Part shown: positions 1 through 64,000 of the stretch, one piece after another | Numbering within the stretch: position 1 is the first letter of the stretch | Layout of the letters: the number at the start of each line of letters is the position of its first letter | Source of the DNA: Lagopus muta | Lineage: Eukaryota; Chordata; Aves; Galliformes; Phasianidae | Direction: 5' to 3' | DNA length: 64,000 nucleotides | NCBI RefSeq assembly: GCF_023343835.1 | Contig: NC_064438.1 | Coordinates: 59,482,578 to 59,546,577, forward strand | The notes under the pieces: model-generated | What the model saw: only the letters and a program-made list of their open reading frames with translations | Database searches by the model: none | What the model was told of the DNA's origin: nothing | Program-made: the position numbers and the translations under genes

Positions 1-20
1 TTATGACTGGAGCTGGGGAA

Positions 21-197
21 ATCCTAGAATCCTTGTAGAATGGCTTGGCATGGAAGGGAGCTCAAGGATCATCAAGCTCCAAGCCCCCTGCCTCAAGCTG
101 GGCTGCCAACCAAGCTCCACATTTAATGTGGGACTGGACCAGGCTGCCCAGGGCCCCATCCAGTCTGGCCTTGGACTCCTCCAGGGTTGGGGAAAAT
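21..197 (-). mobile_element. CR1 LINE 3'-end fragment, minus strand (unit 1)
   Basis: Reads as the reverse complement of a CR1 3' end. It begins with TAGAATCCTTGTAGAATGGC (degenerate CR1 terminal repeats), continues through GGACCAGGCTGCCCAGGGCC and ends near CTCCAGGGTTGG. It is 5' truncated, like most CR1 copies, and lies in the intron between the SH3 and RhoGAP exons, about 130 bases before the RhoGAP linker exon. Confidence 0.85.
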
Positions 198-324
198 CCA
201 TTTTGGTACGCACTTGCTCATCATGTTCTTCCCGTTTTGAGGTGCTCTGTAGAATGTGTTGTGCTCGGCCTCGTCCAACGGAGCCAAACCTGAGATGAAC
301 TGGTTTCTTCCTTTTGTTGTGCAG

Positions 325-3300
325 TGCCAAAGAAGCGCGGCAAGCTCCTCACCTTCCTTCGTTCCGTGGTGAAGGCCCGGCCAAAGCAACGGAAAGAGCG
401 GGAGGTGGAGAAGGAGAGGGTGTTCGGCCGTGACCTGGGAGAGCATCTTCTCCACTCTGGTCGTGATGGTAAGGGACAGCCCATTCCTGAGAGCCTCCCT
501 GTTTGGGAACCTAAAGCTGAAAGGGAGATGGTATCTAGCAAGGGGCAGGTTGATACCAATGGAGAAACGGGGAATGGGAGTTGACGACTGCAAGATAAAG
601 TGAGTAGGTGATGGCTGCAAGGGAAATGCTCCTAAGGGACAAGCACATTTGTATTTGCTTAAAGCAAAGCCTGTAAGCCAATCCCCTGGTAGCCTGAAAA
701 GAAAGGAAGCCTTTTGGCCAAAGAGAGTGTCCTGCCTCAGTTTCCCAGCTCCTTCCGGGCGTGAGATTTTCCACCTCCATTCCCGTGGGAGCTGTGATGG
801 GACTTGCAATGTCTGCGGCTTCCCCGGAATTACTTTCTCCAGGCTGATTCCTAGGTCCTGGCATTTCTGGAACGCAAGGAACACATCTCTGTCCAGTTTC
901 CTCAGCAGCTCCTGCAGAGGTGTCTCTGACAGCTGTCCCCTTCAAGGAAGAACACAGCAGTAGCCTGGCTGGGCTTAGTGGATGGGATGTGGCGGGAGCG
1001 TAGCCTGAGCCAGGACTTGAATGAGGAGCTCCAGTAACCGCCGGCACGTGTTCTTTAGTCCCCCAGGTCCTCCAGAGCTGCGCCGAGTTCATCGAGCAGC
1101 ATGGCGTGGTGCAGGGGATATACCGCCTGTCCGGCGTGGCGTCCAACGTCCAGAGACTGCGGTAAGAGTGCTGCGACTGACAGACACAGCTGCCAGCAGG
1201 GGCACGTGCCCTGTTGCGGGTGTTCAGAGGCCTGTGGGCCATGCCTTAGCACCAAGAGAAGGTCTCCTTTGGGAACATCCCATCCAGCGCGGCTGACGTG
1301 GTGCTGGTGGCCGAGTGGTTGTGTTCTCCTGTACATCAGGAAGCCCTTCCAACTCTTGATTGCATTGGGTGTGGCTTTTGACTTGCTTTCCTCTTTCTCA
1401 ACCGTTTTCGTGTCCTTCTCTGCAGCCAGGAATTTGAGTCTGAGCAGGTTCCTGAGCTAACCGTCCGCGACGTTCACAGCGCGAGCTCCCTCTGCAAAAT
1501 GTACTTCAGGGAGCTCCCGACCCCCCTGCTGACCGACCAGCTGTACGACAAGTTCTCGGTAAGCACAAGGCAACGCCTTTCCTTTCCCTCTTCCCTGGGC
1601 CTCTTGGGAGATGGCTGCAGCAGTGCCCCAGCTCTGAGGCCCTTCTTCTGTTAGCGCCACGGGGTTTACTCGCATGTCTTTGCCACATCCTGCATTGTGC
1701 TGATGCCACTTCTGGTGGCCCCAGGAGGTGGTTATTTCCATATTCACAATGCTTACGAGAATTCCTGTGTTGTTTGTTTGTTTGTTTGTTTTTTGCTATT
1801 CCCAACTATTTCTGGAACGGGAAGGGAATTAATAGCCAAGGGTACTTGGAGATGAATGCCCCCTGCGAGGAGCTGAGCTGCCCAACCAGGCTGTAAACCG
1901 GCCCGGTGCTTGGACTCCTTGGCCGTGGTGGCACCAGCTGCGTGCCGCTATGTTCGCCAGTTGCCTCTGGGGAGGCCTAAAATCTTTCTCAGTGCTGACC
2001 AGCAGCGCGCTGTGCCCATGGTTCCCGACCCTGCGGCAGGTATCTCGCCTGATTTGTGTCTCAATCCCTTTCTGCCCTTTTCCAGGATGCTGTTGGTGCC
2101 ACTACGGAGGAGGAGCGGCTGGTCAGAATGCGGGACGTCATCCAGCAGCTGCCCGCTCCTCACTACAGGTCAGTGCTGCCCTCAGCCTGCTGAGCTCAGC
2201 CCTGCTGCACTTCAGAGGGCAAAGTGCAATTCCAGGCTTTGTCTCACGCGAGCAACGGGATGCCTGGGTGTGCTGAAACACTGCATGGGGTTAATTGATG
2301 GGGTCAGTTCCTGGGCACGGGGCACGCTTGGTGCAGCTGATGGCTGTGGCTGTGCTGTGCTGGTGCTGGGTTCTGCAGCGTGGCACTTGGTCAAGTTGGA
2401 TCTACTTCATCTTCAGCATCAGTAGCACTAATAACAACTAGTGTGAATTGAGGTTTGCTTTGTGAGTCGCAGCACGGGATGCTGGCTGGTGCTGAACATT
2501 TGCCTCTCTTGTTTCCCAGGACCTTGGCGTATCTGATGAGACACTTGGCCTGTCTGGCTGGGCACTGCTCCACCACAAACATGCATGCGAAGAACTTAGC
2601 AATTGTGTGGGCTCCAAACCTCTTAAGGTAAACTTCTTTTTCCGTTTCAACAGAACGCTTACATCTGTTCTCCAGTAGAATAAAGCAGTCCTCCCTTCTG
2701 CACCACATGTGCTCTTCTCCTGTAAAATCTGCAGTGAGTGGCTGACAGCAGAGCAGGAGCCTGGACTGTTCTCCAACCCCACGTGGGCACAATTTCTAGC
2801 TGAGCATTGCTGCTCTCTTGTTTAGATGGGACTGGTGTGTCCTTGATCAGCCAGGAGAACTTCTTCAGTGGCATCACTGCCCACTGCGGAAGTCTCCAGA
2901 GAACAAATGTGACAGCTTTGGGCTGCAGTAATTCAGACCTGGGGAAGCGATCTTGGCTGAATGACTTCTAAAACCTGCCTTTTCTACAGATCACAGCAGA
3001 GCGAGTCTGCCTGCGCCAGTGGGAGAGCTGCCTGCACGGAACTGCAGACGCAGTCGTCTGTGGTGGAATTCATCATCGACCACACAGACGTCCTCTTCTG
3101 CTCCACATCTGGACCTGACATGGCAGGTGGAGCAGGTGAGTGTCTTCCTCCATTAGCTTTATCTTGGTCCTGTCACCGTCACTATGATGTCTTGGAAGCA
3201 GGTGAAGCTTGGTGAAAGTGTGGCAGCGAAGTTTTCTGAGTTCACCATACCTGCTTTCTAGGGTTTTTGTTTGCCTGTTTCGATACAGGGAGCTGCTCTT

Positions 3301-5246
3301 AATTATGACTTCATCCTTTGCCATAGACACATGTCTGAGCACATGGTTATTTTGAGCTGCTCTTCTTGCAGCGGCTTGGTTAAGCAAGTCTGAGGAAAAC
3401 ACAGCAGCTCCCCCGGACCTGTGATGGCTGTGCTGCCGCTTTCTGATCCTGGCTCTCACCTGTGGTTTTCCCTTCCAGGGCACAGTTCTCTCTCAGGGCC
3501 CCAGTCTGTGCAGGCGTCTTCTCCTGCTACAGAGCTGCTTAGCCTGGAGGAGGCGCAGGCACGGAGGCGAGGCCACAGCAGCTCTCCTGTGGTTGTGACT
3601 GAGAGCAGGGACATAGAGGTGGAAGAAGGCCCCGCAGCTGTACGGGGGAAATTCCACACAGTCATCGACTTTCCATCTGAAAGGTAAAGAGGACTTTGTT
3701 TTCCAGCAGCTATCATCACTGTTTGGGTGGCTTGTGTTTGTTTTGTCCCCACTATTTCTAGTGCCTAAACTTGTGGAAACTAGATTTAATGAATGGTGCC
3801 TGAAGTGTTGCAGTGAATCTCCACTCCACTTTGGACTGTGAGATTGAACTAACATTCAGTTGCCTGACGGGCTGAGTTTAGCCACACAAGGCTGCCGTTC
3901 CTTCCTTGCTGGGCAGGCAGTCACGAGATGCACAAAGCCACGCTGACGTCTACCCTGGACTGTGCTGGATGTACCTGGAAACGTTGGGGTTTTCCGGACT
4001 TCACGGCCACGTGCCTGAAACCAATTCCTGTTCTCCTGAAAGCAGAGCTGTTGGTCAGACCTGCTGGCACGAGAAACTAGACATGGCAGTGAGATGGGCC
4101 GATGAGCTGTCAGAGTCAGAGTCAGAGATGCTTTTGACGTTCCTTTATGGCTGTGCAATTCCTCAGCCAGCAGTTATGCCTGCCAACTCAGTCAAAGCCT
4201 TCCTTTAGGCGCTGTCCTGTACAGGTGTGTGGAGCCTGTGGACCTCACGTGCTCTGCATCTTGCTTGACACAGTTGAGGGGAATTTAGCCAGCAAGACTT
4301 CAGGGCTGAGCTGTAGGAATGGAACCATCCCTCCACTGCTTGAAATGGAGCGAGTTTCTAAGCTGTGTTTCAGCAGGAACCAGGCGGTGCTAGGAACAAG
4401 CAACTGTTGGCAAGAGCTCAGTGCAGGTCTTCCCTCACTCTGCTCCACGCACGGCTCACACCATTCCCTGTTTTCTCTCTCCAGACCAAGTCCGCCCACC
4501 ATGATAAAGGAATCACCAGCTGGCTGTTGGTGTTCCTGCTTCAGCCTGGGAAAACCATCTTCTGGGGCCAAACGCCAGCCACAGCGCCGTCCCAGGGAGC
4601 CCTCAGAAATAGAAATCGTAGTGCTGGCAGGTAAGGGTGCAAATCCAGCTTTCAACGCCTTGCTTTTCAGCAACATAGAATTCTTGCTGTCAGTGGGCTT
4701 GTATCTACTTCCAGCGTTCCAACCCATACCTGACACCTTTAGTTCACCTGTGATCAAGAACCACTTTTGTAATTCAGCTTGTGAAAGTTTGGCACTAACC
4801 CCTGTGTATCCTTCCTAGATGAACTGAGCCCTTGTCCACCCAGAAGAGCCGGAGCAAGTAGCGAAGCTGGGCTGTGTGCTTCCCCCAGTGGAGAGCTCTT
4901 GGGAAGCACAAATGGCTGCGGTTCACATGACAGCCTTCCATGTAACAACAGTGATGGAGAGAGGGAGCTCATCCAAGTTCAAGCCCTCATTTCTCCCGGC
5001 TCTGCTGAAGATGCTGACCTGAGCCCGCCAGGCACCACAGTCACCAGCCTGGACTGTGACCTGGCGCCTTTGCAGTGCAGCCCAGCCCAAGCACAGTCCG
5101 AGTGCCCCGACAGCAGCACCTCTGTGCAGGAGCAGGTCGGCATCACCGATGAGAAGCCGTGCCTCTTGGAGGGGGGCTTAGAATCAGGCCCTCAGTCCCA
5201 GGCACCGTGCAGCGGATCTGACAGCTCTGAGCCACTCTCTCCGTGA
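325..5246 (+). CDS. ARHGAP32-like RhoGAP, copy A (3' part; 5' exons lie outside the window)
   Basis: This is the RhoGAP and C-terminal part of an ARHGAP32 (RICS)-like GTPase activator, which speeds GTP hydrolysis on Rho-family GTPases (family knowledge: Cdc42, Rac, RhoA). Exons, all with AG acceptors and GT donors and matching phases: 325-468, 1059-1161, 1426-1558, 2086-2168, 2520-2627, 2990-3135, 3479-3683, 4485-4630 and 4819-5246, with TGA at 5244. The first exon encodes the basic linker (VPKKRGKLLTFLR) and VFGRDLGEHL. The second holds the arginine finger, GIYRLSG, with Arg at 1124-1126. The third has LCKMYFRELP and the fifth NLAIVWAPNLLR, so the catalytic and GTPase-contact residues are kept. 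Relative to human ARHGAP32, four residues are missing after Thr at 1460-1462. The last exons match the ARHGAP32 post-GAP region (GKFHTVIDFP, SAEDADLSPP) and stop after SSEPLSP, where ARHGAP32 continues for over a thousand residues. ARHGAP33 is a worse match because it lacks these tail motifs. Confidence 0.93.
1769..1794 (+). repeat. (TTTG)n microsatellite in the RhoGAP intron
   Basis: Short TTTG run ending in a T tract. Its length is the same in every unit, with counterparts at about 16510, 31245, 45986 and 60727. Microsatellites change length quickly, so equal length fits very recent common origin of the units. Confidence 0.85.
4109..4126 (+). repeat. GTCAGA hexamer run, three copies (variable between units)
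   Basis: Three tandem GTCAGA hexamers in the intron between exons 3479-3683 and 4485-4630. Unit 2 has only two (18850-18861), the sole length difference between units that I found. Units 3, 4 and 5 have three. Confidence 0.95.
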
Positions 5247-5318
5247 CCTTTCCATCCAAGAGAGGACGATTCCCACCTTTACCTGGACCTCTCACGCCCT
5301 TCTGTCCTTTCCTTTAAT

Positions 5319-5324
5319 AATAAA
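5319..5324 (+). terminator. Poly(A) signal AATAAA, copy A
   Basis: The hexamer lies 73 bases after the TGA at 5244-5246, in an AATAATAAAAG context. A GT-rich stretch (TGCCTGTGGAG) lies about 30 bases further on. It gives a very short 3' UTR and supports the early stop as the real end of the transcript. Confidence 0.8.
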
Positions 5325-5675
5325 AGCACACTCGTGCTCACTCAACACCTTGAATGCCTGTGGAGTCTTCATTCACGAGGACTGGGATGAATGCAACACA
5401 CAGCAAGGCACCTCAGCTTGCAACGCTGAGGCTGCAGGGTGCATGAAGCAGAGCTCCAGGTTTGTTCCCGTTTTGTCTGGCTTCGGGATGTCTGCAGCTC
5501 CCATTTGGTACGGTAGCAAATAATCTCTAGCATCCTGGATGCTGCTTGTGATAACCCCAAGCTTCCTGGCGGTGGCTTTGTGATGCCCTTCAGGGCTTTT
5601 TGATGCACTGTGATGCCTTGGCTGCTCCCTAACACCTTTCTCCTCCAGCTGCGTCCATTCCTGGCTCTCAATCTC

Positions 5676-5935
5676 CCAATCTGCAGTTGGCTGAGCCACC
5701 ACACGTGGGAGCGGTCGTTGGGAGCCGGCTGTTGGAGGCGCGGCAGACCTCGGTGGCAGCCGTTGCTGTCCTGGCAGCAGTGAGGCGGAAGCTGAGGCAC
5801 GACGGGAGCGAGTGCTGAGGGCAGCTCTGCCGGAGGTGTGCGGGAGAGCGGTCGCGGGACAGGGAGAGGAGCCCTGCGCGGCCCCAAGCAAGGGGAGATG
5901 GCCGAAAAGGGGAGCACGGGAAGTTCCGCCCGTGG
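5676..5935 (+). promoter_or_regulatory. CpG-rich candidate promoter and first exon (unit 1)
   Basis: About 23 CpG pairs fall in some 240 bases of high GC, close to the number expected without CpG decay, while the rest of the unit is CpG-poor. A CCAAT box (5676-5680) and a CACGTG E-box (5702-5707) sit at its upstream edge. Near its end an ATG at 5898 in good context opens MAEKGSTGSSARG and runs straight into a GTGAGA donor at 5936, as a first coding exon would. It begins about 350 bases after the previous copy's poly(A) signal, so it is well placed to start the next gene copy. The phase does not fit the 8760 exon in its ATG frame, so its coding role is uncertain. Confidence 0.5.
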
Positions 5936-5949
5936 GTGAGAAGGGAGGT

Positions 5950-6141
5950 CTTTATGGTGAGGATGGCGCAGCTCTGGAACAGGCTGCCCAGGGAGGCTGT
6001 GGCTTCTCCTTGTCTGGAGATATTCCACAACCGCCTGGACGCCCACCTGCGCAGCCTGCTGTAGGAGCCTGTTTTGCAGGGGTGTTGGACTCAGTGATCC
6101 CTGGAGGTCCTTCCAGGCCCAGTTCTGTGCTTCTGTGATGT
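5950..6141 (+). mobile_element. CR1 LINE 3'-end fragment, plus strand (unit 1)
   Basis: Carries the end of the CR1 reverse-transcriptase ORF (LWNRLPREAV-like coding in CTCTGGAACAGGCTGCCCAG) followed by the 3' UTR (GTTGGACTCAGTGATCCCTG). It is 5' truncated and its terminal repeats are degraded (TTCTGTGCTTCTGTGATG). It begins immediately after the CpG-rich segment. Confidence 0.85.
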
Positions 6142-6907
6142 TACTCCTTGCTTCTTGCAGCAGCACGGTGTTTCAGAAGAGAGAAAAGCATGGCGGGCAT
6201 CAACTGGATTTCTGTGGCTGGTAAAGCTGTGCCGAGAACTGGGCTGACTGCTGCCCCTGGAAATGTGTGCAAAGTCTGCAGAGGCAGAGGAATGACTTTT
6301 CTCTCAAAAGTTGAGCTTGTCTAAGGTAGGTCACTGCTGGGAGAGCTTCTGCTTTAAAGCATCAAGTTGTATAAGTAAGGTAATTTAAAAAGCAAGCTTG
6401 CCAGTTCTTTTTTACCTAAGTGATTTTTTAGCACGGGAAGGTTGGAGAGGCTTTTTGCGAACCGAAGATGGAGGGAGGAAAAGCAAGTGAAAGGCACGCT
6501 GTGCACAGCCAGCACACAGCACCTGCACCATTGCCCTGCACAAAGGAGGAGCAGCTCAGCAAGCTTGGCCTGGGCCATGGAAGGGAGCGTGCAAACGTCT
6601 GGAGCAGCCCCAGATGGGCTGGTTCTGCAGGTTGCTGTCTGCTGCTGTTTTCTCACATCCTGTTGCTCGGGGGTGGATTTGTTCATGTTCAGAGCTAGCA
6701 GGAAGCTCGCAAAGCCCTTTGTTTCAGCTGTCCCAAGGCTTTGATCCCTGGCTGCTGGGATGGGGCGTTTGAGGAGTGATGCCTGTGCTGTTGTCCAGCC
6801 AAGCTTTGGGGGTGAGTCTCGTTACCAGGGCATGTCTGACAGGACTGAGGGTGGGGGACCGGGCCAGTGGCACTTTGCTCTCGGTCTCGGTGTTTGTCTT
6901 TGCTCAG

Positions 6908-7050
6908 AAGGGCAGGTGGTGAACCTCACGAGCCAAAGCCTGCAGATGGGGTTTGCGGAGAAAGAGGTCCTGCAGGCCTTGTGTGGCAGCCACGGAGCTG
7001 GAGCGAGGCTGCGTCAGTGTAAAAGCCCAGCAATGCACAGAGGTGTGAAG
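6908..7050 (+). other. Exon-like open segment of unknown identity (unit 1)
   Basis: TCTTTGCTCAG precedes and GTGAGC follows a 143-base segment that is open in one frame and ends at a codon boundary. It reads EGQVVNLTSQ, then SLQMGFAEKEVLQAL, and ends MHRGVK. The MGF followed by a leucine-rich helix recalls a UBA fold, but the match is short and I cannot name a family. It lies between two CR1 fragments and before the N-terminal exons, so it could be an alternative 5' exon of the RhoGAP gene, an exon of another gene caught in the unit, or chance. Confidence 0.3.
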
Positions 7051-7239
7051 GTGAGCTGTGGGCTCGAGTATCACAAGAGGGGGTGTGCATGGTCAGGGCT
7101 TGGATGCTTCTGTGTGTTTGAAGTGACTGTGGGGTAGTTAGCACTGCTGGGTGAGCTTGAGTGTCTGGAACAAGTGTGACGTGTCTTCCAGTTGCACGCT
7201 GTGTTCTTCCTGTTGTGTTGAGCTCTTGAGCTCCAGCCC

Positions 7240-7843
7240 TAAGTGAGGATGCAAGCGCTACTGCAGAAGGAACGGGTTGAGATTGGAAATGCAGTGCAAA
7301 GGGCTGGAGACAGCAGGAGCTGGGATGTGATCATCCCCCTGTACTCAGCTCTGGTGAGTCCTCACCTTGAGTGCTGTGTTCAGTTCTGGGTCCCTGACTA
7401 CAAGAAGGACACTGAATCCCCGAGATATTGCCAGAGAAGAGCAGTGAAGCTGTGAAGAGTGTAGAGCACCAGTCTCATGGGGAGCGGCTGGCTGAGAGAA
7501 CTGGGATTATTTAGCCTGGAGAAGAGGAGGCTCAGGGCAGACCTTATCCCTCTCTACAATGAGCTGAAGAGAGATTATGTCGAGGTGGGGGTCGTCTTAT
7601 TCTCCCGTGTCAGTAGCGATAGGACTGGGGGGAACGGCCTCAAGTTGCACGGGGGGAGATTGAGGCTGGACGTTAAGAAACGCTTCTCCACAGGAGTGCC
7701 CAGGGAGGTGATGGAGTTACTGTCCCTGCAGGTGTTCAAGAAACGTTAGACGTGGCTTAGTGGGGAATATTGGTGGTAGGTGGACGGTTGGACTGGATGA
7801 TCTTGGAGATCTTTTGCAAGCTTGCTAATTCTATGATTCTGTG
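7240..7843 (+). mobile_element. CR1 LINE, longer 3' fragment, plus strand (unit 1)
   Basis: About 600 bases of the C-terminal part of the CR1 ORF2 plus its 3' end. Recognisable pieces are [18 protein letters not shown], then [14 protein letters not shown] and LIPLYNELK, then [10 protein letters not shown] and VPREVMELL. The 3' end is GGACTGGATGATCTTGGAGA, then ATTCTATGATTCTGTGA, the CR1 terminal repeats. The coding part is split by a stop after the first piece (near 7455) and the element is 5' truncated, so it is inactive. The left edge is approximate. Unit 4 has one private base change in this element (51552). Confidence 0.92.
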
Positions 7844-8726
7844 AAAGGCATCTGCTGGGCGAGTGCTTTGGTGGGTGAGCATCCGGCTGCTGGACAGCAG
7901 GCAGCTGTTGTCTGTGCAGACAGCCACATCCATGGGGAGTGGAGGCTTTTTCACCTTAGCCTTGTCTTTCATGTCTCACGTGCAGTAAGTCCTGTTGTTA
8001 CACACAGCATCTTGGGGGCAACCTTGATTTCTGCAGCCCCGAGCTTTGTGGCACGAGAGCTCTCGGCCATGCTTCTCCCTGTGATGTGTGACCGTATGGA
8101 AGGCCTCGCAGAAGCCTGGGTAGGTGATGGCAGTCGCTCCTCCTTTCCCCAGCGATGCTGGAAATAGCGTGGAACGGGACGGGGGGACATCCCAGCCGTG
8201 GGTTCCTCTCAGCAGGACTGAGCGGCTGTTCTGATCCTCGTGTTTGAACTTGAGGGAATCTGATGCTGAGTAGAGAAATGAGGGGCTTGTTCATAAAGAA
8301 GAAAAGACTGTGTCGCATCTTGTGGTGCAGGATGTTCTCCGAACTGCTGCTAACAGTGCCCAGGATGCTCCCTTTTTGATGGGGAGAGGTTTAGCAGGGA
8401 TTTCTTAAATGAAAATAGTTTGTCGTGTAATTTCCTTTTCATCGACCTTTCATGCTACTTCTTGATAAGTTATCTTTGGATTCTCAATTAATATTTATTA
8501 TTGAAGAGAACTGAAGAGAATACGTACGCACCCTGCGCCTTCATCTGCACCGAGAATCTTCTGAACATCTTTGCACCGTTTCTTCTTGGCCCTGAGATGA
8601 AGCTGTGTGCAATATAGGCTTGGATGCATTTTCAGTCCGGTGCAGGACACGTAACCCTCATCTGAGTTGTCGTGCTGACAAGAACAACACAGTAGCAAAT
8701 TTTACAGGGTTGCGTGCTTTACTTTA

Positions 8727-8758
8727 CTTTTTTTTTTTTTTTTTTTTCCCCCCCTCCA
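8727..8758 (+). repeat. Poly-T/poly-C tract serving as polypyrimidine tract
   Basis: A run of over 20 T followed by C bases, ending at the AG acceptor of the exon at 8760. It appears the same length in units 1 to 4. Such homopolymers are slippage-prone, so equal length again argues for recent copying. Confidence 0.8.
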
Positions 8759-8759
8759 G

Positions 8760-8886
8760 TCATAATCATGGAACCACAGAAGCGTTACCCAGGCAGAAGG
8801 AGCCTTTGTCACCTGGACTTCCTACCAACGACACAGGCAGTGGAAGTCAGCATCCCAAGCATCCATGAAACCCCTGCACAGGACTG
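8760..8886 (+). CDS. Probable N-terminal exon of the ARHGAP32-like gene (unit 1)
   Basis: A strong pyrimidine tract (8727-8758) ends in an AG acceptor, and GTGAGA follows as donor. An ATG at 8768 opens 39 codons plus two bases, from MEPQKRYPG to HETPAQD. Joined to the next candidate exon, it reads PAQDWKKSL. The end resembles human ARHGAP32 around HPRERPDWEETL, with the DW at the exon junction conserved. The match is short, so identity is moderate. If it is used, this is the natural start codon, but the frame cannot be followed with confidence through the region between 9804 and 12321. Confidence 0.5.
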
Positions 8887-9697
8887 GTGAGAGTTACCCT
8901 GGCGCCGTCCTTTGGCAATCTCAGGTCTCTCTGTAAGCTCCCAAGCTGTGTCGTAACTCCTCCCGTGGTGCTGACTCAGCTCTCCCAGTCTTTTGTGTGG
9001 GAGAGCTGGAGTTGAACTCCTTCCTGCTTCCTGCCTCTGTCCTCCCTGCTTTGCCCATGGCCCACTGAGCCTCCATCCTTGTTAGGTGTCTTGAATTACT
9101 GAGTTGCTTAAGGATTGGGTGGACCAATTGAATTCTTAGCGATGTCTCTAGGTCCACGTGTGCACAAAAGCACACTCTGATGCAGTCAGTGTAATGATGA
9201 ACACACGCCTTGTTTCCTTTAGCCCGTATTTTTAGTTCAGGAGAACAGATTTCTGGAATGATGTTCAGCTTAGCACCACAATCCCCTTGCCGCCCCCCAT
9301 TGCAGTCACTCACGAGGGCTTGAGATCCACAGGGAGGAAGTATTGCCGATAATTACAATCCATGGTTTTAAAACTGATCTAATCTATGGTGTATGATATG
9401 AATGGTCCTGGTGAATGATGTGGTAAGGCATCCCAGCAATTTTCAACAGGAATACTTCAAGGCAGCTTTTCAAGGTTTCTTTGAGAACTCTCCAAGTCTC
9501 CAGGAATTTTAAGCGCCAAGGTTTCTTAGCCTTCCGAATGGCAGTGTTTCTATCTAAGCTGGCAGCCTTTAAGCCCAAACCCAAACCGAAGCTTGCTCAT
9601 CTCAGTGGAGGTACCTTAGCTATATTCTAATGGTGTGTGCAAAATAAGTTTCATGTTCACGAGTCCTTTCTGACTCACTACGTGTTTGATTGCACAG

Positions 9698-9804
9698 GAA
9701 GAAAAGCTTGATGTCTGTGCCAAGGGAGACGTACACCGCACTTGCGCTGCCTGGACGATGTGGAAACTGGAAATTCTGGGGTGTGCTGAAGCATGCCCTC
9801 TCAG
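9698..9804 (+). CDS. Probable second N-terminal exon (unit 1)
   Basis: Acceptor TTGCACAG and donor GTCAGT bound 107 bases. The phase fits the preceding exon (two bases in, one base out) and the frame is open for 35 codons: KKSLMSVPRETYTALALPG and on to LKHALS. It lies where ARHGAP32 has its segment between DWEETL and the PX domain. Similarity is weak apart from the first residues and a shared Cys-Gly. It could instead be a non-coding or decayed exon. Confidence 0.4.
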
Positions 9805-10912
9805 GTCAGTCTAAGCATACATAGAGTAGACCTGTCCAACAAAACAGGGAATAGACAGTTAAACCCATTCTGTTGGGAAATACTCTGTCCTTCTAAGTAC
9901 CTTTAGAACGTGAGTTTCTTCAATTAATTACTCAACTCATTTGCTTTTCCTGAATGATCCTAAGTTCTTTTCTCAGGCTACATCTGCACTCTGCTCAGTC
10001 CAAGGAGAATCCCTGCCTGCAGATGCAATGACACAGCATGGCTCACAACCACATTTTTCATTGCTTACTCTTATGGTAGCTGCCATCCATGTCCACCCTG
10101 CGTATTCTTAGAGCTCTTCTGGAGTCCATGGGGCAGACTTATGGTTGAACTGAAGGGAATTTTTTCATATTGCTCTAGCTCCAGATGATTATCCCTAGTA
10201 TCATTATATTATAAAAAAAAAAGGCGTTTTGAAGTAGTGTGATATATATTCTGTGCCTCAGAATGTGGCACGTGTGGCATGAGAGAGTTTTGAGGCCACG
10301 AGGACTGCCCAGACAGCGTGAGAACTGTAAGGGCAGAGAGCTATAGGTGATGCAGCGCTGTTTGTGGCACCCGCAGGAAGCGGTAGCTGGAACAAAATAT
10401 GGCCAGAAGAGTGATCAGATTGTGTTTGGTAAGGAACTATTTCATTAGTTGTAGAAGTTTGACAAAATGTATATTCAGGATGATGATCAGCGTGCCAGGT
10501 GCTGGGACCATGCCGAAAGAGAAATGGTGTGAAAACGTCGGTGCAATTTGCAATATATCCCCTTCCACATAGCCCTCAGATCCATGCTGCAACTGCATCC
10601 AAAGCAACCCAGAGCCCTGTGCTTGTTGTACCCGGAGCTATCGGTGCCAGGAGTTGCTGCTGTGTTTGCGAGGACGTTGTGTCAGCAGTGTGCCGTCAGT
10701 GGGGTTGTTTGATGACAATGAAACAGCTGAATGGTGTACCTCAAGACTAAGAAAAAAGATGGTAGTGGTGACTGTGTGTCTAGGTATAGATAGCTTGATA
10801 GAGATCTATAGGACTCCAGTGTGGATTGTACATAGGCCCTGCGCTGCAAGGTACACTGTTGGGAAGCAATGTCCATCTGCCCGAGGGCAGGAAGGCCCTG
10901 CAGAGGGACGGC

Positions 10913-10968
10913 CTGAGGCCAGTCGTACCAGGCTGCACAGCTGAGGCCAGTCGTAGGAGGCTGCACAG
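10913..10968 (+). repeat. 28-bp direct duplication
   Basis: CTGAGGCCAGTCGTACCAGG and the following eight bases (10913-10940) are repeated at 10941-10968 with two mismatches. It lies in the gene-poor stretch before the possible internal promoter. Counterparts are in units 2 to 4 (25648, 40389 and 55130). No function is evident. Confidence 0.9.
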
Positions 10969-11099
10969 GAGCAAGCGCTGGGTCCTGCGCTGTGGTCATG
11001 AAACCGCATGGCAGCTTCTGCAGGATTGGGCTGAGGTAGAATTCCAACCGCCCGCTGATTCTAGAATGTTGGGTGCTGTGTTGGAATCTTCTGGTCCTG

Positions 11100-11320
11100 T
11101 GACATGGTCTTGCCTCCCCACCCTGTTGTCATGGCGGAGCAGCCTGGTGGCCCTTAGTGATGTCACAAGCGGCTGGAATGAGGGGAGGAGCAGTGCGTGC
11201 TGCGTCCCTTCATTGGAGCGCTTGAGCTCTGCGTGAGTAGCTCGCTTGTTGCCCTTGTGCAGCGACTGAGTGCCTTCGTTTTCACCCCTTGTGTCTTGCG
11301 CAGCATCTTGTAGGTAAGCT
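11100..11320 (+). promoter_or_regulatory. Possible internal promoter with CRE-like and CCAAT sites (unit 1)
   Basis: A CRE-like TGATGTCA (11158-11165) lies 47 bases before an inverted CCAAT (ATTGG, 11212-11216). Good donors follow at TGC|GTGAGT (about 11235) and GTAG|GTAAGC (about 11312), either of which could end a short non-coding first exon. A transcript starting here would include only the remnant PX exon and the SH3-RhoGAP exons, and would favour the ATG at 12345. CRE-like sites bound by CREM are common in promoters active in spermatids. That link is inference and no expression data are available here. Confidence 0.3.
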
Positions 11321-11563
11321 GAGACAGGGCGTGGGATAGAGGGATGGGATGTGAGCTGTTGAGAACTGCTGGCTGGTGGAGCTCCTAGCAGCTCATACTG
11401 CTTACTCTTGTCCATCAGACGTAACTTTCAGCCAGTACCTGCATTCCCAAGCGATCCACAAAGATGGCATTTGTCCCATGGTTTTTCCCTTGTCATCTTT
11501 GCTCCATTGTGCAAGCTCACAGACCTGTTCCTTCTCTCTCCTCTACCCGCTCCCTTGGTGCAG

Positions 11564-11649
11564 CTTTCGCTCGTGGAAGAACAGAGCAAAGTGACAAGAA
11601 ACAGCTGCGAGTTCAAGGAATTGTCTACCTTGTTCTGATCTCCTGCCAG
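11564..11649 (+). pseudogene. Remnant first PX-domain exon with a one-base frame change (unit 1)
   Basis: Between a GTGCAG acceptor and a GTACGT donor lie 86 bases that match the ARHGAP32 exon starting LSLSEEQ and ending QIACQ, which is 29 codons or 87 bases in human. The first part reads LSLVEEQSKVT to FKEL in one frame and the end reads VYLVLISCQ in the next, so one base is missing near 11622-11624. The conserved frame then meets a TGA inside the exon. The second frame is open across the whole exon and joins in phase with the exon at 12321, so a transcript entering in that frame could still read through, giving an altered sequence. The following PX core exon (human SWIVKRSYEDF to DRRF) was not found between here and 12321. 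The PX domain is therefore broken. Confidence 0.8.
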
Positions 11650-12320
11650 GTACGTGCCACGCTTTGTCCCCCCACGTGGTTGACCAGCACTGTGTCGCAC
11701 CATGTTTGGTAACACAGCCTCACCCAGCTTTGATGGGACACTGGTCCCGTGTGGGCTTTTTCCCTTCCCCTGCAGCTCCGCCCTCAGAAGGATGCTGTGT
11801 GTGGTGCTGTGACCAGCTGGTCTGAAGGAAACCAATCCCTTAGGCAAAGAGTCCAAGGCCCAGTTTGTGCCGAGCTGCAGAGCGTGACCCAAGGTCACAA
11901 GCACGCACGCTTGGGCTGTGTGAGTGTGCGCGGCAGCTGTAGGGAGCACAGCAGAGATGCAATCAAGGAAATGTCCTTGATGTGCGGGGCTGCAGCAGGT
12001 GCCGGTGGTGAGGCTGCTGGGAGCCGTGGCCGGGGAGCAGATGCACCTGCAGCAATGATTCCTCTCACTGCCCTGCTGCTGCGCTGTCAGAGCACCCTGG
12101 GTGAATGCATCTGCTGCTTTGTGCCAGTCCCCATCTGCTAGCAGAGGGACAGCTGCTTGGTCAAATGCTGCCTAATGGGCTGTCCCATTTGAACGGAGTG
12201 AACAGAGTGGTTGCTTCTAGAGCACCTGCCTGTGCCAGAGGATAGCCAAGGGTAGTTCTCCGGTAGTCTCTCAATACTGTGGTGTGTGAAGAGAGAAAAT
12301 ATGAGCGTGTTTCTCTTCAG
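11650..12320. other. Stretch where the PX core exon is missing (unit 1)
   Basis: In ARHGAP32 the PX core exon (SWIVKRSYEDF, DRRF) follows the first PX exon. No frame here shows these motifs. Only open but unrelated sequence is present. Counterparts are 26385-27055, 41126-41796 and 55867-56537. Confidence 0.6.
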
Positions 12321-15300
12321 TTCCAGCTTGTCGTGCCTGCTGTGATGGGCGTCGCGTGCAGCGAGATCAGCTGTGGGCCTGACATGACACGGATGGAGGT
12401 AGAGTACGGAGCTCTGATTGGTCTTTGTTCCCTGATTTGAGCCAGCAGAGTGAGCTGCAGATGTGCTCTCCCGCTTTTCAAGAGAGAGCGAATCCTTGCG
12501 GCTCTATCAGTGTCACTGAAAAGCTGCCTTAAAGGCTTTCTTTCCTTGCTGCGGGCATGTTCTTAGCCTTGCCGTTCCTTCTTGTGTGCCCATGATAAGG
12601 ACCGAGTGCATTTCCTGCAGCTTTCTCTGCTGACGTGCTCCTCAGCCTGAAATCCTCCTCGTTTGCCCTCAGCTCCTCACCATGGCCTGTGCTCTCTGTT
12701 TCAGGCTGAGAACAACGGGAAGCCCCTGCTGGTCCGTGAAGAGTCATCTCTTAATATCCCAGCTATTGCTGCTGCCCACGTTATTAAGAGATACGTTGCC
12801 CAGGCACCGGGTGAACTCTCCTTGGAGGTAAGCAGTTAAGGGTGTTCCTTGTTGTCCTGTACAGAAGAGTATAACATGTGAAGCTATCAGGAATATTCTC
12901 AGACAGCTTCAGAGTGTTTGGTGAGGTGAAGCCCAGCAGATGCGGTTCCAGATTAGACTTGCACTGGGTTGGATGCAGGGAGGAGTTCAGCCATCTCTAA
13001 ACTATGGCTCTATTTGGCATTGGAATCTTGTGATCAAAGAGCTACTGCCCAGTGTGGTAGCCTGGTCTCTGAGCAATGGCAGAGCAGTGTATGGAGTGTG
13101 CAGACCTGTTCAGGATCAGTTCTGCTGACTTATGCCTGCGGTTTAATTGGAGCTCTCCCTTTGGCAAAGAGCCTGCTGCTTTTGAGAACCATTTCATACT
13201 GAACAGCTGAATTCTGTGTGTTGTGTATTGCAGTGACTCTTCTACCTCCACGTTCGGTTGTACGACTGCAAATGCCTGAAGAGCTGCACTGGTGCAATGG
13301 CTCTCAAGCTTGACGATATTGGGCAGTGCAGAAGAATGCAGTCATTTGAGCTGCGCTTTCCTCCCAGCCGTGCTGAAGCTGGGATTGACGTTGCAATCTC
13401 TTGCAGGTGGGAGACCTCGTGTGCGTCATCGATATGCCGCCTCAGGAGCTGAGCCCCCGCTGGAGAGGCAAGCACGGCTTTCAGGTAGGCACAAGCTTCA
13501 GACGTGAGAGCGCAACTTGGGTCGAGGCAGGAATCTCAGCTTAGAGCTGCCCTGCCTGCACAGCATGGCTCCACATGGAAAATGGTTTCCCTGTGTTGGT
13601 GTCAGGGGACTTTGCCTTTTGCTGTGGGCTTAGGCCAGAGCTGAAAGTTGGTCTTTGTAGGAAACTGCCTCCTCAATTAACTTAGAAAGAAGAGCCCTCA
13701 CAGCATGCATCAGGTCACGGCCACTGAACCGCACCTTTGGAAATGCAGCAGCTAGGACACGTGTTTCAGTGTCTCTGAGCACTTGTGCTTGCACCCATGC
13801 GGAAGGTGAAGTCAGTGTCTTTTAGGAAGTCGCTGCCTGTCAGCCGAGATGAGGCAGGGTAACAGAGCCTCTGTGTGCTTGCTGCTGCTGCTGGCTGCAG
13901 AAGGCTGGGTAGCTCAGAGCTGGAGATGGCAGCTGCATCTCAGTCAGCAAGCAGAAAGTTCATAGGCTGTGCTAACTCAGATCTAGCTGCATCAATCTAT
14001 CATAATATATAGCTTCTGTATGAAGTCTTTCCCTTCGGGCACACTTGATATTTAGGGGTGCATAGCACACTTGTCCTTTCCCCGCTCCATACACAGTTTT
14101 ATGGATATTTGCCTGCCAATTTGGAATAATTATTAATTTTAAGCAGGCCATTTTTTTGTTGGATTGTCTTACGGAGCATCCGGCAGGCACGTTATGAGGA
14201 AAATGTGATGTTTGAACAGTTCAGGCCTGAGAAACGCTGCCTTCAGTATCACACCTCTCTTCTTCTTCTTGTTACAGGTTGGATTTTTCCCTGGTGAGTG
14301 CGTGGAGCTCATTAACGGAAAAATCCCGGAGTCTCTCATCAATTCGGTGCCAAAGCCAGGTACGGATGATCCATTTGATGGTGCAGGGAAGCAAAATGGA
14401 GTCTTTTTTGGGTGTGTTCCATGTTTAATACCTCCCTTATCCTTCCCACGTTATCCTGTGTGCTGATGATCCTTCATGCATAGCACGGGGCGTATGGCTG
14501 GTGTTTGTAGGCAGTGAGAATGAGGGAAGGCAAAGGTAGTTCTCCTGCAAGTCAGTACGAGGCTGAGAACAGCCAGCGTCCCTGGTGGACAGATAGAGGT
14601 CTGGTTGTGCTAGTGCTTCTGTGCTTGATCAGAACGTGGCTTTTCAAGAGGGTCCTTAATGCGCAGGTTGAGCAAGCTAAGCAAGAGGAGTGCATTAAAC
14701 TCCATCAGAACGTGCAGAGATTTGGCCCAGTCCTCCTGTGTTTATGACTGGAGCTGGGGAAATCCTAGAATCCTTGTAGAATGGCTTGGCATGGAAGGGA
14801 GCTCAAGGATCATCAAGCTCCAAGCCCCCTGCCTCAAGCTGGGCTGCCAACCAAGCTCCACATTTAATGTGGGACTGGACCAGGCTGCCCAGGGCCCCAT
14901 CCAGTCTGGCCTTGGACTCCTCCAGGGTTGGGGAAAATCCATTTTGGTACGCACTTGCTCATCATGTTCTTCCCGTTTTGAGGTGCTCTGTAGAATGTGT
15001 TGTGCTCGGCCTCGTCCAACGGAGCCAAACCTGAGATGAACTGGTTTCTTCCTTTTGTTGTGCAGTGCCAAAGAAGCGCGGCAAGCTCCTCACCTTCCTT
15101 CGTTCCGTGGTGAAGGCCCGGCCAAAGCAACGGAAAGAGCGGGAGGTGGAGAAGGAGAGGGTGTTCGGCCGTGACCTGGGAGAGCATCTTCTCCACTCTG
15201 GTCGTGATGGTAAGGGACAGCCCATTCCTGAGAGCCTCCCTGTTTGGGAACCTAAAGCTGAAAGGGAGATGGTATCTAGCAAGGGGCAGGTTGATACCAA

Positions 15301-18300
15301 TGGAGAAACGGGGAATGGGAGTTGACGACTGAAAGATAAAGTGAGTAGGTGATGGCTGCAAGGGAAATGCTCCTAAGGGACAAGCACATTTGTATTTGCT
15401 TAAAGCAAAGCCTGTAAGCCAATCCCCTGGTAGCCTGAAAAGAAAGGAAGCCTTTTGGCCAAAGAGAGTGTCCTGCCTCAGTTTCCCAGCTCCTTCCGGG
15501 CGTGAGATTTTCCACCTCCATTCCCGTGGGAGCTGTGATGGGACTTGCAATGTCTGCGGCTTCCCCGGAATTACTTTCTCCAGGCTGATTCCTAGGTCCT
15601 GGCATTTCTGGAACGCAAGGAACACATCTCTGTCCAGTTTCCTCAGCAGCTCCTGCAGAGGTGTCTCTGACAGCTGTCCCCTTCAAGGAAGAACACAGCA
15701 GTAGCCTGGCTGGGCTTAGTGGATGGGATGTGGCGGGAGCGTAGCCTGAGCCAGGACTTGAATGAGGAGCTCCAGTAACCGCCGGCACGTGTTCTTTAGT
15801 CCCCCAGGTCCTCCAGAGCTGCGCCGAGTTCATCGAGCAGCATGGCGTGGTGCAGGGGATATACCGCCTGTCCGGCGTGGCGTCCAACGTCCAGAGACTG
15901 CGGTAAGAGTGCTGCGACTGACAGACACAGCTGCCAGCAGGGGCACGTGCCCTGTTGCGGGTGTTCAGAGGCCTGTGGGCCATGCCTTAGCACCAAGAGA
16001 AGGTCTCCTTTGGGAACATCCCATCCAGCGCGGCTGACGTGGTGCTGGTGGCCGAGTGGTTGTGTTCTCCTGTACATCAGGAAGCCCTTCCAACTCTTGA
16101 TTGCATTGGGTGTGGCTTTTGACTTGCTTTCCTCTTTCTCAACCGTTTTCGTGTCCTTCTCTGCAGCCAGGAATTTGAGTCTGAGCAGGTTCCTGAGCTA
16201 ACCGTCCGCGACGTTCACAGCGCGAGCTCCCTCTGCAAAATGTACTTCAGGGAGCTCCCGACCCCCCTGCTGACCGACCAGCTGTACGACAAGTTCTCGG
16301 TAAGCACAAGGCAACGCCTTTCCTTTCCCTCTTCCCTGGGCCTCTTGGGAGATGGCTGCAGCAGTGCCCCAGCTCTGAGGCCCTTCTTCTGTTAGCGCCA
16401 CGGGGTTTACTCGCATGTCTTTGCCACATCCTGCATTGTGCTGATGCCACTTCTGGTGGCCCCAGGAGGTGGTTATTTCCATATTCACAATGCTTATGAG
16501 AATTCCTGTGTTGTTTGTTTGTTTGTTTGTTTTTTGCTATTCCCAACTATTTCTGGAACGGGAAGGGAATTAATAGCCAAGGGTACTTGGAGATGAATGC
16601 CCCCTGCGAGGAGCTGAGCTGCCCAACCAGGCTGTAAACCGGCCCGGTGCTTGGACTCCTTGGCCGTGGTGGCACCAGCTGCGTGCCGCTATGTTCGCCA
16701 GTTGCCTCTGGGGAGGCCTAAAATCTTTCTCAGTGCTGACCAGCAGCGCGCTGTGCCCATGGTTCCCGACCCTGCGGCAGGTATCTCGCCTGATTTGTGT
16801 CTCAATCCCTTTCTGCCCTTTTCCAGGATGCTGTTGGTGCCACTACGGAGGAGGAGCGGCTGGTCAGAATGCGGGACGTCATCCAGCAGCTGCCCGCTCC
16901 TCACTACAGGTCAGTGCTGCCCTCAGCCTGCTGAGCTCAGCCCTGCTGCACTTCAGAGGGCAAAGTGCAATTCCAGGCTTTGTCTCACGCGAGCAACGGG
17001 ATGCCTGGGTGTGCTGAAACACTGCATGGGGTTAATTGATGGGGTCAGTTCCTGGGCACGGGGCACGCTTGGTGCAGCTGATGGCTGTGGCTGTGCTGTG
17101 CTGGTGCTGGGTTCTGCAGCGTGGCACTTGGTCAAGTTGGATCTACTTCATCTTCAGCATCAGTAGCACTAATAACAACTAGTGTGAATTGAGGTTTGCT
17201 TTGTGAGTCGCAGCACGGGATGCTGGCTGGTGCTGAACATTTGCCTCTCTTGTTTCCCAGGACCTTGGCGTATCTGATGAGACACTTGGCCTGTCTGGCT
17301 GGGCACTGCTCCACCACAAACATGCATGCGAAGAACTTAGCAATTGTGTGGGCTCCAAACCTCTTAAGGTAAACTTCTTTTTCCGTTTCAACAGAACGCT
17401 TACATCTGTTCTCCAGTAGAATAAAGCAGTCCTCCCTTCTGCACCACATGTGCTCTTCTCCTGTAAAATCTGCAGTGAGTGGCTGACAGCAGAGCAGGAG
17501 CCTGGACTGTTCTCCAACCCCACGTGGGCACAATTTCTAGCTGAGCATTGCTGCTCTCTTGTTTAGATGGGACTGGTGTGTCCTTGATCAGCCAGGAGAA
17601 CTTCTTCAGTGGCATCACTGCCCACTGCGGAAGTCTCCAGAGAACAAATGTGACAGCTTTGGGCTGCAGTAATTCAGACCTGGGGAAGCGATCTTGGCTG
17701 AATGACTTCTAAAACCTGCCTTTTCTACAGATCACAGCAGAGCGAGTCTGCCTGCGCCAGTGGGAGAGCTGCCTGCACGGAACTGCAGACGCAGTCGTCT
17801 GTGGTGGAATTCATCATCGACCACACAGACGTCCTCTTCTGCTCCACATCTGGACCTGACATGGCAGGTGGAGCAGGTGAGTGTCTTCCTCCATTAGCTT
17901 TATCTTGGTCCTGTCACCGTCACTATGATGTCTTGGAAGCAGGTGAAGCTTGGTGAAAGTGTGGCAGCGAAGTTTTCTGAGTTCACCATACCTGCTTTCT
18001 AGGGTTTTTGTTTGCCTGTTTCGATACAGGGAGCTGCTCTTAATTATGACTTCATCCTTTGCCATAGACACATGTCTGAGCACATGGTTATTTTGAGCTG
18101 CTCTTCTTGCAGCGGCTTGGTTAAGCAAGTCTGAGGAAAACACAGCAGCTCCCCCGGACCTGTGATGGCTGTGCTGCCGCTTTCTGATCCTGGCTCTCAC
18201 CTGTGGTTTTCCCTTCCAGGGCACAGTTCTCTCTCAGGGCCCCAGTCTGTGCAGGCGTCTTCTCCTGCTACAGAGCTGCTTAGCCTGGAGGAGGCGCAGG

Positions 18301-19981
18301 CACGGAGGCGAGGCCACAGCAGCTCTCCTGTGGTTGTGACTGAGAGCAGGGACATAGAGGTGGAAGAAGGCCCCGCAGCTGTACGGGGGAAATTCCACAC
18401 AGTCATCGACTTTCCATCTGAAAGGTAAAGAGGACTTTGTTTTCCAGCAGCTATCATCACTGTTTGGGTGGCTTGTGTTTGTTTTGTCCCCACTATTTCT
18501 AGTGCCTAAACTTGTGGAAACTAGATTTAATGAATGGTGCCTGAAGTGTTGCAGTGAATCTCCACTCCACTTTGGACTGTGAGATTGAACTAACATTCAG
18601 TTGCCTGACGGGCTGAGTTTAGCCACACAAGGCTGCCGTTCCTTCCTTGCTGGGCAGGCAGTCACGAGATGCACAAAGCCACGCTGACGTCTACCCTGGA
18701 CTGTGCTGGATGTACCTGGAAACGTTGGGGTTTTCCGGACTTCACGGCCACGTGCCTGAAACCAATTCCTGTTCTCCTGAAAGCAGAGCTGTTGGTCAGA
18801 CCTGCTGGCACGAGAAACTAGACATGGCAGTGAGATGGGCCGATGAGCTGTCAGAGTCAGAGATGCTTTTGACGTTCCTTTATGGCTGTGCAATTCCTCA
18901 GCCAGCAGTTATGCCTGCCAACTCAGTCAAAGCCTTCCTTTAGGCGCTGTCCTGTACAGGTGTGTGGAGCCTGTGGACCTCACGTGCTCTGCATCTTGCT
19001 TGACACAGTTGAGGGGAATTTAGCCAGCAAGACTTCAGGGCTGAGCTGTAGGAATGGAACCATCCCTCCACTGCTTGAAATGGAGTGAGTTTCTAAGCTG
19101 TGTTTCAGCAGGAACCAGGCGGTGCTAGGAACAAGCAACTGTTGGCAAGAGCTCAGTGCAGGTCTTCCCTCACTCTGCTCCACGCACGGCTCACACCATT
19201 CCCTGTTTTCTCTCTCCAGACCAAGTCCGCCCACCATGATAAAGGAATCACCAGCTGGCTGTTGGTGTTCCTGCTTCAGCCTGGGAAAACCATCTTCTGG
19301 GGCCAAACGCCAGCCACAGCGCCGTCCCAGGGAGCCCTCAGAAATAGAAATCGTAGTGCTGGCAGGTAAGGGTGCAAATCCAGCTTTCAACGCCTTGCTT
19401 TTCAGCAACATAGAATTCTTGCTGTCAGTGGGCTTGTATCTACTTCCAGCGTTCCAACCCATACCTGACACCTTTAGTTCACCTGTGATCAAGAACCACT
19501 TTTGTAATTCAGCTTGTGAAAGTTTGGCACTAACCCCTGTGTATCCTTCCTAGATGAACTGAGCCCTTGTCCACCCAGAAGAGCCGGAGCAAGTAGCGAA
19601 GCTGGGCTGTGTGCTTCCCCCAGTGGAGAGCTCTTGGGAAGCACAAATGGCTGCGGTTCACATGACAGCCTTCCATGTAACAACAGTGATGGAGAGAGGG
19701 AGCTCATCCAAGTTCAAGCCCTCATTTCTCCCGGCTCTGCTGAAGATGCTGACCTGAGCCCGCCAGGCACCACAGTCACCAGCCTGGACTGTGACCTGGC
19801 GCCTTTGCAGTGCAGCCCAGCCCAAGCACAGTCCGAGTGCCCCGACAGCAGCACCTCTGTGCAGGAGCAGGTCGGCATCACCGATGAGAAGCCGTGCCTC
19901 TTGGAGGGGGGCTTAGAATCAGGCCCTCAGTCCCAGGCACCGTGCAGCGGATCTGACAGCTCTGAGCCACTCTCTCCGTGA
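12321..19981 (+). CDS. ARHGAP32-like RhoGAP, copy B (all recognised core exons)
   Basis: First copy with all core exons, spanning units 1 and 2. Exons: 12321-12398, 12705-12827, 13407-13484, 14278-14359, 15066-15209, 15800-15902, 16167-16299, 16827-16909, 17261-17368, 17731-17876, 18220-18424, 19220-19365 and 19554-19981. Phases agree across every junction. The first ATG in this frame, at 12345, gives about 610 residues, against roughly 2,090 for human ARHGAP32. Layout by residue: PX-end remnant 1-18 (SCGPDMTRME resembles ARHGAP32 NCGPALTWME), SH3 about 43-99, basic linker 113-143, RhoGAP about 144-336, post-GAP region 337-610. The arginine finger is residue 183, with Lys219 and Asn300 also kept. 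In the SH3 domain the first Trp of the usual WWRG is Arg (13458-13460), so peptide binding is probably weakened or lost. The start is uncertain: transcripts could begin at the N-terminal exons near 8760, but no frame through the remnant PX exon was confirmed. Identity is strong; function of the shortened form is inferred. Confidence 0.92.
13485..14277. other. Intron inside the SH3 coding region (unit 1)
   Basis: A 793-base intron splitting the SH3 domain, with GTAGGC donor and TTACAG acceptor. It holds a short GCTGCTGCTGCTG run near 13880 and an AT-rich part at 13990-14160. Unit 4 has a private CpG transition (57978). No gene or element seen. Confidence 0.8.
14762..14938 (-). mobile_element. 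CR1 fragment, minus strand, unit 2 copy
   Basis: Counterpart of 21-197, inside the intron of gene copy B between 14359 and 15066. Confidence 0.85.
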
Positions 19982-20053
19982 CCTTTCCATCCAAGAGAGG
20001 ACGATTCCCACCTTTACCTGGACCTCTCACGCCCTTCTGTCCTTTCCTTTAAT

Positions 20054-20059
20054 AATAAA
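20054..20059 (+). terminator. Poly(A) signal AATAAA, copy B
   Basis: Counterpart of 5319-5324, 73 bases after the copy B stop. Confidence 0.8.
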
Positions 20060-20410
20060 AGCACACTCGTGCTCACTCAACACCTTGAATGCCTGTGGAG
20101 TCTTCATTCACGAGGACTGGGATGAATGCAACACACAGCAAGGCACCTCAGCTTGCAACGCTGAGGCTGCAGGGTGCATGAAGCAGAGCTCCAGGTTTGT
20201 TCCCGTTTTGTCTGGCTTCGGGATGTCTGCAGCTCCCATTTGGTACGGTAGCAAATAATCTCTAGCATCCTGGATGCTGCTTGTGATAACCCCAAGCTTC
20301 CTGGCGGTGGCTTTGTGATGCCCTTCAGGGCTTTTTGATGCACTGTGATGCCTTGGCTGCTCCCTAACACCTTTCTCCTCCAGCTGCGTCCATTCCTGGC
20401 TCTCAATCTC

Positions 20411-20670
20411 CCAATCTGCAGTTGGCTGAGCCACCACACGTGGGAGCGGTCGTTGGGAGCCGGCTGTTGGAGGCGCGGCAGACCTCGGTGGCAGCCGTTG
20501 CTGTCCTGGCAGCAGTGAGGCGGAAGCTGAGGCACGACGGGAGCGAGTGCTGAGGGCAGCTCTGCCGGAGGTGTGCGGGAGAGCGGTCGCGGGACAGGGA
20601 GAGGAGCCCTGCGCGGCCCCAAGCAAGGGGAGATGGCCGAAAAGGGGAGCACGGGAAGTTCCGCCCGTGG
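20411..20670 (+). promoter_or_regulatory. CpG-rich candidate promoter, unit 2 copy
   Basis: Identical counterpart of 5676-5935, upstream of gene copy C. Confidence 0.5.
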
Positions 20671-20684
20671 GTGAGAAGGGAGGT

Positions 20685-20876
20685 CTTTATGGTGAGGATG
20701 GCGCAGCTCTGGAACAGGCTGCCCAGGGAGGCTGTGGCTTCTCCTTGTCTGGAGATATTCCACAACCGCCTGGACGCCCACCTGCGCAGCCTGCTGTAGG
20801 AGCCTGTTTTGCAGGGGTGTTGGACTCAGTGATCCCTGGAGGTCCTTCCAGGCCCAGTTCTGTGCTTCTGTGATGT
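20685..20876 (+). mobile_element. CR1 fragment, plus strand, unit 2 copy
   Basis: Counterpart of 5950-6141. Confidence 0.85.
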
Positions 20877-21642
20877 TACTCCTTGCTTCTTGCAGCAGCA
20901 CGGTGTTTCAGAAGAGAGAAAAGCATGGCGGGCATCAACTGGATTTCTGTGGCTGGTAAAGCTGTGCCGAGAACTGGGCTGACTGCTGCCCCTGGAAATG
21001 TGTGCAAAGTCTGCAGAGGCAGAGGAATGACTTTTCTCTCAAAAGTTGAGCTTGTCTAAGGTAGGTCACTGCTGGGAGAGCTTCTGCTTTAAAGCATCAA
21101 GTTGTATAAGTAAGGTAATTTAAAAAGCAAGCTTGCCAGTTCTTTTTTACCTAAGTGATTTTTTAGCACGGGAAGGTTGGAGAGGCTTTTTGCGAACCGA
21201 AGATGGAGGGAGGAAAAGCAAGTGAAAGGCACGCTGTGCACAGCCAGCACACAGCACCTGCACCATTGCCCTGCACAAAGGAGGAGCAGCTCAGCAAGCT
21301 TGGCCTGGGCCATGGAAGGGAGCGTGCAAACGTCTGGAGCAGCCCCAGATGGGCTGGTTCTGCAGGTTGCTGTCTGCTGCTGTTTTCTCACATCCTGTTG
21401 CTCGGGGGTGGATTTGTTCATGTTCAGAGCTAGCAGGAAGCTCGCAAAGCCCTTTGTTTCAGCTGTCCCAAGGCTTTGATCCCTGGCTGCTGGGATGGGG
21501 CGTTTGAGGAGTGATGCCTGTGCTGTTGTCCAGCCAAGCTTTGGGGGTGAGTCTCGTTACCAGGGCATGTCTGACAGGACTGAGGGTGGGGGACCGGGCC
21601 AGTGGCACTTTGCTCTCGGTCTCGGTGTTTGTCTTTGCTCAG

Positions 21643-21785
21643 AAGGGCAGGTGGTGAACCTCACGAGCCAAAGCCTGCAGATGGGGTTTGCGGAGAAAGA
21701 GGTCCTGCAGGCCTTGTGTGGCAGCCACGGAGCTGGAGCGAGGCTGCGTCAGTGTAAAAGCCCAGCAATGCACAGAGGTGTGAAG
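21643..21785 (+). other. Exon-like open segment, unit 2 copy
   Basis: Identical counterpart of 6908-7050. Confidence 0.28.
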
Positions 21786-21974
21786 GTGAGCTGTGGGCTC
21801 GAGTATCACAAGAGGGGGTGTGCATGGTCAGGGCTTGGATGCTTCTGTGTGTTTGAAGTGACTGTGGGGTAGTTAGCACTGCTGGGTGAGCTTGAGTGTC
21901 TGGAACAAGTGTGACGTGTCTTCCAGTTGCACGCTGTGTTCTTCCTGTTGTGTTGAGCTCTTGAGCTCCAGCCC

Positions 21975-22578
21975 TAAGTGAGGATGCAAGCGCTACTGCA
22001 GAAGGAACGGGTTGAGATTGGAAATGCAGTGCAAAGGGCTGGAGACAGCAGGAGCTGGGATGTGATCATCCCCCTGTACTCAGCTCTGGTGAGTCCTCAC
22101 CTTGAGTGCTGTGTTCAGTTCTGGGTCCCTGACTACAAGAAGGACACTGAATCCCCGAGATATTGCCAGAGAAGAGCAGTGAAGCTGTGAAGAGTGTAGA
22201 GCACCAGTCTCATGGGGAGCGGCTGGCTGAGAGAACTGGGATTATTTAGCCTGGAGAAGAGGAGGCTCAGGGCAGACCTTATCCCTCTCTACAATGAGCT
22301 GAAGAGAGATTATGTCGAGGTGGGGGTCGTCTTATTCTCCCGTGTCAGTAGCGATAGGACTGGGGGGAACGGCCTCAAGTTGCACGGGGGGAGATTGAGG
22401 CTGGACGTTAAGAAACGCTTCTCCACAGGAGTGCCCAGGGAGGTGATGGAGTTACTGTCCCTGCAGGTGTTCAAGAAACGTTAGACGTGGCTTAGTGGGG
22501 AATATTGGTGGTAGGTGGACGGTTGGACTGGATGATCTTGGAGATCTTTTGCAAGCTTGCTAATTCTATGATTCTGTG
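21975..22578 (+). mobile_element. CR1 longer fragment, unit 2 copy
   Basis: Counterpart of 7240-7843, apparently identical. Confidence 0.92.
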
Positions 22579-23494
22579 AAAGGCATCTGCTGGGCGAGTG
22601 CTTTGGTGGGTGAGCATCCGGCTGCTGGACAGCAGGCAGCTGTTGTCTGTGCAGACAGCCACATCCATGGGGAGTGGAGGCTTTTTCACCTTAGCCTTGT
22701 CTTTCATGTCTCACGTGCAGTAAGTCCTGTTGTTACACACAGCATCTTGGGGGCAACCTTGATTTCTGCAGCCCCGAGCTTTGTGGCACGAGAGCTCTCG
22801 GCCATGCTTCTCCCTGTGATGTGTGACCGTATGGAAGGCCTCGCAGAAGCCTGGGTAGGTGATGGCAGTCGCTCCTCCTTTCCCCAGCGATGCTGGAAAT
22901 AGCGTGGAACGGGACGGGGGGACATCCCAGCCGTGGGTTCCTCTCAGCAGGACTGAGCGGCTGTTCTGATCCTCGTGTTTGAACTTGAGGGAATCTGATG
23001 CTGAGTAGAGAAATGAGGGGCTTGTTCATAAAGAAGAAAAGACTGTGTCGCATCTTGTGGTGCAGGATGTTCTCCGAACTGCTGCTAACAGTGCCCAGGA
23101 TGCTCCCTTTTTGATGGGGAGAGGTTTAGCAGGGATTTCTTAAATGAAAATAGTTTGTCGTGTAATTTCCTTTTCATCGACCTTTCATGCTACTTCTTGA
23201 TAAGTTATCTTTGGATTCTCAATTAATATTTATTATTGAAGAGAACTGAAGAGAATACGTACGCACCCTGCGCCTTCATCTGCACCGAGAATCTTCTGAA
23301 CATCTTTGCACCGTTTCTTCTTGGCCCTGAGATGAAGCTGTGTGCAATATGGGCTTGGATGCATTTTCAGTCCGGTGCAGGACACGTAACCCTCATCTGA
23401 GTTGTCGTGCTGACAAGAACAACACAGTAGCAAATTTTACAGGGTTGCGTGCTTTACTTTACTTTTTTTTTTTTTTTTTTTTCCCCCCCTCCAG

Positions 23495-23621
23495 TCATAA
23501 TCATGGAACCACAGAAGCGTTACCCAGGCAGAAGGAGCCTTTGTCACCTGGACTTCCTACCAACGACACAGGCAGTGGAAGTCAGCATCCCAAGCATCCA
23601 TGAAACCCCTGCACAGGACTG
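23495..23621 (+). CDS. Probable N-terminal exon, unit 2 copy
   Basis: Identical counterpart of 8760-8886, with ATG at 23503. It would belong to gene copy C. Confidence 0.48.
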
Positions 23622-24432
23622 GTGAGAGTTACCCTGGCGCCGTCCTTTGGCAATCTCAGGTCTCTCTGTAAGCTCCCAAGCTGTGTCGTAACTCCTCCCG
23701 TGGTGCTGACTCAGCTCTCCCAGTCTTTTGTGTGGGAGAGCTGGAGTTGAACTCCTTCCTGCTTCCTGCCTCTGTCCTCCCTGCTTTGCCCATGGCCCAC
23801 TGAGCCTCCATCCTTGTTAGGTGTCTTGAATTACTGAGTTGCTTAAGGATTGGGTGGACCAATTGAATTCTTAGCGATGTCTCTAGGTCCACGTGTGCAC
23901 AAAAGCACACTCTGATGCAGTCAGTGTAATGATGAACACACGCCTTGTTTCCTTTAGCCCGTATTTTTAGTTCAGGAGAACAGATTTCTGGAATGATGTT
24001 CAGCTTAGCACCACAATCCCCTTGCCGCCCCCCATTGCAGTCACTCACGAGGGCTTGAGATCCACAGGGAGGAAGTATTGCCGATAATTACAATCCATGG
24101 TTTTAAAACTGATCTAATCTATGGTGTATGATATGAATGGTCCTGGTGAATGATGTGGTAAGGCATCCCAGCAATTTTCAACAGGAATACTTCAAGGCAG
24201 CTTTTCAAGGTTTCTTTGAGAACTCTCCAAGTCTCCAGGAATTTTAAGCGCCAAGGTTTCTTAGCCTTCCGAATGGCAGTGTTTCTATCTAAGCTGGCAG
24301 CCTTTAAGCCCAAACCCAAACCGAAGCTTGCTCATCTCAGTGGAGGTACCTTAGCTATATTCTAATGGTGTGTGCAAAATAAGTTTCATGTTCACGAGTC
24401 CTTTCTGACTCACTACGTGTTTGATTGCACAG

Positions 24433-24539
24433 GAAGAAAAGCTTGATGTCTGTGCCAAGGGAGACGTACACCGCACTTGCGCTGCCTGGACGATGTGGAA
24501 ACTGGAAATTCTGGGGTGTGCTGAAGCATGCCCTCTCAG
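24433..24539 (+). CDS. Probable second N-terminal exon, unit 2 copy
   Basis: Counterpart of 9698-9804 with the same splice signals and phase. It would belong to gene copy C. Confidence 0.38.
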
Positions 24540-25834
24540 GTCAGTCTAAGCATACATAGAGTAGACCTGTCCAACAAAACAGGGAATAGACAGTTAAACC
24601 CATTCTGTTGGGAAATACTCTGTCCTTCTAAGTACCTTTAGAACGTGAGTTTCTTCAATTAATTACTCAACTCATTTGCTTTTCCTGAATGATCCTAAGT
24701 TCTTTTCTCAGGCTACATCTGCACTCTGCTCAGTCCAAGGAGAATCCCTGCCTGCAGATGCAATGACACAGCATGGCTCACAACCACATTTTTCATTGCT
24801 TACTCTTATGGTAGCTGCCATCCATGTCCACCCTGCGTATTCTTAGAGCTCTTCTGGAGTCCATGGGGCAGACTTATGGTTGAACTGAAGGGAATTTTTT
24901 CATATTGCTCTAGCTCCAGATGATTATCCCTAGTATCATTATATTATAAAAAAAAAAGGCGTTTTGAAGTAGTGTGATATATATTCTGTGCCTCAGAATG
25001 TGGCACGTGTGGCATGAGAGAGTTTTGAGGCCACGAGGACTGCCCAGACAGCGTGAGAACTGTAAGGGCAGAGAGCTATAGGTGATGCAGCGCTGTTTGT
25101 GGCACCCGCAGGAAGCGGTAGCTGGAACAAAATATGGCCAGAAGAGTGATCAGATTGTGTTTGGTAAGGAACTATTTCATTAGTTGTAGAAGTTTGACAA
25201 AATGTATATTCAGGATGATGATCAGCGTGCCAGGTGCTGGGACCATGCCGAAAGAGAAATGGTGTGAAAACGTCGGTGCAATTTGCAATATATCCCCTTC
25301 CACATAGCCCTCAGATCCATGCTGCAACTGCATCCAAAGCAACCCAGAGCCCTGTGCTTGTTGTACCCGGAGCTATCGGTGCCAGGAGTTGCTGCTGTGT
25401 TTGCGAGGACGTTGTGTCAGCAGTGTGCCGTCAGTGGGGTTGTTTGATGACAATGAAACAGCTGAATGGTGTACCTCAAGACTAAGAAAAAAGATGGTAG
25501 TGGTGACTGTGTGTCTAGGTATAGATAGCTTGATAGAGATCTATAGGACTCCAGTGTGGATTGTACATAGGCCCTGCGCTGCAAGGTACACTGTTGGGAA
25601 GCAATGTCCATCTGCCCGAGGGCAGGAAGGCCCTGCAGAGGGACGGCCTGAGGCCAGTCGTACCAGGCTGCACAGCTGAGGCCAGTCGTAGGAGGCTGCA
25701 CAGGAGCAAGCGCTGGGTCCTGCGCTGTGGTCATGAAACCGCATGGCAGCTTCTGCAGGATTGGGCTGAGGTAGAATTCCAACCGCCCGCTGATTCTAGA
25801 ATGTTGGGTGCTGTGTTGGAATCTTCTGGTCCTG

Positions 25835-26055
25835 TGACATGGTCTTGCCTCCCCACCCTGTTGTCATGGCGGAGCAGCCTGGTGGCCCTTAGTGATGTCA
25901 CAAGCGGCTGGAATGAGGGGAGGAGCAGTGCGTGCTGCGTCCCTTCATTGGAGCGCTTGAGCTCTGCGTGAGTAGCTCGCTTGTTGCCCTTGTGCAGCGA
26001 CTGAGTGCCTTCGTTTTCACCCCTTGTGTCTTGCGCAGCATCTTGTAGGTAAGCT
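25835..26055 (+). promoter_or_regulatory. Possible internal promoter, unit 2 copy
   Basis: Counterpart of 11100-11320 with the CRE-like and CCAAT sites unchanged. Confidence 0.28.
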
Positions 26056-26298
26056 GAGACAGGGCGTGGGATAGAGGGATGGGATGTGAGCTGTTGAGAA
26101 CTGCTGGCTGGTGGAGCTCCTAGCAGCTCATACTGCTTACTCTTGTCCATCAGACGTAACTTTCAGCCAGTACCTGCATTCCCAAGCGATCCACAAAGAT
26201 GGCATTTGTCCCATGGTTTTTCCCTTGTCATCTTTGCTCCATTGTGCAAGCTCACAGACCTGTTCCTTCTCTCTCCTCTACCCGCTCCCTTGGTGCAG

Positions 26299-26384
26299 CT
26301 TTCGCTCGTGGAAGAACAGAGCAAAGTGACAAGAAACAGCTGCGAGTTCAAGGAATTGTCTACCTTGTTCTGATCTCCTGCCAG
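26299..26384 (+). pseudogene. Remnant PX exon, unit 2 copy
   Basis: Same 86-base exon with the same one-base loss as 11564-11649. The break therefore predates the amplification or has spread by homogenisation. Confidence 0.8.
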
Positions 26385-27055
26385 GTACGTGCCACGCTTT
26401 GTCCCCCCACGTGGTTGACCAGCACTGTGTCGCACCATGTTTGGTAACACAGCCTCACCCAGCTTTGATGGGACACTGGTCCCGTGTGGGCTTTTTCCCT
26501 TCCCCTGCAGCTCCGCCCTCAGAAGGATGCTGTGTGTGGTGCTGTGACCAGCTGGTCTGAAGGAAACCAATCCCTTAGGCAAAGAGTCCAAGGCCCAGTT
26601 TGTGCCGAGCTGCAGAGCGTGACCCAAGGTCACAAGCACGCACGCTTGGGCTGTGTGAGTGTGCGCGGCAGCTGTAGGGAGCACAGCAGAGATGCAATCA
26701 AGGAAATGTCCTTGATGTGCGGGGCTGCAGCAGGTGCCGGTGGTGAGGCTGCTGGGAGCCGTGGCCGGGGAGCAGATGCACCTGCAGCAATGATTCCTCT
26801 CACTGCCCTGCTGCTGCGCTGTCAGAGCACCCTGGGTGAATGCATCTGCTGCTTTGTGCCAGTCCCCATCTGCTAGCAGAGGGACAGCTGCTTGGTCAAA
26901 TGCTGCCTAATGGGCTGTCCCATTTGAACGGAGTGAACAGAGTGGTTGCTTCTAGAGCACCTGCCTGTGCCAGAGGATAGCCAAGGGTAGTTCTCCGGTA
27001 GTCTCTCAATACTGTGGTGTGTGAAGAGAGAAAATATGAGCGTGTTTCTCTTCAG

Positions 27056-30000
27056 TTCCAGCTTGTCGTGCCTGCTGTGATGGGCGTCGCGTGCAGCGAG
27101 ATCAGCTGTGGGCCTGACATGACACGGATGGAGGTAGAGTACGGAGCTCTGATTGGTCTTTGTTCCCTGATTTGAGCCAGCAGAGTGAGCTGCAGATGTG
27201 CTCTCCCGCTTTTCAAGAGAGAGCGAATCCTTGCGGCTCTATCAGTGTCACTGAAAAGCTGCCTTAAAGGCTTTCTTTCCTTGCTGCGGGCATGTTCTTA
27301 GCCTTGCCGTTCCTTCTTGTGTGCCCATGATAAGGACCGAGTGCATTTCCTGCAGCTTTCTCTGCTGACGTGCTCCTCAGCCTGAAATCCTCCTCGTTTG
27401 CCCTCAGCTCCTCACCATGGCCTGTGCTCTCTGTTTCAGGCTGAGAACAACGGGAAGCCCCTGCTGGTCCGTGAAGAGTCATCTCTTAATATCCCAGCTA
27501 TTGCTGCTGCCCACGTTATTAAGAGATACGTTGCCCAGGCACCGGGTGAACTCTCCTTGGAGGTAAGCAGTTAAGGGTGTTCCTTGTTGTCCTGTACAGA
27601 AGAGTATAACATGTGAAGCTATCAGGAATATTCTCAGACAGCTTCAGAGTGTTTGGTGAGGTGAAGCCCAGCAGATGCGGTTCCAGATTAGACTTGCACT
27701 GGGTTGGATGCAGGGAGGAGTTCAGCCATCTCTAAACTATGGCTCTATTTGGCATTGGAATCTTGTGATCAAAGAGCTACTGCCCAGTGTGGTAGCCTGG
27801 TCTCTGAGCAATGGCAGAGCAGTGTATGGAGTGTGCAGACCTGTTCAGGATCAGTTCTGCTGACTTATGCCTGCGGTTTAATTGGAGCTCTCCCTTTGGC
27901 AAAGAGCCTGCTGCTTTTGAGAACCATTTCATACTGAACAGCTGAATTCTGTGTGTTGTGTATTGCAGTGACTCTTCTACCTCCACGTTCGGTTGTACGA
28001 CTGCAAATGCCTGAAGAGCTGCACTGGTGCAATGGCTCTCAAGCTTGACGATATTGGGCAGTGCAGAAGAATGCAGTCATTTGAGCTGCGCTTTCCTCCC
28101 AGCCGTGCTGAAGCTGGGATTGACGTTGCAATCTCTTGCAGGTGGGAGACCTCGTGTGCGTCATCGATATGCCGCCTCAGGAGCTGAGCCCCCGCTGGAG
28201 AGGCAAGCACGGCTTTCAGGTAGGCACAAGCTTCAGACGTGAGAGCGCAACTTGGGTCGAGGCAGGAATCTCAGCTTAGAGCTGCCCTGCCTGCACAGCA
28301 TGGCTCCACATGGAAAATGGTTTCCCTGTGTTGGTGTCAGGGGACTTTGCCTTTTGCTGTGGGCTTAGGCCAGAGCTGAAAGTTGGTCTTTGTAGGAAAC
28401 TGCCTCCTCAATTAACTTAGAAAGAAGAGCCCTCACAGCATGCATCAGGTCACGGCCACTGAACCGCACCTTTGGAAATGCAGCAGCTAGGACACGTGTT
28501 TCAGTGTCTCTGAGCACTTGTGCTTGCACCCATGCGGAAGGTGAAGTCAGTGTCTTTTAGGAAGTCGCTGCCTGTCAGCCGAGATGAGGCAGGGTAACAG
28601 AGCCTCTGTGTGCTTGCTGCTGCTGCTGGCTGCAGAAGGCTGGGTAGCTCAGAGCTGGAGATGGCAGCTGCATCTCAGTCAGCAAGCAGAAAGTTCATAG
28701 GCTGTGCTAACTCAGATCTAGCTGCATCAATCTATCATAATATATAGCTTCTGTATGAAGTCTTTCCCTTCGGGCACACTTGATATTTAGGGGTGCATAG
28801 CACACTTGTCCTTTCCCCGCTCCATACACAGTTTTATGGATATTTGCCTGCCAATTTGGAATAATTATTAATTTTAAGCAGGCCATTTTTTTGTTGGATT
28901 GTCTTACGGAGCATCCGGCAGGCACGTTATGAGGAAAATGTGATGTTTGAACAGTTCAGGCCTGAGAAACGCTGCCTTCAGTATCACACCTCTCTTCTTC
29001 TTCTTGTTACAGGTTGGATTTTTCCCTGGTGAGTGCGTGGAGCTCATTAACGGAAAAATCCCGGAGTCTCTCATCAATTCGGTGCCAAAGCCAGGTACGG
29101 ATGATCCATTTGATGGTGCAGGGAAGCAAAATGGAGTCTTTTTTGGGTGTGTTCCATGTTTAATACCTCCCTTATCCTTCCCACGTTATCCTGTGTGCTG
29201 ATGATCCTTCATGCATAGCACGGGGCGTATGGCTGGTGTTTGTAGGCAGTGAGAATGAGGGAAGGCAAAGGTAGTTCTCCTGCAAGTCAGTACGAGGCTG
29301 AGAACAGCCAGCGTCCCTGGTGGACAGATAGAGGTCTGGTTGTGCTAGTGCTTCTGTGCTTGATCAGAACGTGGCTTTTCAAGAGGGTCCTTAATGCGCA
29401 GGTTGAGCAAGCTAAGCAAGAGGAGTGCATTAAACTCCATCAGAACGTGCAGAGATTTGGCCCAGTCCTCCTGTGTTTATGACTGGAGCTGGGGAAATCC
29501 TAGAATCCTTGTAGAATGGCTTGGCATGGAAGGGAGCTCAAGGATCATCAAGCTCCAAGCCCCCTGCCTCAAGCTGGGCTGCCAACCAAGCTCCACATTT
29601 AATGTGGGACTGGACCAGGCTGCCCAGGGCCCCATCCAGTCTGGCCTTGGACTCCTCCAGGGTTGGGGAAAATCCATTTTGGTACGCACTTGCTCATCAT
29701 GTTCTTCCCGTTTTGAGGTGCTCTGTAGAATGTGTTGTGCTCGGCCTCGTCCAACGGAGCCAAACCTGAGATGAACTGGTTTCTTCCTTTTGTTGTGCAG
29801 TGCCAAAGAAGCGCGGCAAGCTCCTCACCTTCCTTCGTTCCGTGGTGAAGGCCCGGCCAAAGCAACGGAAAGAGCGGGAGGTGGAGAAGGAGAGGGTGTT
29901 CGGCCGTGACCTGGGAGAGCATCTTCTCCACTCTGGTCGTGATGGTAAGGGACAGCCCATTCCTGAGAGCCTCCCTGTTTGGGAACCTAAAGCTGAAAGG

Positions 30001-33000
30001 GAGATGGTATCTAGCAAGGGGCAGGTTGATACCAATGGAGAAACGGGGAATGGGAGTTGACGACTGAAAGATAAAGTGAGTAGGTGATGGCTGCAAGGGA
30101 AATGCTCCTAAGGGACAAGCACATTTGTATTTGCTTAAAGCAAAGCCTGTAAGCCAATCCCCTGGTAGCCTGAAAAGAAAGGAAGCCTTTTGGCCAAAGA
30201 GAGTGTCCTGCCTCAGTTTCCCAGCTCCTTCCGGGCGTGAGATTTTCCACCTCCATTCCCGTGGGAGCTGTGATGGGACTTGCAATGTCTGCGGCTTCCC
30301 CGGAATTACTTTCTCCAGGCTGATTCCTAGGTCCTGGCATTTCTGGAACGCAAGGAACACATCTCTGTCCAGTTTCCTCAGCAGCTCCTGCAGAGGTGTC
30401 TCTGACAGCTGTCCCCTTCAAGGAAGAACACAGCAGTAGCCTGGCTGGGCTTAGTGGATGGGATGTGGCGGGAGCGTAGCCTGAGCCAGGACTTGAATGA
30501 GGAGCTCCAGTAACCGCCGGCACGTGTTCTTTAGTCCCCCAGGTCCTCCAGAGCTGCGCCGAGTTCATCGAGCAGCATGGCGTGGTGCAGGGGATATACC
30601 GCCTGTCCGGCGTGGCGTCCAACGTCCAGAGACTGCGGTAAGAGTGCTGCGACTGACAGACACAGCTGCCAGCAGGGGCACGTGCCCTGTTGCGGGTGTT
30701 CAGAGGCCTGTGGGCCATGCCTTAGCACCAAGAGAAGGTCTCCTTTGGGAACATCCCATCCAGCGCGGCTGACGTGGTGCTGGTGGCCGAGTGGTTGTGT
30801 TCTCCTGTACATCAGGAAGCCCTTCCAACTCTTGATTGCATTGGGTGTGGCTTTTGACTTGCTTTCCTCTTTCTCAACCGTTTTCGTGTCCTTCTCTGCA
30901 GCCAGGAATTTGAGTCTGAGCAGGTTCCTGAGCTAACCGTCCGCGACGTTCACAGCGCGAGCTCCCTCTGCAAAATGTACTTCAGGGAGCTCCCGACCCC
31001 CCTGCTGACCGACCAGCTGTACGACAAGTTCTCGGTAAGCACAAGGCAACGCCTTTCCTTTCCCTCTTCCCTGGGCCTCTTGGGAGATGGCTGCAGCAGT
31101 GCCCCAGCTCTGAGGCCCTTCTTCTGTTAGCGCCACGGGGTTTACTCGCATGTCTTTGCCACATCCTGCATTGTGCTGATGCCACTTCTGGTGGCCCCAG
31201 GAGGTGGTTATTTCCATATTCACAATGCTTACGAGAATTCCTGTGTTGTTTGTTTGTTTGTTTGTTTTTTGCTATTCCCAACTATTTCTGGAACGGGAAG
31301 GGAATTAATAGCCAAGGGTACTTGGAGATGAATGCCCCCTGCGAGGAGCTGAGCTGCCCAACCAGGCTGTAAACCGGCCCGGTGCTTGGACTCCTTGGCC
31401 GTGGTGGCACCAGCTGCGTGCCGCTATGTTCGCCAGTTGCCTCTGGGGAGGCCTAAAATCTTTCTCAGTGCTGACCAGCAGCGCGCTGTGCCCATGGTTC
31501 CCGACCCTGCGGCAGGTATCTCGCCTGATTTGTGTCTCAATCCCTTTCTGCCCTTTTCCAGGATGCTGTTGGTGCCACTACGGAGGAGGAGCGGCTGGTC
31601 AGAATGCGGGACGTCATCCAGCAGCTGCCCGCTCCTCACTACAGGTCAGTGCTGCCCTCAGCCTGCTGAGCTCAGCCCTGCTGCACTTCAGAGGGCAAAG
31701 TGCAATTCCAGGCTTTGTCTCACGCGAGCAACGGGATGCCTGGGTGTGCTGAAACACTGCATGGGGTTAATTGATGGGGTCAGTTCCTGGGCACGGGGCA
31801 CGCTTGGTGCAGCTGATGGCTGTGGCTGTGCTGTGCTGGTGCTGGGTTCTGCAGCGTGGCACTTGGTCAAGTTGGATCTACTTCATCTTCAGCATCAGTA
31901 GCACTAATAACAACTAGTGTGAATTGAGGTTTGCTTTGTGAGTCGCAGCACGGGATGCTGGCTGGTGCTGAACATTTGCCTCTCTTGTTTCCCAGGACCT
32001 TGGCGTATCTGATGAGACACTTGGCCTGTCTGGCTGGGCACTGCTCCACCACAAACATGCATGCGAAGAACTTAGCAATTGTGTGGGCTCCAAACCTCTT
32101 AAGGTAAACTTCTTTTTCCGTTTCAACAGAACGCTTACATCTGTTCTCCAGTAGAATAAAGCAGTCCTCCCTTCTGCACCACATGTGCTCTTCTCCTGTA
32201 AAATCTGCAGTGAGTGGCTGACAGCAGAGCAGGAGCCTGGACTGTTCTCCAACCCCACGTGGGCACAATTTCTAGCTGAGCATTGCTGCTCTCTTGTTTA
32301 GATGGGACTGGTGTGTCCTTGATCAGCCAGGAGAACTTCTTCAGTGGCATCACTGCCCACTGCGGAAGTCTCCAGAGAACAAATGTGACAGCTTTGGGCT
32401 GCAGTAATTCAGACCTGGGGAAGCGATCTTGGCTGAATGACTTCTAAAACCTGCCTTTTCTACAGATCACAGCAGAGCGAGTCTGCCTGCGCCAGTGGGA
32501 GAGCTGCCTGCACGGAACTGCAGACGCAGTCGTCTGTGGTGGAATTCATCATCGACCACACAGACGTCCTCTTCTGCTCCACATCTGGACCTGACATGGC
32601 AGGTGGAGCAGGTGAGTGTCTTCCTCCATTAGCTTTATCTTGGTCCTGTCACCGTCACTATGATGTCTTGGAAGCAGGTGAAGCTTGGTGAAAGTGTGGC
32701 AGCGAAGTTTTCTGAGTTCACCATACCTGCTTTCTAGGGTTTTTGTTTGCCTGTTTCGATACAGGGAGCTGCTCTTAATTATGACTTCATCCTTTGCCAT
32801 AGACACATGTCTGAGCACATGGTTATTTTGAGCTGCTCTTCTTGCAGCGGCTTGGTTAAGCAAGTCTGAGGAAAACACAGCAGCTCCCCCGGACCTGTGA
32901 TGGCTGTGCTGCCGCTTTCTGATCCTGGCTCTCACCTGTGGTTTTCCCTTCCAGGGCACAGTTCTCTCTCAGGGCCCCAGTCTGTGCAGGCGTCTTCTCC

Positions 33001-34722
33001 TGCTACAGAGCTGCTTAGCCTGGAGGAGGCGCAGGCACGGAGGCGAGGCCACAGCAGCTCTCCTGTGGTTGTGACTGAGAGCAGGGACATAGAGGTGGAA
33101 GAAGGCCCCGCAGCTGTACGGGGGAAATTCCACACAGTCATCGACTTTCCATCTGAAAGGTAAAGAGGACTTTGTTTTCCAGCAGCTATCATCACTGTTT
33201 GGGTGGCTTGTGTTTGTTTTGTCCCCACTATTTCTAGTGCCTAAACTTGTGGAAACTAGATTTAATGAATGGTGCCTGAAGTGTTGCAGTGAATCTCCAC
33301 TCCACTTTGGACTGTGAGATTGAACTAACATTCAGTTGCCTGACGGGCTGAGTTTAGCCACACAAGGCTGCCGTTCCTTCCTTGCTGGGCAGGCAGTCAC
33401 GAGATGCACAAAGCCACGCTGACGTCTACCCTGGACTGTGCTGGATGTACCTGGAAACGTTGGGGTTTTCCGGACTTCACGGCCACGTGCCTGAAACCAA
33501 TTCCTGTTCTCCTGAAAGCAGAGCTGTTGGTCAGACCTGCTGGCACGAGAAACTAGACATGGCAGTGAGATGGGCCGATGAGCTGTCAGAGTCAGAGTCA
33601 GAGATGCTTTTGACGTTCCTTTATGGCTGTGCAATTCCTCAGCCAGCAGTTATGCCTGCCAACTCAGTCAAAGCCTTCCTTTAGGCGCTGTCCTGTACAG
33701 GTGTGTGGAGCCTGTGGACCTCACGTGCTCTGCATCTTGCTTGACACAGTTGAGGGGAATTTAGCCAGCAAGACTTCAGGGCTGAGCTGTAGGAATGGAA
33801 CCATCCCTCCACTGCTTGAAATGGAGTGAGTTTCTAAGCTGTGTTTCAGCAGGAACCAGGCGGTGCTAGGAACAAGCAACTGTTGGCAAGAGCTCAGTGC
33901 AGGTCTTCCCTCACTCTGCTCCACGCACGGCTCACACCATTCCCTGTTTTCTCTCTCCAGACCAAGTCCGCCCACCATGATAAAGGAATCACCAGCTGGC
34001 TGTTGGTGTTCCTGCTTCAGCCTGGGAAAACCATCTTCTGGGGCCAAACGCCAGCCACAGCGCCGTCCCAGGGAGCCCTCAGAAATAGAAATCGTAGTGC
34101 TGGCAGGTAAGGGTGCAAATCCAGCTTTCAACGCCTTGCTTTTCAGCAACATAGAATTCTTGCTGTCAGTGGGCTTGTATCTACTTCCAGCGTTCCAACC
34201 CATACCTGACACCTTTAGTTCACCTGTGATCAAGAACCACTTTTGTAATTCAGCTTGTGAAAGTTTGGCACTAACCCCTGTGTATCCTTCCTAGATGAAC
34301 TGAGCCCTTGTCCACCCAGAAGAGCCGGAGCAAGTAGCGAAGCTGGGCTGTGTGCTTCCCCCAGTGGAGAGCTCTTGGGAAGCACAAATGGCTGCGGTTC
34401 ACATGACAGCCTTCCATGTAACAACAGTGATGGAGAGAGGGAGCTCATCCAAGTTCAAGCCCTCATTTCTCCCGGCTCTGCTGAAGATGCTGACCTGAGC
34501 CCGCCAGGCACCACAGTCACCAGCCTGGACTGTGACCTGGCGCCTTTGCAGTGCAGCCCAGCCCAAGCACAGTCCGAGTGCCCCGACAGCAGCACCTCTG
34601 TGCAGGAGCAGGTCGGCATCACCGATGAGAAGCCGTGCCTCTTGGAGGGGGGCTTAGAATCAGGCCCTCAGTCCCAGGCACCGTGCAGCGGATCTGACAG
34701 CTCTGAGCCACTCTCTCCGTGA
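27056..34722 (+). CDS. ARHGAP32-like RhoGAP, copy C (all recognised core exons)
   Basis: Same structure and, as far as I can see, the same exon sequence as copy B. It spans units 2 and 3. Exons: 27056-27133 (ATG at 27080), 27440-27562, 28142-28219, 29013-29094, 29801-29944, 30535-30637, 30902-31034, 31562-31644, 31996-32103, 32466-32611, 32955-33159, 33961-34106 and 34295-34722. The open frame is intact from the ATG to the TGA. The only difference from copy B noticed inside the gene, apart from the intronic hexamer count, is a reversion to C at the intronic site equivalent to 16497. Confidence 0.92.
29497..29673 (-). mobile_element. CR1 fragment, minus strand, unit 3 copy
   Basis: Counterpart of 21-197, inside the intron of gene copy C. 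Confidence 0.85.
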
Positions 34723-34794
34723 CCTTTCCATCCAAGAGAGGACGATTCCCACCTTTACCTGGACCTCTCACGCCCTTCTGTCCTTTCCTTTAAT

Positions 34795-34800
34795 AATAAA
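34795..34800 (+). terminator. Poly(A) signal AATAAA, copy C
   Basis: Counterpart of 5319-5324, 73 bases after the copy C stop. Confidence 0.8.
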
Positions 34801-35151
34801 AGCACACTCGTGCTCACTCAACACCTTGAATGCCTGTGGAGTCTTCATTCACGAGGACTGGGATGAATGCAACACACAGCAAGGCACCTCAGCTTGCAAC
34901 GCTGAGGCTGCAGGGTGCATGAAGCAGAGCTCCAGGTTTGTTCCCGTTTTGTCTGGCTTCGGGATGTCTGCAGCTCCCATTTGGTACGGTAGCAAATAAT
35001 CTCTAGCATCCTGGATGCTGCTTGTGATAACCCCAAGCTTCCTGGCGGTGGCTTTGTGATGCCCTTCAGGGCTTTTTGATGCACTGTGATGCCTTGGCTG
35101 CTCCCTAACACCTTTCTCCTCCAGCTGCGTCCATTCCTGGCTCTCAATCTC

Positions 35152-35411
35152 CCAATCTGCAGTTGGCTGAGCCACCACACGTGGGAGCGGTCGTTGGGAG
35201 CCGGCTGTTGGAGGCGCGGCAGACCTCGGTGGCAGCCGTTGCTGTCCTGGCAGCAGTGAGGCGGAAGCTGAGGCACGACGGGAGCGAGTGCTGAGGGCAG
35301 CTCTGCCGGAGGTGTGCGGGAGAGCGGTCGCGGGACAGGGAGAGGAGCCCTGCGCGGCCCCAAGCAAGGGGAGATGGCCGAAAAGGGGAGCACGGGAAGT
35401 TCCGCCCGTGG
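35152..35411 (+). promoter_or_regulatory. CpG-rich candidate promoter, unit 3 copy
   Basis: Identical counterpart of 5676-5935, upstream of gene copy D. Confidence 0.5.
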
Positions 35412-35425
35412 GTGAGAAGGGAGGT

Positions 35426-35617
35426 CTTTATGGTGAGGATGGCGCAGCTCTGGAACAGGCTGCCCAGGGAGGCTGTGGCTTCTCCTTGTCTGGAGATATT
35501 CCACAACCGCCTGGACGCCCACCTGCGCAGCCTGCTGTAGGAGCCTGTTTTGCAGGGGTGTTGGACTCAGTGATCCCTGGAGGTCCTTCCAGGCCCAGTT
35601 CTGTGCTTCTGTGATGT
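35426..35617 (+). mobile_element. CR1 fragment, plus strand, unit 3 copy
   Basis: Counterpart of 5950-6141. Confidence 0.85.
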
Positions 35618-36383
35618 TACTCCTTGCTTCTTGCAGCAGCACGGTGTTTCAGAAGAGAGAAAAGCATGGCGGGCATCAACTGGATTTCTGTGGCTGGTAA
35701 AGCTGTGCCGAGAACTGGGCTGACTGCTGCCCCTGGAAATGTGTGCAAAGTCTGCAGAGGCAGAGGAATGACTTTTCTCTCAAAAGTTGAGCTTGTCTAA
35801 GGTAGGTCACTGCTGGGAGAGCTTCTGCTTTAAAGCATCAAGTTGTATAAGTAAGGTAATTTAAAAAGCAAGCTTGCCAGTTCTTTTTTACCTAAGTGAT
35901 TTTTTAGCACGGGAAGGTTGGAGAGGCTTTTTGCGAACCGAAGATGGAGGGAGGAAAAGCAAGTGAAAGGCACGCTGTGCACAGCCAGCACACAGCACCT
36001 GCACCATTGCCCTGCACAAAGGAGGAGCAGCTCAGCAAGCTTGGCCTGGGCCATGGAAGGGAGCGTGCAAACGTCTGGAGCAGCCCCAGATGGGCTGGTT
36101 CTGCAGGTTGCTGTCTGCTGCTGTTTTCTCACATCCTGTTGCTCGGGGGTGGATTTGTTCATGTTCAGAGCTAGCAGGAAGCTCGCAAAGCCCTTTGTTT
36201 CAGCTGTCCCAAGGCTTTGATCCCTGGCTGCTGGGATGGGGCGTTTGAGGAGTGATGCCTGTGCTGTTGTCCAGCCAAGCTTTGGGGGTGAGTCTCGTTA
36301 CCAGGGCATGTCTGACAGGACTGAGGGTGGGGGACCGGGCCAGTGGCACTTTGCTCTCGGTCTCGGTGTTTGTCTTTGCTCAG

Positions 36384-36526
36384 AAGGGCAGGTGGTGAAC
36401 CTCACGAGCCAAAGCCTGCAGATGGGGTTTGCGGAGAAAGAGGTCCTGCAGGCCTTGTGTGGCAGCCACGGAGCTGGAGCGAGGCTGCGTCAGTGTAAAA
36501 GCCCAGCAATGCACAGAGGTGTGAAG
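36384..36526 (+). other. Exon-like open segment, unit 3 copy
   Basis: Identical counterpart of 6908-7050. Confidence 0.28.
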
Positions 36527-36715
36527 GTGAGCTGTGGGCTCGAGTATCACAAGAGGGGGTGTGCATGGTCAGGGCTTGGATGCTTCTGTGTGTTTGAAGT
36601 GACTGTGGGGTAGTTAGCACTGCTGGGTGAGCTTGAGTGTCTGGAACAAGTGTGACGTGTCTTCCAGTTGCACGCTGTGTTCTTCCTGTTGTGTTGAGCT
36701 CTTGAGCTCCAGCCC

Positions 36716-37319
36716 TAAGTGAGGATGCAAGCGCTACTGCAGAAGGAACGGGTTGAGATTGGAAATGCAGTGCAAAGGGCTGGAGACAGCAGGAGCTGGG
36801 ATGTGATCATCCCCCTGTACTCAGCTCTGGTGAGTCCTCACCTTGAGTGCTGTGTTCAGTTCTGGGTCCCTGACTACAAGAAGGACACTGAATCCCCGAG
36901 ATATTGCCAGAGAAGAGCAGTGAAGCTGTGAAGAGTGTAGAGCACCAGTCTCATGGGGAGCGGCTGGCTGAGAGAACTGGGATTATTTAGCCTGGAGAAG
37001 AGGAGGCTCAGGGCAGACCTTATCCCTCTCTACAATGAGCTGAAGAGAGATTATGTCGAGGTGGGGGTCGTCTTATTCTCCCGTGTCAGTAGCGATAGGA
37101 CTGGGGGGAACGGCCTCAAGTTGCACGGGGGGAGATTGAGGCTGGACGTTAAGAAACGCTTCTCCACAGGAGTGCCCAGGGAGGTGATGGAGTTACTGTC
37201 CCTGCAGGTGTTCAAGAAACGTTAGACGTGGCTTAGTGGGGAATATTGGTGGTAGGTGGACGGTTGGACTGGATGATCTTGGAGATCTTTTGCAAGCTTG
37301 CTAATTCTATGATTCTGTG
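36716..37319 (+). mobile_element. CR1 longer fragment, unit 3 copy
   Basis: Counterpart of 7240-7843, apparently identical. Confidence 0.92.
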
Positions 37320-38235
37320 AAAGGCATCTGCTGGGCGAGTGCTTTGGTGGGTGAGCATCCGGCTGCTGGACAGCAGGCAGCTGTTGTCTGTGCAGACAGC
37401 CACATCCATGGGGAGTGGAGGCTTTTTCACCTTAGCCTTGTCTTTCATGTCTCACGTGCAGTAAGTCCTGTTGTTACACACAGCATCTTGGGGGCAACCT
37501 TGATTTCTGCAGCCCCGAGCTTTGTGGCACGAGAGCTCTCAGCCATGCTTCTCCCTGTGATGTGTGACCGTATGGAAGGCCTCGCAGAAGCCTGGGTAGG
37601 TGATGGCAGTCGCTCCTCCTTTCCCCAGCGATGCTGGAAATAGCGTGGAACGGGACGGGGGGACATCCCAGCCGTGGGTTCCTCTCAGCAGGACTGAGCG
37701 GCTGTTCTGATCCTCGTGTTTGAACTTGAGGGAATCTGATGCTGAGTAGAGAAATGAGGGGCTTGTTCATAAAGAAGAAAAGACTGTGTCGCATCTTGTG
37801 GTGCAGGATGTTCTCCGAACTGCTGCTAACAGTGCCCAGGATGCTCCCTTTTTGATGGGGAGAGGTTTAGCAGGGATTTCTTAAATGAAAATAGTTTGTC
37901 GTGTAATTTCCTTTTCATCGACCTTTCATGCTACTTCTTGATAAGTTATCTTTGGATTCTCAATTAATATTTATTATTGAAGAGAACTGAAGAGAATACG
38001 TACGCACCCTGCGCCTTCATCTGCACCGAGAATCTTCTGAACATCTTTGCACCGTTTCTTCTTGGCCCTGAGATGAAGCTGTGTGCAATATGGGCTTGGA
38101 TGCATTTTCAGTCCGGTGCAGGACACGTAACCCTCATCTGAGTTGTCGTGCTGACAAGAACAACACAGTAGCAAATTTTACAGGGTTGCGTGCTTTACTT
38201 TACTTTTTTTTTTTTTTTTTTTTCCCCCCCTCCAG

Positions 38236-38362
38236 TCATAATCATGGAACCACAGAAGCGTTACCCAGGCAGAAGGAGCCTTTGTCACCTGGACTTCCTA
38301 CCAACGACACAGGCAGTGGAAGTCAGCATCCCAAGCATCCATGAAACCCCTGCACAGGACTG
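38236..38362 (+). CDS. Probable N-terminal exon, unit 3 copy
   Basis: Identical counterpart of 8760-8886, with ATG at 38244. It would belong to gene copy D. Confidence 0.48.
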
Positions 38363-39173
38363 GTGAGAGTTACCCTGGCGCCGTCCTTTGGCAATCTCAG
38401 GTCTCTCTGTAAGCTCCCAAGCTGTGTCGTAACTCCTCCCGTGGTGCTGACTCAGCTCTCCCAGTCTTTTGTGTGGGAGAGCTGGAGTTGAACTCCTTCC
38501 TGCTTCCTGCCTCTGTCCTCCCTGCTTTGCCCATGGCCCACTGAGCCTCCATCCTTGTTAGGTGTCTTGAATTACTGAGTTGCTTAAGGATTGGGTGGAC
38601 CAATTGAATTCTTAGCGATGTCTCTAGGTCCACGTGTGCACAAAAGCACACTCTGATGCAGTCAGTGTAATGATGAACACACGCCTTGTTTCCTTTAGCC
38701 CGTATTTTTAGTTCAGGAGAACAGATTTCTGGAATGATGTTCAGCTTAGCACCACAATCCCCTTGCCGCCCCCCATTGCAGTCACTCACGAGGGCTTGAG
38801 ATCCACAGGGAGGAAGTATTGCCGATAATTACAATCCATGGTTTTAAAACTGATCTAATCTATGGTGTATGATATGAATGGTCCTGGTGAATGATGTGGT
38901 AAGGCATCCCAGCAATTTTCAACAGGAATACTTCAAGGCAGCTTTTCAAGGTTTCTTTGAGAACTCTCCAAGTCTCCAGGAATTTTAAGCGCCAAGGTTT
39001 CTTAGCCTTCCGAATGGCAGTGTTTCTATCTAAGCTGGCAGCCTTTAAGCCCAAACCCAAACCGAAGCTTGCTCATCTCAGTGGAGGTACCTTAGCTATA
39101 TTCTAATGGTGTGTGCAAAATAAGTTTCATGTTCACGAGTCCTTTCTGACTCACTACGTGTTTGATTGCACAG

Positions 39174-39280
39174 GAAGAAAAGCTTGATGTCTGTGCCAAG
39201 GGAGACGTACACCGCACTTGCGCTGCCTGGACGATGTGGAAACTGGAAATTCTGGGGTGTGCTGAAGCATGCCCTCTCAG
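39174..39280 (+). CDS. Probable second N-terminal exon, unit 3 copy
   Basis: Counterpart of 9698-9804 with the same splice signals and phase. It would belong to gene copy D. Confidence 0.38.
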
Positions 39281-40575
39281 GTCAGTCTAAGCATACATAG
39301 AGTAGACCTGTCCAACAAAACAGGGAATAGACAGTTAAACCCATTCTGTTGGGAAATACTCTGTCCTTCTAAGTACCTTTAGAACGTGAGTTTCTTCAAT
39401 TAATTACTCAACTCATTTGCTTTTCCTGAATGATCCTAAGTTCTTTTCTCAGGCTACATCTGCACTCTGCTCAGTCCAAGGAGAATCCCTGCCTGCAGAT
39501 GCAATGACACAGCATGGCTCACAACCACATTTTTCATTGCTTACTCTTATGGTAGCTGCCATCCATGTCCACCCTGCGTATTCTTAGAGCTCTTCTGGAG
39601 TCCATGGGGCAGACTTATGGTTGAACTGAAGGGAATTTTTTCATATTGCTCTAGCTCCAGATGATTATCCCTAGTATCATTATATTATAAAAAAAAAAGG
39701 CGTTTTGAAGTAGTGTGATATATATTCTGTGCCTCAGAATGTGGCACGTGTGGCATGAGAGAGTTTTGAGGCCACGAGGACTGCCCAGACAGCGTGAGAA
39801 CTGTAAGGGCAGAGAGCTATAGGTGATGCAGCGCTGTTTGTGGCACCCGCAGGAAGCGGTAGCTGGAACAAAATATGGCCAGAAGAGTGATCAGATTGTG
39901 TTTGGTAAGGAACTATTTCATTAGTTGTAGAAGTTTGACAAAATGTATATTCAGGATGATGATCAGCGTGCCAGGTGCTGGGACCATGCCGAAAGAGAAA
40001 TGGTGTGAAAACGTCGGTGCAATTTGCAATATATCCCCTTCCACATAGCCCTCAGATCCATGCTGCAACTGCATCCAAAGCAACCCAGAGCCCTGTGCTT
40101 GTTGTACCCGGAGCTATCGGTGCCAGGAGTTGCTGCTGTGTTTGCGAGGACGTTGTGTCAGCAGTGTGCCGTCAGTGGGGTTGTTTGATGACAATGAAAC
40201 AGCTGAATGGTGTACCTCAAGACTAAGAAAAAAGATGGTAGTGGTGACTGTGTGTCTAGGTATAGATAGCTTGATAGAGATCTATAGGACTCCAGTGTGG
40301 ATTGTACATAGGCCCTGCGCTGCAAGGTACACTGTTGGGAAGCAATGTCCATCTGCCCGAGGGCAGGAAGGCCCTGCAGAGGGACGGCCTGAGGCCAGTC
40401 GTACCAGGCTGCACAGCTGAGGCCAGTCGTAGGAGGCTGCACAGGAGCAAGCGCTGGGTCCTGCGCTGTGGTCATGAAACCGCATGGCAGCTTCTGCAGG
40501 ATTGGGCTGAGGTAGAATTCCAACCGCCCGCTGATTCTAGAATGTTGGGTGCTGTGTTGGAATCTTCTGGTCCTG

Positions 40576-40796
40576 TGACATGGTCTTGCCTCCCCACCCT
40601 GTTGTCATGGCGGAGCAGCCTGGTGGCCCTTAGTGATGTCACAAGCGGCTGGAATGAGGGGAGGAGCAGTGCGTGCTGCGTCCCTTCATTGGAGCGCTTG
40701 AGCTCTGCGTGAGTAGCTCGCTTGTTGCCCTTGTGCAGCGACTGAGTGCCTTCGTTTTCACCCCTTGTGTCTTGCGCAGCATCTTGTAGGTAAGCT
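40576..40796 (+). promoter_or_regulatory. Possible internal promoter, unit 3 copy
   Basis: Counterpart of 11100-11320 with the CRE-like and CCAAT sites unchanged. Confidence 0.28.
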
Positions 40797-41039
40797 GAGA
40801 CAGGGCGTGGGATAGAGGGATGGGATGTGAGCTGTTGAGAACTGCTGGCTGGTGGAGCTCCTAGCAGCTCATACTGCTTACTCTTGTCCATCAGACGTAA
40901 CTTTCAGCCAGTACCTGCATTCCCAAGCGATCCACAAAGATGGCATTTGTCCCATGGTTTTTCCCTTGTCATCTTTGCTCCATTGTGCAAGCTCACAGAC
41001 CTGTTCCTTCTCTCTCCTCTACCCGCTCCCTTGGTGCAG

Positions 41040-41125
41040 CTTTCGCTCGTGGAAGAACAGAGCAAAGTGACAAGAAACAGCTGCGAGTTCAAGGAATTGT
41101 CTACCTTGTTCTGATCTCCTGCCAG
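41040..41125 (+). pseudogene. Remnant PX exon, unit 3 copy
   Basis: Same 86-base exon and frame change as in unit 1. Confidence 0.8.
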
Positions 41126-41796
41126 GTACGTGCCACGCTTTGTCCCCCCACGTGGTTGACCAGCACTGTGTCGCACCATGTTTGGTAACACAGCCTCACC
41201 CAGCTTTGATGGGACACTGGTCCCGTGTGGGCTTTTTCCCTTCCCCTGCAGCTCCGCCCTCAGAAGGATGCTGTGTGTGGTGCTGTGACCAGCTGGTCTG
41301 AAGGAAACCAATCCCTTAGGCAAAGAGTCCAAGGCCCAGTTTGTGCCGAGCTGCAGAGCGTGACCCAAGGTCACAAGCACGCACGCTTGGGCTGTGTGAG
41401 TGTGCGCGGCAGCTGTAGGGAGCACAGCAGAGATGCAATCAAGGAAATGTCCTTGATGTGCGGGGCTGCAGCAGGTGCCGGTGGTGAGGCTGCTGGGAGC
41501 CGTGGCCGGGGAGCAGATGCACCTGCAGCAATGATTCCTCTCACTGCCCTGCTGCTGCGCTGTCAGAGCACCCTGGGTGAATGCATCTGCTGCTTTGTGC
41601 CAGTCCCCATCTGCTAGCAGAGGGACAGCTGCTTGGTCAAATGCTGCCTAATGGGCTGTCCCATTTGAACGGAGTGAACAGAGTGGTTGCTTCTAGAGCA
41701 CCTGCCTGTGCCAGAGGATAGCCAAGGGTAGTTCTCCGGTAGTCTCTCAATACTGTGGTGTGTGAAGAGAGAAAATATGAGCGTGTTTCTCTTCAG

Positions 41797-44700
41797 TTCC
41801 AGCTTGTCGTGCCTGCTGTGATGGGCGTCGCGTGCAGCGAGATCAGCTGTGGGCCTGACATGACACGGATGGAGGTAGAGTACGGAGCTCTGATTGGTCT
41901 TTGTTCCCTGATTTGAGCCAGCAGAGTGAGCTGCAGATGTGCTCTCCCGCTTTTCAAGAGAGAGCGAATCCTTGCGGCTCTATCAGTGTCACTGAAAAGC
42001 TGCCTTAAAGGCTTTCTTTCCTTGCTGCGGGCATGTTCTTAGCCTTGCCGTTCCTTCTTGTGTGCCCATGATAAGGACCGAGTGCATTTCCTGCAGCTTT
42101 CTCTGCTGACGTGCTCCTCAGCCTGAAATCCTCCTCGTTTGCCCTCAGCTCCTCACCATGGCCTGTGCTCTCTGTTTCAGGCTGAGAACAACGGGAAGCC
42201 CCTGCTGGTCCGTGAAGAGTCATCTCTTAATATCCCAGCTATTGCTGCTGCCCACGTTATTAAGAGATACGTTGCCCAGGCACCGGGTGAACTCTCCTTG
42301 GAGGTAAGCAGTTAAGGGTGTTCCTTGTTGTCCTGTACAGAAGAGTATAACATGTGAAGCTATCAGGAATATTCTCAGACAGCTTCAGAGTGTTTGGTGA
42401 GGTGAAGCCCAGCAGATGCGGTTCCAGATTAGACTTGCACTGGGTTGGATGCAGGGAGGAGTTCAGCCATCTCTAAACTATGGCTCTATTTGGCATTGGA
42501 ATCTTGTGATCAAAGAGCTACTGCCCAGTGTGGTAGCCTGGTCTCTGAGCAATGGCAGAGCAGTGTATGGAGTGTGCAGACCTGTTCAGGATCAGTTCTG
42601 CTGACTTATGCCTGCGGTTTAATTGGAGCTCTCCCTTTGGCAAAGAGCCTGCTGCTTTTGAGAACCATTTCATACTGAACAGCTGAATTCTGTGTGTTGT
42701 GTATTGCAGTGACTCTTCTACCTCCACGTTCGGTTGTACGACTGCAAATGCCTGAAGAGCTGCACTGGTGCAATGGCTCTCAAGCTTGACGATATTGGGC
42801 AGTGCAGAAGAATGCAGTCATTTGAGCTGCGCTTTCCTCCCAGCCGTGCTGAAGCTGGGATTGACGTTGCAATCTCTTGCAGGTGGGAGACCTCGTGTGC
42901 GTCATCGATATGCCGCCTCAGGAGCTGAGCCCCCGCTGGAGAGGCAAGCACGGCTTTCAGGTAGGCACAAGCTTCAGACGTGAGAGCGCAACTTGGGTCG
43001 AGGCAGGAATCTCAGCTTAGAGCTGCCCTGCCTGCACAGCATGGCTCCACATGGAAAATGGTTTCCCTGTGTTGGTGTCAGGGGACTTTGCCTTTTGCTG
43101 TGGGCTTAGGCCAGAGCTGAAAGTTGGTCTTTGTAGGAAACTGCCTCCTCAATTAACTTAGAAAGAAGAGCCCTCACAGCATGCATCAGGTCACGGCCAC
43201 TGAACCGCACCTTTGGAAATGCAGCAGCTAGGACACGTGTTTCAGTGTCTCTGAGCACTTGTGCTTGCACCCATGCGGAAGGTGAAGTCAGTGTCTTTTA
43301 GGAAGTCGCTGCCTGTCAGCCGAGATGAGGCAGGGTAACAGAGCCTCTGTGTGCTTGCTGCTGCTGCTGGCTGCAGAAGGCTGGGTAGCTCAGAGCTGGA
43401 GATGGCAGCTGCATCTCAGTCAGCAAGCAGAAAGTTCATAGGCTGTGCTAACTCAGATCTAGCTGCATCAATCTATCATAATATATAGCTTCTGTATGAA
43501 GTCTTTCCCTTCGGGCACACTTGATATTTAGGGGTGCATAGCACACTTGTCCTTTCCCCGCTCCATACACAGTTTTATGGATATTTGCCTGCCAATTTGG
43601 AATAATTATTAATTTTAAGCAGGCCATTTTTTTGTTGGATTGTCTTACGGAGCATCCGGCAGGCACGTTATGAGGAAAATGTGATGTTTGAACAGTTCAG
43701 GCCTGAGAAACGCTGCCTTCAGTATCACACCTCTCTTCTTCTTCTTGTTACAGGTTGGATTTTTCCCTGGTGAGTGCGTGGAGCTCATTAACGGAAAAAT
43801 CCCGGAGTCTCTCATCAATTCGGTGCCAAAGCCAGGTACGGATGATCCATTTGATGGTGCAGGGAAGCAAAATGGAGTCTTTTTTGGGTGTGTTCCATGT
43901 TTAATACCTCCCTTATCCTTCCCACGTTATCCTGTGTGCTGATGATCCTTCATGCATAGCACGGGGCGTATGGCTGGTGTTTGTAGGCAGTGAGAATGAG
44001 GGAAGGCAAAGGTAGTTCTCCTGCAAGTCAGTACGAGGCTGAGAACAGCCAGCGTCCCTGGTGGACAGATAGAGGTCTGGTTGTGCTAGTGCTTCTGTGC
44101 TTGATCAGAACGTGGCTTTTCAAGAGGGTCCTTAATGCGCAGGTTGAGCAAGCTAAGCAAGAGGAGTGCATTAAACTCCATCAGAACGTGCAGAGATTTG
44201 GCCCAGTCCTCCTGTGTTTATGACTGGAGCTGGGGAAATCCTAGAATCCTTGTAGAATGGCTTGGCATGGAAGGGAGCTCAAGGATCATCAAGCTCCAAG
44301 CCCCCTGCCTCAAGCTGGGCTGCCAACCAAGCTCCACATTTAATGTGGGACTGGACCAGGCTGCCCAGGGCCCCATCCAGTCTGGCCTTGGACTCCTCCA
44401 GGGTTGGGGAAAATCCATTTTGGTACGCACTTGCTCATCATGTTCTTCCCGTTTTGAGGTGCTCTGTAGAATGTGTTGTGCTCGGCCTCGTCCAACGGAG
44501 CCAAACCTGAGATGAACTGGTTTCTTCCTTTTGTTGTGCAGTGCCAAAGAAGCGCGGCAAGCTCCTCACCTTCCTTCGTTCCGTGGTGAAGGCCCGGCCA
44601 AAGCAACGGAAAGAGCGGGAGGTGGAGAAGGAGAGGGTGTTCGGCCGTGACCTGGGAGAGCATCTTCTCCACTCTGGTCGTGATGGTAAGGGACAGCCCA

Positions 44701-47700
44701 TTCCTGAGAGCCTCCCTGTTTGGGAACCTAAAGCTGAAAGGGAGATGGTATCTAGCAAGGGGCAGGTTGATACCAATGGAGAAACGGGGAATGGGAGTTG
44801 ACGACTGAAAGATAAAGTGAGTAGGTGATGGCTGCAAGGGAAATGCTCCTAAGGGACAAGCACATTTGTATTTGCTTAAAGCAAAGCCTGTAAGCCAATC
44901 CCCTGGTAGCCTGAAAAGAAAGGAAGCCTTTTGGCCAAAGAGAGTGTCCTGCCTCAGTTTCCCAGCTCCTTCCGGGCGTGAGATTTTCCACCTCCATTCC
45001 CGTGGGAGCTGTGATGGGACTTGCAATGTCTGCGGCTTCCCCGGAATTACTTTCTCCAGGCTGATTCCTAGGTCCTGGCATTTCTGGAACGCAAGGAACA
45101 CATCTCTGTCCAGTTTCCTCAGCAGCTCCTGCAGAGGTGTCTCTGACAGCTGTCCCCTTCAAGGAAGAACACAGCAGTAGCCTGGCTGGGCTTAGTGGAT
45201 GGGATGTGGCGGGAGCGTAGCCTGAGCCAGGACTTGAATGAGGAGCTCCAGTAACCGCCGGCACGTGTTCTTTAGTCCCCCAGGTCCTCCAGAGCTGCGC
45301 CGAGTTCATCGAGCAGCATGGCGTGGTGCAGGGGATATACCGCCTGTCCGGCGTGGCGTCCAACGTCCAGAGACTGCGGTAAGAGTGCTGCGACTGACAG
45401 ACACAGCTGCCAGCAGGGGCACGTGCCCTGTTGCGGGTGTTCAGAGGCCTGTGGGCCATGCCTTAGCACCAAGAGAAGGTCTCCTTTGGGAACATCCCAT
45501 CCAGCGCGGCTGACGTGGTGCTGGTGGCCGAGTGGTTGTGTTCTCCTGTACATCAGGAAGCCCTTCCAACTCTTGATTGCATTGGGTGTGGCTTTTGACT
45601 TGCTTTCCTCTTTCTCAACCGTTTTCGTGTCCTTCTCTGCAGCCAGGAATTTGAGTCTGAGCAGGTTCCTGAGCTAACCGTCCGCGACGTTCACAGCGCG
45701 AGCTCCCTCTGCAAAATGTACTTCAGGGAGCTCCCGACCCCCCTGCTGACCGACCAGCTGTACGACAAGTTCTCGGTAAGCACAAGGCAACGCCTTTCCT
45801 TTCCCTCTTCCCTGGGCCTCTTGGGAGATGGCTGCAGCAGTGCCCCAGCTCTGAGGCCCTTCTTCTGTTAGCGCCACGGGGTTTACTCGCATGTCTTTGC
45901 CACATCCTGCATTGTGCTGATGCCACTTCTGGTGGCCCCAGGAGGTGGTTATTTCCATATTCACAATGCTTACGAGAATTCCTGTGTTGTTTGTTTGTTT
46001 GTTTGTTTTTTGCTATTCCCAACTATTTCTGGAACGGGAAGGGAATTAATAGCCAAGGGTACTTGGAGATGAATGCCCCCTGCGAGGAGCTGAGCTGCCC
46101 AACCAGGCTGTAAACCGGCCCGGTGCTTGGACTCCTTGGCCGTGGTGGCACCAGCTGCGTGCCGCTATGTTCGCCAGTTGCCTCTGGGGAGGCCTAAAAT
46201 CTTTCTCAGTGCTGACCAGCAGCGCGCTGTGCCCATGGTTCCCGACCCTGCGGCAGGTATCTCGCCTGATTTGTGTCTCAATCCCTTTCTGCCCTTTTCC
46301 AGGATGCTGTTGGTGCCACTACGGAGGAGGAGCGGCTGGTCAGAATGCGGGACGTCATCCAGCAGCTGCCCGCTCCTCACTACAGGTCAGTGCTGCCCTC
46401 AGCCTGCTGAGCTCAGCCCTGCTGCACTTCAGAGGGCAAAGTGCAATTCCAGGCTTTGTCTCACGCGAGCAACGGGATGCCTGGGTGTGCTGAAACACTG
46501 CATGGGGTTAATTGATGGGGTCAGTTCCTGGGCACGGGGCACGCTTGGTGCAGCTGATGGCTGTGGCTGTGCTGTGCTGGTGCTGGGTTCTGCAGCGTGG
46601 CACTTGGTCAAGTTGGATCTACTTCATCTTCAGCATCAGTAGCACTAATAACAACTAGTGTGAATTGAGGTTTGCTTTGTGAGTCGCAGCACGGGATGCT
46701 GGCTGGTGCTGAACATTTGCCTCTCTTGTTTCCCAGGACCTTGGCGTATCTGATGAGACACTTGGCCTGTCTGGCTGGGCACTGCTCCACCACAAACATG
46801 CATGCGAAGAACTTAGCAATTGTGTGGGCTCCAAACCTCTTAAGGTAAACTTCTTTTTCCGTTTCAACAGAACGCTTACATCTGTTCTCCAGTAGAATAA
46901 AGCAGTCCTCCCTTCTGCACCACATGTGCTCTTCTCCTGTAAAATCTGCAGTGAGTGGCTGACAGCAGAGCAGGAGCCTGGACTGTTCTCCAACCCCACG
47001 TGGGCACAATTTCTAGCTGAGCATTGCTGCTCTCTTGTTTAGATGGGACTGGTGTGTCCTTGATCAGCCAGGAGAACTTCTTCAGTGGCATCACTGCCCA
47101 CTGCGGAAGTCTCCAGAGAACAAATGTGACAGCTTTGGGCTGCAGTAATTCAGACCTGGGGAAGCGATCTTGGCTGAATGACTTCTAAAACCTGCCTTTT
47201 CTACAGATCACAGCAGAGCGAGTCTGCCTGCGCCAGTGGGAGAGCTGCCTGCACGGAACTGCAGACGCAGTCGTCTGTGGTGGAATTCATCATCGACCAC
47301 ACAGACGTCCTCTTCTGCTCCACATCTGGACCTGACATGGCAGGTGGAGCAGGTGAGTGTCTTCCTCCATTAGCTTTATCTTGGTCCTGTCACCGTCACT
47401 ATGATGTCTTGGAAGCAGGTGAAGCTTGGTGAAAGTGTGGCAGCGAAGTTTTCTGAGTTCACCATACCTGCTTTCTAGGGTTTTTGTTTGCCTGTTTCGA
47501 TACAGGGAGCTGCTCTTAATTATGACTTCATCCTTTGCCATAGACACATGTCTGAGCACATGGTTATTTTGAGCTGCTCTTCTTGCAGCGGCTTGGTTAA
47601 GCAAGTCTGAGGAAAACACAGCAGCTCCCCCGGACCTGTGATGGCTGTGCTGCCGCTTTCTGATCCTGGCTCTCACCTGTGGTTTTCCCTTCCAGGGCAC

Positions 47701-49463
47701 AGTTCTCTCTCAGGGCCCCAGTCTGTGCAGGCGTCTTCTCCTGCTACAGAGCTGCTTAGCCTGGAGGAGGCGCAGGCACGGAGGCGAGGCCACAGCAGCT
47801 CTCCTGTGGTTGTGACTGAGAGCAGGGACATAGAGGTGGAAGAAGGCCCCGCAGCTGTACGGGGGAAATTCCACACAGTCATCGACTTTCCATCTGAAAG
47901 GTAAAGAGGACTTTGTTTTCCAGCAGCTATCATCACTGTTTGGGTGGCTTGTGTTTGTTTTGTCCCCACTATTTCTAGTGCCTAAACTTGTGGAAACTAG
48001 ATTTAATGAATGGTGCCTGAAGTGTTGCAGTGAATCTCCACTCCACTTTGGACTGTGAGATTGAACTAACATTCAGTTGCCTGACGGGCTGAGTTTAGCC
48101 ACACAAGGCTGCCGTTCCTTCCTTGCTGGGCAGGCAGTCACGAGATGCACAAAGCCACGCTGACGTCTACCCTGGACTGTGCTGGATGTACCTGGAAACG
48201 TTGGGGTTTTCCGGACTTCACGGCCACGTGCCTGAAACCAATTCCTGTTCTCCTGAAAGCAGAGCTGTTGGTCAGACCTGCTGGCACGAGAAACTAGACA
48301 TGGCAGTGAGATGGGCCGATGAGCTGTCAGAGTCAGAGTCAGAGATGCTTTTGACGTTCCTTTATGGCTGTGCAATTCCTCAGCCAGCAGTTATGCCTGC
48401 CAACTCAGTCAAAGCCTTCCTTTAGGCGCTGTCCTGTACAGGTGTGTGGAGCCTGTGGACCTCACGTGCTCTGCATCTTGCTTGACACAGTTGAGGGGAA
48501 TTTAGCCAGCAAGACTTCAGGGCTGAGCTGTAGGAATGGAACCATCCCTCCACTGCTTGAAATGGAGCGAGTTTCTAAGCTGTGTTTCAGCAGGAACCAG
48601 GCGGTGCTAGGAACAAGCAACTGTTGGCAAGAGCTCAGTGCAGGTCTTCCCTCACTCTGCTCCACGCACGGCTCACACCATTCCCTGTTTTCTCTCTCCA
48701 GACCAAGTCCGCCCACCATGATAAAGGAATCACCAGCTGGCTGTTGGTGTTCCTGCTTCAGCCTGGGAAAACCATCTTCTGGGGCCAAACGCCAGCCACA
48801 GCGCCGTCCCAGGGAGCCCTCAGAAATAGAAATCGTAGTGCTGGCAGGTAAGGGTGCAAATCCAGCTTTCAACGCCTTGCTTTTCAGCAACATAGAATTC
48901 TTGCTGTCAGTGGGCTTGTATCTACTTCCAGCGTTCCAACCCATACCTGACACCTTTAGTTCACCTGTGATCAAGAACCACTTTTGTAATTCAGCTTGTG
49001 AAAGTTTGGCACTAACCCCTGTGTATCCTTCCTAGATGAACTGAGCCCTTGTCCACCCAGAAGAGCCGGAGCAAGTAGCGAAGCTGGGCTGTGTGCTTCC
49101 CCCAGTGGAGAGCTCTTGGGAAGCACAAATGGCTGCGGTTCACATGACAGCCTTCCATGTAACAACAGTGATGGAGAGAGGGAGCTCATCCAAGTTCAAG
49201 CCCTCATTTCTCCCGGCTCTGCTGAAGATGCTGACCTGAGCCCGCCAGGCACCACAGTCACCAGCCTGGACTGTGACCTGGCGCCTTTGCAGTGCAGCCC
49301 AGCCCAAGCACAGTCCGAGTGCCCCGACAGCAGCACCTCTGTGCAGGAGCAGGTCGGCATCACCGATGAGAAGCCGTGCCTCTTGGAGGGGGGCTTAGAA
49401 TCAGGCCCTCAGTCCCAGGCACCGTGCAGCGGATCTGACAGCTCTGAGCCACTCTCTCCGTGA
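41797..49463 (+). CDS. ARHGAP32-like RhoGAP, copy D (all recognised core exons)
   Basis: Spans units 3 and 4. Exons: 41797-41874 (ATG at 41821), 42181-42303, 42883-42960, 43754-43835, 44542-44685, 45276-45378, 45643-45775, 46303-46385, 46737-46844, 47207-47352, 47696-47900, 48702-48847 and 49036-49463. It encodes the same SH3-RhoGAP protein as copy B, with the same Trp-to-Arg change in SH3, the same four-residue gap and the same early stop. The intron between 47900 and 48702 has C at 48568, where copies B and C have T. Confidence 0.92.
44238..44414 (-). mobile_element. CR1 fragment, minus strand, unit 4 copy
   Basis: Counterpart of 21-197, inside the intron of gene copy D. Confidence 0.85.
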
Positions 49464-49535
49464 CCTTTCCATCCAAGAGAGGACGATTCCCACCTTTACC
49501 TGGACCTCTCACGCCCTTCTGTCCTTTCCTTTAAT

Positions 49536-49541
49536 AATAAA
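49536..49541 (+). terminator. Poly(A) signal AATAAA, copy D
   Basis: Counterpart of 5319-5324, 73 bases after the copy D stop. Confidence 0.8.
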
Positions 49542-49892
49542 AGCACACTCGTGCTCACTCAACACCTTGAATGCCTGTGGAGTCTTCATTCACGAGGACT
49601 GGGATGAATGCAACACACAGCAAGGCACCTCAGCTTGCAACGCTGAGGCTGCAGGGTGCATGAAGCAGAGCTCCAGGTTTGTTCCCGTTTTGTCTGGCTT
49701 CGGGATGTCTGCAGCTCCCATTTGGTACGGTAGCAAATAATCTCTAGCATCCTGGATGCTGCTTGTGATAACCCCAAGCTTCCTGGCGGTGGCTTTGTGA
49801 TGCCCTTCAGGGCTTTTTGATGCACTGTGATGCCTTGGCTGCTCCCTAACACCTTTCTCCTCCAGCTGCGTCCATTCCTGGCTCTCAATCTC

Positions 49893-50152
49893 CCAATCTG
49901 CAGTTGGCTGAGCCACCACACGTGGGAGCGGTCGTTGGGAGCCGGCTGTTGGAGGCGCGGCAGACCTCGGTGGCAGCCGTTGCTGTCCTGGCAGCAGTGA
50001 GGCGGAAGCTGAGGCACGACGGGAGCGAGTGCTGAGGGCAGCTCTGCCGGAGGTGTGCGGGAGAGCGGTCGCGGGACAGGGAGAGGAGCCCTGCGCGGCC
50101 CCAAGCAAGGGGAGATGGCCGAAAAGGGGAGCACGGGAAGTTCCGCCCGTGG
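49893..50152 (+). promoter_or_regulatory. CpG-rich candidate promoter, unit 4 copy
   Basis: Identical counterpart of 5676-5935, upstream of gene copy E. Confidence 0.5.
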
Positions 50153-50166
50153 GTGAGAAGGGAGGT

Positions 50167-50358
50167 CTTTATGGTGAGGATGGCGCAGCTCTGGAACAGG
50201 CTGCCCAGGGAGGCTGTGGCTTCTCCTTGTCTGGAGATATTCCACAACCGCCTGGACGCCCACCTGCGCAGCCTGCTGTAGGAGCCTGTTTTGCAGGGGT
50301 GTTGGACTCAGTGATCCCTGGAGGTCCTTCCAGGCCCAGTTCTGTGCTTCTGTGATGT
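50167..50358 (+). mobile_element. CR1 fragment, plus strand, unit 4 copy
   Basis: Counterpart of 5950-6141. Confidence 0.85.
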
Positions 50359-51124
50359 TACTCCTTGCTTCTTGCAGCAGCACGGTGTTTCAGAAGAGAG
50401 AAAAGCATGGCGGGCATCAACTGGATTTCTGTGGCTGGTAAAGCTGTGCCGAGAACTGGGCTGACTGCTGCCCCTGGAAATGTGTGCAAAGTCTGCAGAG
50501 GCAGAGGAATGACTTTTCTCTCAAAAGTTGAGCTTGTCTAAGGTAGGTCACTGCTGGGAGAGCTTCTGCTTTAAAGCATCAAGTTGTATAAGTAAGGTAA
50601 TTTAAAAAGCAAGCTTGCCAGTTCTTTTTTACCTAAGTGATTTTTTAGCACGGGAAGGTTGGAGAGGCTTTTTGCGAACCGAAGATGGAGGGAGGAAAAG
50701 CAAGTGAAAGGCACGCTGTGCACAGCCAGCACACAGCACCTGCACCATTGCCCTGCACAAAGGAGGAGCAGCTCAGCAAGCTTGGCCTGGGCCATGGAAG
50801 GGAGCGTGCAAACGTCTGGAGCAGCCCCAGATGGGCTGGTTCTGCAGGTTGCTGTCTGCTGCTGTTTTCTCACATCCTGTTGCTCGGGGGTGGATTTGTT
50901 CATGTTCAGAGCTAGCAGGAAGCTCGCAAAGCCCTTTGTTTCAGCTGTCCCAAGGCTTTGATCCCTGGCTGCTGGGATGGGGCGTTTGAGGAGTGATGCC
51001 TGTGCTGTTGTCCAGCCAAGCTTTGGGGGTGAGTCTCGTTACCAGGGCATGTCTGACAGGACTGAGGGTGGGGGACCGGGCCAGTGGCACTTTGCTCTCG
51101 GTCTCGGTGTTTGTCTTTGCTCAG

Positions 51125-51267
51125 AAGGGCAGGTGGTGAACCTCACGAGCCAAAGCCTGCAGATGGGGTTTGCGGAGAAAGAGGTCCTGCAGGCCTTGTG
51201 TGGCAGCCACGGAGCTGGAGCGAGGCTGCGTCAGTGTAAAAGCCCAGCAATGCACAGAGGTGTGAAG
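51125..51267 (+). other. Exon-like open segment, unit 4 copy
   Basis: Identical counterpart of 6908-7050. Confidence 0.28.
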
Positions 51268-51456
51268 GTGAGCTGTGGGCTCGAGTATCACAAGAGGGGG
51301 TGTGCATGGTCAGGGCTTGGATGCTTCTGTGTGTTTGAAGTGACTGTGGGGTAGTTAGCACTGCTGGGTGAGCTTGAGTGTCTGGAACAAGTGTGACGTG
51401 TCTTCCAGTTGCACGCTGTGTTCTTCCTGTTGTGTTGAGCTCTTGAGCTCCAGCCC

Positions 51457-52060
51457 TAAGTGAGGATGCAAGCGCTACTGCAGAAGGAACGGGTTGAGAT
51501 TGGAAATGCAGTGCAAAGGGCTGGAGACAGCAGGAGCTGGGATGTGATCATGCCCCTGTACTCAGCTCTGGTGAGTCCTCACCTTGAGTGCTGTGTTCAG
51601 TTCTGGGTCCCTGACTACAAGAAGGACACTGAATCCCCGAGATATTGCCAGAGAAGAGCAGTGAAGCTGTGAAGAGTGTAGAGCACCAGTCTCATGGGGA
51701 GCGGCTGGCTGAGAGAACTGGGATTATTTAGCCTGGAGAAGAGGAGGCTCAGGGCAGACCTTATCCCTCTCTACAATGAGCTGAAGAGAGATTATGTCGA
51801 GGTGGGGGTCGTCTTATTCTCCCGTGTCAGTAGCGATAGGACTGGGGGGAACGGCCTCAAGTTGCACGGGGGGAGATTGAGGCTGGACGTTAAGAAACGC
51901 TTCTCCACAGGAGTGCCCAGGGAGGTGATGGAGTTACTGTCCCTGCAGGTGTTCAAGAAACGTTAGACGTGGCTTAGTGGGGAATATTGGTGGTAGGTGG
52001 ACGGTTGGACTGGATGATCTTGGAGATCTTTTGCAAGCTTGCTAATTCTATGATTCTGTG
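51457..52060 (+). mobile_element. CR1 longer fragment, unit 4 copy
   Basis: Counterpart of 7240-7843 with one private change, G at 51552 where the others have C. Confidence 0.92.
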
Positions 52061-52976
52061 AAAGGCATCTGCTGGGCGAGTGCTTTGGTGGGTGAGCATC
52101 CGGCTGCTGGACAGCAGGCAGCTGTTGTCTGTGCAGACAGCCACATCCATGGGGAGTGGAGGCTTTTTCACCTTAGCCTTGTCTTTCATGTCTCACGTGC
52201 AGTAAGTCCTGTTGTTACACACAGCATCTTGGGGGCAACCTTGATTTCTGCAGCCCCGAGCTTTGTGGCACGAGAGCTCTCAGCCATGCTTCTCCCTGTG
52301 ATGTGTGACCGTATGGAAGGCCTCGCAGAAGCCTGGGTAGGTGATGGCAGTCGCTCCTCCTTTCCCCAGCGATGCTGGAAATAGCGTGGAACGGGACGGG
52401 GGGACATCCCAGCCGTGGGTTCCTCTCAGCAGGACTGAGCGGCTGTTCTGATCCTCGTGTTTGAACTTGAGGGAATCTGATGCTGAGTAGAGAAATGAGG
52501 GGCTTGTTCATAAAGAAGAAAAGACTGTGTCGCATCTTGTGGTGCAGGATGTTCTCCGAACTGCTGCTAACAGTGCCCAGGATGCTCCCTTTTTGATGGG
52601 GAGAGGTTTAGCAGGGATTTCTTAAATGAAAATAGTTTGTCGTGTAATTTCCTTTTCATCGACCTTTCATGCTACTTCTTGATAAGTTATCTTTGGATTC
52701 TCAATTAATATTTATTATTGAAGAGAACTGAAGAGAATACGTACGCACCCTGCGCCTTCATCTGCACCGAGAATCTTCTGAACATCTTTGCACCGTTTCT
52801 TCTTGGCCCTGAGATGAAGCTGTGTGCAATATGGGCTTGGATGCATTTTCAGTCCGGTGCAGGACACGTAACCCTCATCTGAGTTGTCGTGCTGACAAGA
52901 ACAACACAGTAGCAAATTTTACAGGGTTGCGTGCTTTACTTTACTTTTTTTTTTTTTTTTTTTTCCCCCCCTCCAG

Positions 52977-53103
52977 TCATAATCATGGAACCACAGAAGC
53001 GTTACCCAGGCAGAAGGAGCCTTTGTCACCTGGACTTCCTACCAACGACACAGGCAGTGGAAGTCAGCATCCCAAGCATCCATGAAACCCCTGCACAGGA
53101 CTG
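52977..53103 (+). CDS. Probable N-terminal exon, unit 4 copy
   Basis: Identical counterpart of 8760-8886, with ATG at 52985. It would belong to gene copy E. Confidence 0.48.
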
Positions 53104-53914
53104 GTGAGAGTTACCCTGGCGCCGTCCTTTGGCAATCTCAGGTCTCTCTGTAAGCTCCCAAGCTGTGTCGTAACTCCTCCCGTGGTGCTGACTCAGCTCT
53201 CCCAGTCTTTTGTGTGGGAGAGCTGGAGTTGAACTCCTTCCTGCTTCCTGCCTCTGTCCTCCCTGCTTTGCCCATGGCCCACTGAGCCTCCATCCTTGTT
53301 AGGTGTCTTGAATTACTGAGTTGCTTAAGGATTGGGTGGACCAATTGAATTCTTAGCGATGTCTCTAGGTCCACGTGTGCACAAAAGCACACTCTGATGC
53401 AGTCAGTGTAATGATGAACACACGCCTTGTTTCCTTTAGCCCGTATTTTTAGTTCAGGAGAACAGATTTCTGGAATGATGTTCAGCTTAGCACCACAATC
53501 CCCTTGCCGCCCCCCATTGCAGTCACTCACGAGGGCTTGAGATCCACAGGGAGGAAGTATTGCCGATAATTACAATCCATGGTTTTAAAACTGATCTAAT
53601 CTATGGTGTATGATATGAATGGTCCTGGTGAATGATGTGGTAAGGCATCCCAGCAATTTTCAACAGGAATACTTCAAGGCAGCTTTTCAAGGTTTCTTTG
53701 AGAACTCTCCAAGTCTCCAGGAATTTTAAGCGCCAAGGTTTCTTAGCCTTCCGAATGGCAGTGTTTCTATCTAAGCTGGCAGCCTTTAAGCCCAAACCCA
53801 AACCGAAGCTTGCTCATCTCAGTGGAGGTACCTTAGCTATATTCTAATGGTGTGTGCAAAATAAGTTTCATGTTCACGAGTCCTTTCTGACTCACTACGT
53901 GTTTGATTGCACAG

Positions 53915-54021
53915 GAAGAAAAGCTTGATGTCTGTGCCAAGGGAGACGTACACCGCACTTGCGCTGCCTGGACGATGTGGAAACTGGAAATTCTGGGGTG
54001 TGCTGAAGCATGCCCTCTCAG
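53915..54021 (+). CDS. Probable second N-terminal exon, unit 4 copy
   Basis: Counterpart of 9698-9804 with the same splice signals and phase. It would belong to gene copy E. Confidence 0.38.
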
Positions 54022-55316
54022 GTCAGTCTAAGCATACATAGAGTAGACCTGTCCAACAAAACAGGGAATAGACAGTTAAACCCATTCTGTTGGGAAATAC
54101 TCTGTCCTTCTAAGTACCTTTAGAACGTGAGTTTCTTCAATTAATTACTCAACTCATTTGCTTTTCCTGAATGATCCTAAGTTCTTTTCTCAGGCTACAT
54201 CTGCACTCTGCTCAGTCCAAGGAGAATCCCTGCCTGCAGATGCAATGACACAGCATGGCTCACAACCACATTTTTCATTGCTTACTCTTATGGTAGCTGC
54301 CATCCATGTCCACCCTGCGTATTCTTAGAGCTCTTCTGGAGTCCATGGGGCAGACTTATGGTTGAACTGAAGGGAATTTTTTCATATTGCTCTAGCTCCA
54401 GATGATTATCCCTAGTATCATTATATTATAAAAAAAAAAGGCGTTTTGAAGTAGTGTGATATATATTCTGTGCCTCAGAATGTGGCACGTGTGGCATGAG
54501 AGAGTTTTGAGGCCACGAGGACTGCCCAGACAGCGTGAGAACTGTAAGGGCAGAGAGCTATAGGTGATGCAGCGCTGTTTGTGGCACCCGCAGGAAGCGG
54601 TAGCTGGAACAAAATATGGCCAGAAGAGTGATCAGATTGTGTTTGGTAAGGAACTATTTCATTAGTTGTAGAAGTTTGACAAAATGTATATTCAGGATGA
54701 TGATCAGCGTGCCAGGTGCTGGGACCATGCCGAAAGAGAAATGGTGTGAAAACGTCGGTGCAATTTGCAATATATCCCCTTCCACATAGCCCTCAGATCC
54801 ATGCTGCAACTGCATCCAAAGCAACCCAGAGCCCTGTGCTTGTTGTACCCGGAGCTATCGGTGCCAGGAGTTGCTGCTGTGTTTGCGAGGACGTTGTGTC
54901 AGCAGTGTGCCGTCAGTGGGGTTGTTTGATGACAATGAAACAGCTGAATGGTGTACCTCAAGACTAAGAAAAAAGATGGTAGTGGTGACTGTGTGTCTAG
55001 GTATAGATAGCTTGATAGAGATCTATAGGACTCCAGTGTGGATTGTACATAGGCCCTGCGCTGCAAGGTACACTGTTGGGAAGCAATGTCCATCTGCCCG
55101 AGGGCAGGAAGGCCCTGCAGAGGGACGGCCTGAGGCCAGTCGTACCAGGCTGCACAGCTGAGGCCAGTCGTAGGAGGCTGCACAGGAGCAAGCGCTGGGT
55201 CCTGCGCTGTGGTCATGAAACCGCATGGCAGCTTCTGCAGGATTGGGCTGAGGTAGAATTCCAACCGCCCGCTGATTCTAGAATGTTGGGTGCTGTGTTG
55301 GAATCTTCTGGTCCTG

Positions 55317-55537
55317 TGACATGGTCTTGCCTCCCCACCCTGTTGTCATGGCGGAGCAGCCTGGTGGCCCTTAGTGATGTCACAAGCGGCTGGAATGAGG
55401 GGAGGAGCAGTGCGTGCTGCGTCCCTTCATTGGAGCGCTTGAGCTCTGCGTGAGTAGCTCGCTTGTTGCCCTTGTGCAGCGACTGAGTGCCTTCGTTTTC
55501 ACCCCTTGTGTCTTGCGCAGCATCTTGTAGGTAAGCT
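55317..55537 (+). promoter_or_regulatory. Possible internal promoter, unit 4 copy
   Basis: Counterpart of 11100-11320 with the CRE-like and CCAAT sites unchanged. Confidence 0.28.
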
Positions 55538-55780
55538 GAGACAGGGCGTGGGATAGAGGGATGGGATGTGAGCTGTTGAGAACTGCTGGCTGGTGGAGCT
55601 CCTAGCAGCTCATACTGCTTACTCTTGTCCATCAGACGTAACTTTCAGCCAGTACCTGCATTCCCAAGCGATCCACAAAGATGGCATTTGTCCCATGGTT
55701 TTTCCCTTGTCATCTTTGCTCCATTGTGCAAGCTCACAGACCTGTTCCTTCTCTCTCCTCTACCCGCTCCCTTGGTGCAG

Positions 55781-55866
55781 CTTTCGCTCGTGGAAGAACA
55801 GAGCAAAGTGACAAGAAACAGCTGCGAGTTCAAGGAATTGTCTACCTTGTTCTGATCTCCTGCCAG
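55781..55866 (+). pseudogene. Remnant PX exon, unit 4 copy
   Basis: Same 86-base exon and frame change as in unit 1. Confidence 0.8.
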
Positions 55867-56537
55867 GTACGTGCCACGCTTTGTCCCCCCACGTGGTTGA
55901 CCAGCACTGTGTCGCACCATGTTTGGTAACACAGCCTCACCCAGCTTTGATGGGACACTGGTCCCGTGTGGGCTTTTTCCCTTCCCCTGCAGCTCCGCCC
56001 TCAGAAGGATGCTGTGTGTGGTGCTGTGACCAGCTGGTCTGAAGGAAACCAATCCCTTAGGCAAAGAGTCCAAGGCCCAGTTTGTGCCGAGCTGCAGAGC
56101 GTGACCCAAGGTCACAAGCACGCACGCTTGGGCTGTGTGAGTGTGCGCGGCAGCTGTAGGGAGCACAGCAGAGATGCAATCAAGGAAATGTCCTTGATGT
56201 GCGGGGCTGCAGCAGGTGCCGGTGGTGAGGCTGCTGGGAGCCGTGGCCGGGGAGCAGATGCACCTGCAGCAATGATTCCTCTCACTGCCCTGCTGCTGCG
56301 CTGTCAGAGCACCCTGGGTGAATGCATCTGCTGCTTTGTGCCAGTCCCCATCTGCTAGCAGAGGGACAGCTGCTTGGTCAAATGCTGCCTAATGGGCTGT
56401 CCCATTTGAACGGAGTGAACAGAGTGGTTGCTTCTAGAGCACCTGCCTGTGCCAGAGGATAGCCAAGGGTAGTTCTCCGGTAGTCTCTCAATACTGTGGT
56501 GTGTGAAGAGAGAAAATATGAGCGTGTTTCTCTTCAG

Positions 56538-59500
56538 TTCCAGCTTGTCGTGCCTGCTGTGATGGGCGTCGCGTGCAGCGAGATCAGCTGTGGGCCTGAC
56601 ATGACACGGATGGAGGTAGAGTACGGAGCTCTGATTGGTCTTTGTTCCCTGATTTGAGCCAGCAGAGTGAGCTGCAGATGTGCTCTCCCGCTTTTCAAGA
56701 GAGAGCGAATCCTTGCGGCTCTATCAGTGTCACTGAAAAGCTGCCTTAAAGGCTTTCTTTCCTTGCTGCGGGCATGTTCTTAGCCTTGCCGTTCCTTCTT
56801 GTGTGCCCATGATAAGGACCGAGTGCATTTCCTGCAGCTTTCTCTGCTGACGTGCTCCTCAGCCTGAAATCCTCCTCGTTTGCCCTCAGCTCCTCACCAT
56901 GGCCTGTGCTCTCTGTTTCAGGCTGAGAACAACGGGAAGCCCCTGCTGGTCCGTGAAGAGTCATCTCTTAATATCCCAGCTATTGCTGCTGCCCACGTTA
57001 TTAAGAGATACGTTGCCCAGGCACCGGGTGAACTCTCCTTGGAGGTAAGCAGTTAAGGGTGTTCCTTGTTGTCCTGTACAGAAGAGTATAACATGTGAAG
57101 CTATCAGGAATATTCTCAGACAGCTTCAGAGTGTTTGGTGAGGTGAAGCCCAGCAGATGCGGTTCCAGATTAGACTTGCACTGGGTTGGATGCAGGGAGG
57201 AGTTCAGCCATCTCTAAACTATGGCTCTATTTGGCATTGGAATCTTGTGATCAAAGAGCTACTGCCCAGTGTGGTAGCCTGGTCTCTGAGCAATGGCAGA
57301 GCAGTGTATGGAGTGTGCAGACCTGTTCAGGATCAGTTCTGCTGACTTATGCCTGCGGTTTAATTGGAGCTCTCCCTTTGGCAAAGAGCCTGCTGCTTTT
57401 GAGAACCATTTCATACTGAACAGCTGAATTCTGTGTGTTGTGTATTGCAGTGACTCTTCTACCTCCACGTTCGGTTGTACGACTGCAAATGCCTGAAGAG
57501 CTGCACTGGTGCAATGGCTCTCAAGCTTGACGATATTGGGCAGTGCAGAAGAATGCAGTCATTTGAGCTGCGCTTTCCTCCCAGCCGTGCTGAAGCTGGG
57601 ATTGACGTTGCAATCTCTTGCAGGTGGGAGACCTCGTGTGCGTCATCGATATGCCGCCTCAGGAGCTGAGCCCCCGCTGGAGAGGCAAGCACGGCTTTCA
57701 GGTAGGCACAAGCTTCAGACGTGAGAGCGCAACTTGGGTCGAGGCAGGAATCTCAGCTTAGAGCTGCCCTGCCTGCACAGCATGGCTCCACATGGAAAAT
57801 GGTTTCCCTGTGTTGGTGTCAGGGGACTTTGCCTTTTGCTGTGGGCTTAGGCCAGAGCTGAAAGTTGGTCTTTGTAGGAAACTGCCTCCTCAATTAACTT
57901 AGAAAGAAGAGCCCTCACAGCATGCATCAGGTCACGGCCACTGAACCGCACCTTTGGAAATGCAGCAGCTAGGACACATGTTTCAGTGTCTCTGAGCACT
58001 TGTGCTTGCACCCATGCGGAAGGTGAAGTCAGTGTCTTTTAGGAAGTCGCTGCCTGTCAGCCGAGATGAGGCAGGGTAACAGAGCCTCTGTGTGCTTGCT
58101 GCTGCTGCTGGCTGCAGAAGGCTGGGTAGCTCAGAGCTGGAGATGGCAGCTGCATCTCAGTCAGCAAGCAGAAAGTTCATAGGCTGTGCTAACTCAGATC
58201 TAGCTGCATCAATCTATCATAATATATAGCTTCTGTATGAAGTCTTTCCCTTCGGGCACACTTGATATTTAGGGGTGCATAGCACACTTGTCCTTTCCCC
58301 GCTCCATACACAGTTTTATGGATATTTGCCTGCCAATTTGGAATAATTATTAATTTTAAGCAGGCCATTTTTTTGTTGGATTGTCTTACGGAGCATCCGG
58401 CAGGCACGTTATGAGGAAAATGTGATGTTTGAACAGTTCAGGCCTGAGAAACGCTGCCTTCAGTATCACACCTCTCTTCTTCTTCTTGTTACAGGTTGGA
58501 TTTTTCCCTGGTGAGTGCGTGGAGCTCATTAACGGAAAAATCCCGGAGTCTCTCATCAATTCGGTGCCAAAGCCAGGTACGGATGATCCATTTGATGGTG
58601 CAGGGAAGCAAAATGGAGTCTTTTTTGGGTGTGTTCCATGTTTAATACCTCCCTTATCCTTCCCACGTTATCCTGTGTGCTGATGATCCTTCATGCATAG
58701 CACGGGGCGTATGGCTGGTGTTTGTAGGCAGTGAGAATGAGGGAAGGCAAAGGTAGTTCTCCTGCAAGTCAGTACGAGGCTGAGAACAGCCAGCGTCCCT
58801 GGTGGACAGATAGAGGTCTGGTTGTGCTAGTGCTTCTGTGCTTGATCAGAACGTGGCTTTTCAAGAGGGTCCTTAATGCGCAGGTTGAGCAAGCTAAGCA
58901 AGAGGAGTGCATTAAACTCCATCAGAACGTGCAGAGATTTGGCCCAGTCCTCCTGTGTTTATGACTGGAGCTGGGGAAATCCTAGAATCCTTGTAGAATG
59001 GCTTGGCATGGAAGGGAGCTCAAGGATCATCAAGCTCCAAGCCCCCTGCCTCAAGCTGGGCTGCCAACCAAGCTCCACATTTAATGTGGGACTGGACCAG
59101 GCTGCCCAGGGCCCCATCCAGTCTGGCCTTGGACTCCTCCAGGGTTGGGGAAAATCCATTTTGGTACGCACTTGCTCATCATGTTCTTCCCGTTTTGAGG
59201 TGCTCTGTAGAATGTGTTGTGCTCGGCCTCGTCCAACGGAGCCAAACCTGAGATGAACTGGTTTCTTCCTTTTGTTGTGCAGTGCCAAAGAAGCGCGGCA
59301 AGCTCCTCACCTTCCTTCGTTCCGTGGTGAAGGCCCGGCCAAAGCAACGGAAAGAGCGGGAGGTGGAGAAGGAGAGGGTGTTCGGCCGTGACCTGGGAGA
59401 GCATCTTCTCCACTCTGGTCGTGATGGTAAGGGACAGCCCATTCCTGAGAGCCTCCCTGTTTGGGAACCTAAAGCTGAAAGGGAGATGGTATCTAGCAAG

Positions 59501-62500
59501 GGGCAGGTTGATACCAATGGAGAAACGGGGAATGGGAGTTGACGACTGAAAGATAAAGTGAGTAGGTGATGGCTGCAAGGGAAATGCTCCTAAGGGACAA
59601 GCACATTTGTATTTGCTTAAAGCAAAGCCTGTAAGCCAATCCCCTGGTAGCCTGAAAAGAAAGGAAGCCTTTTGGCCAAAGAGAGTGTCCTGCCTCAGTT
59701 TCCCAGCTCCTTCCGGGCGTGAGATTTTCCACCTCCATTCCCGTGGGAGCTGTGATGGGACTTGCAATGTCTGCGGCTTCCCCGGAATTACTTTCTCCAG
59801 GCTGATTCCTAGGTCCTGGCATTTCTGGAACGCAAGGAACACATCTCTGTCCAGTTTCCTCAGCAGCTCCTGCAGAGGTGTCTCTGACAGCTGTCCCCTT
59901 CAAGGAAGAACACAGCAGTAGCCTGGCTGGGCTTAGTGGATGGGATGTGGCGGGAGCGTAGCCTGAGCCAGGACTTGAATGAGGAGCTCCAGTAACCGCC
60001 GGCACGTGTTCTTTAGTCCCCCAGGTCCTCCAGAGCTGCGCCGAGTTCATCGAGCAGCATGGCGTGGTGCAGGGGATATACCGCCTGTCCGGCGTGGCGT
60101 CCAACGTCCAGAGACTGCGGTAAGAGTGCTGCGACTGACAGACACAGCTGCCAGCAGGGGCACGTGCCCTGTTGCGGGTGTTCAGAGGCCTGTGGGCCAT
60201 GCCTTAGCACCAAGAGAAGGTCTCCTTTGGGAACATCCCATCCAGCGCGGCTGACGTGGTGCTGGTGGCCGAGTGGTTGTGTTCTCCTGTACATCAGGAA
60301 GCCCTTCCAACTCTTGATTGCATTGGGTGTGGCTTTTGACTTGCTTTCCTCTTTCTCAACCGTTTTCGTGTCCTTCTCTGCAGCCAGGAATTTGAGTCTG
60401 AGCAGGTTCCTGAGCTAACCGTCCGCGACGTTCACAGCGCGAGCTCCCTCTGCAAAATGTACTTCAGGGAGCTCCCGACCCCCCTGCTGACCGACCAGCT
60501 GTACGACAAGTTCTCGGTAAGCACAAGGCAACGCCTTTCCTTTCCCTCTTCCCTGGGCCTCTTGGGAGATGGCTGCAGCAGTGCCCCAGCTCTGAGGCCC
60601 TTCTTCTGTTAGCGCCACGGGGTTTACTCGCATGTCTTTGCCACATCCTGCATTGTGCTGATGCCACTTCTGGTGGCCCCAGGAGGTGGTTATTTCCATA
60701 TTCACAATGCTTACGAGAATTCCTGTGTTGTTTGTTTGTTTGTTTGTTTTTTGCTATTCCCAACTATTTCTGGAACGGGAAGGGAATTAATAGCCAAGGG
60801 TACTTGGAGATGAATGCCCCCTGCGAGGAGCTGAGCTGCCCAACCAGGCTGTAAACCGGCCCGGTGCTTGGACTCCTTGGCCGTGGTGGCACCAGCTGCG
60901 TGCCGCTATGTTCGCCAGTTGCCTCTGGGGAGGCCTAAAATCTTTCTCAGTGCTGACCAGCAGCGCGCTGTGCCCATGGTTCCCGACCCTGCGGCAGGTA
61001 TCTCGCCTGATTTGTGTCTCAATCCCTTTCTGCCCTTTTCCAGGATGCTGTTGGTGCCACTACGGAGGAGGAGCGGCTGGTCAGAATGCGGGACGTCATC
61101 CAGCAGCTGCCCGCTCCTCACTACAGGTCAGTGCTGCCCTCAGCCTGCTGAGCTCAGCCCTGCTGCACTTCAGAGGGCAAAGTGCAATTCCAGGCTTTGT
61201 CTCACGCGAGCAACGGGATGCCTGGGTGTGCTGAAACACTGCATGGGGTTAATTGATGGGGTCAGTTCCTGGGCACGGGGCACGCTTGGTGCAGCTGATG
61301 GCTGTGGCTGTGCTGTGCTGGTGCTGGGTTCTGCAGCGTGGCACTTGGTCAAGTTGGATCTACTTCATCTTCAGCATCAGTAGCACTAATAACAACTAGT
61401 GTGAATTGAGGTTTGCTTTGTGAGTCGCAGCACGGGATGCTGGCTGGTGCTGAACATTTGCCTCTCTTGTTTCCCAGGACCTTGGCGTATCTGATGAGAC
61501 ACTTGGCCTGTCTGGCTGGGCACTGCTCCACCACAAACATGCATGCGAAGAACTTAGCAATTGTGTGGGCTCCAAACCTCTTAAGGTAAACTTCTTTTTC
61601 CGTTTCAACAGAACGCTTACATCTGTTCTCCAGTAGAATAAAGCAGTCCTCCCTTCTGCACCACATGTGCTCTTCTCCTGTAAAATCTGCAGTGAGTGGC
61701 TGACAGCAGAGCAGGAGCCTGGACTGTTCTCCAACCCCACGTGGGCACAATTTCTAGCTGAGCATTGCTGCTCTCTTGTTTAGATGGGACTGGTGTGTCC
61801 TTGATCAGCCAGGAGAACTTCTTCAGTGGCATCACTGCCCACTGCGGAAGTCTCCAGAGAACAAATGTGACAGCTTTGGGCTGCAGTAATTCAGACCTGG
61901 GGAAGCGATCTTGGCTGAATGACTTCTAAAACCTGCCTTTTCTACAGATCACAGCAGAGCGAGTCTGCCTGCGCCAGTGGGAGAGCTGCCTGCACGGAAC
62001 TGCAGACGCAGTCGTCTGTGGTGGAATTCATCATCGACCACACAGACGTCCTCTTCTGCTCCACATCTGGACCTGACATGGCAGGTGGAGCAGGTGAGTG
62101 TCTTCCTCCATTAGCTTTATCTTGGTCCTGTCACCGTCACTATGATGTCTTGGAAGCAGGTGAAGCTTGGTGAAAGTGTGGCAGCGAAGTTTTCTGAGTT
62201 CACCATACCTGCTTTCTAGGGTTTTTGTTTGCCTGTTTCGATACAGGGAGCTGCTCTTAATTATGACTTCATCCTTTGCCATAGACACATGTCTGAGCAC
62301 ATGGTTATTTTGAGCTGCTCTTCTTGCAGCGGCTTGGTTAAGCAAGTCTGAGGAAAACACAGCAGCTCCCCCGGACCTGTGATGGCTGTGCTGCCGCTTT
62401 CTGATCCTGGCTCTCACCTGTGGTTTTCCCTTCCAGGGCACAGTTCTCTCTCAGGGCCCCAGTCTGTGCAGGCGTCTTCTCCTGCTACAGAGCTGCTTAG

Positions 62501-64000
62501 CCTGGAGGAGGCGCAGGCACGGAGGCGAGGCCACAGCAGCTCTCCTGTGGTTGTGACTGAGAGCAGGGACATAGAGGTGGAAGAAGGCCCCGCAGCTGTA
62601 CGGGGGAAATTCCACACAGTCATCGACTTTCCATCTGAAAGGTAAAGAGGACTTTGTTTTCCAGCAGCTATCATCACTGTTTGGGTGGCTTGTGTTTGTT
62701 TTGTCCCCACTATTTCTAGTGCCTAAACTTGTGGAAACTAGATTTAATGAATGGTGCCTGAAGTGTTGCAGTGAATCTCCACTCCACTTTGGACTGTGAG
62801 ATTGAACTAACATTCAGTTGCCTGACGGGCTGAGTTTAGCCACACAAGGCTGCCGTTCCTTCCTTGCTGGGCAGGCAGTCACGAGATGCACAAAGCCACG
62901 CTGACGTCTACCCTGGACTGTGCTGGATGTACCTGGAAACGTTGGGGTTTTCCGGACTTCACGGCCACGTGCCTGAAACCAATTCCTGTTCTCCTGAAAG
63001 CAGAGCTGTTGGTCAGACCTGCTGGCACGAGAAACTAGACATGGCAGTGAGATGGGCCGATGAGCTGTCAGAGTCAGAGTCAGAGATGCTTTTGACGTTC
63101 CTTTATGGCTGTGCAATTCCTCAGCCAGCAGTTATGCCTGCCAACTCAGTCAAAGCCTTCCTTTAGGCGCTGTCCTGTACAGGTGTGTGGAGCCTGTGGA
63201 CCTCACGTGCTCTGCATCTTGCTTGACACAGTTGAGGGGAATTTAGCCAGCAAGACTTCAGGGCTGAGCTGTAGGAATGGAACCATCCCTCCACTGCTTG
63301 AAATGGAGCGAGTTTCTAAGCTGTGTTTCAGCAGGAACCAGGCGGTGCTAGGAACAAGCAACTGTTGGCAAGAGCTCAGTGCAGGTCTTCCCTCACTCTG
63401 CTCCACGCACGGCTCACACCATTCCCTGTTTTCTCTCTCCAGACCAAGTCCGCCCACCATGATAAAGGAATCACCAGCTGGCTGTTGGTGTTCCTGCTTC
63501 AGCCTGGGAAAACCATCTTCTGGGGCCAAACGCCAGCCACAGCGCCGTCCCAGGGAGCCCTCAGAAATAGAAATCGTAGTGCTGGCAGGTAAGGGTGCAA
63601 ATCCAGCTTTCAACGCCTTGCTTTTCAGCAACATAGAATTCTTGCTGTCAGTGGGCTTGTATCTACTTCCAGCGTTCCAACCCATACCTGACACCTTTAG
63701 TTCACCTGTGATCAAGAACCACTTTTGTAATTCAGCTTGTGAAAGTTTGGCACTAACCCCTGTGTATCCTTCCTAGATGAACTGAGCCCTTGTCCACCCA
63801 GAAGAGCCGGAGCAAGTAGCGAAGCTGGGCTGTGTGCTTCCCCCAGTGGAGAGCTCTTGGGAAGCACAAATGGCTGCGGTTCACATGACAGCCTTCCATG
63901 TAACAACAGTGATGGAGAGAGGGAGCTCATCCAAGTTCAAGCCCTCATTTCTCCCGGCTCTGCTGAAGATGCTGACCTGAGCCCGCCAGGCACCACAGTC
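56538..64000 (+). CDS. ARHGAP32-like RhoGAP, copy E (cut by the window end in the last exon)
   Basis: Spans units 4 and 5. Exons: 56538-56615 (ATG at 56562), 56922-57044, 57624-57701, 58495-58576, 59283-59426, 60017-60119, 60384-60516, 61044-61126, 61478-61585, 61948-62093, 62437-62641, 63443-63588 and 63777-64000. The last exon is cut at the window edge. By homology its stop would lie about 204 bases beyond. The frame is open throughout, and the exon sequence matches the other copies. The long SH3-proximal intron has the unit's private A at 57978. Confidence 0.9.
58959..64000 (+). repeat. Array unit 5, cut by the window end (5,042 bp)
   Basis: Covers the equivalent of unit positions 1-5042 and ends inside the last coding exon. 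It carries C at 63309, like units 1 and 4. Confidence 0.98.
58979..59155 (-). mobile_element. CR1 fragment, minus strand, unit 5 copy
   Basis: Counterpart of 21-197, inside the intron of gene copy E. Confidence 0.85.

Follow-up and report, generated by a model that had tools for sequence, protein, structure and literature searches.

The 64,000-nucleotide window of Lagopus muta contig C9 analyzed here very probably lies within a subtelomeric macrosatellite derived from ARHGAP32, as its inner portion; the units would have been exchanged between chromosome ends and homogenized while keeping SH3 and RhoGAP coding sequence. It would provide a bird example, drawn from one assembly, of an apparently selected protein-coding gene borne by a chromosome-end macrosatellite on several chromosomes and the Z. 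The system makes testable whether sex-chromosome amplicons arise from subtelomeric repeats, and at what rate genes move from one chromosome end to another. Among the papers listed by a literature search, with coverage mostly outside subscription journals, none names the array family, which does not imply that it is unpublished.

A gene-bearing tandem array fills the window

The initial annotation had read the window as a gene-bearing array with an identity of about 99.9% or better, and self-comparison with 31-mers bears this out. Matches fall at head-to-tail offsets of 14,741 (34,285 pairs), 29,476, 44,217, 29,482, 14,735, 58,958 and 44,223 nt, with no inverted 31-mers within the window. Any two full units show 2–5 differences over ~14,735 aligned bases (99.97–99.99% identity), and the partial fifth unit differs from the others at 0–2 positions per ~5,040 bases. 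The window holds no ambiguous bases. Its units differ at eight places in all, every one outside the 12 modelled exons; units 1, 2 and 4 have private differences, and unit 3 is distinguishable only by its combination of shared ones.

The array exceeds the window. Six gene-bearing units span 59,483,677 to 59,558,999 on C9, and at least 5.4 kb of another partial unit lies left of the window. Tandem Repeats Finder, at periods up to 500 bp, turned up nothing but a 28-bp repeat, present as two copies at one place in each full unit, and an Rfam search of the window gave no match.

Each unit carries a shortened ARHGAP32 paralogue

One RhoGAP gene per unit had been annotated, correctly; the gene crosses the arbitrary unit boundary (Table 1). 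The modelled gene has 12 exons that join into a single open frame of 592 amino acids with SH3 and RhoGAP domains. Its internal exon boundaries carry AG/GT, and at its 5' end neither a start codon nor a first exon could be identified. We take GIYRLSG in exon B to be the arginine-finger motif, and exons G and H presumably resemble ARHGAP32.

Table 1. Repeat units, gene copies and exons of the modelled gene, in window coordinates
Feature	Position	Strand	Basis or remark
Repeat unit 1	1..14741	+	self-comparison; unit phase arbitrary (set to window start)
Repeat unit 2	14742..29476	+	14,735 bp; 6-bp deletion
Repeat unit 3	29477..44217	+	unit alignment
Repeat unit 4	44218..58958	+	unit alignment
Repeat unit 5, first 5,042 bp	58959..64000	+	array continues past window
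Gene copy, exons A–I in window	325..5246	+	exact exon matches; 5' exons left of window
Complete gene copy as modelled, exons K1–I	12705..19981	+	gene model
Complete modelled gene copy	27440..34722	+	exact exon matches
Complete modelled gene copy	42181..49463	+	exact exon matches
Gene copy truncated by window end, exons K1–H complete	56922..64000	+	exact exon matches
Exon K1, SH3 first part	12705..12827	+	C25 parent piece L071 translates alike
Exon K2, SH3 middle	13407..13484	+	DNA match to C25
Exon S, SH3 end	14278..14359	+	DNA match to C25
Exon A	15066..15209	+	gene model
Exon B, RhoGAP with GIYRLSG	15800..15902	+	C25 match; RICS structure match
Exon C, RhoGAP	16167..16299	+	gene model
Exon D, RhoGAP	16827..16909	+	gene model
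Exon E, RhoGAP	17261..17368	+	gene model
Exon F, RhoGAP end	17731..17876	+	gene model
Exon G	18220..18424	+	frame, splice sites
Exon H	19220..19365	+	frame, splice sites
Exon I with stop codon	19554..19981	+	frame, acceptor site

Against Pfam, the spliced protein matches RhoGAP (158.5 bits, cut-off 24.5) and, ahead of it, SH3_2 (26.5 bits, cut-off 21.8); two further SH3 models score below their own cut-offs. The exon S open reading frame by itself has no Pfam or PDB match, whereas the spliced protein does. Frame-by-frame Pfam scans of 5301–14302 on both strands found no domain, and the same scans also missed the SH3 domain, which is split over three exons. An NCBIfam search gave no match.

The suggested derivation from RICS/ARHGAP32 is well supported. 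Among solved structures, the RhoGAP domain matches that of RICS (3iug) with an E value of 3e-93, against 4.7e-26 for the next best, and the parent ARHGAP32 locus lies on C25. The unit DNA matches introns of this locus too; homology extends upstream as far as unit position 11515 and covers 58 kb of the parent, compared with 14.7 kb for the unit. By sequence homology, then, the unit gene is a paralogue of ARHGAP32/RICS, formed by DNA duplication from C25, with introns kept but shortened. The long form of ARHGAP32 has a PX domain, and the protein ends in a long C-terminal tail. This tail is absent from the unit, where the frame ends at 19981, so, against the tail length expected for ARHGAP32, the paralogue is a shortened one. 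The duplicated ARHGAP32 DNA was probably compacted to the 14.7-kb unit, keeping the SH3 and RhoGAP coding region.

Nonsynonymous variants are depleted outside CpG

Variation among the copies suggests that they are under selection, as it seems from sequence comparison. Outside CpG, variants occupy 24 of 623 nonsynonymous, 18 of 192 synonymous and 218 of 2,315 intron sites, counted over 22 of 30 rows (L026, L027, L031, L033, L035, L036, L037 and L038 were dropped beforehand). The nonsynonymous rate is 0.41 of the synonymous rate and lies below that of introns (p = 2e-6); synonymous sites vary as introns do. We prefer this figure to the CpG-inclusive nonsynonymous/synonymous ratios of 0.25 (23 copies) and 0.20 (17 copies) because CpG inflates synonymous sites.

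These counts bear on the reading of the units as a subtelomeric repeat with a decaying gene fragment and a functionless protein. Damage to exons A–G in 7 of 30 copies would fit such decay, as would the undetected start codon and first exon and the slight margin between exons overall (78 of 922 columns variable) and introns (257 of 2,437; p = 0.08). Decay is nevertheless unlikely, given the non-CpG depletion of nonsynonymous variants; in the set that has broken copies the ratio is raised (0.47 vs 0.25), yet that set is itself depleted (p = 0.0009). As a retained SH3-RhoGAP gene, the unit would encode a GTPase-activating protein for Rho-family GTPases, and a germline role is our guess.

Most family copies lie near ends of ten contigs

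A genome search with unit-derived probes, each smaller than the whole unit, found at least 35 family copies in the assembly, 30 of these 35 no more than 0.22 Mb from an end of ten contigs, the Z contig (C59) included. The C9 end is a chromosome end, and it carries a repeat common to other contig ends. Among the 30 terminal copies, 26, the younger ones, are oriented toward the telomere; the remaining four, older and most diverged, all face away from it. C59 has three copies near its right end, one at 99% identity to a window probe. C57 has four internal copies and C28 one partial copy. We assign C57 to the W on scaffold order only, since a HIT family search meant to confirm the W gave four matches, all on C59. 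Further matches away from chromosome ends are one to the spacer alone at C3:75.08 Mb (83%), a fragment at C59:73.95 Mb and, in diverged form, pieces on C7 (1.03 Mb) and C19 (14.58 Mb). Together with the C57 and C28 copies and the four terminal copies that face away from the telomere, these weigh against the subtelomeric reading.

C1 and C2 carry related arrays of lower identity, so the arrangement is not confined to one contig. This weighs against an assembly artefact, in which the array or its length would reflect false expansion or collapse. HiFi read length is close to the 14.7-kb unit, and adjacent units differ at few places, both of which could favor such an error. We regard it as improbable nonetheless: the eight inter-unit differences occur in ordered combinations, and spacing is regular across six gene copies.

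Copies nearest the ends cluster across chromosomes in their 3' half

Trees of the two halves of the unit disagree. In the 3'-half tree, the end-most copies of C9, C1, C2 and C59 fall in one clade (support 97). In the 5'-half tree, the end-most copies do not group across chromosomes, and the six C9 copies form one clade (support 98) that excludes the Z copies. On C9, the distal copy is mosaic. The 3'-half tree is still partly ordered by chromosome, with 16 changes where shuffled labels average 19.8 and a value as low in 2 of 200 shuffles (label counts used 20 multi-copy rows, excluding L031 and L036); the “terminal” label was chosen after the distance matrix had been seen, and the shuffle control applies to the chromosome label. 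The cross-chromosome grouping of 3' halves and the C9 grouping of 5' halves therefore point to exchange between ends together with local homogenization. Unit-bearing blocks were probably passed from one chromosome end to another; at individual ends the unit would have been amplified head to tail, with homogenization through unequal crossing-over and gene conversion.

Relation to the chicken Z amplicon and other systems

The resemblance to the chicken Z amplicon noted at the outset holds in part: three copies do lie close to the right-hand end of C59, the Z, but the array itself is on C9 and the family sits at the ends of ten contigs. The family is a subtelomeric macrosatellite, to which the Z-amplicon reading applies partly. 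A reading of the array as the chicken Z testis amplicon's equivalent in ptarmigan, a sex-chromosome amplicon misplaced on C9 by a scaffolding error, is hardly credible: RICS/ARHGAP32 parentage, the Z copies (one at 99% to the probe) and 210 spanned gaps in the assembly favor it, but the six C9 copies form their own 5'-half clade, copies lie near the ends of nine contigs besides Z, and the C9 end bears the repeat common to other contig ends.

Bellott and colleagues are said to have described, in 2010, a testis-expressed amplicon on the chicken Z that includes a RICS-derived gene. Both systems are galliform tandem amplifications, with a RICS-derived gene reportedly in the chicken amplicon and ptarmigan copies near the Z end; the ptarmigan window, unlike the amplicon, is not on the Z contig. 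The chicken amplicon measures megabases, compared with three copies on the ptarmigan Z contig; a ~9-Mb region is mentioned for it (PMC9974502). We tentatively entertain the possibility that an older subtelomeric ARHGAP32 macrosatellite of galliforms, mobile between autosomal and sex-linked ends and with its SH3-RhoGAP gene under selection, gave rise to the chicken amplicon as one overgrown branch. If so, the family still occupies many chromosomes in ptarmigan, where its most recent burst was on C9. A GCFC-domain match ~20 kb beyond the C2 copies bears on this possibility, since GCFC is presumably the domain family of C2orf3, which we take to be another gene of the chicken Z amplicon.

Comparable human systems are the subtelomeric duplications and the D4Z4/DUX4 macrosatellite. 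They share with the ptarmigan family gene-bearing blocks common to several chromosome ends, exchange between ends and tandem units with open frames. By contrast, the ptarmigan unit bears a different gene, is larger and contains introns, and the Z takes part. The generality of such duplications for birds is addressed in PMC13431229. Chicken dot-chromosome testis-expressed amplicons and W-linked HINT1W (PMC9974502) are likewise protein-coding genes tandemly amplified in repeat-rich bird chromosome regions; they are described there as pericentromeric or on the W, whereas the ptarmigan family is mainly subtelomeric and spread over many chromosomes.

A gene-bearing tandem array near a chromosome end

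The array is real. The window holds 4.34 copies of a 14.7-kb unit, running head to tail on the + strand, as the initial annotation had described. Pairs of full units differ at 2–5 positions per ~14,735 aligned bases, and the partial fifth unit shows 0–2 differences per ~5,040 aligned bases. The units vary at eight places in total, with a 6-bp deletion marking unit 2. Private differences occur in units 1, 2 and 4; unit 3 has none, but shares one difference with each of units 2 and 4, a pattern that unequal crossing-over or conversion would produce. Avian DNA diverges at 1–2 × 10^-9 substitutions per site per year; at that rate, 1–3 × 10^-4 differences place the units' last common state at roughly 10^5 years ago or less, on a clock that conversion resets.

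The window, C9:59,482,578–59,546,577, lies 42.5–106.5 kb from the end of contig C9 (59,589,077 bp). The final kilobase of C9 comprises a ~300–400 bp repeat common to many contig ends, followed by degenerate TTAGGG-like repeats at its end. The first 800 bases of this kilobase recur close to many other contig ends, on the − strand at low coordinates and the + strand at high coordinates, among the matches listed of 381. With TTAGGG-like repeats and a strand-ordered terminal repeat shared by other contig ends, the C9 end is thus a chromosome end. The most likely reading of the array is a subtelomeric macrosatellite that carries a gene, a known kind of element; the literature searched yielded no mention of this family.

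Features and copies of the repeat family
Feature	Location	Description
Full units 1–4	window, + strand	14,741, 14,735, 14,741 and 14,741 bp (unit-to-unit alignment)
Exon E	window 17261–17368	two six-residue versions
G+C-rich step	window 20442–20741	G+C 0.68, CpG observed/expected 0.74
Open frames	window 7465–7749, 5819–6064	
C9 terminal kilobase	C9:59,588,078–59,589,077 (L069)	
Parent gene	C25:1,151,001–1,209,358	first coordinate is the edge of the stretch compared
Multiple copies	C1, C9, C2, C57, C59	at least 10, 6, 5, 4 and 3 (1,601-base probe)
Single copies	C7, C8, C10, C16, C17, C18, C28	at least one each (1,601-base probe)
Damaged	C57, two copies	frameshift and stop
Damaged	C18	lacks exon G; exon F carries an insertion
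Damaged	C17	in-frame deletion
Damaged	C2:153,212, C7, C10	exon E
Mirrored copies	C57:5,820,095–5,855,655 and 6,291,038–6,326,598 (L026, L027, L066, L067)	four copies
Spacer-only match	C3:75,084,697–75,085,912 (L068)	83%
GCFC-domain match	C2:174,907–175,047	42.7 bits (cut-off 28.1)

Each unit carries a paralogue of ARHGAP32

Every unit contains one ARHGAP32 paralogue. Its 12 modelled exons, whose internal boundaries all carry AG and GT, form a single frame of 592 amino acids that stops after exon I. Each exon is identical among its complete window copies (4 or 5 per exon). The predicted protein has a RhoGAP domain (158.5 bits; cut-off 24.5), in keeping with the annotation's one RhoGAP gene per unit, and an SH3 domain, recognised by one model (26.5 bits; cut-off 21.8) and scoring below the cut-offs of two others. 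It has the arginine, lysine and asparagine motifs that mark active RhoGAPs. The proposed RICS/ARHGAP32 derivation is borne out: the closest solved structure is RICS (E 3e-93; next 4.7e-26), and the parent gene sits on C25.

Pieces of that parent match the unit at 70–84% DNA identity, introns included. Because introns match and 58 kb of C25 correspond to less than 7 kb of the unit, the unit gene is a DNA-level duplication that was shortened afterwards. K1 and A–F were compared with the parent as translation, and K2 and S as DNA positions; exons G–I were assigned by their apparent likeness to ARHGAP32. The first exon was not found in the unit, and since homology to the parent continues upstream of K1, further exons may lie there. 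Downstream of the stop codon, one 300-base step, the sole one in unit 2 with its G+C and CpG values and with an equivalent place in other units, is a possible promoter island for the next gene copy. Two open frames presumably resemble the ends of CR1 retroelements.

Copies concentrate at chromosome ends

We searched 165 contigs (1,026,658,476 bases) of the rock ptarmigan assembly bLagMut1, for which the published description gives 38 autosomes (18 unlocalised pieces), W (one) and Z, from HiFi and Hi-C data (PMC10320755). A 1,601-base probe found at least 30 near-full and at least 5 partial copies, not counting the parent locus and two hits shorter than 100 bases, a lower bound from scoring 40 of 45 candidate matches. 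Setting aside C57, where copies are internal, and C28, the remaining 30 copies are all no more than 0.22 Mb from an end, on ten contigs. Other probes match at the same ends. The exceptions are one fragment on C59 (73.95 Mb), diverged pieces on C7 (1.03 Mb), C19 (14.58 Mb) and C1 (194.57 Mb), and a spacer-only match on C3. This last is remote from the contig ends and shows that an older relative of the unit spacer sits inside a chromosome.

Orientation is also ordered: 26 of the 30 terminal copies, on eight chromosome ends, point toward the telomere. The four pointing away (C59:75,260,494, C2:153,212, C7 and C10) are 8.3–11.3% distant from the other 26 of the 30 copies aligned and form one clade in the 5' half of the alignment (support 100) that is absent in the 3' half.

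Probable exchange between ends

Trees and distances were built from 30 copies (~4.6 kb each). All six C9 copies form a single clade in the 5' half (support 98), whereas a 3' clade (support 97) joins C8 and a single C1 copy from an internal position to the end-most copies of C9, C1, C2 and C59. Across 20 rows from C1, C2, C9 and C59, the chromosome label requires 5 changes for the 5' half but 8 for the 3' half (minimum 3); the "end-most" label, chosen after the distances were seen and counted without a shuffle control, requires 4 and 1 (minimum 1). When all 11 groups are counted, clustering by chromosome exceeds that of most shuffles in the 3' half too (16 changes against a shuffled mean of 19.8; 16 or fewer in 2 of 200 shuffles).

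The distal C9 copy shows no differences from the array across its first 2.4 kb, then alternates between the array type and that of other chromosomes' end-most copies. Exon E exists as AGHCST or SANSSV, the latter complete in 5 of 30 copies, single ones on C1, C2, C8, C17 and C59, as if the six residues had moved like a cassette. The simplest account of these relations would combine exchange of terminal blocks between chromosome ends, gene conversion among copies and local tandem amplification at single ends. Bird subtelomeres are described as inclined to interchromosomal duplication (PMC13431229).

Apparent constraint on the coding sequence

Judged on exons A–G, 23 of 30 copies are intact and 7 are damaged. 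Among non-CpG variants in 22 copies, nonsynonymous changes (24/623 sites) are depleted relative to intron (218/2,315; p = 2e-6, p values being approximate because copies recombine), while synonymous changes (18/192) equal intron; with CpG included the nonsynonymous/synonymous ratio is 0.31. Two counts weigh against a living gene: exon columns overall vary only slightly less than intron columns (78/922 against 257/2,437 variable; p = 0.08), and six broken copies plus one intact are also depleted (ratio 0.47, p = 0.0009).

Relation to the sex chromosomes

The initial annotation had linked the array to the chicken Z amplicon. Three of five DM-domain matches fall on C59 inside 91 kb, presumably the DMRT1–3 cluster expected on Z. 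All 4 HIT-domain matches are on C59 as well. From C59 as Z and the contig order, we infer that C57 is W. Its four copies form an exact mirror arrangement, with paired coordinates summing to 12,146,693 for each of four probes and L026 differing from L027 by 0.11%. Either a large palindrome in the presumed W or a false duplication, inverted, in the assembly may explain this.

A Z location fails for the window itself, which lies on C9 near a chromosome end; the RICS parentage stands, as do three copies close to the right end of C59, one 99% identical to the probe. A ~9-Mb region of chicken Z with testis-expressed amplicons has been described (PMC9974502). A common origin of the two families is plausible. 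At the left end of C2, a GCFC-domain match sits some 20 kb past the RICS-like copies. The GCFC family includes C2orf3, a gene of the chicken Z amplicon, but the match may be the ordinary gene.
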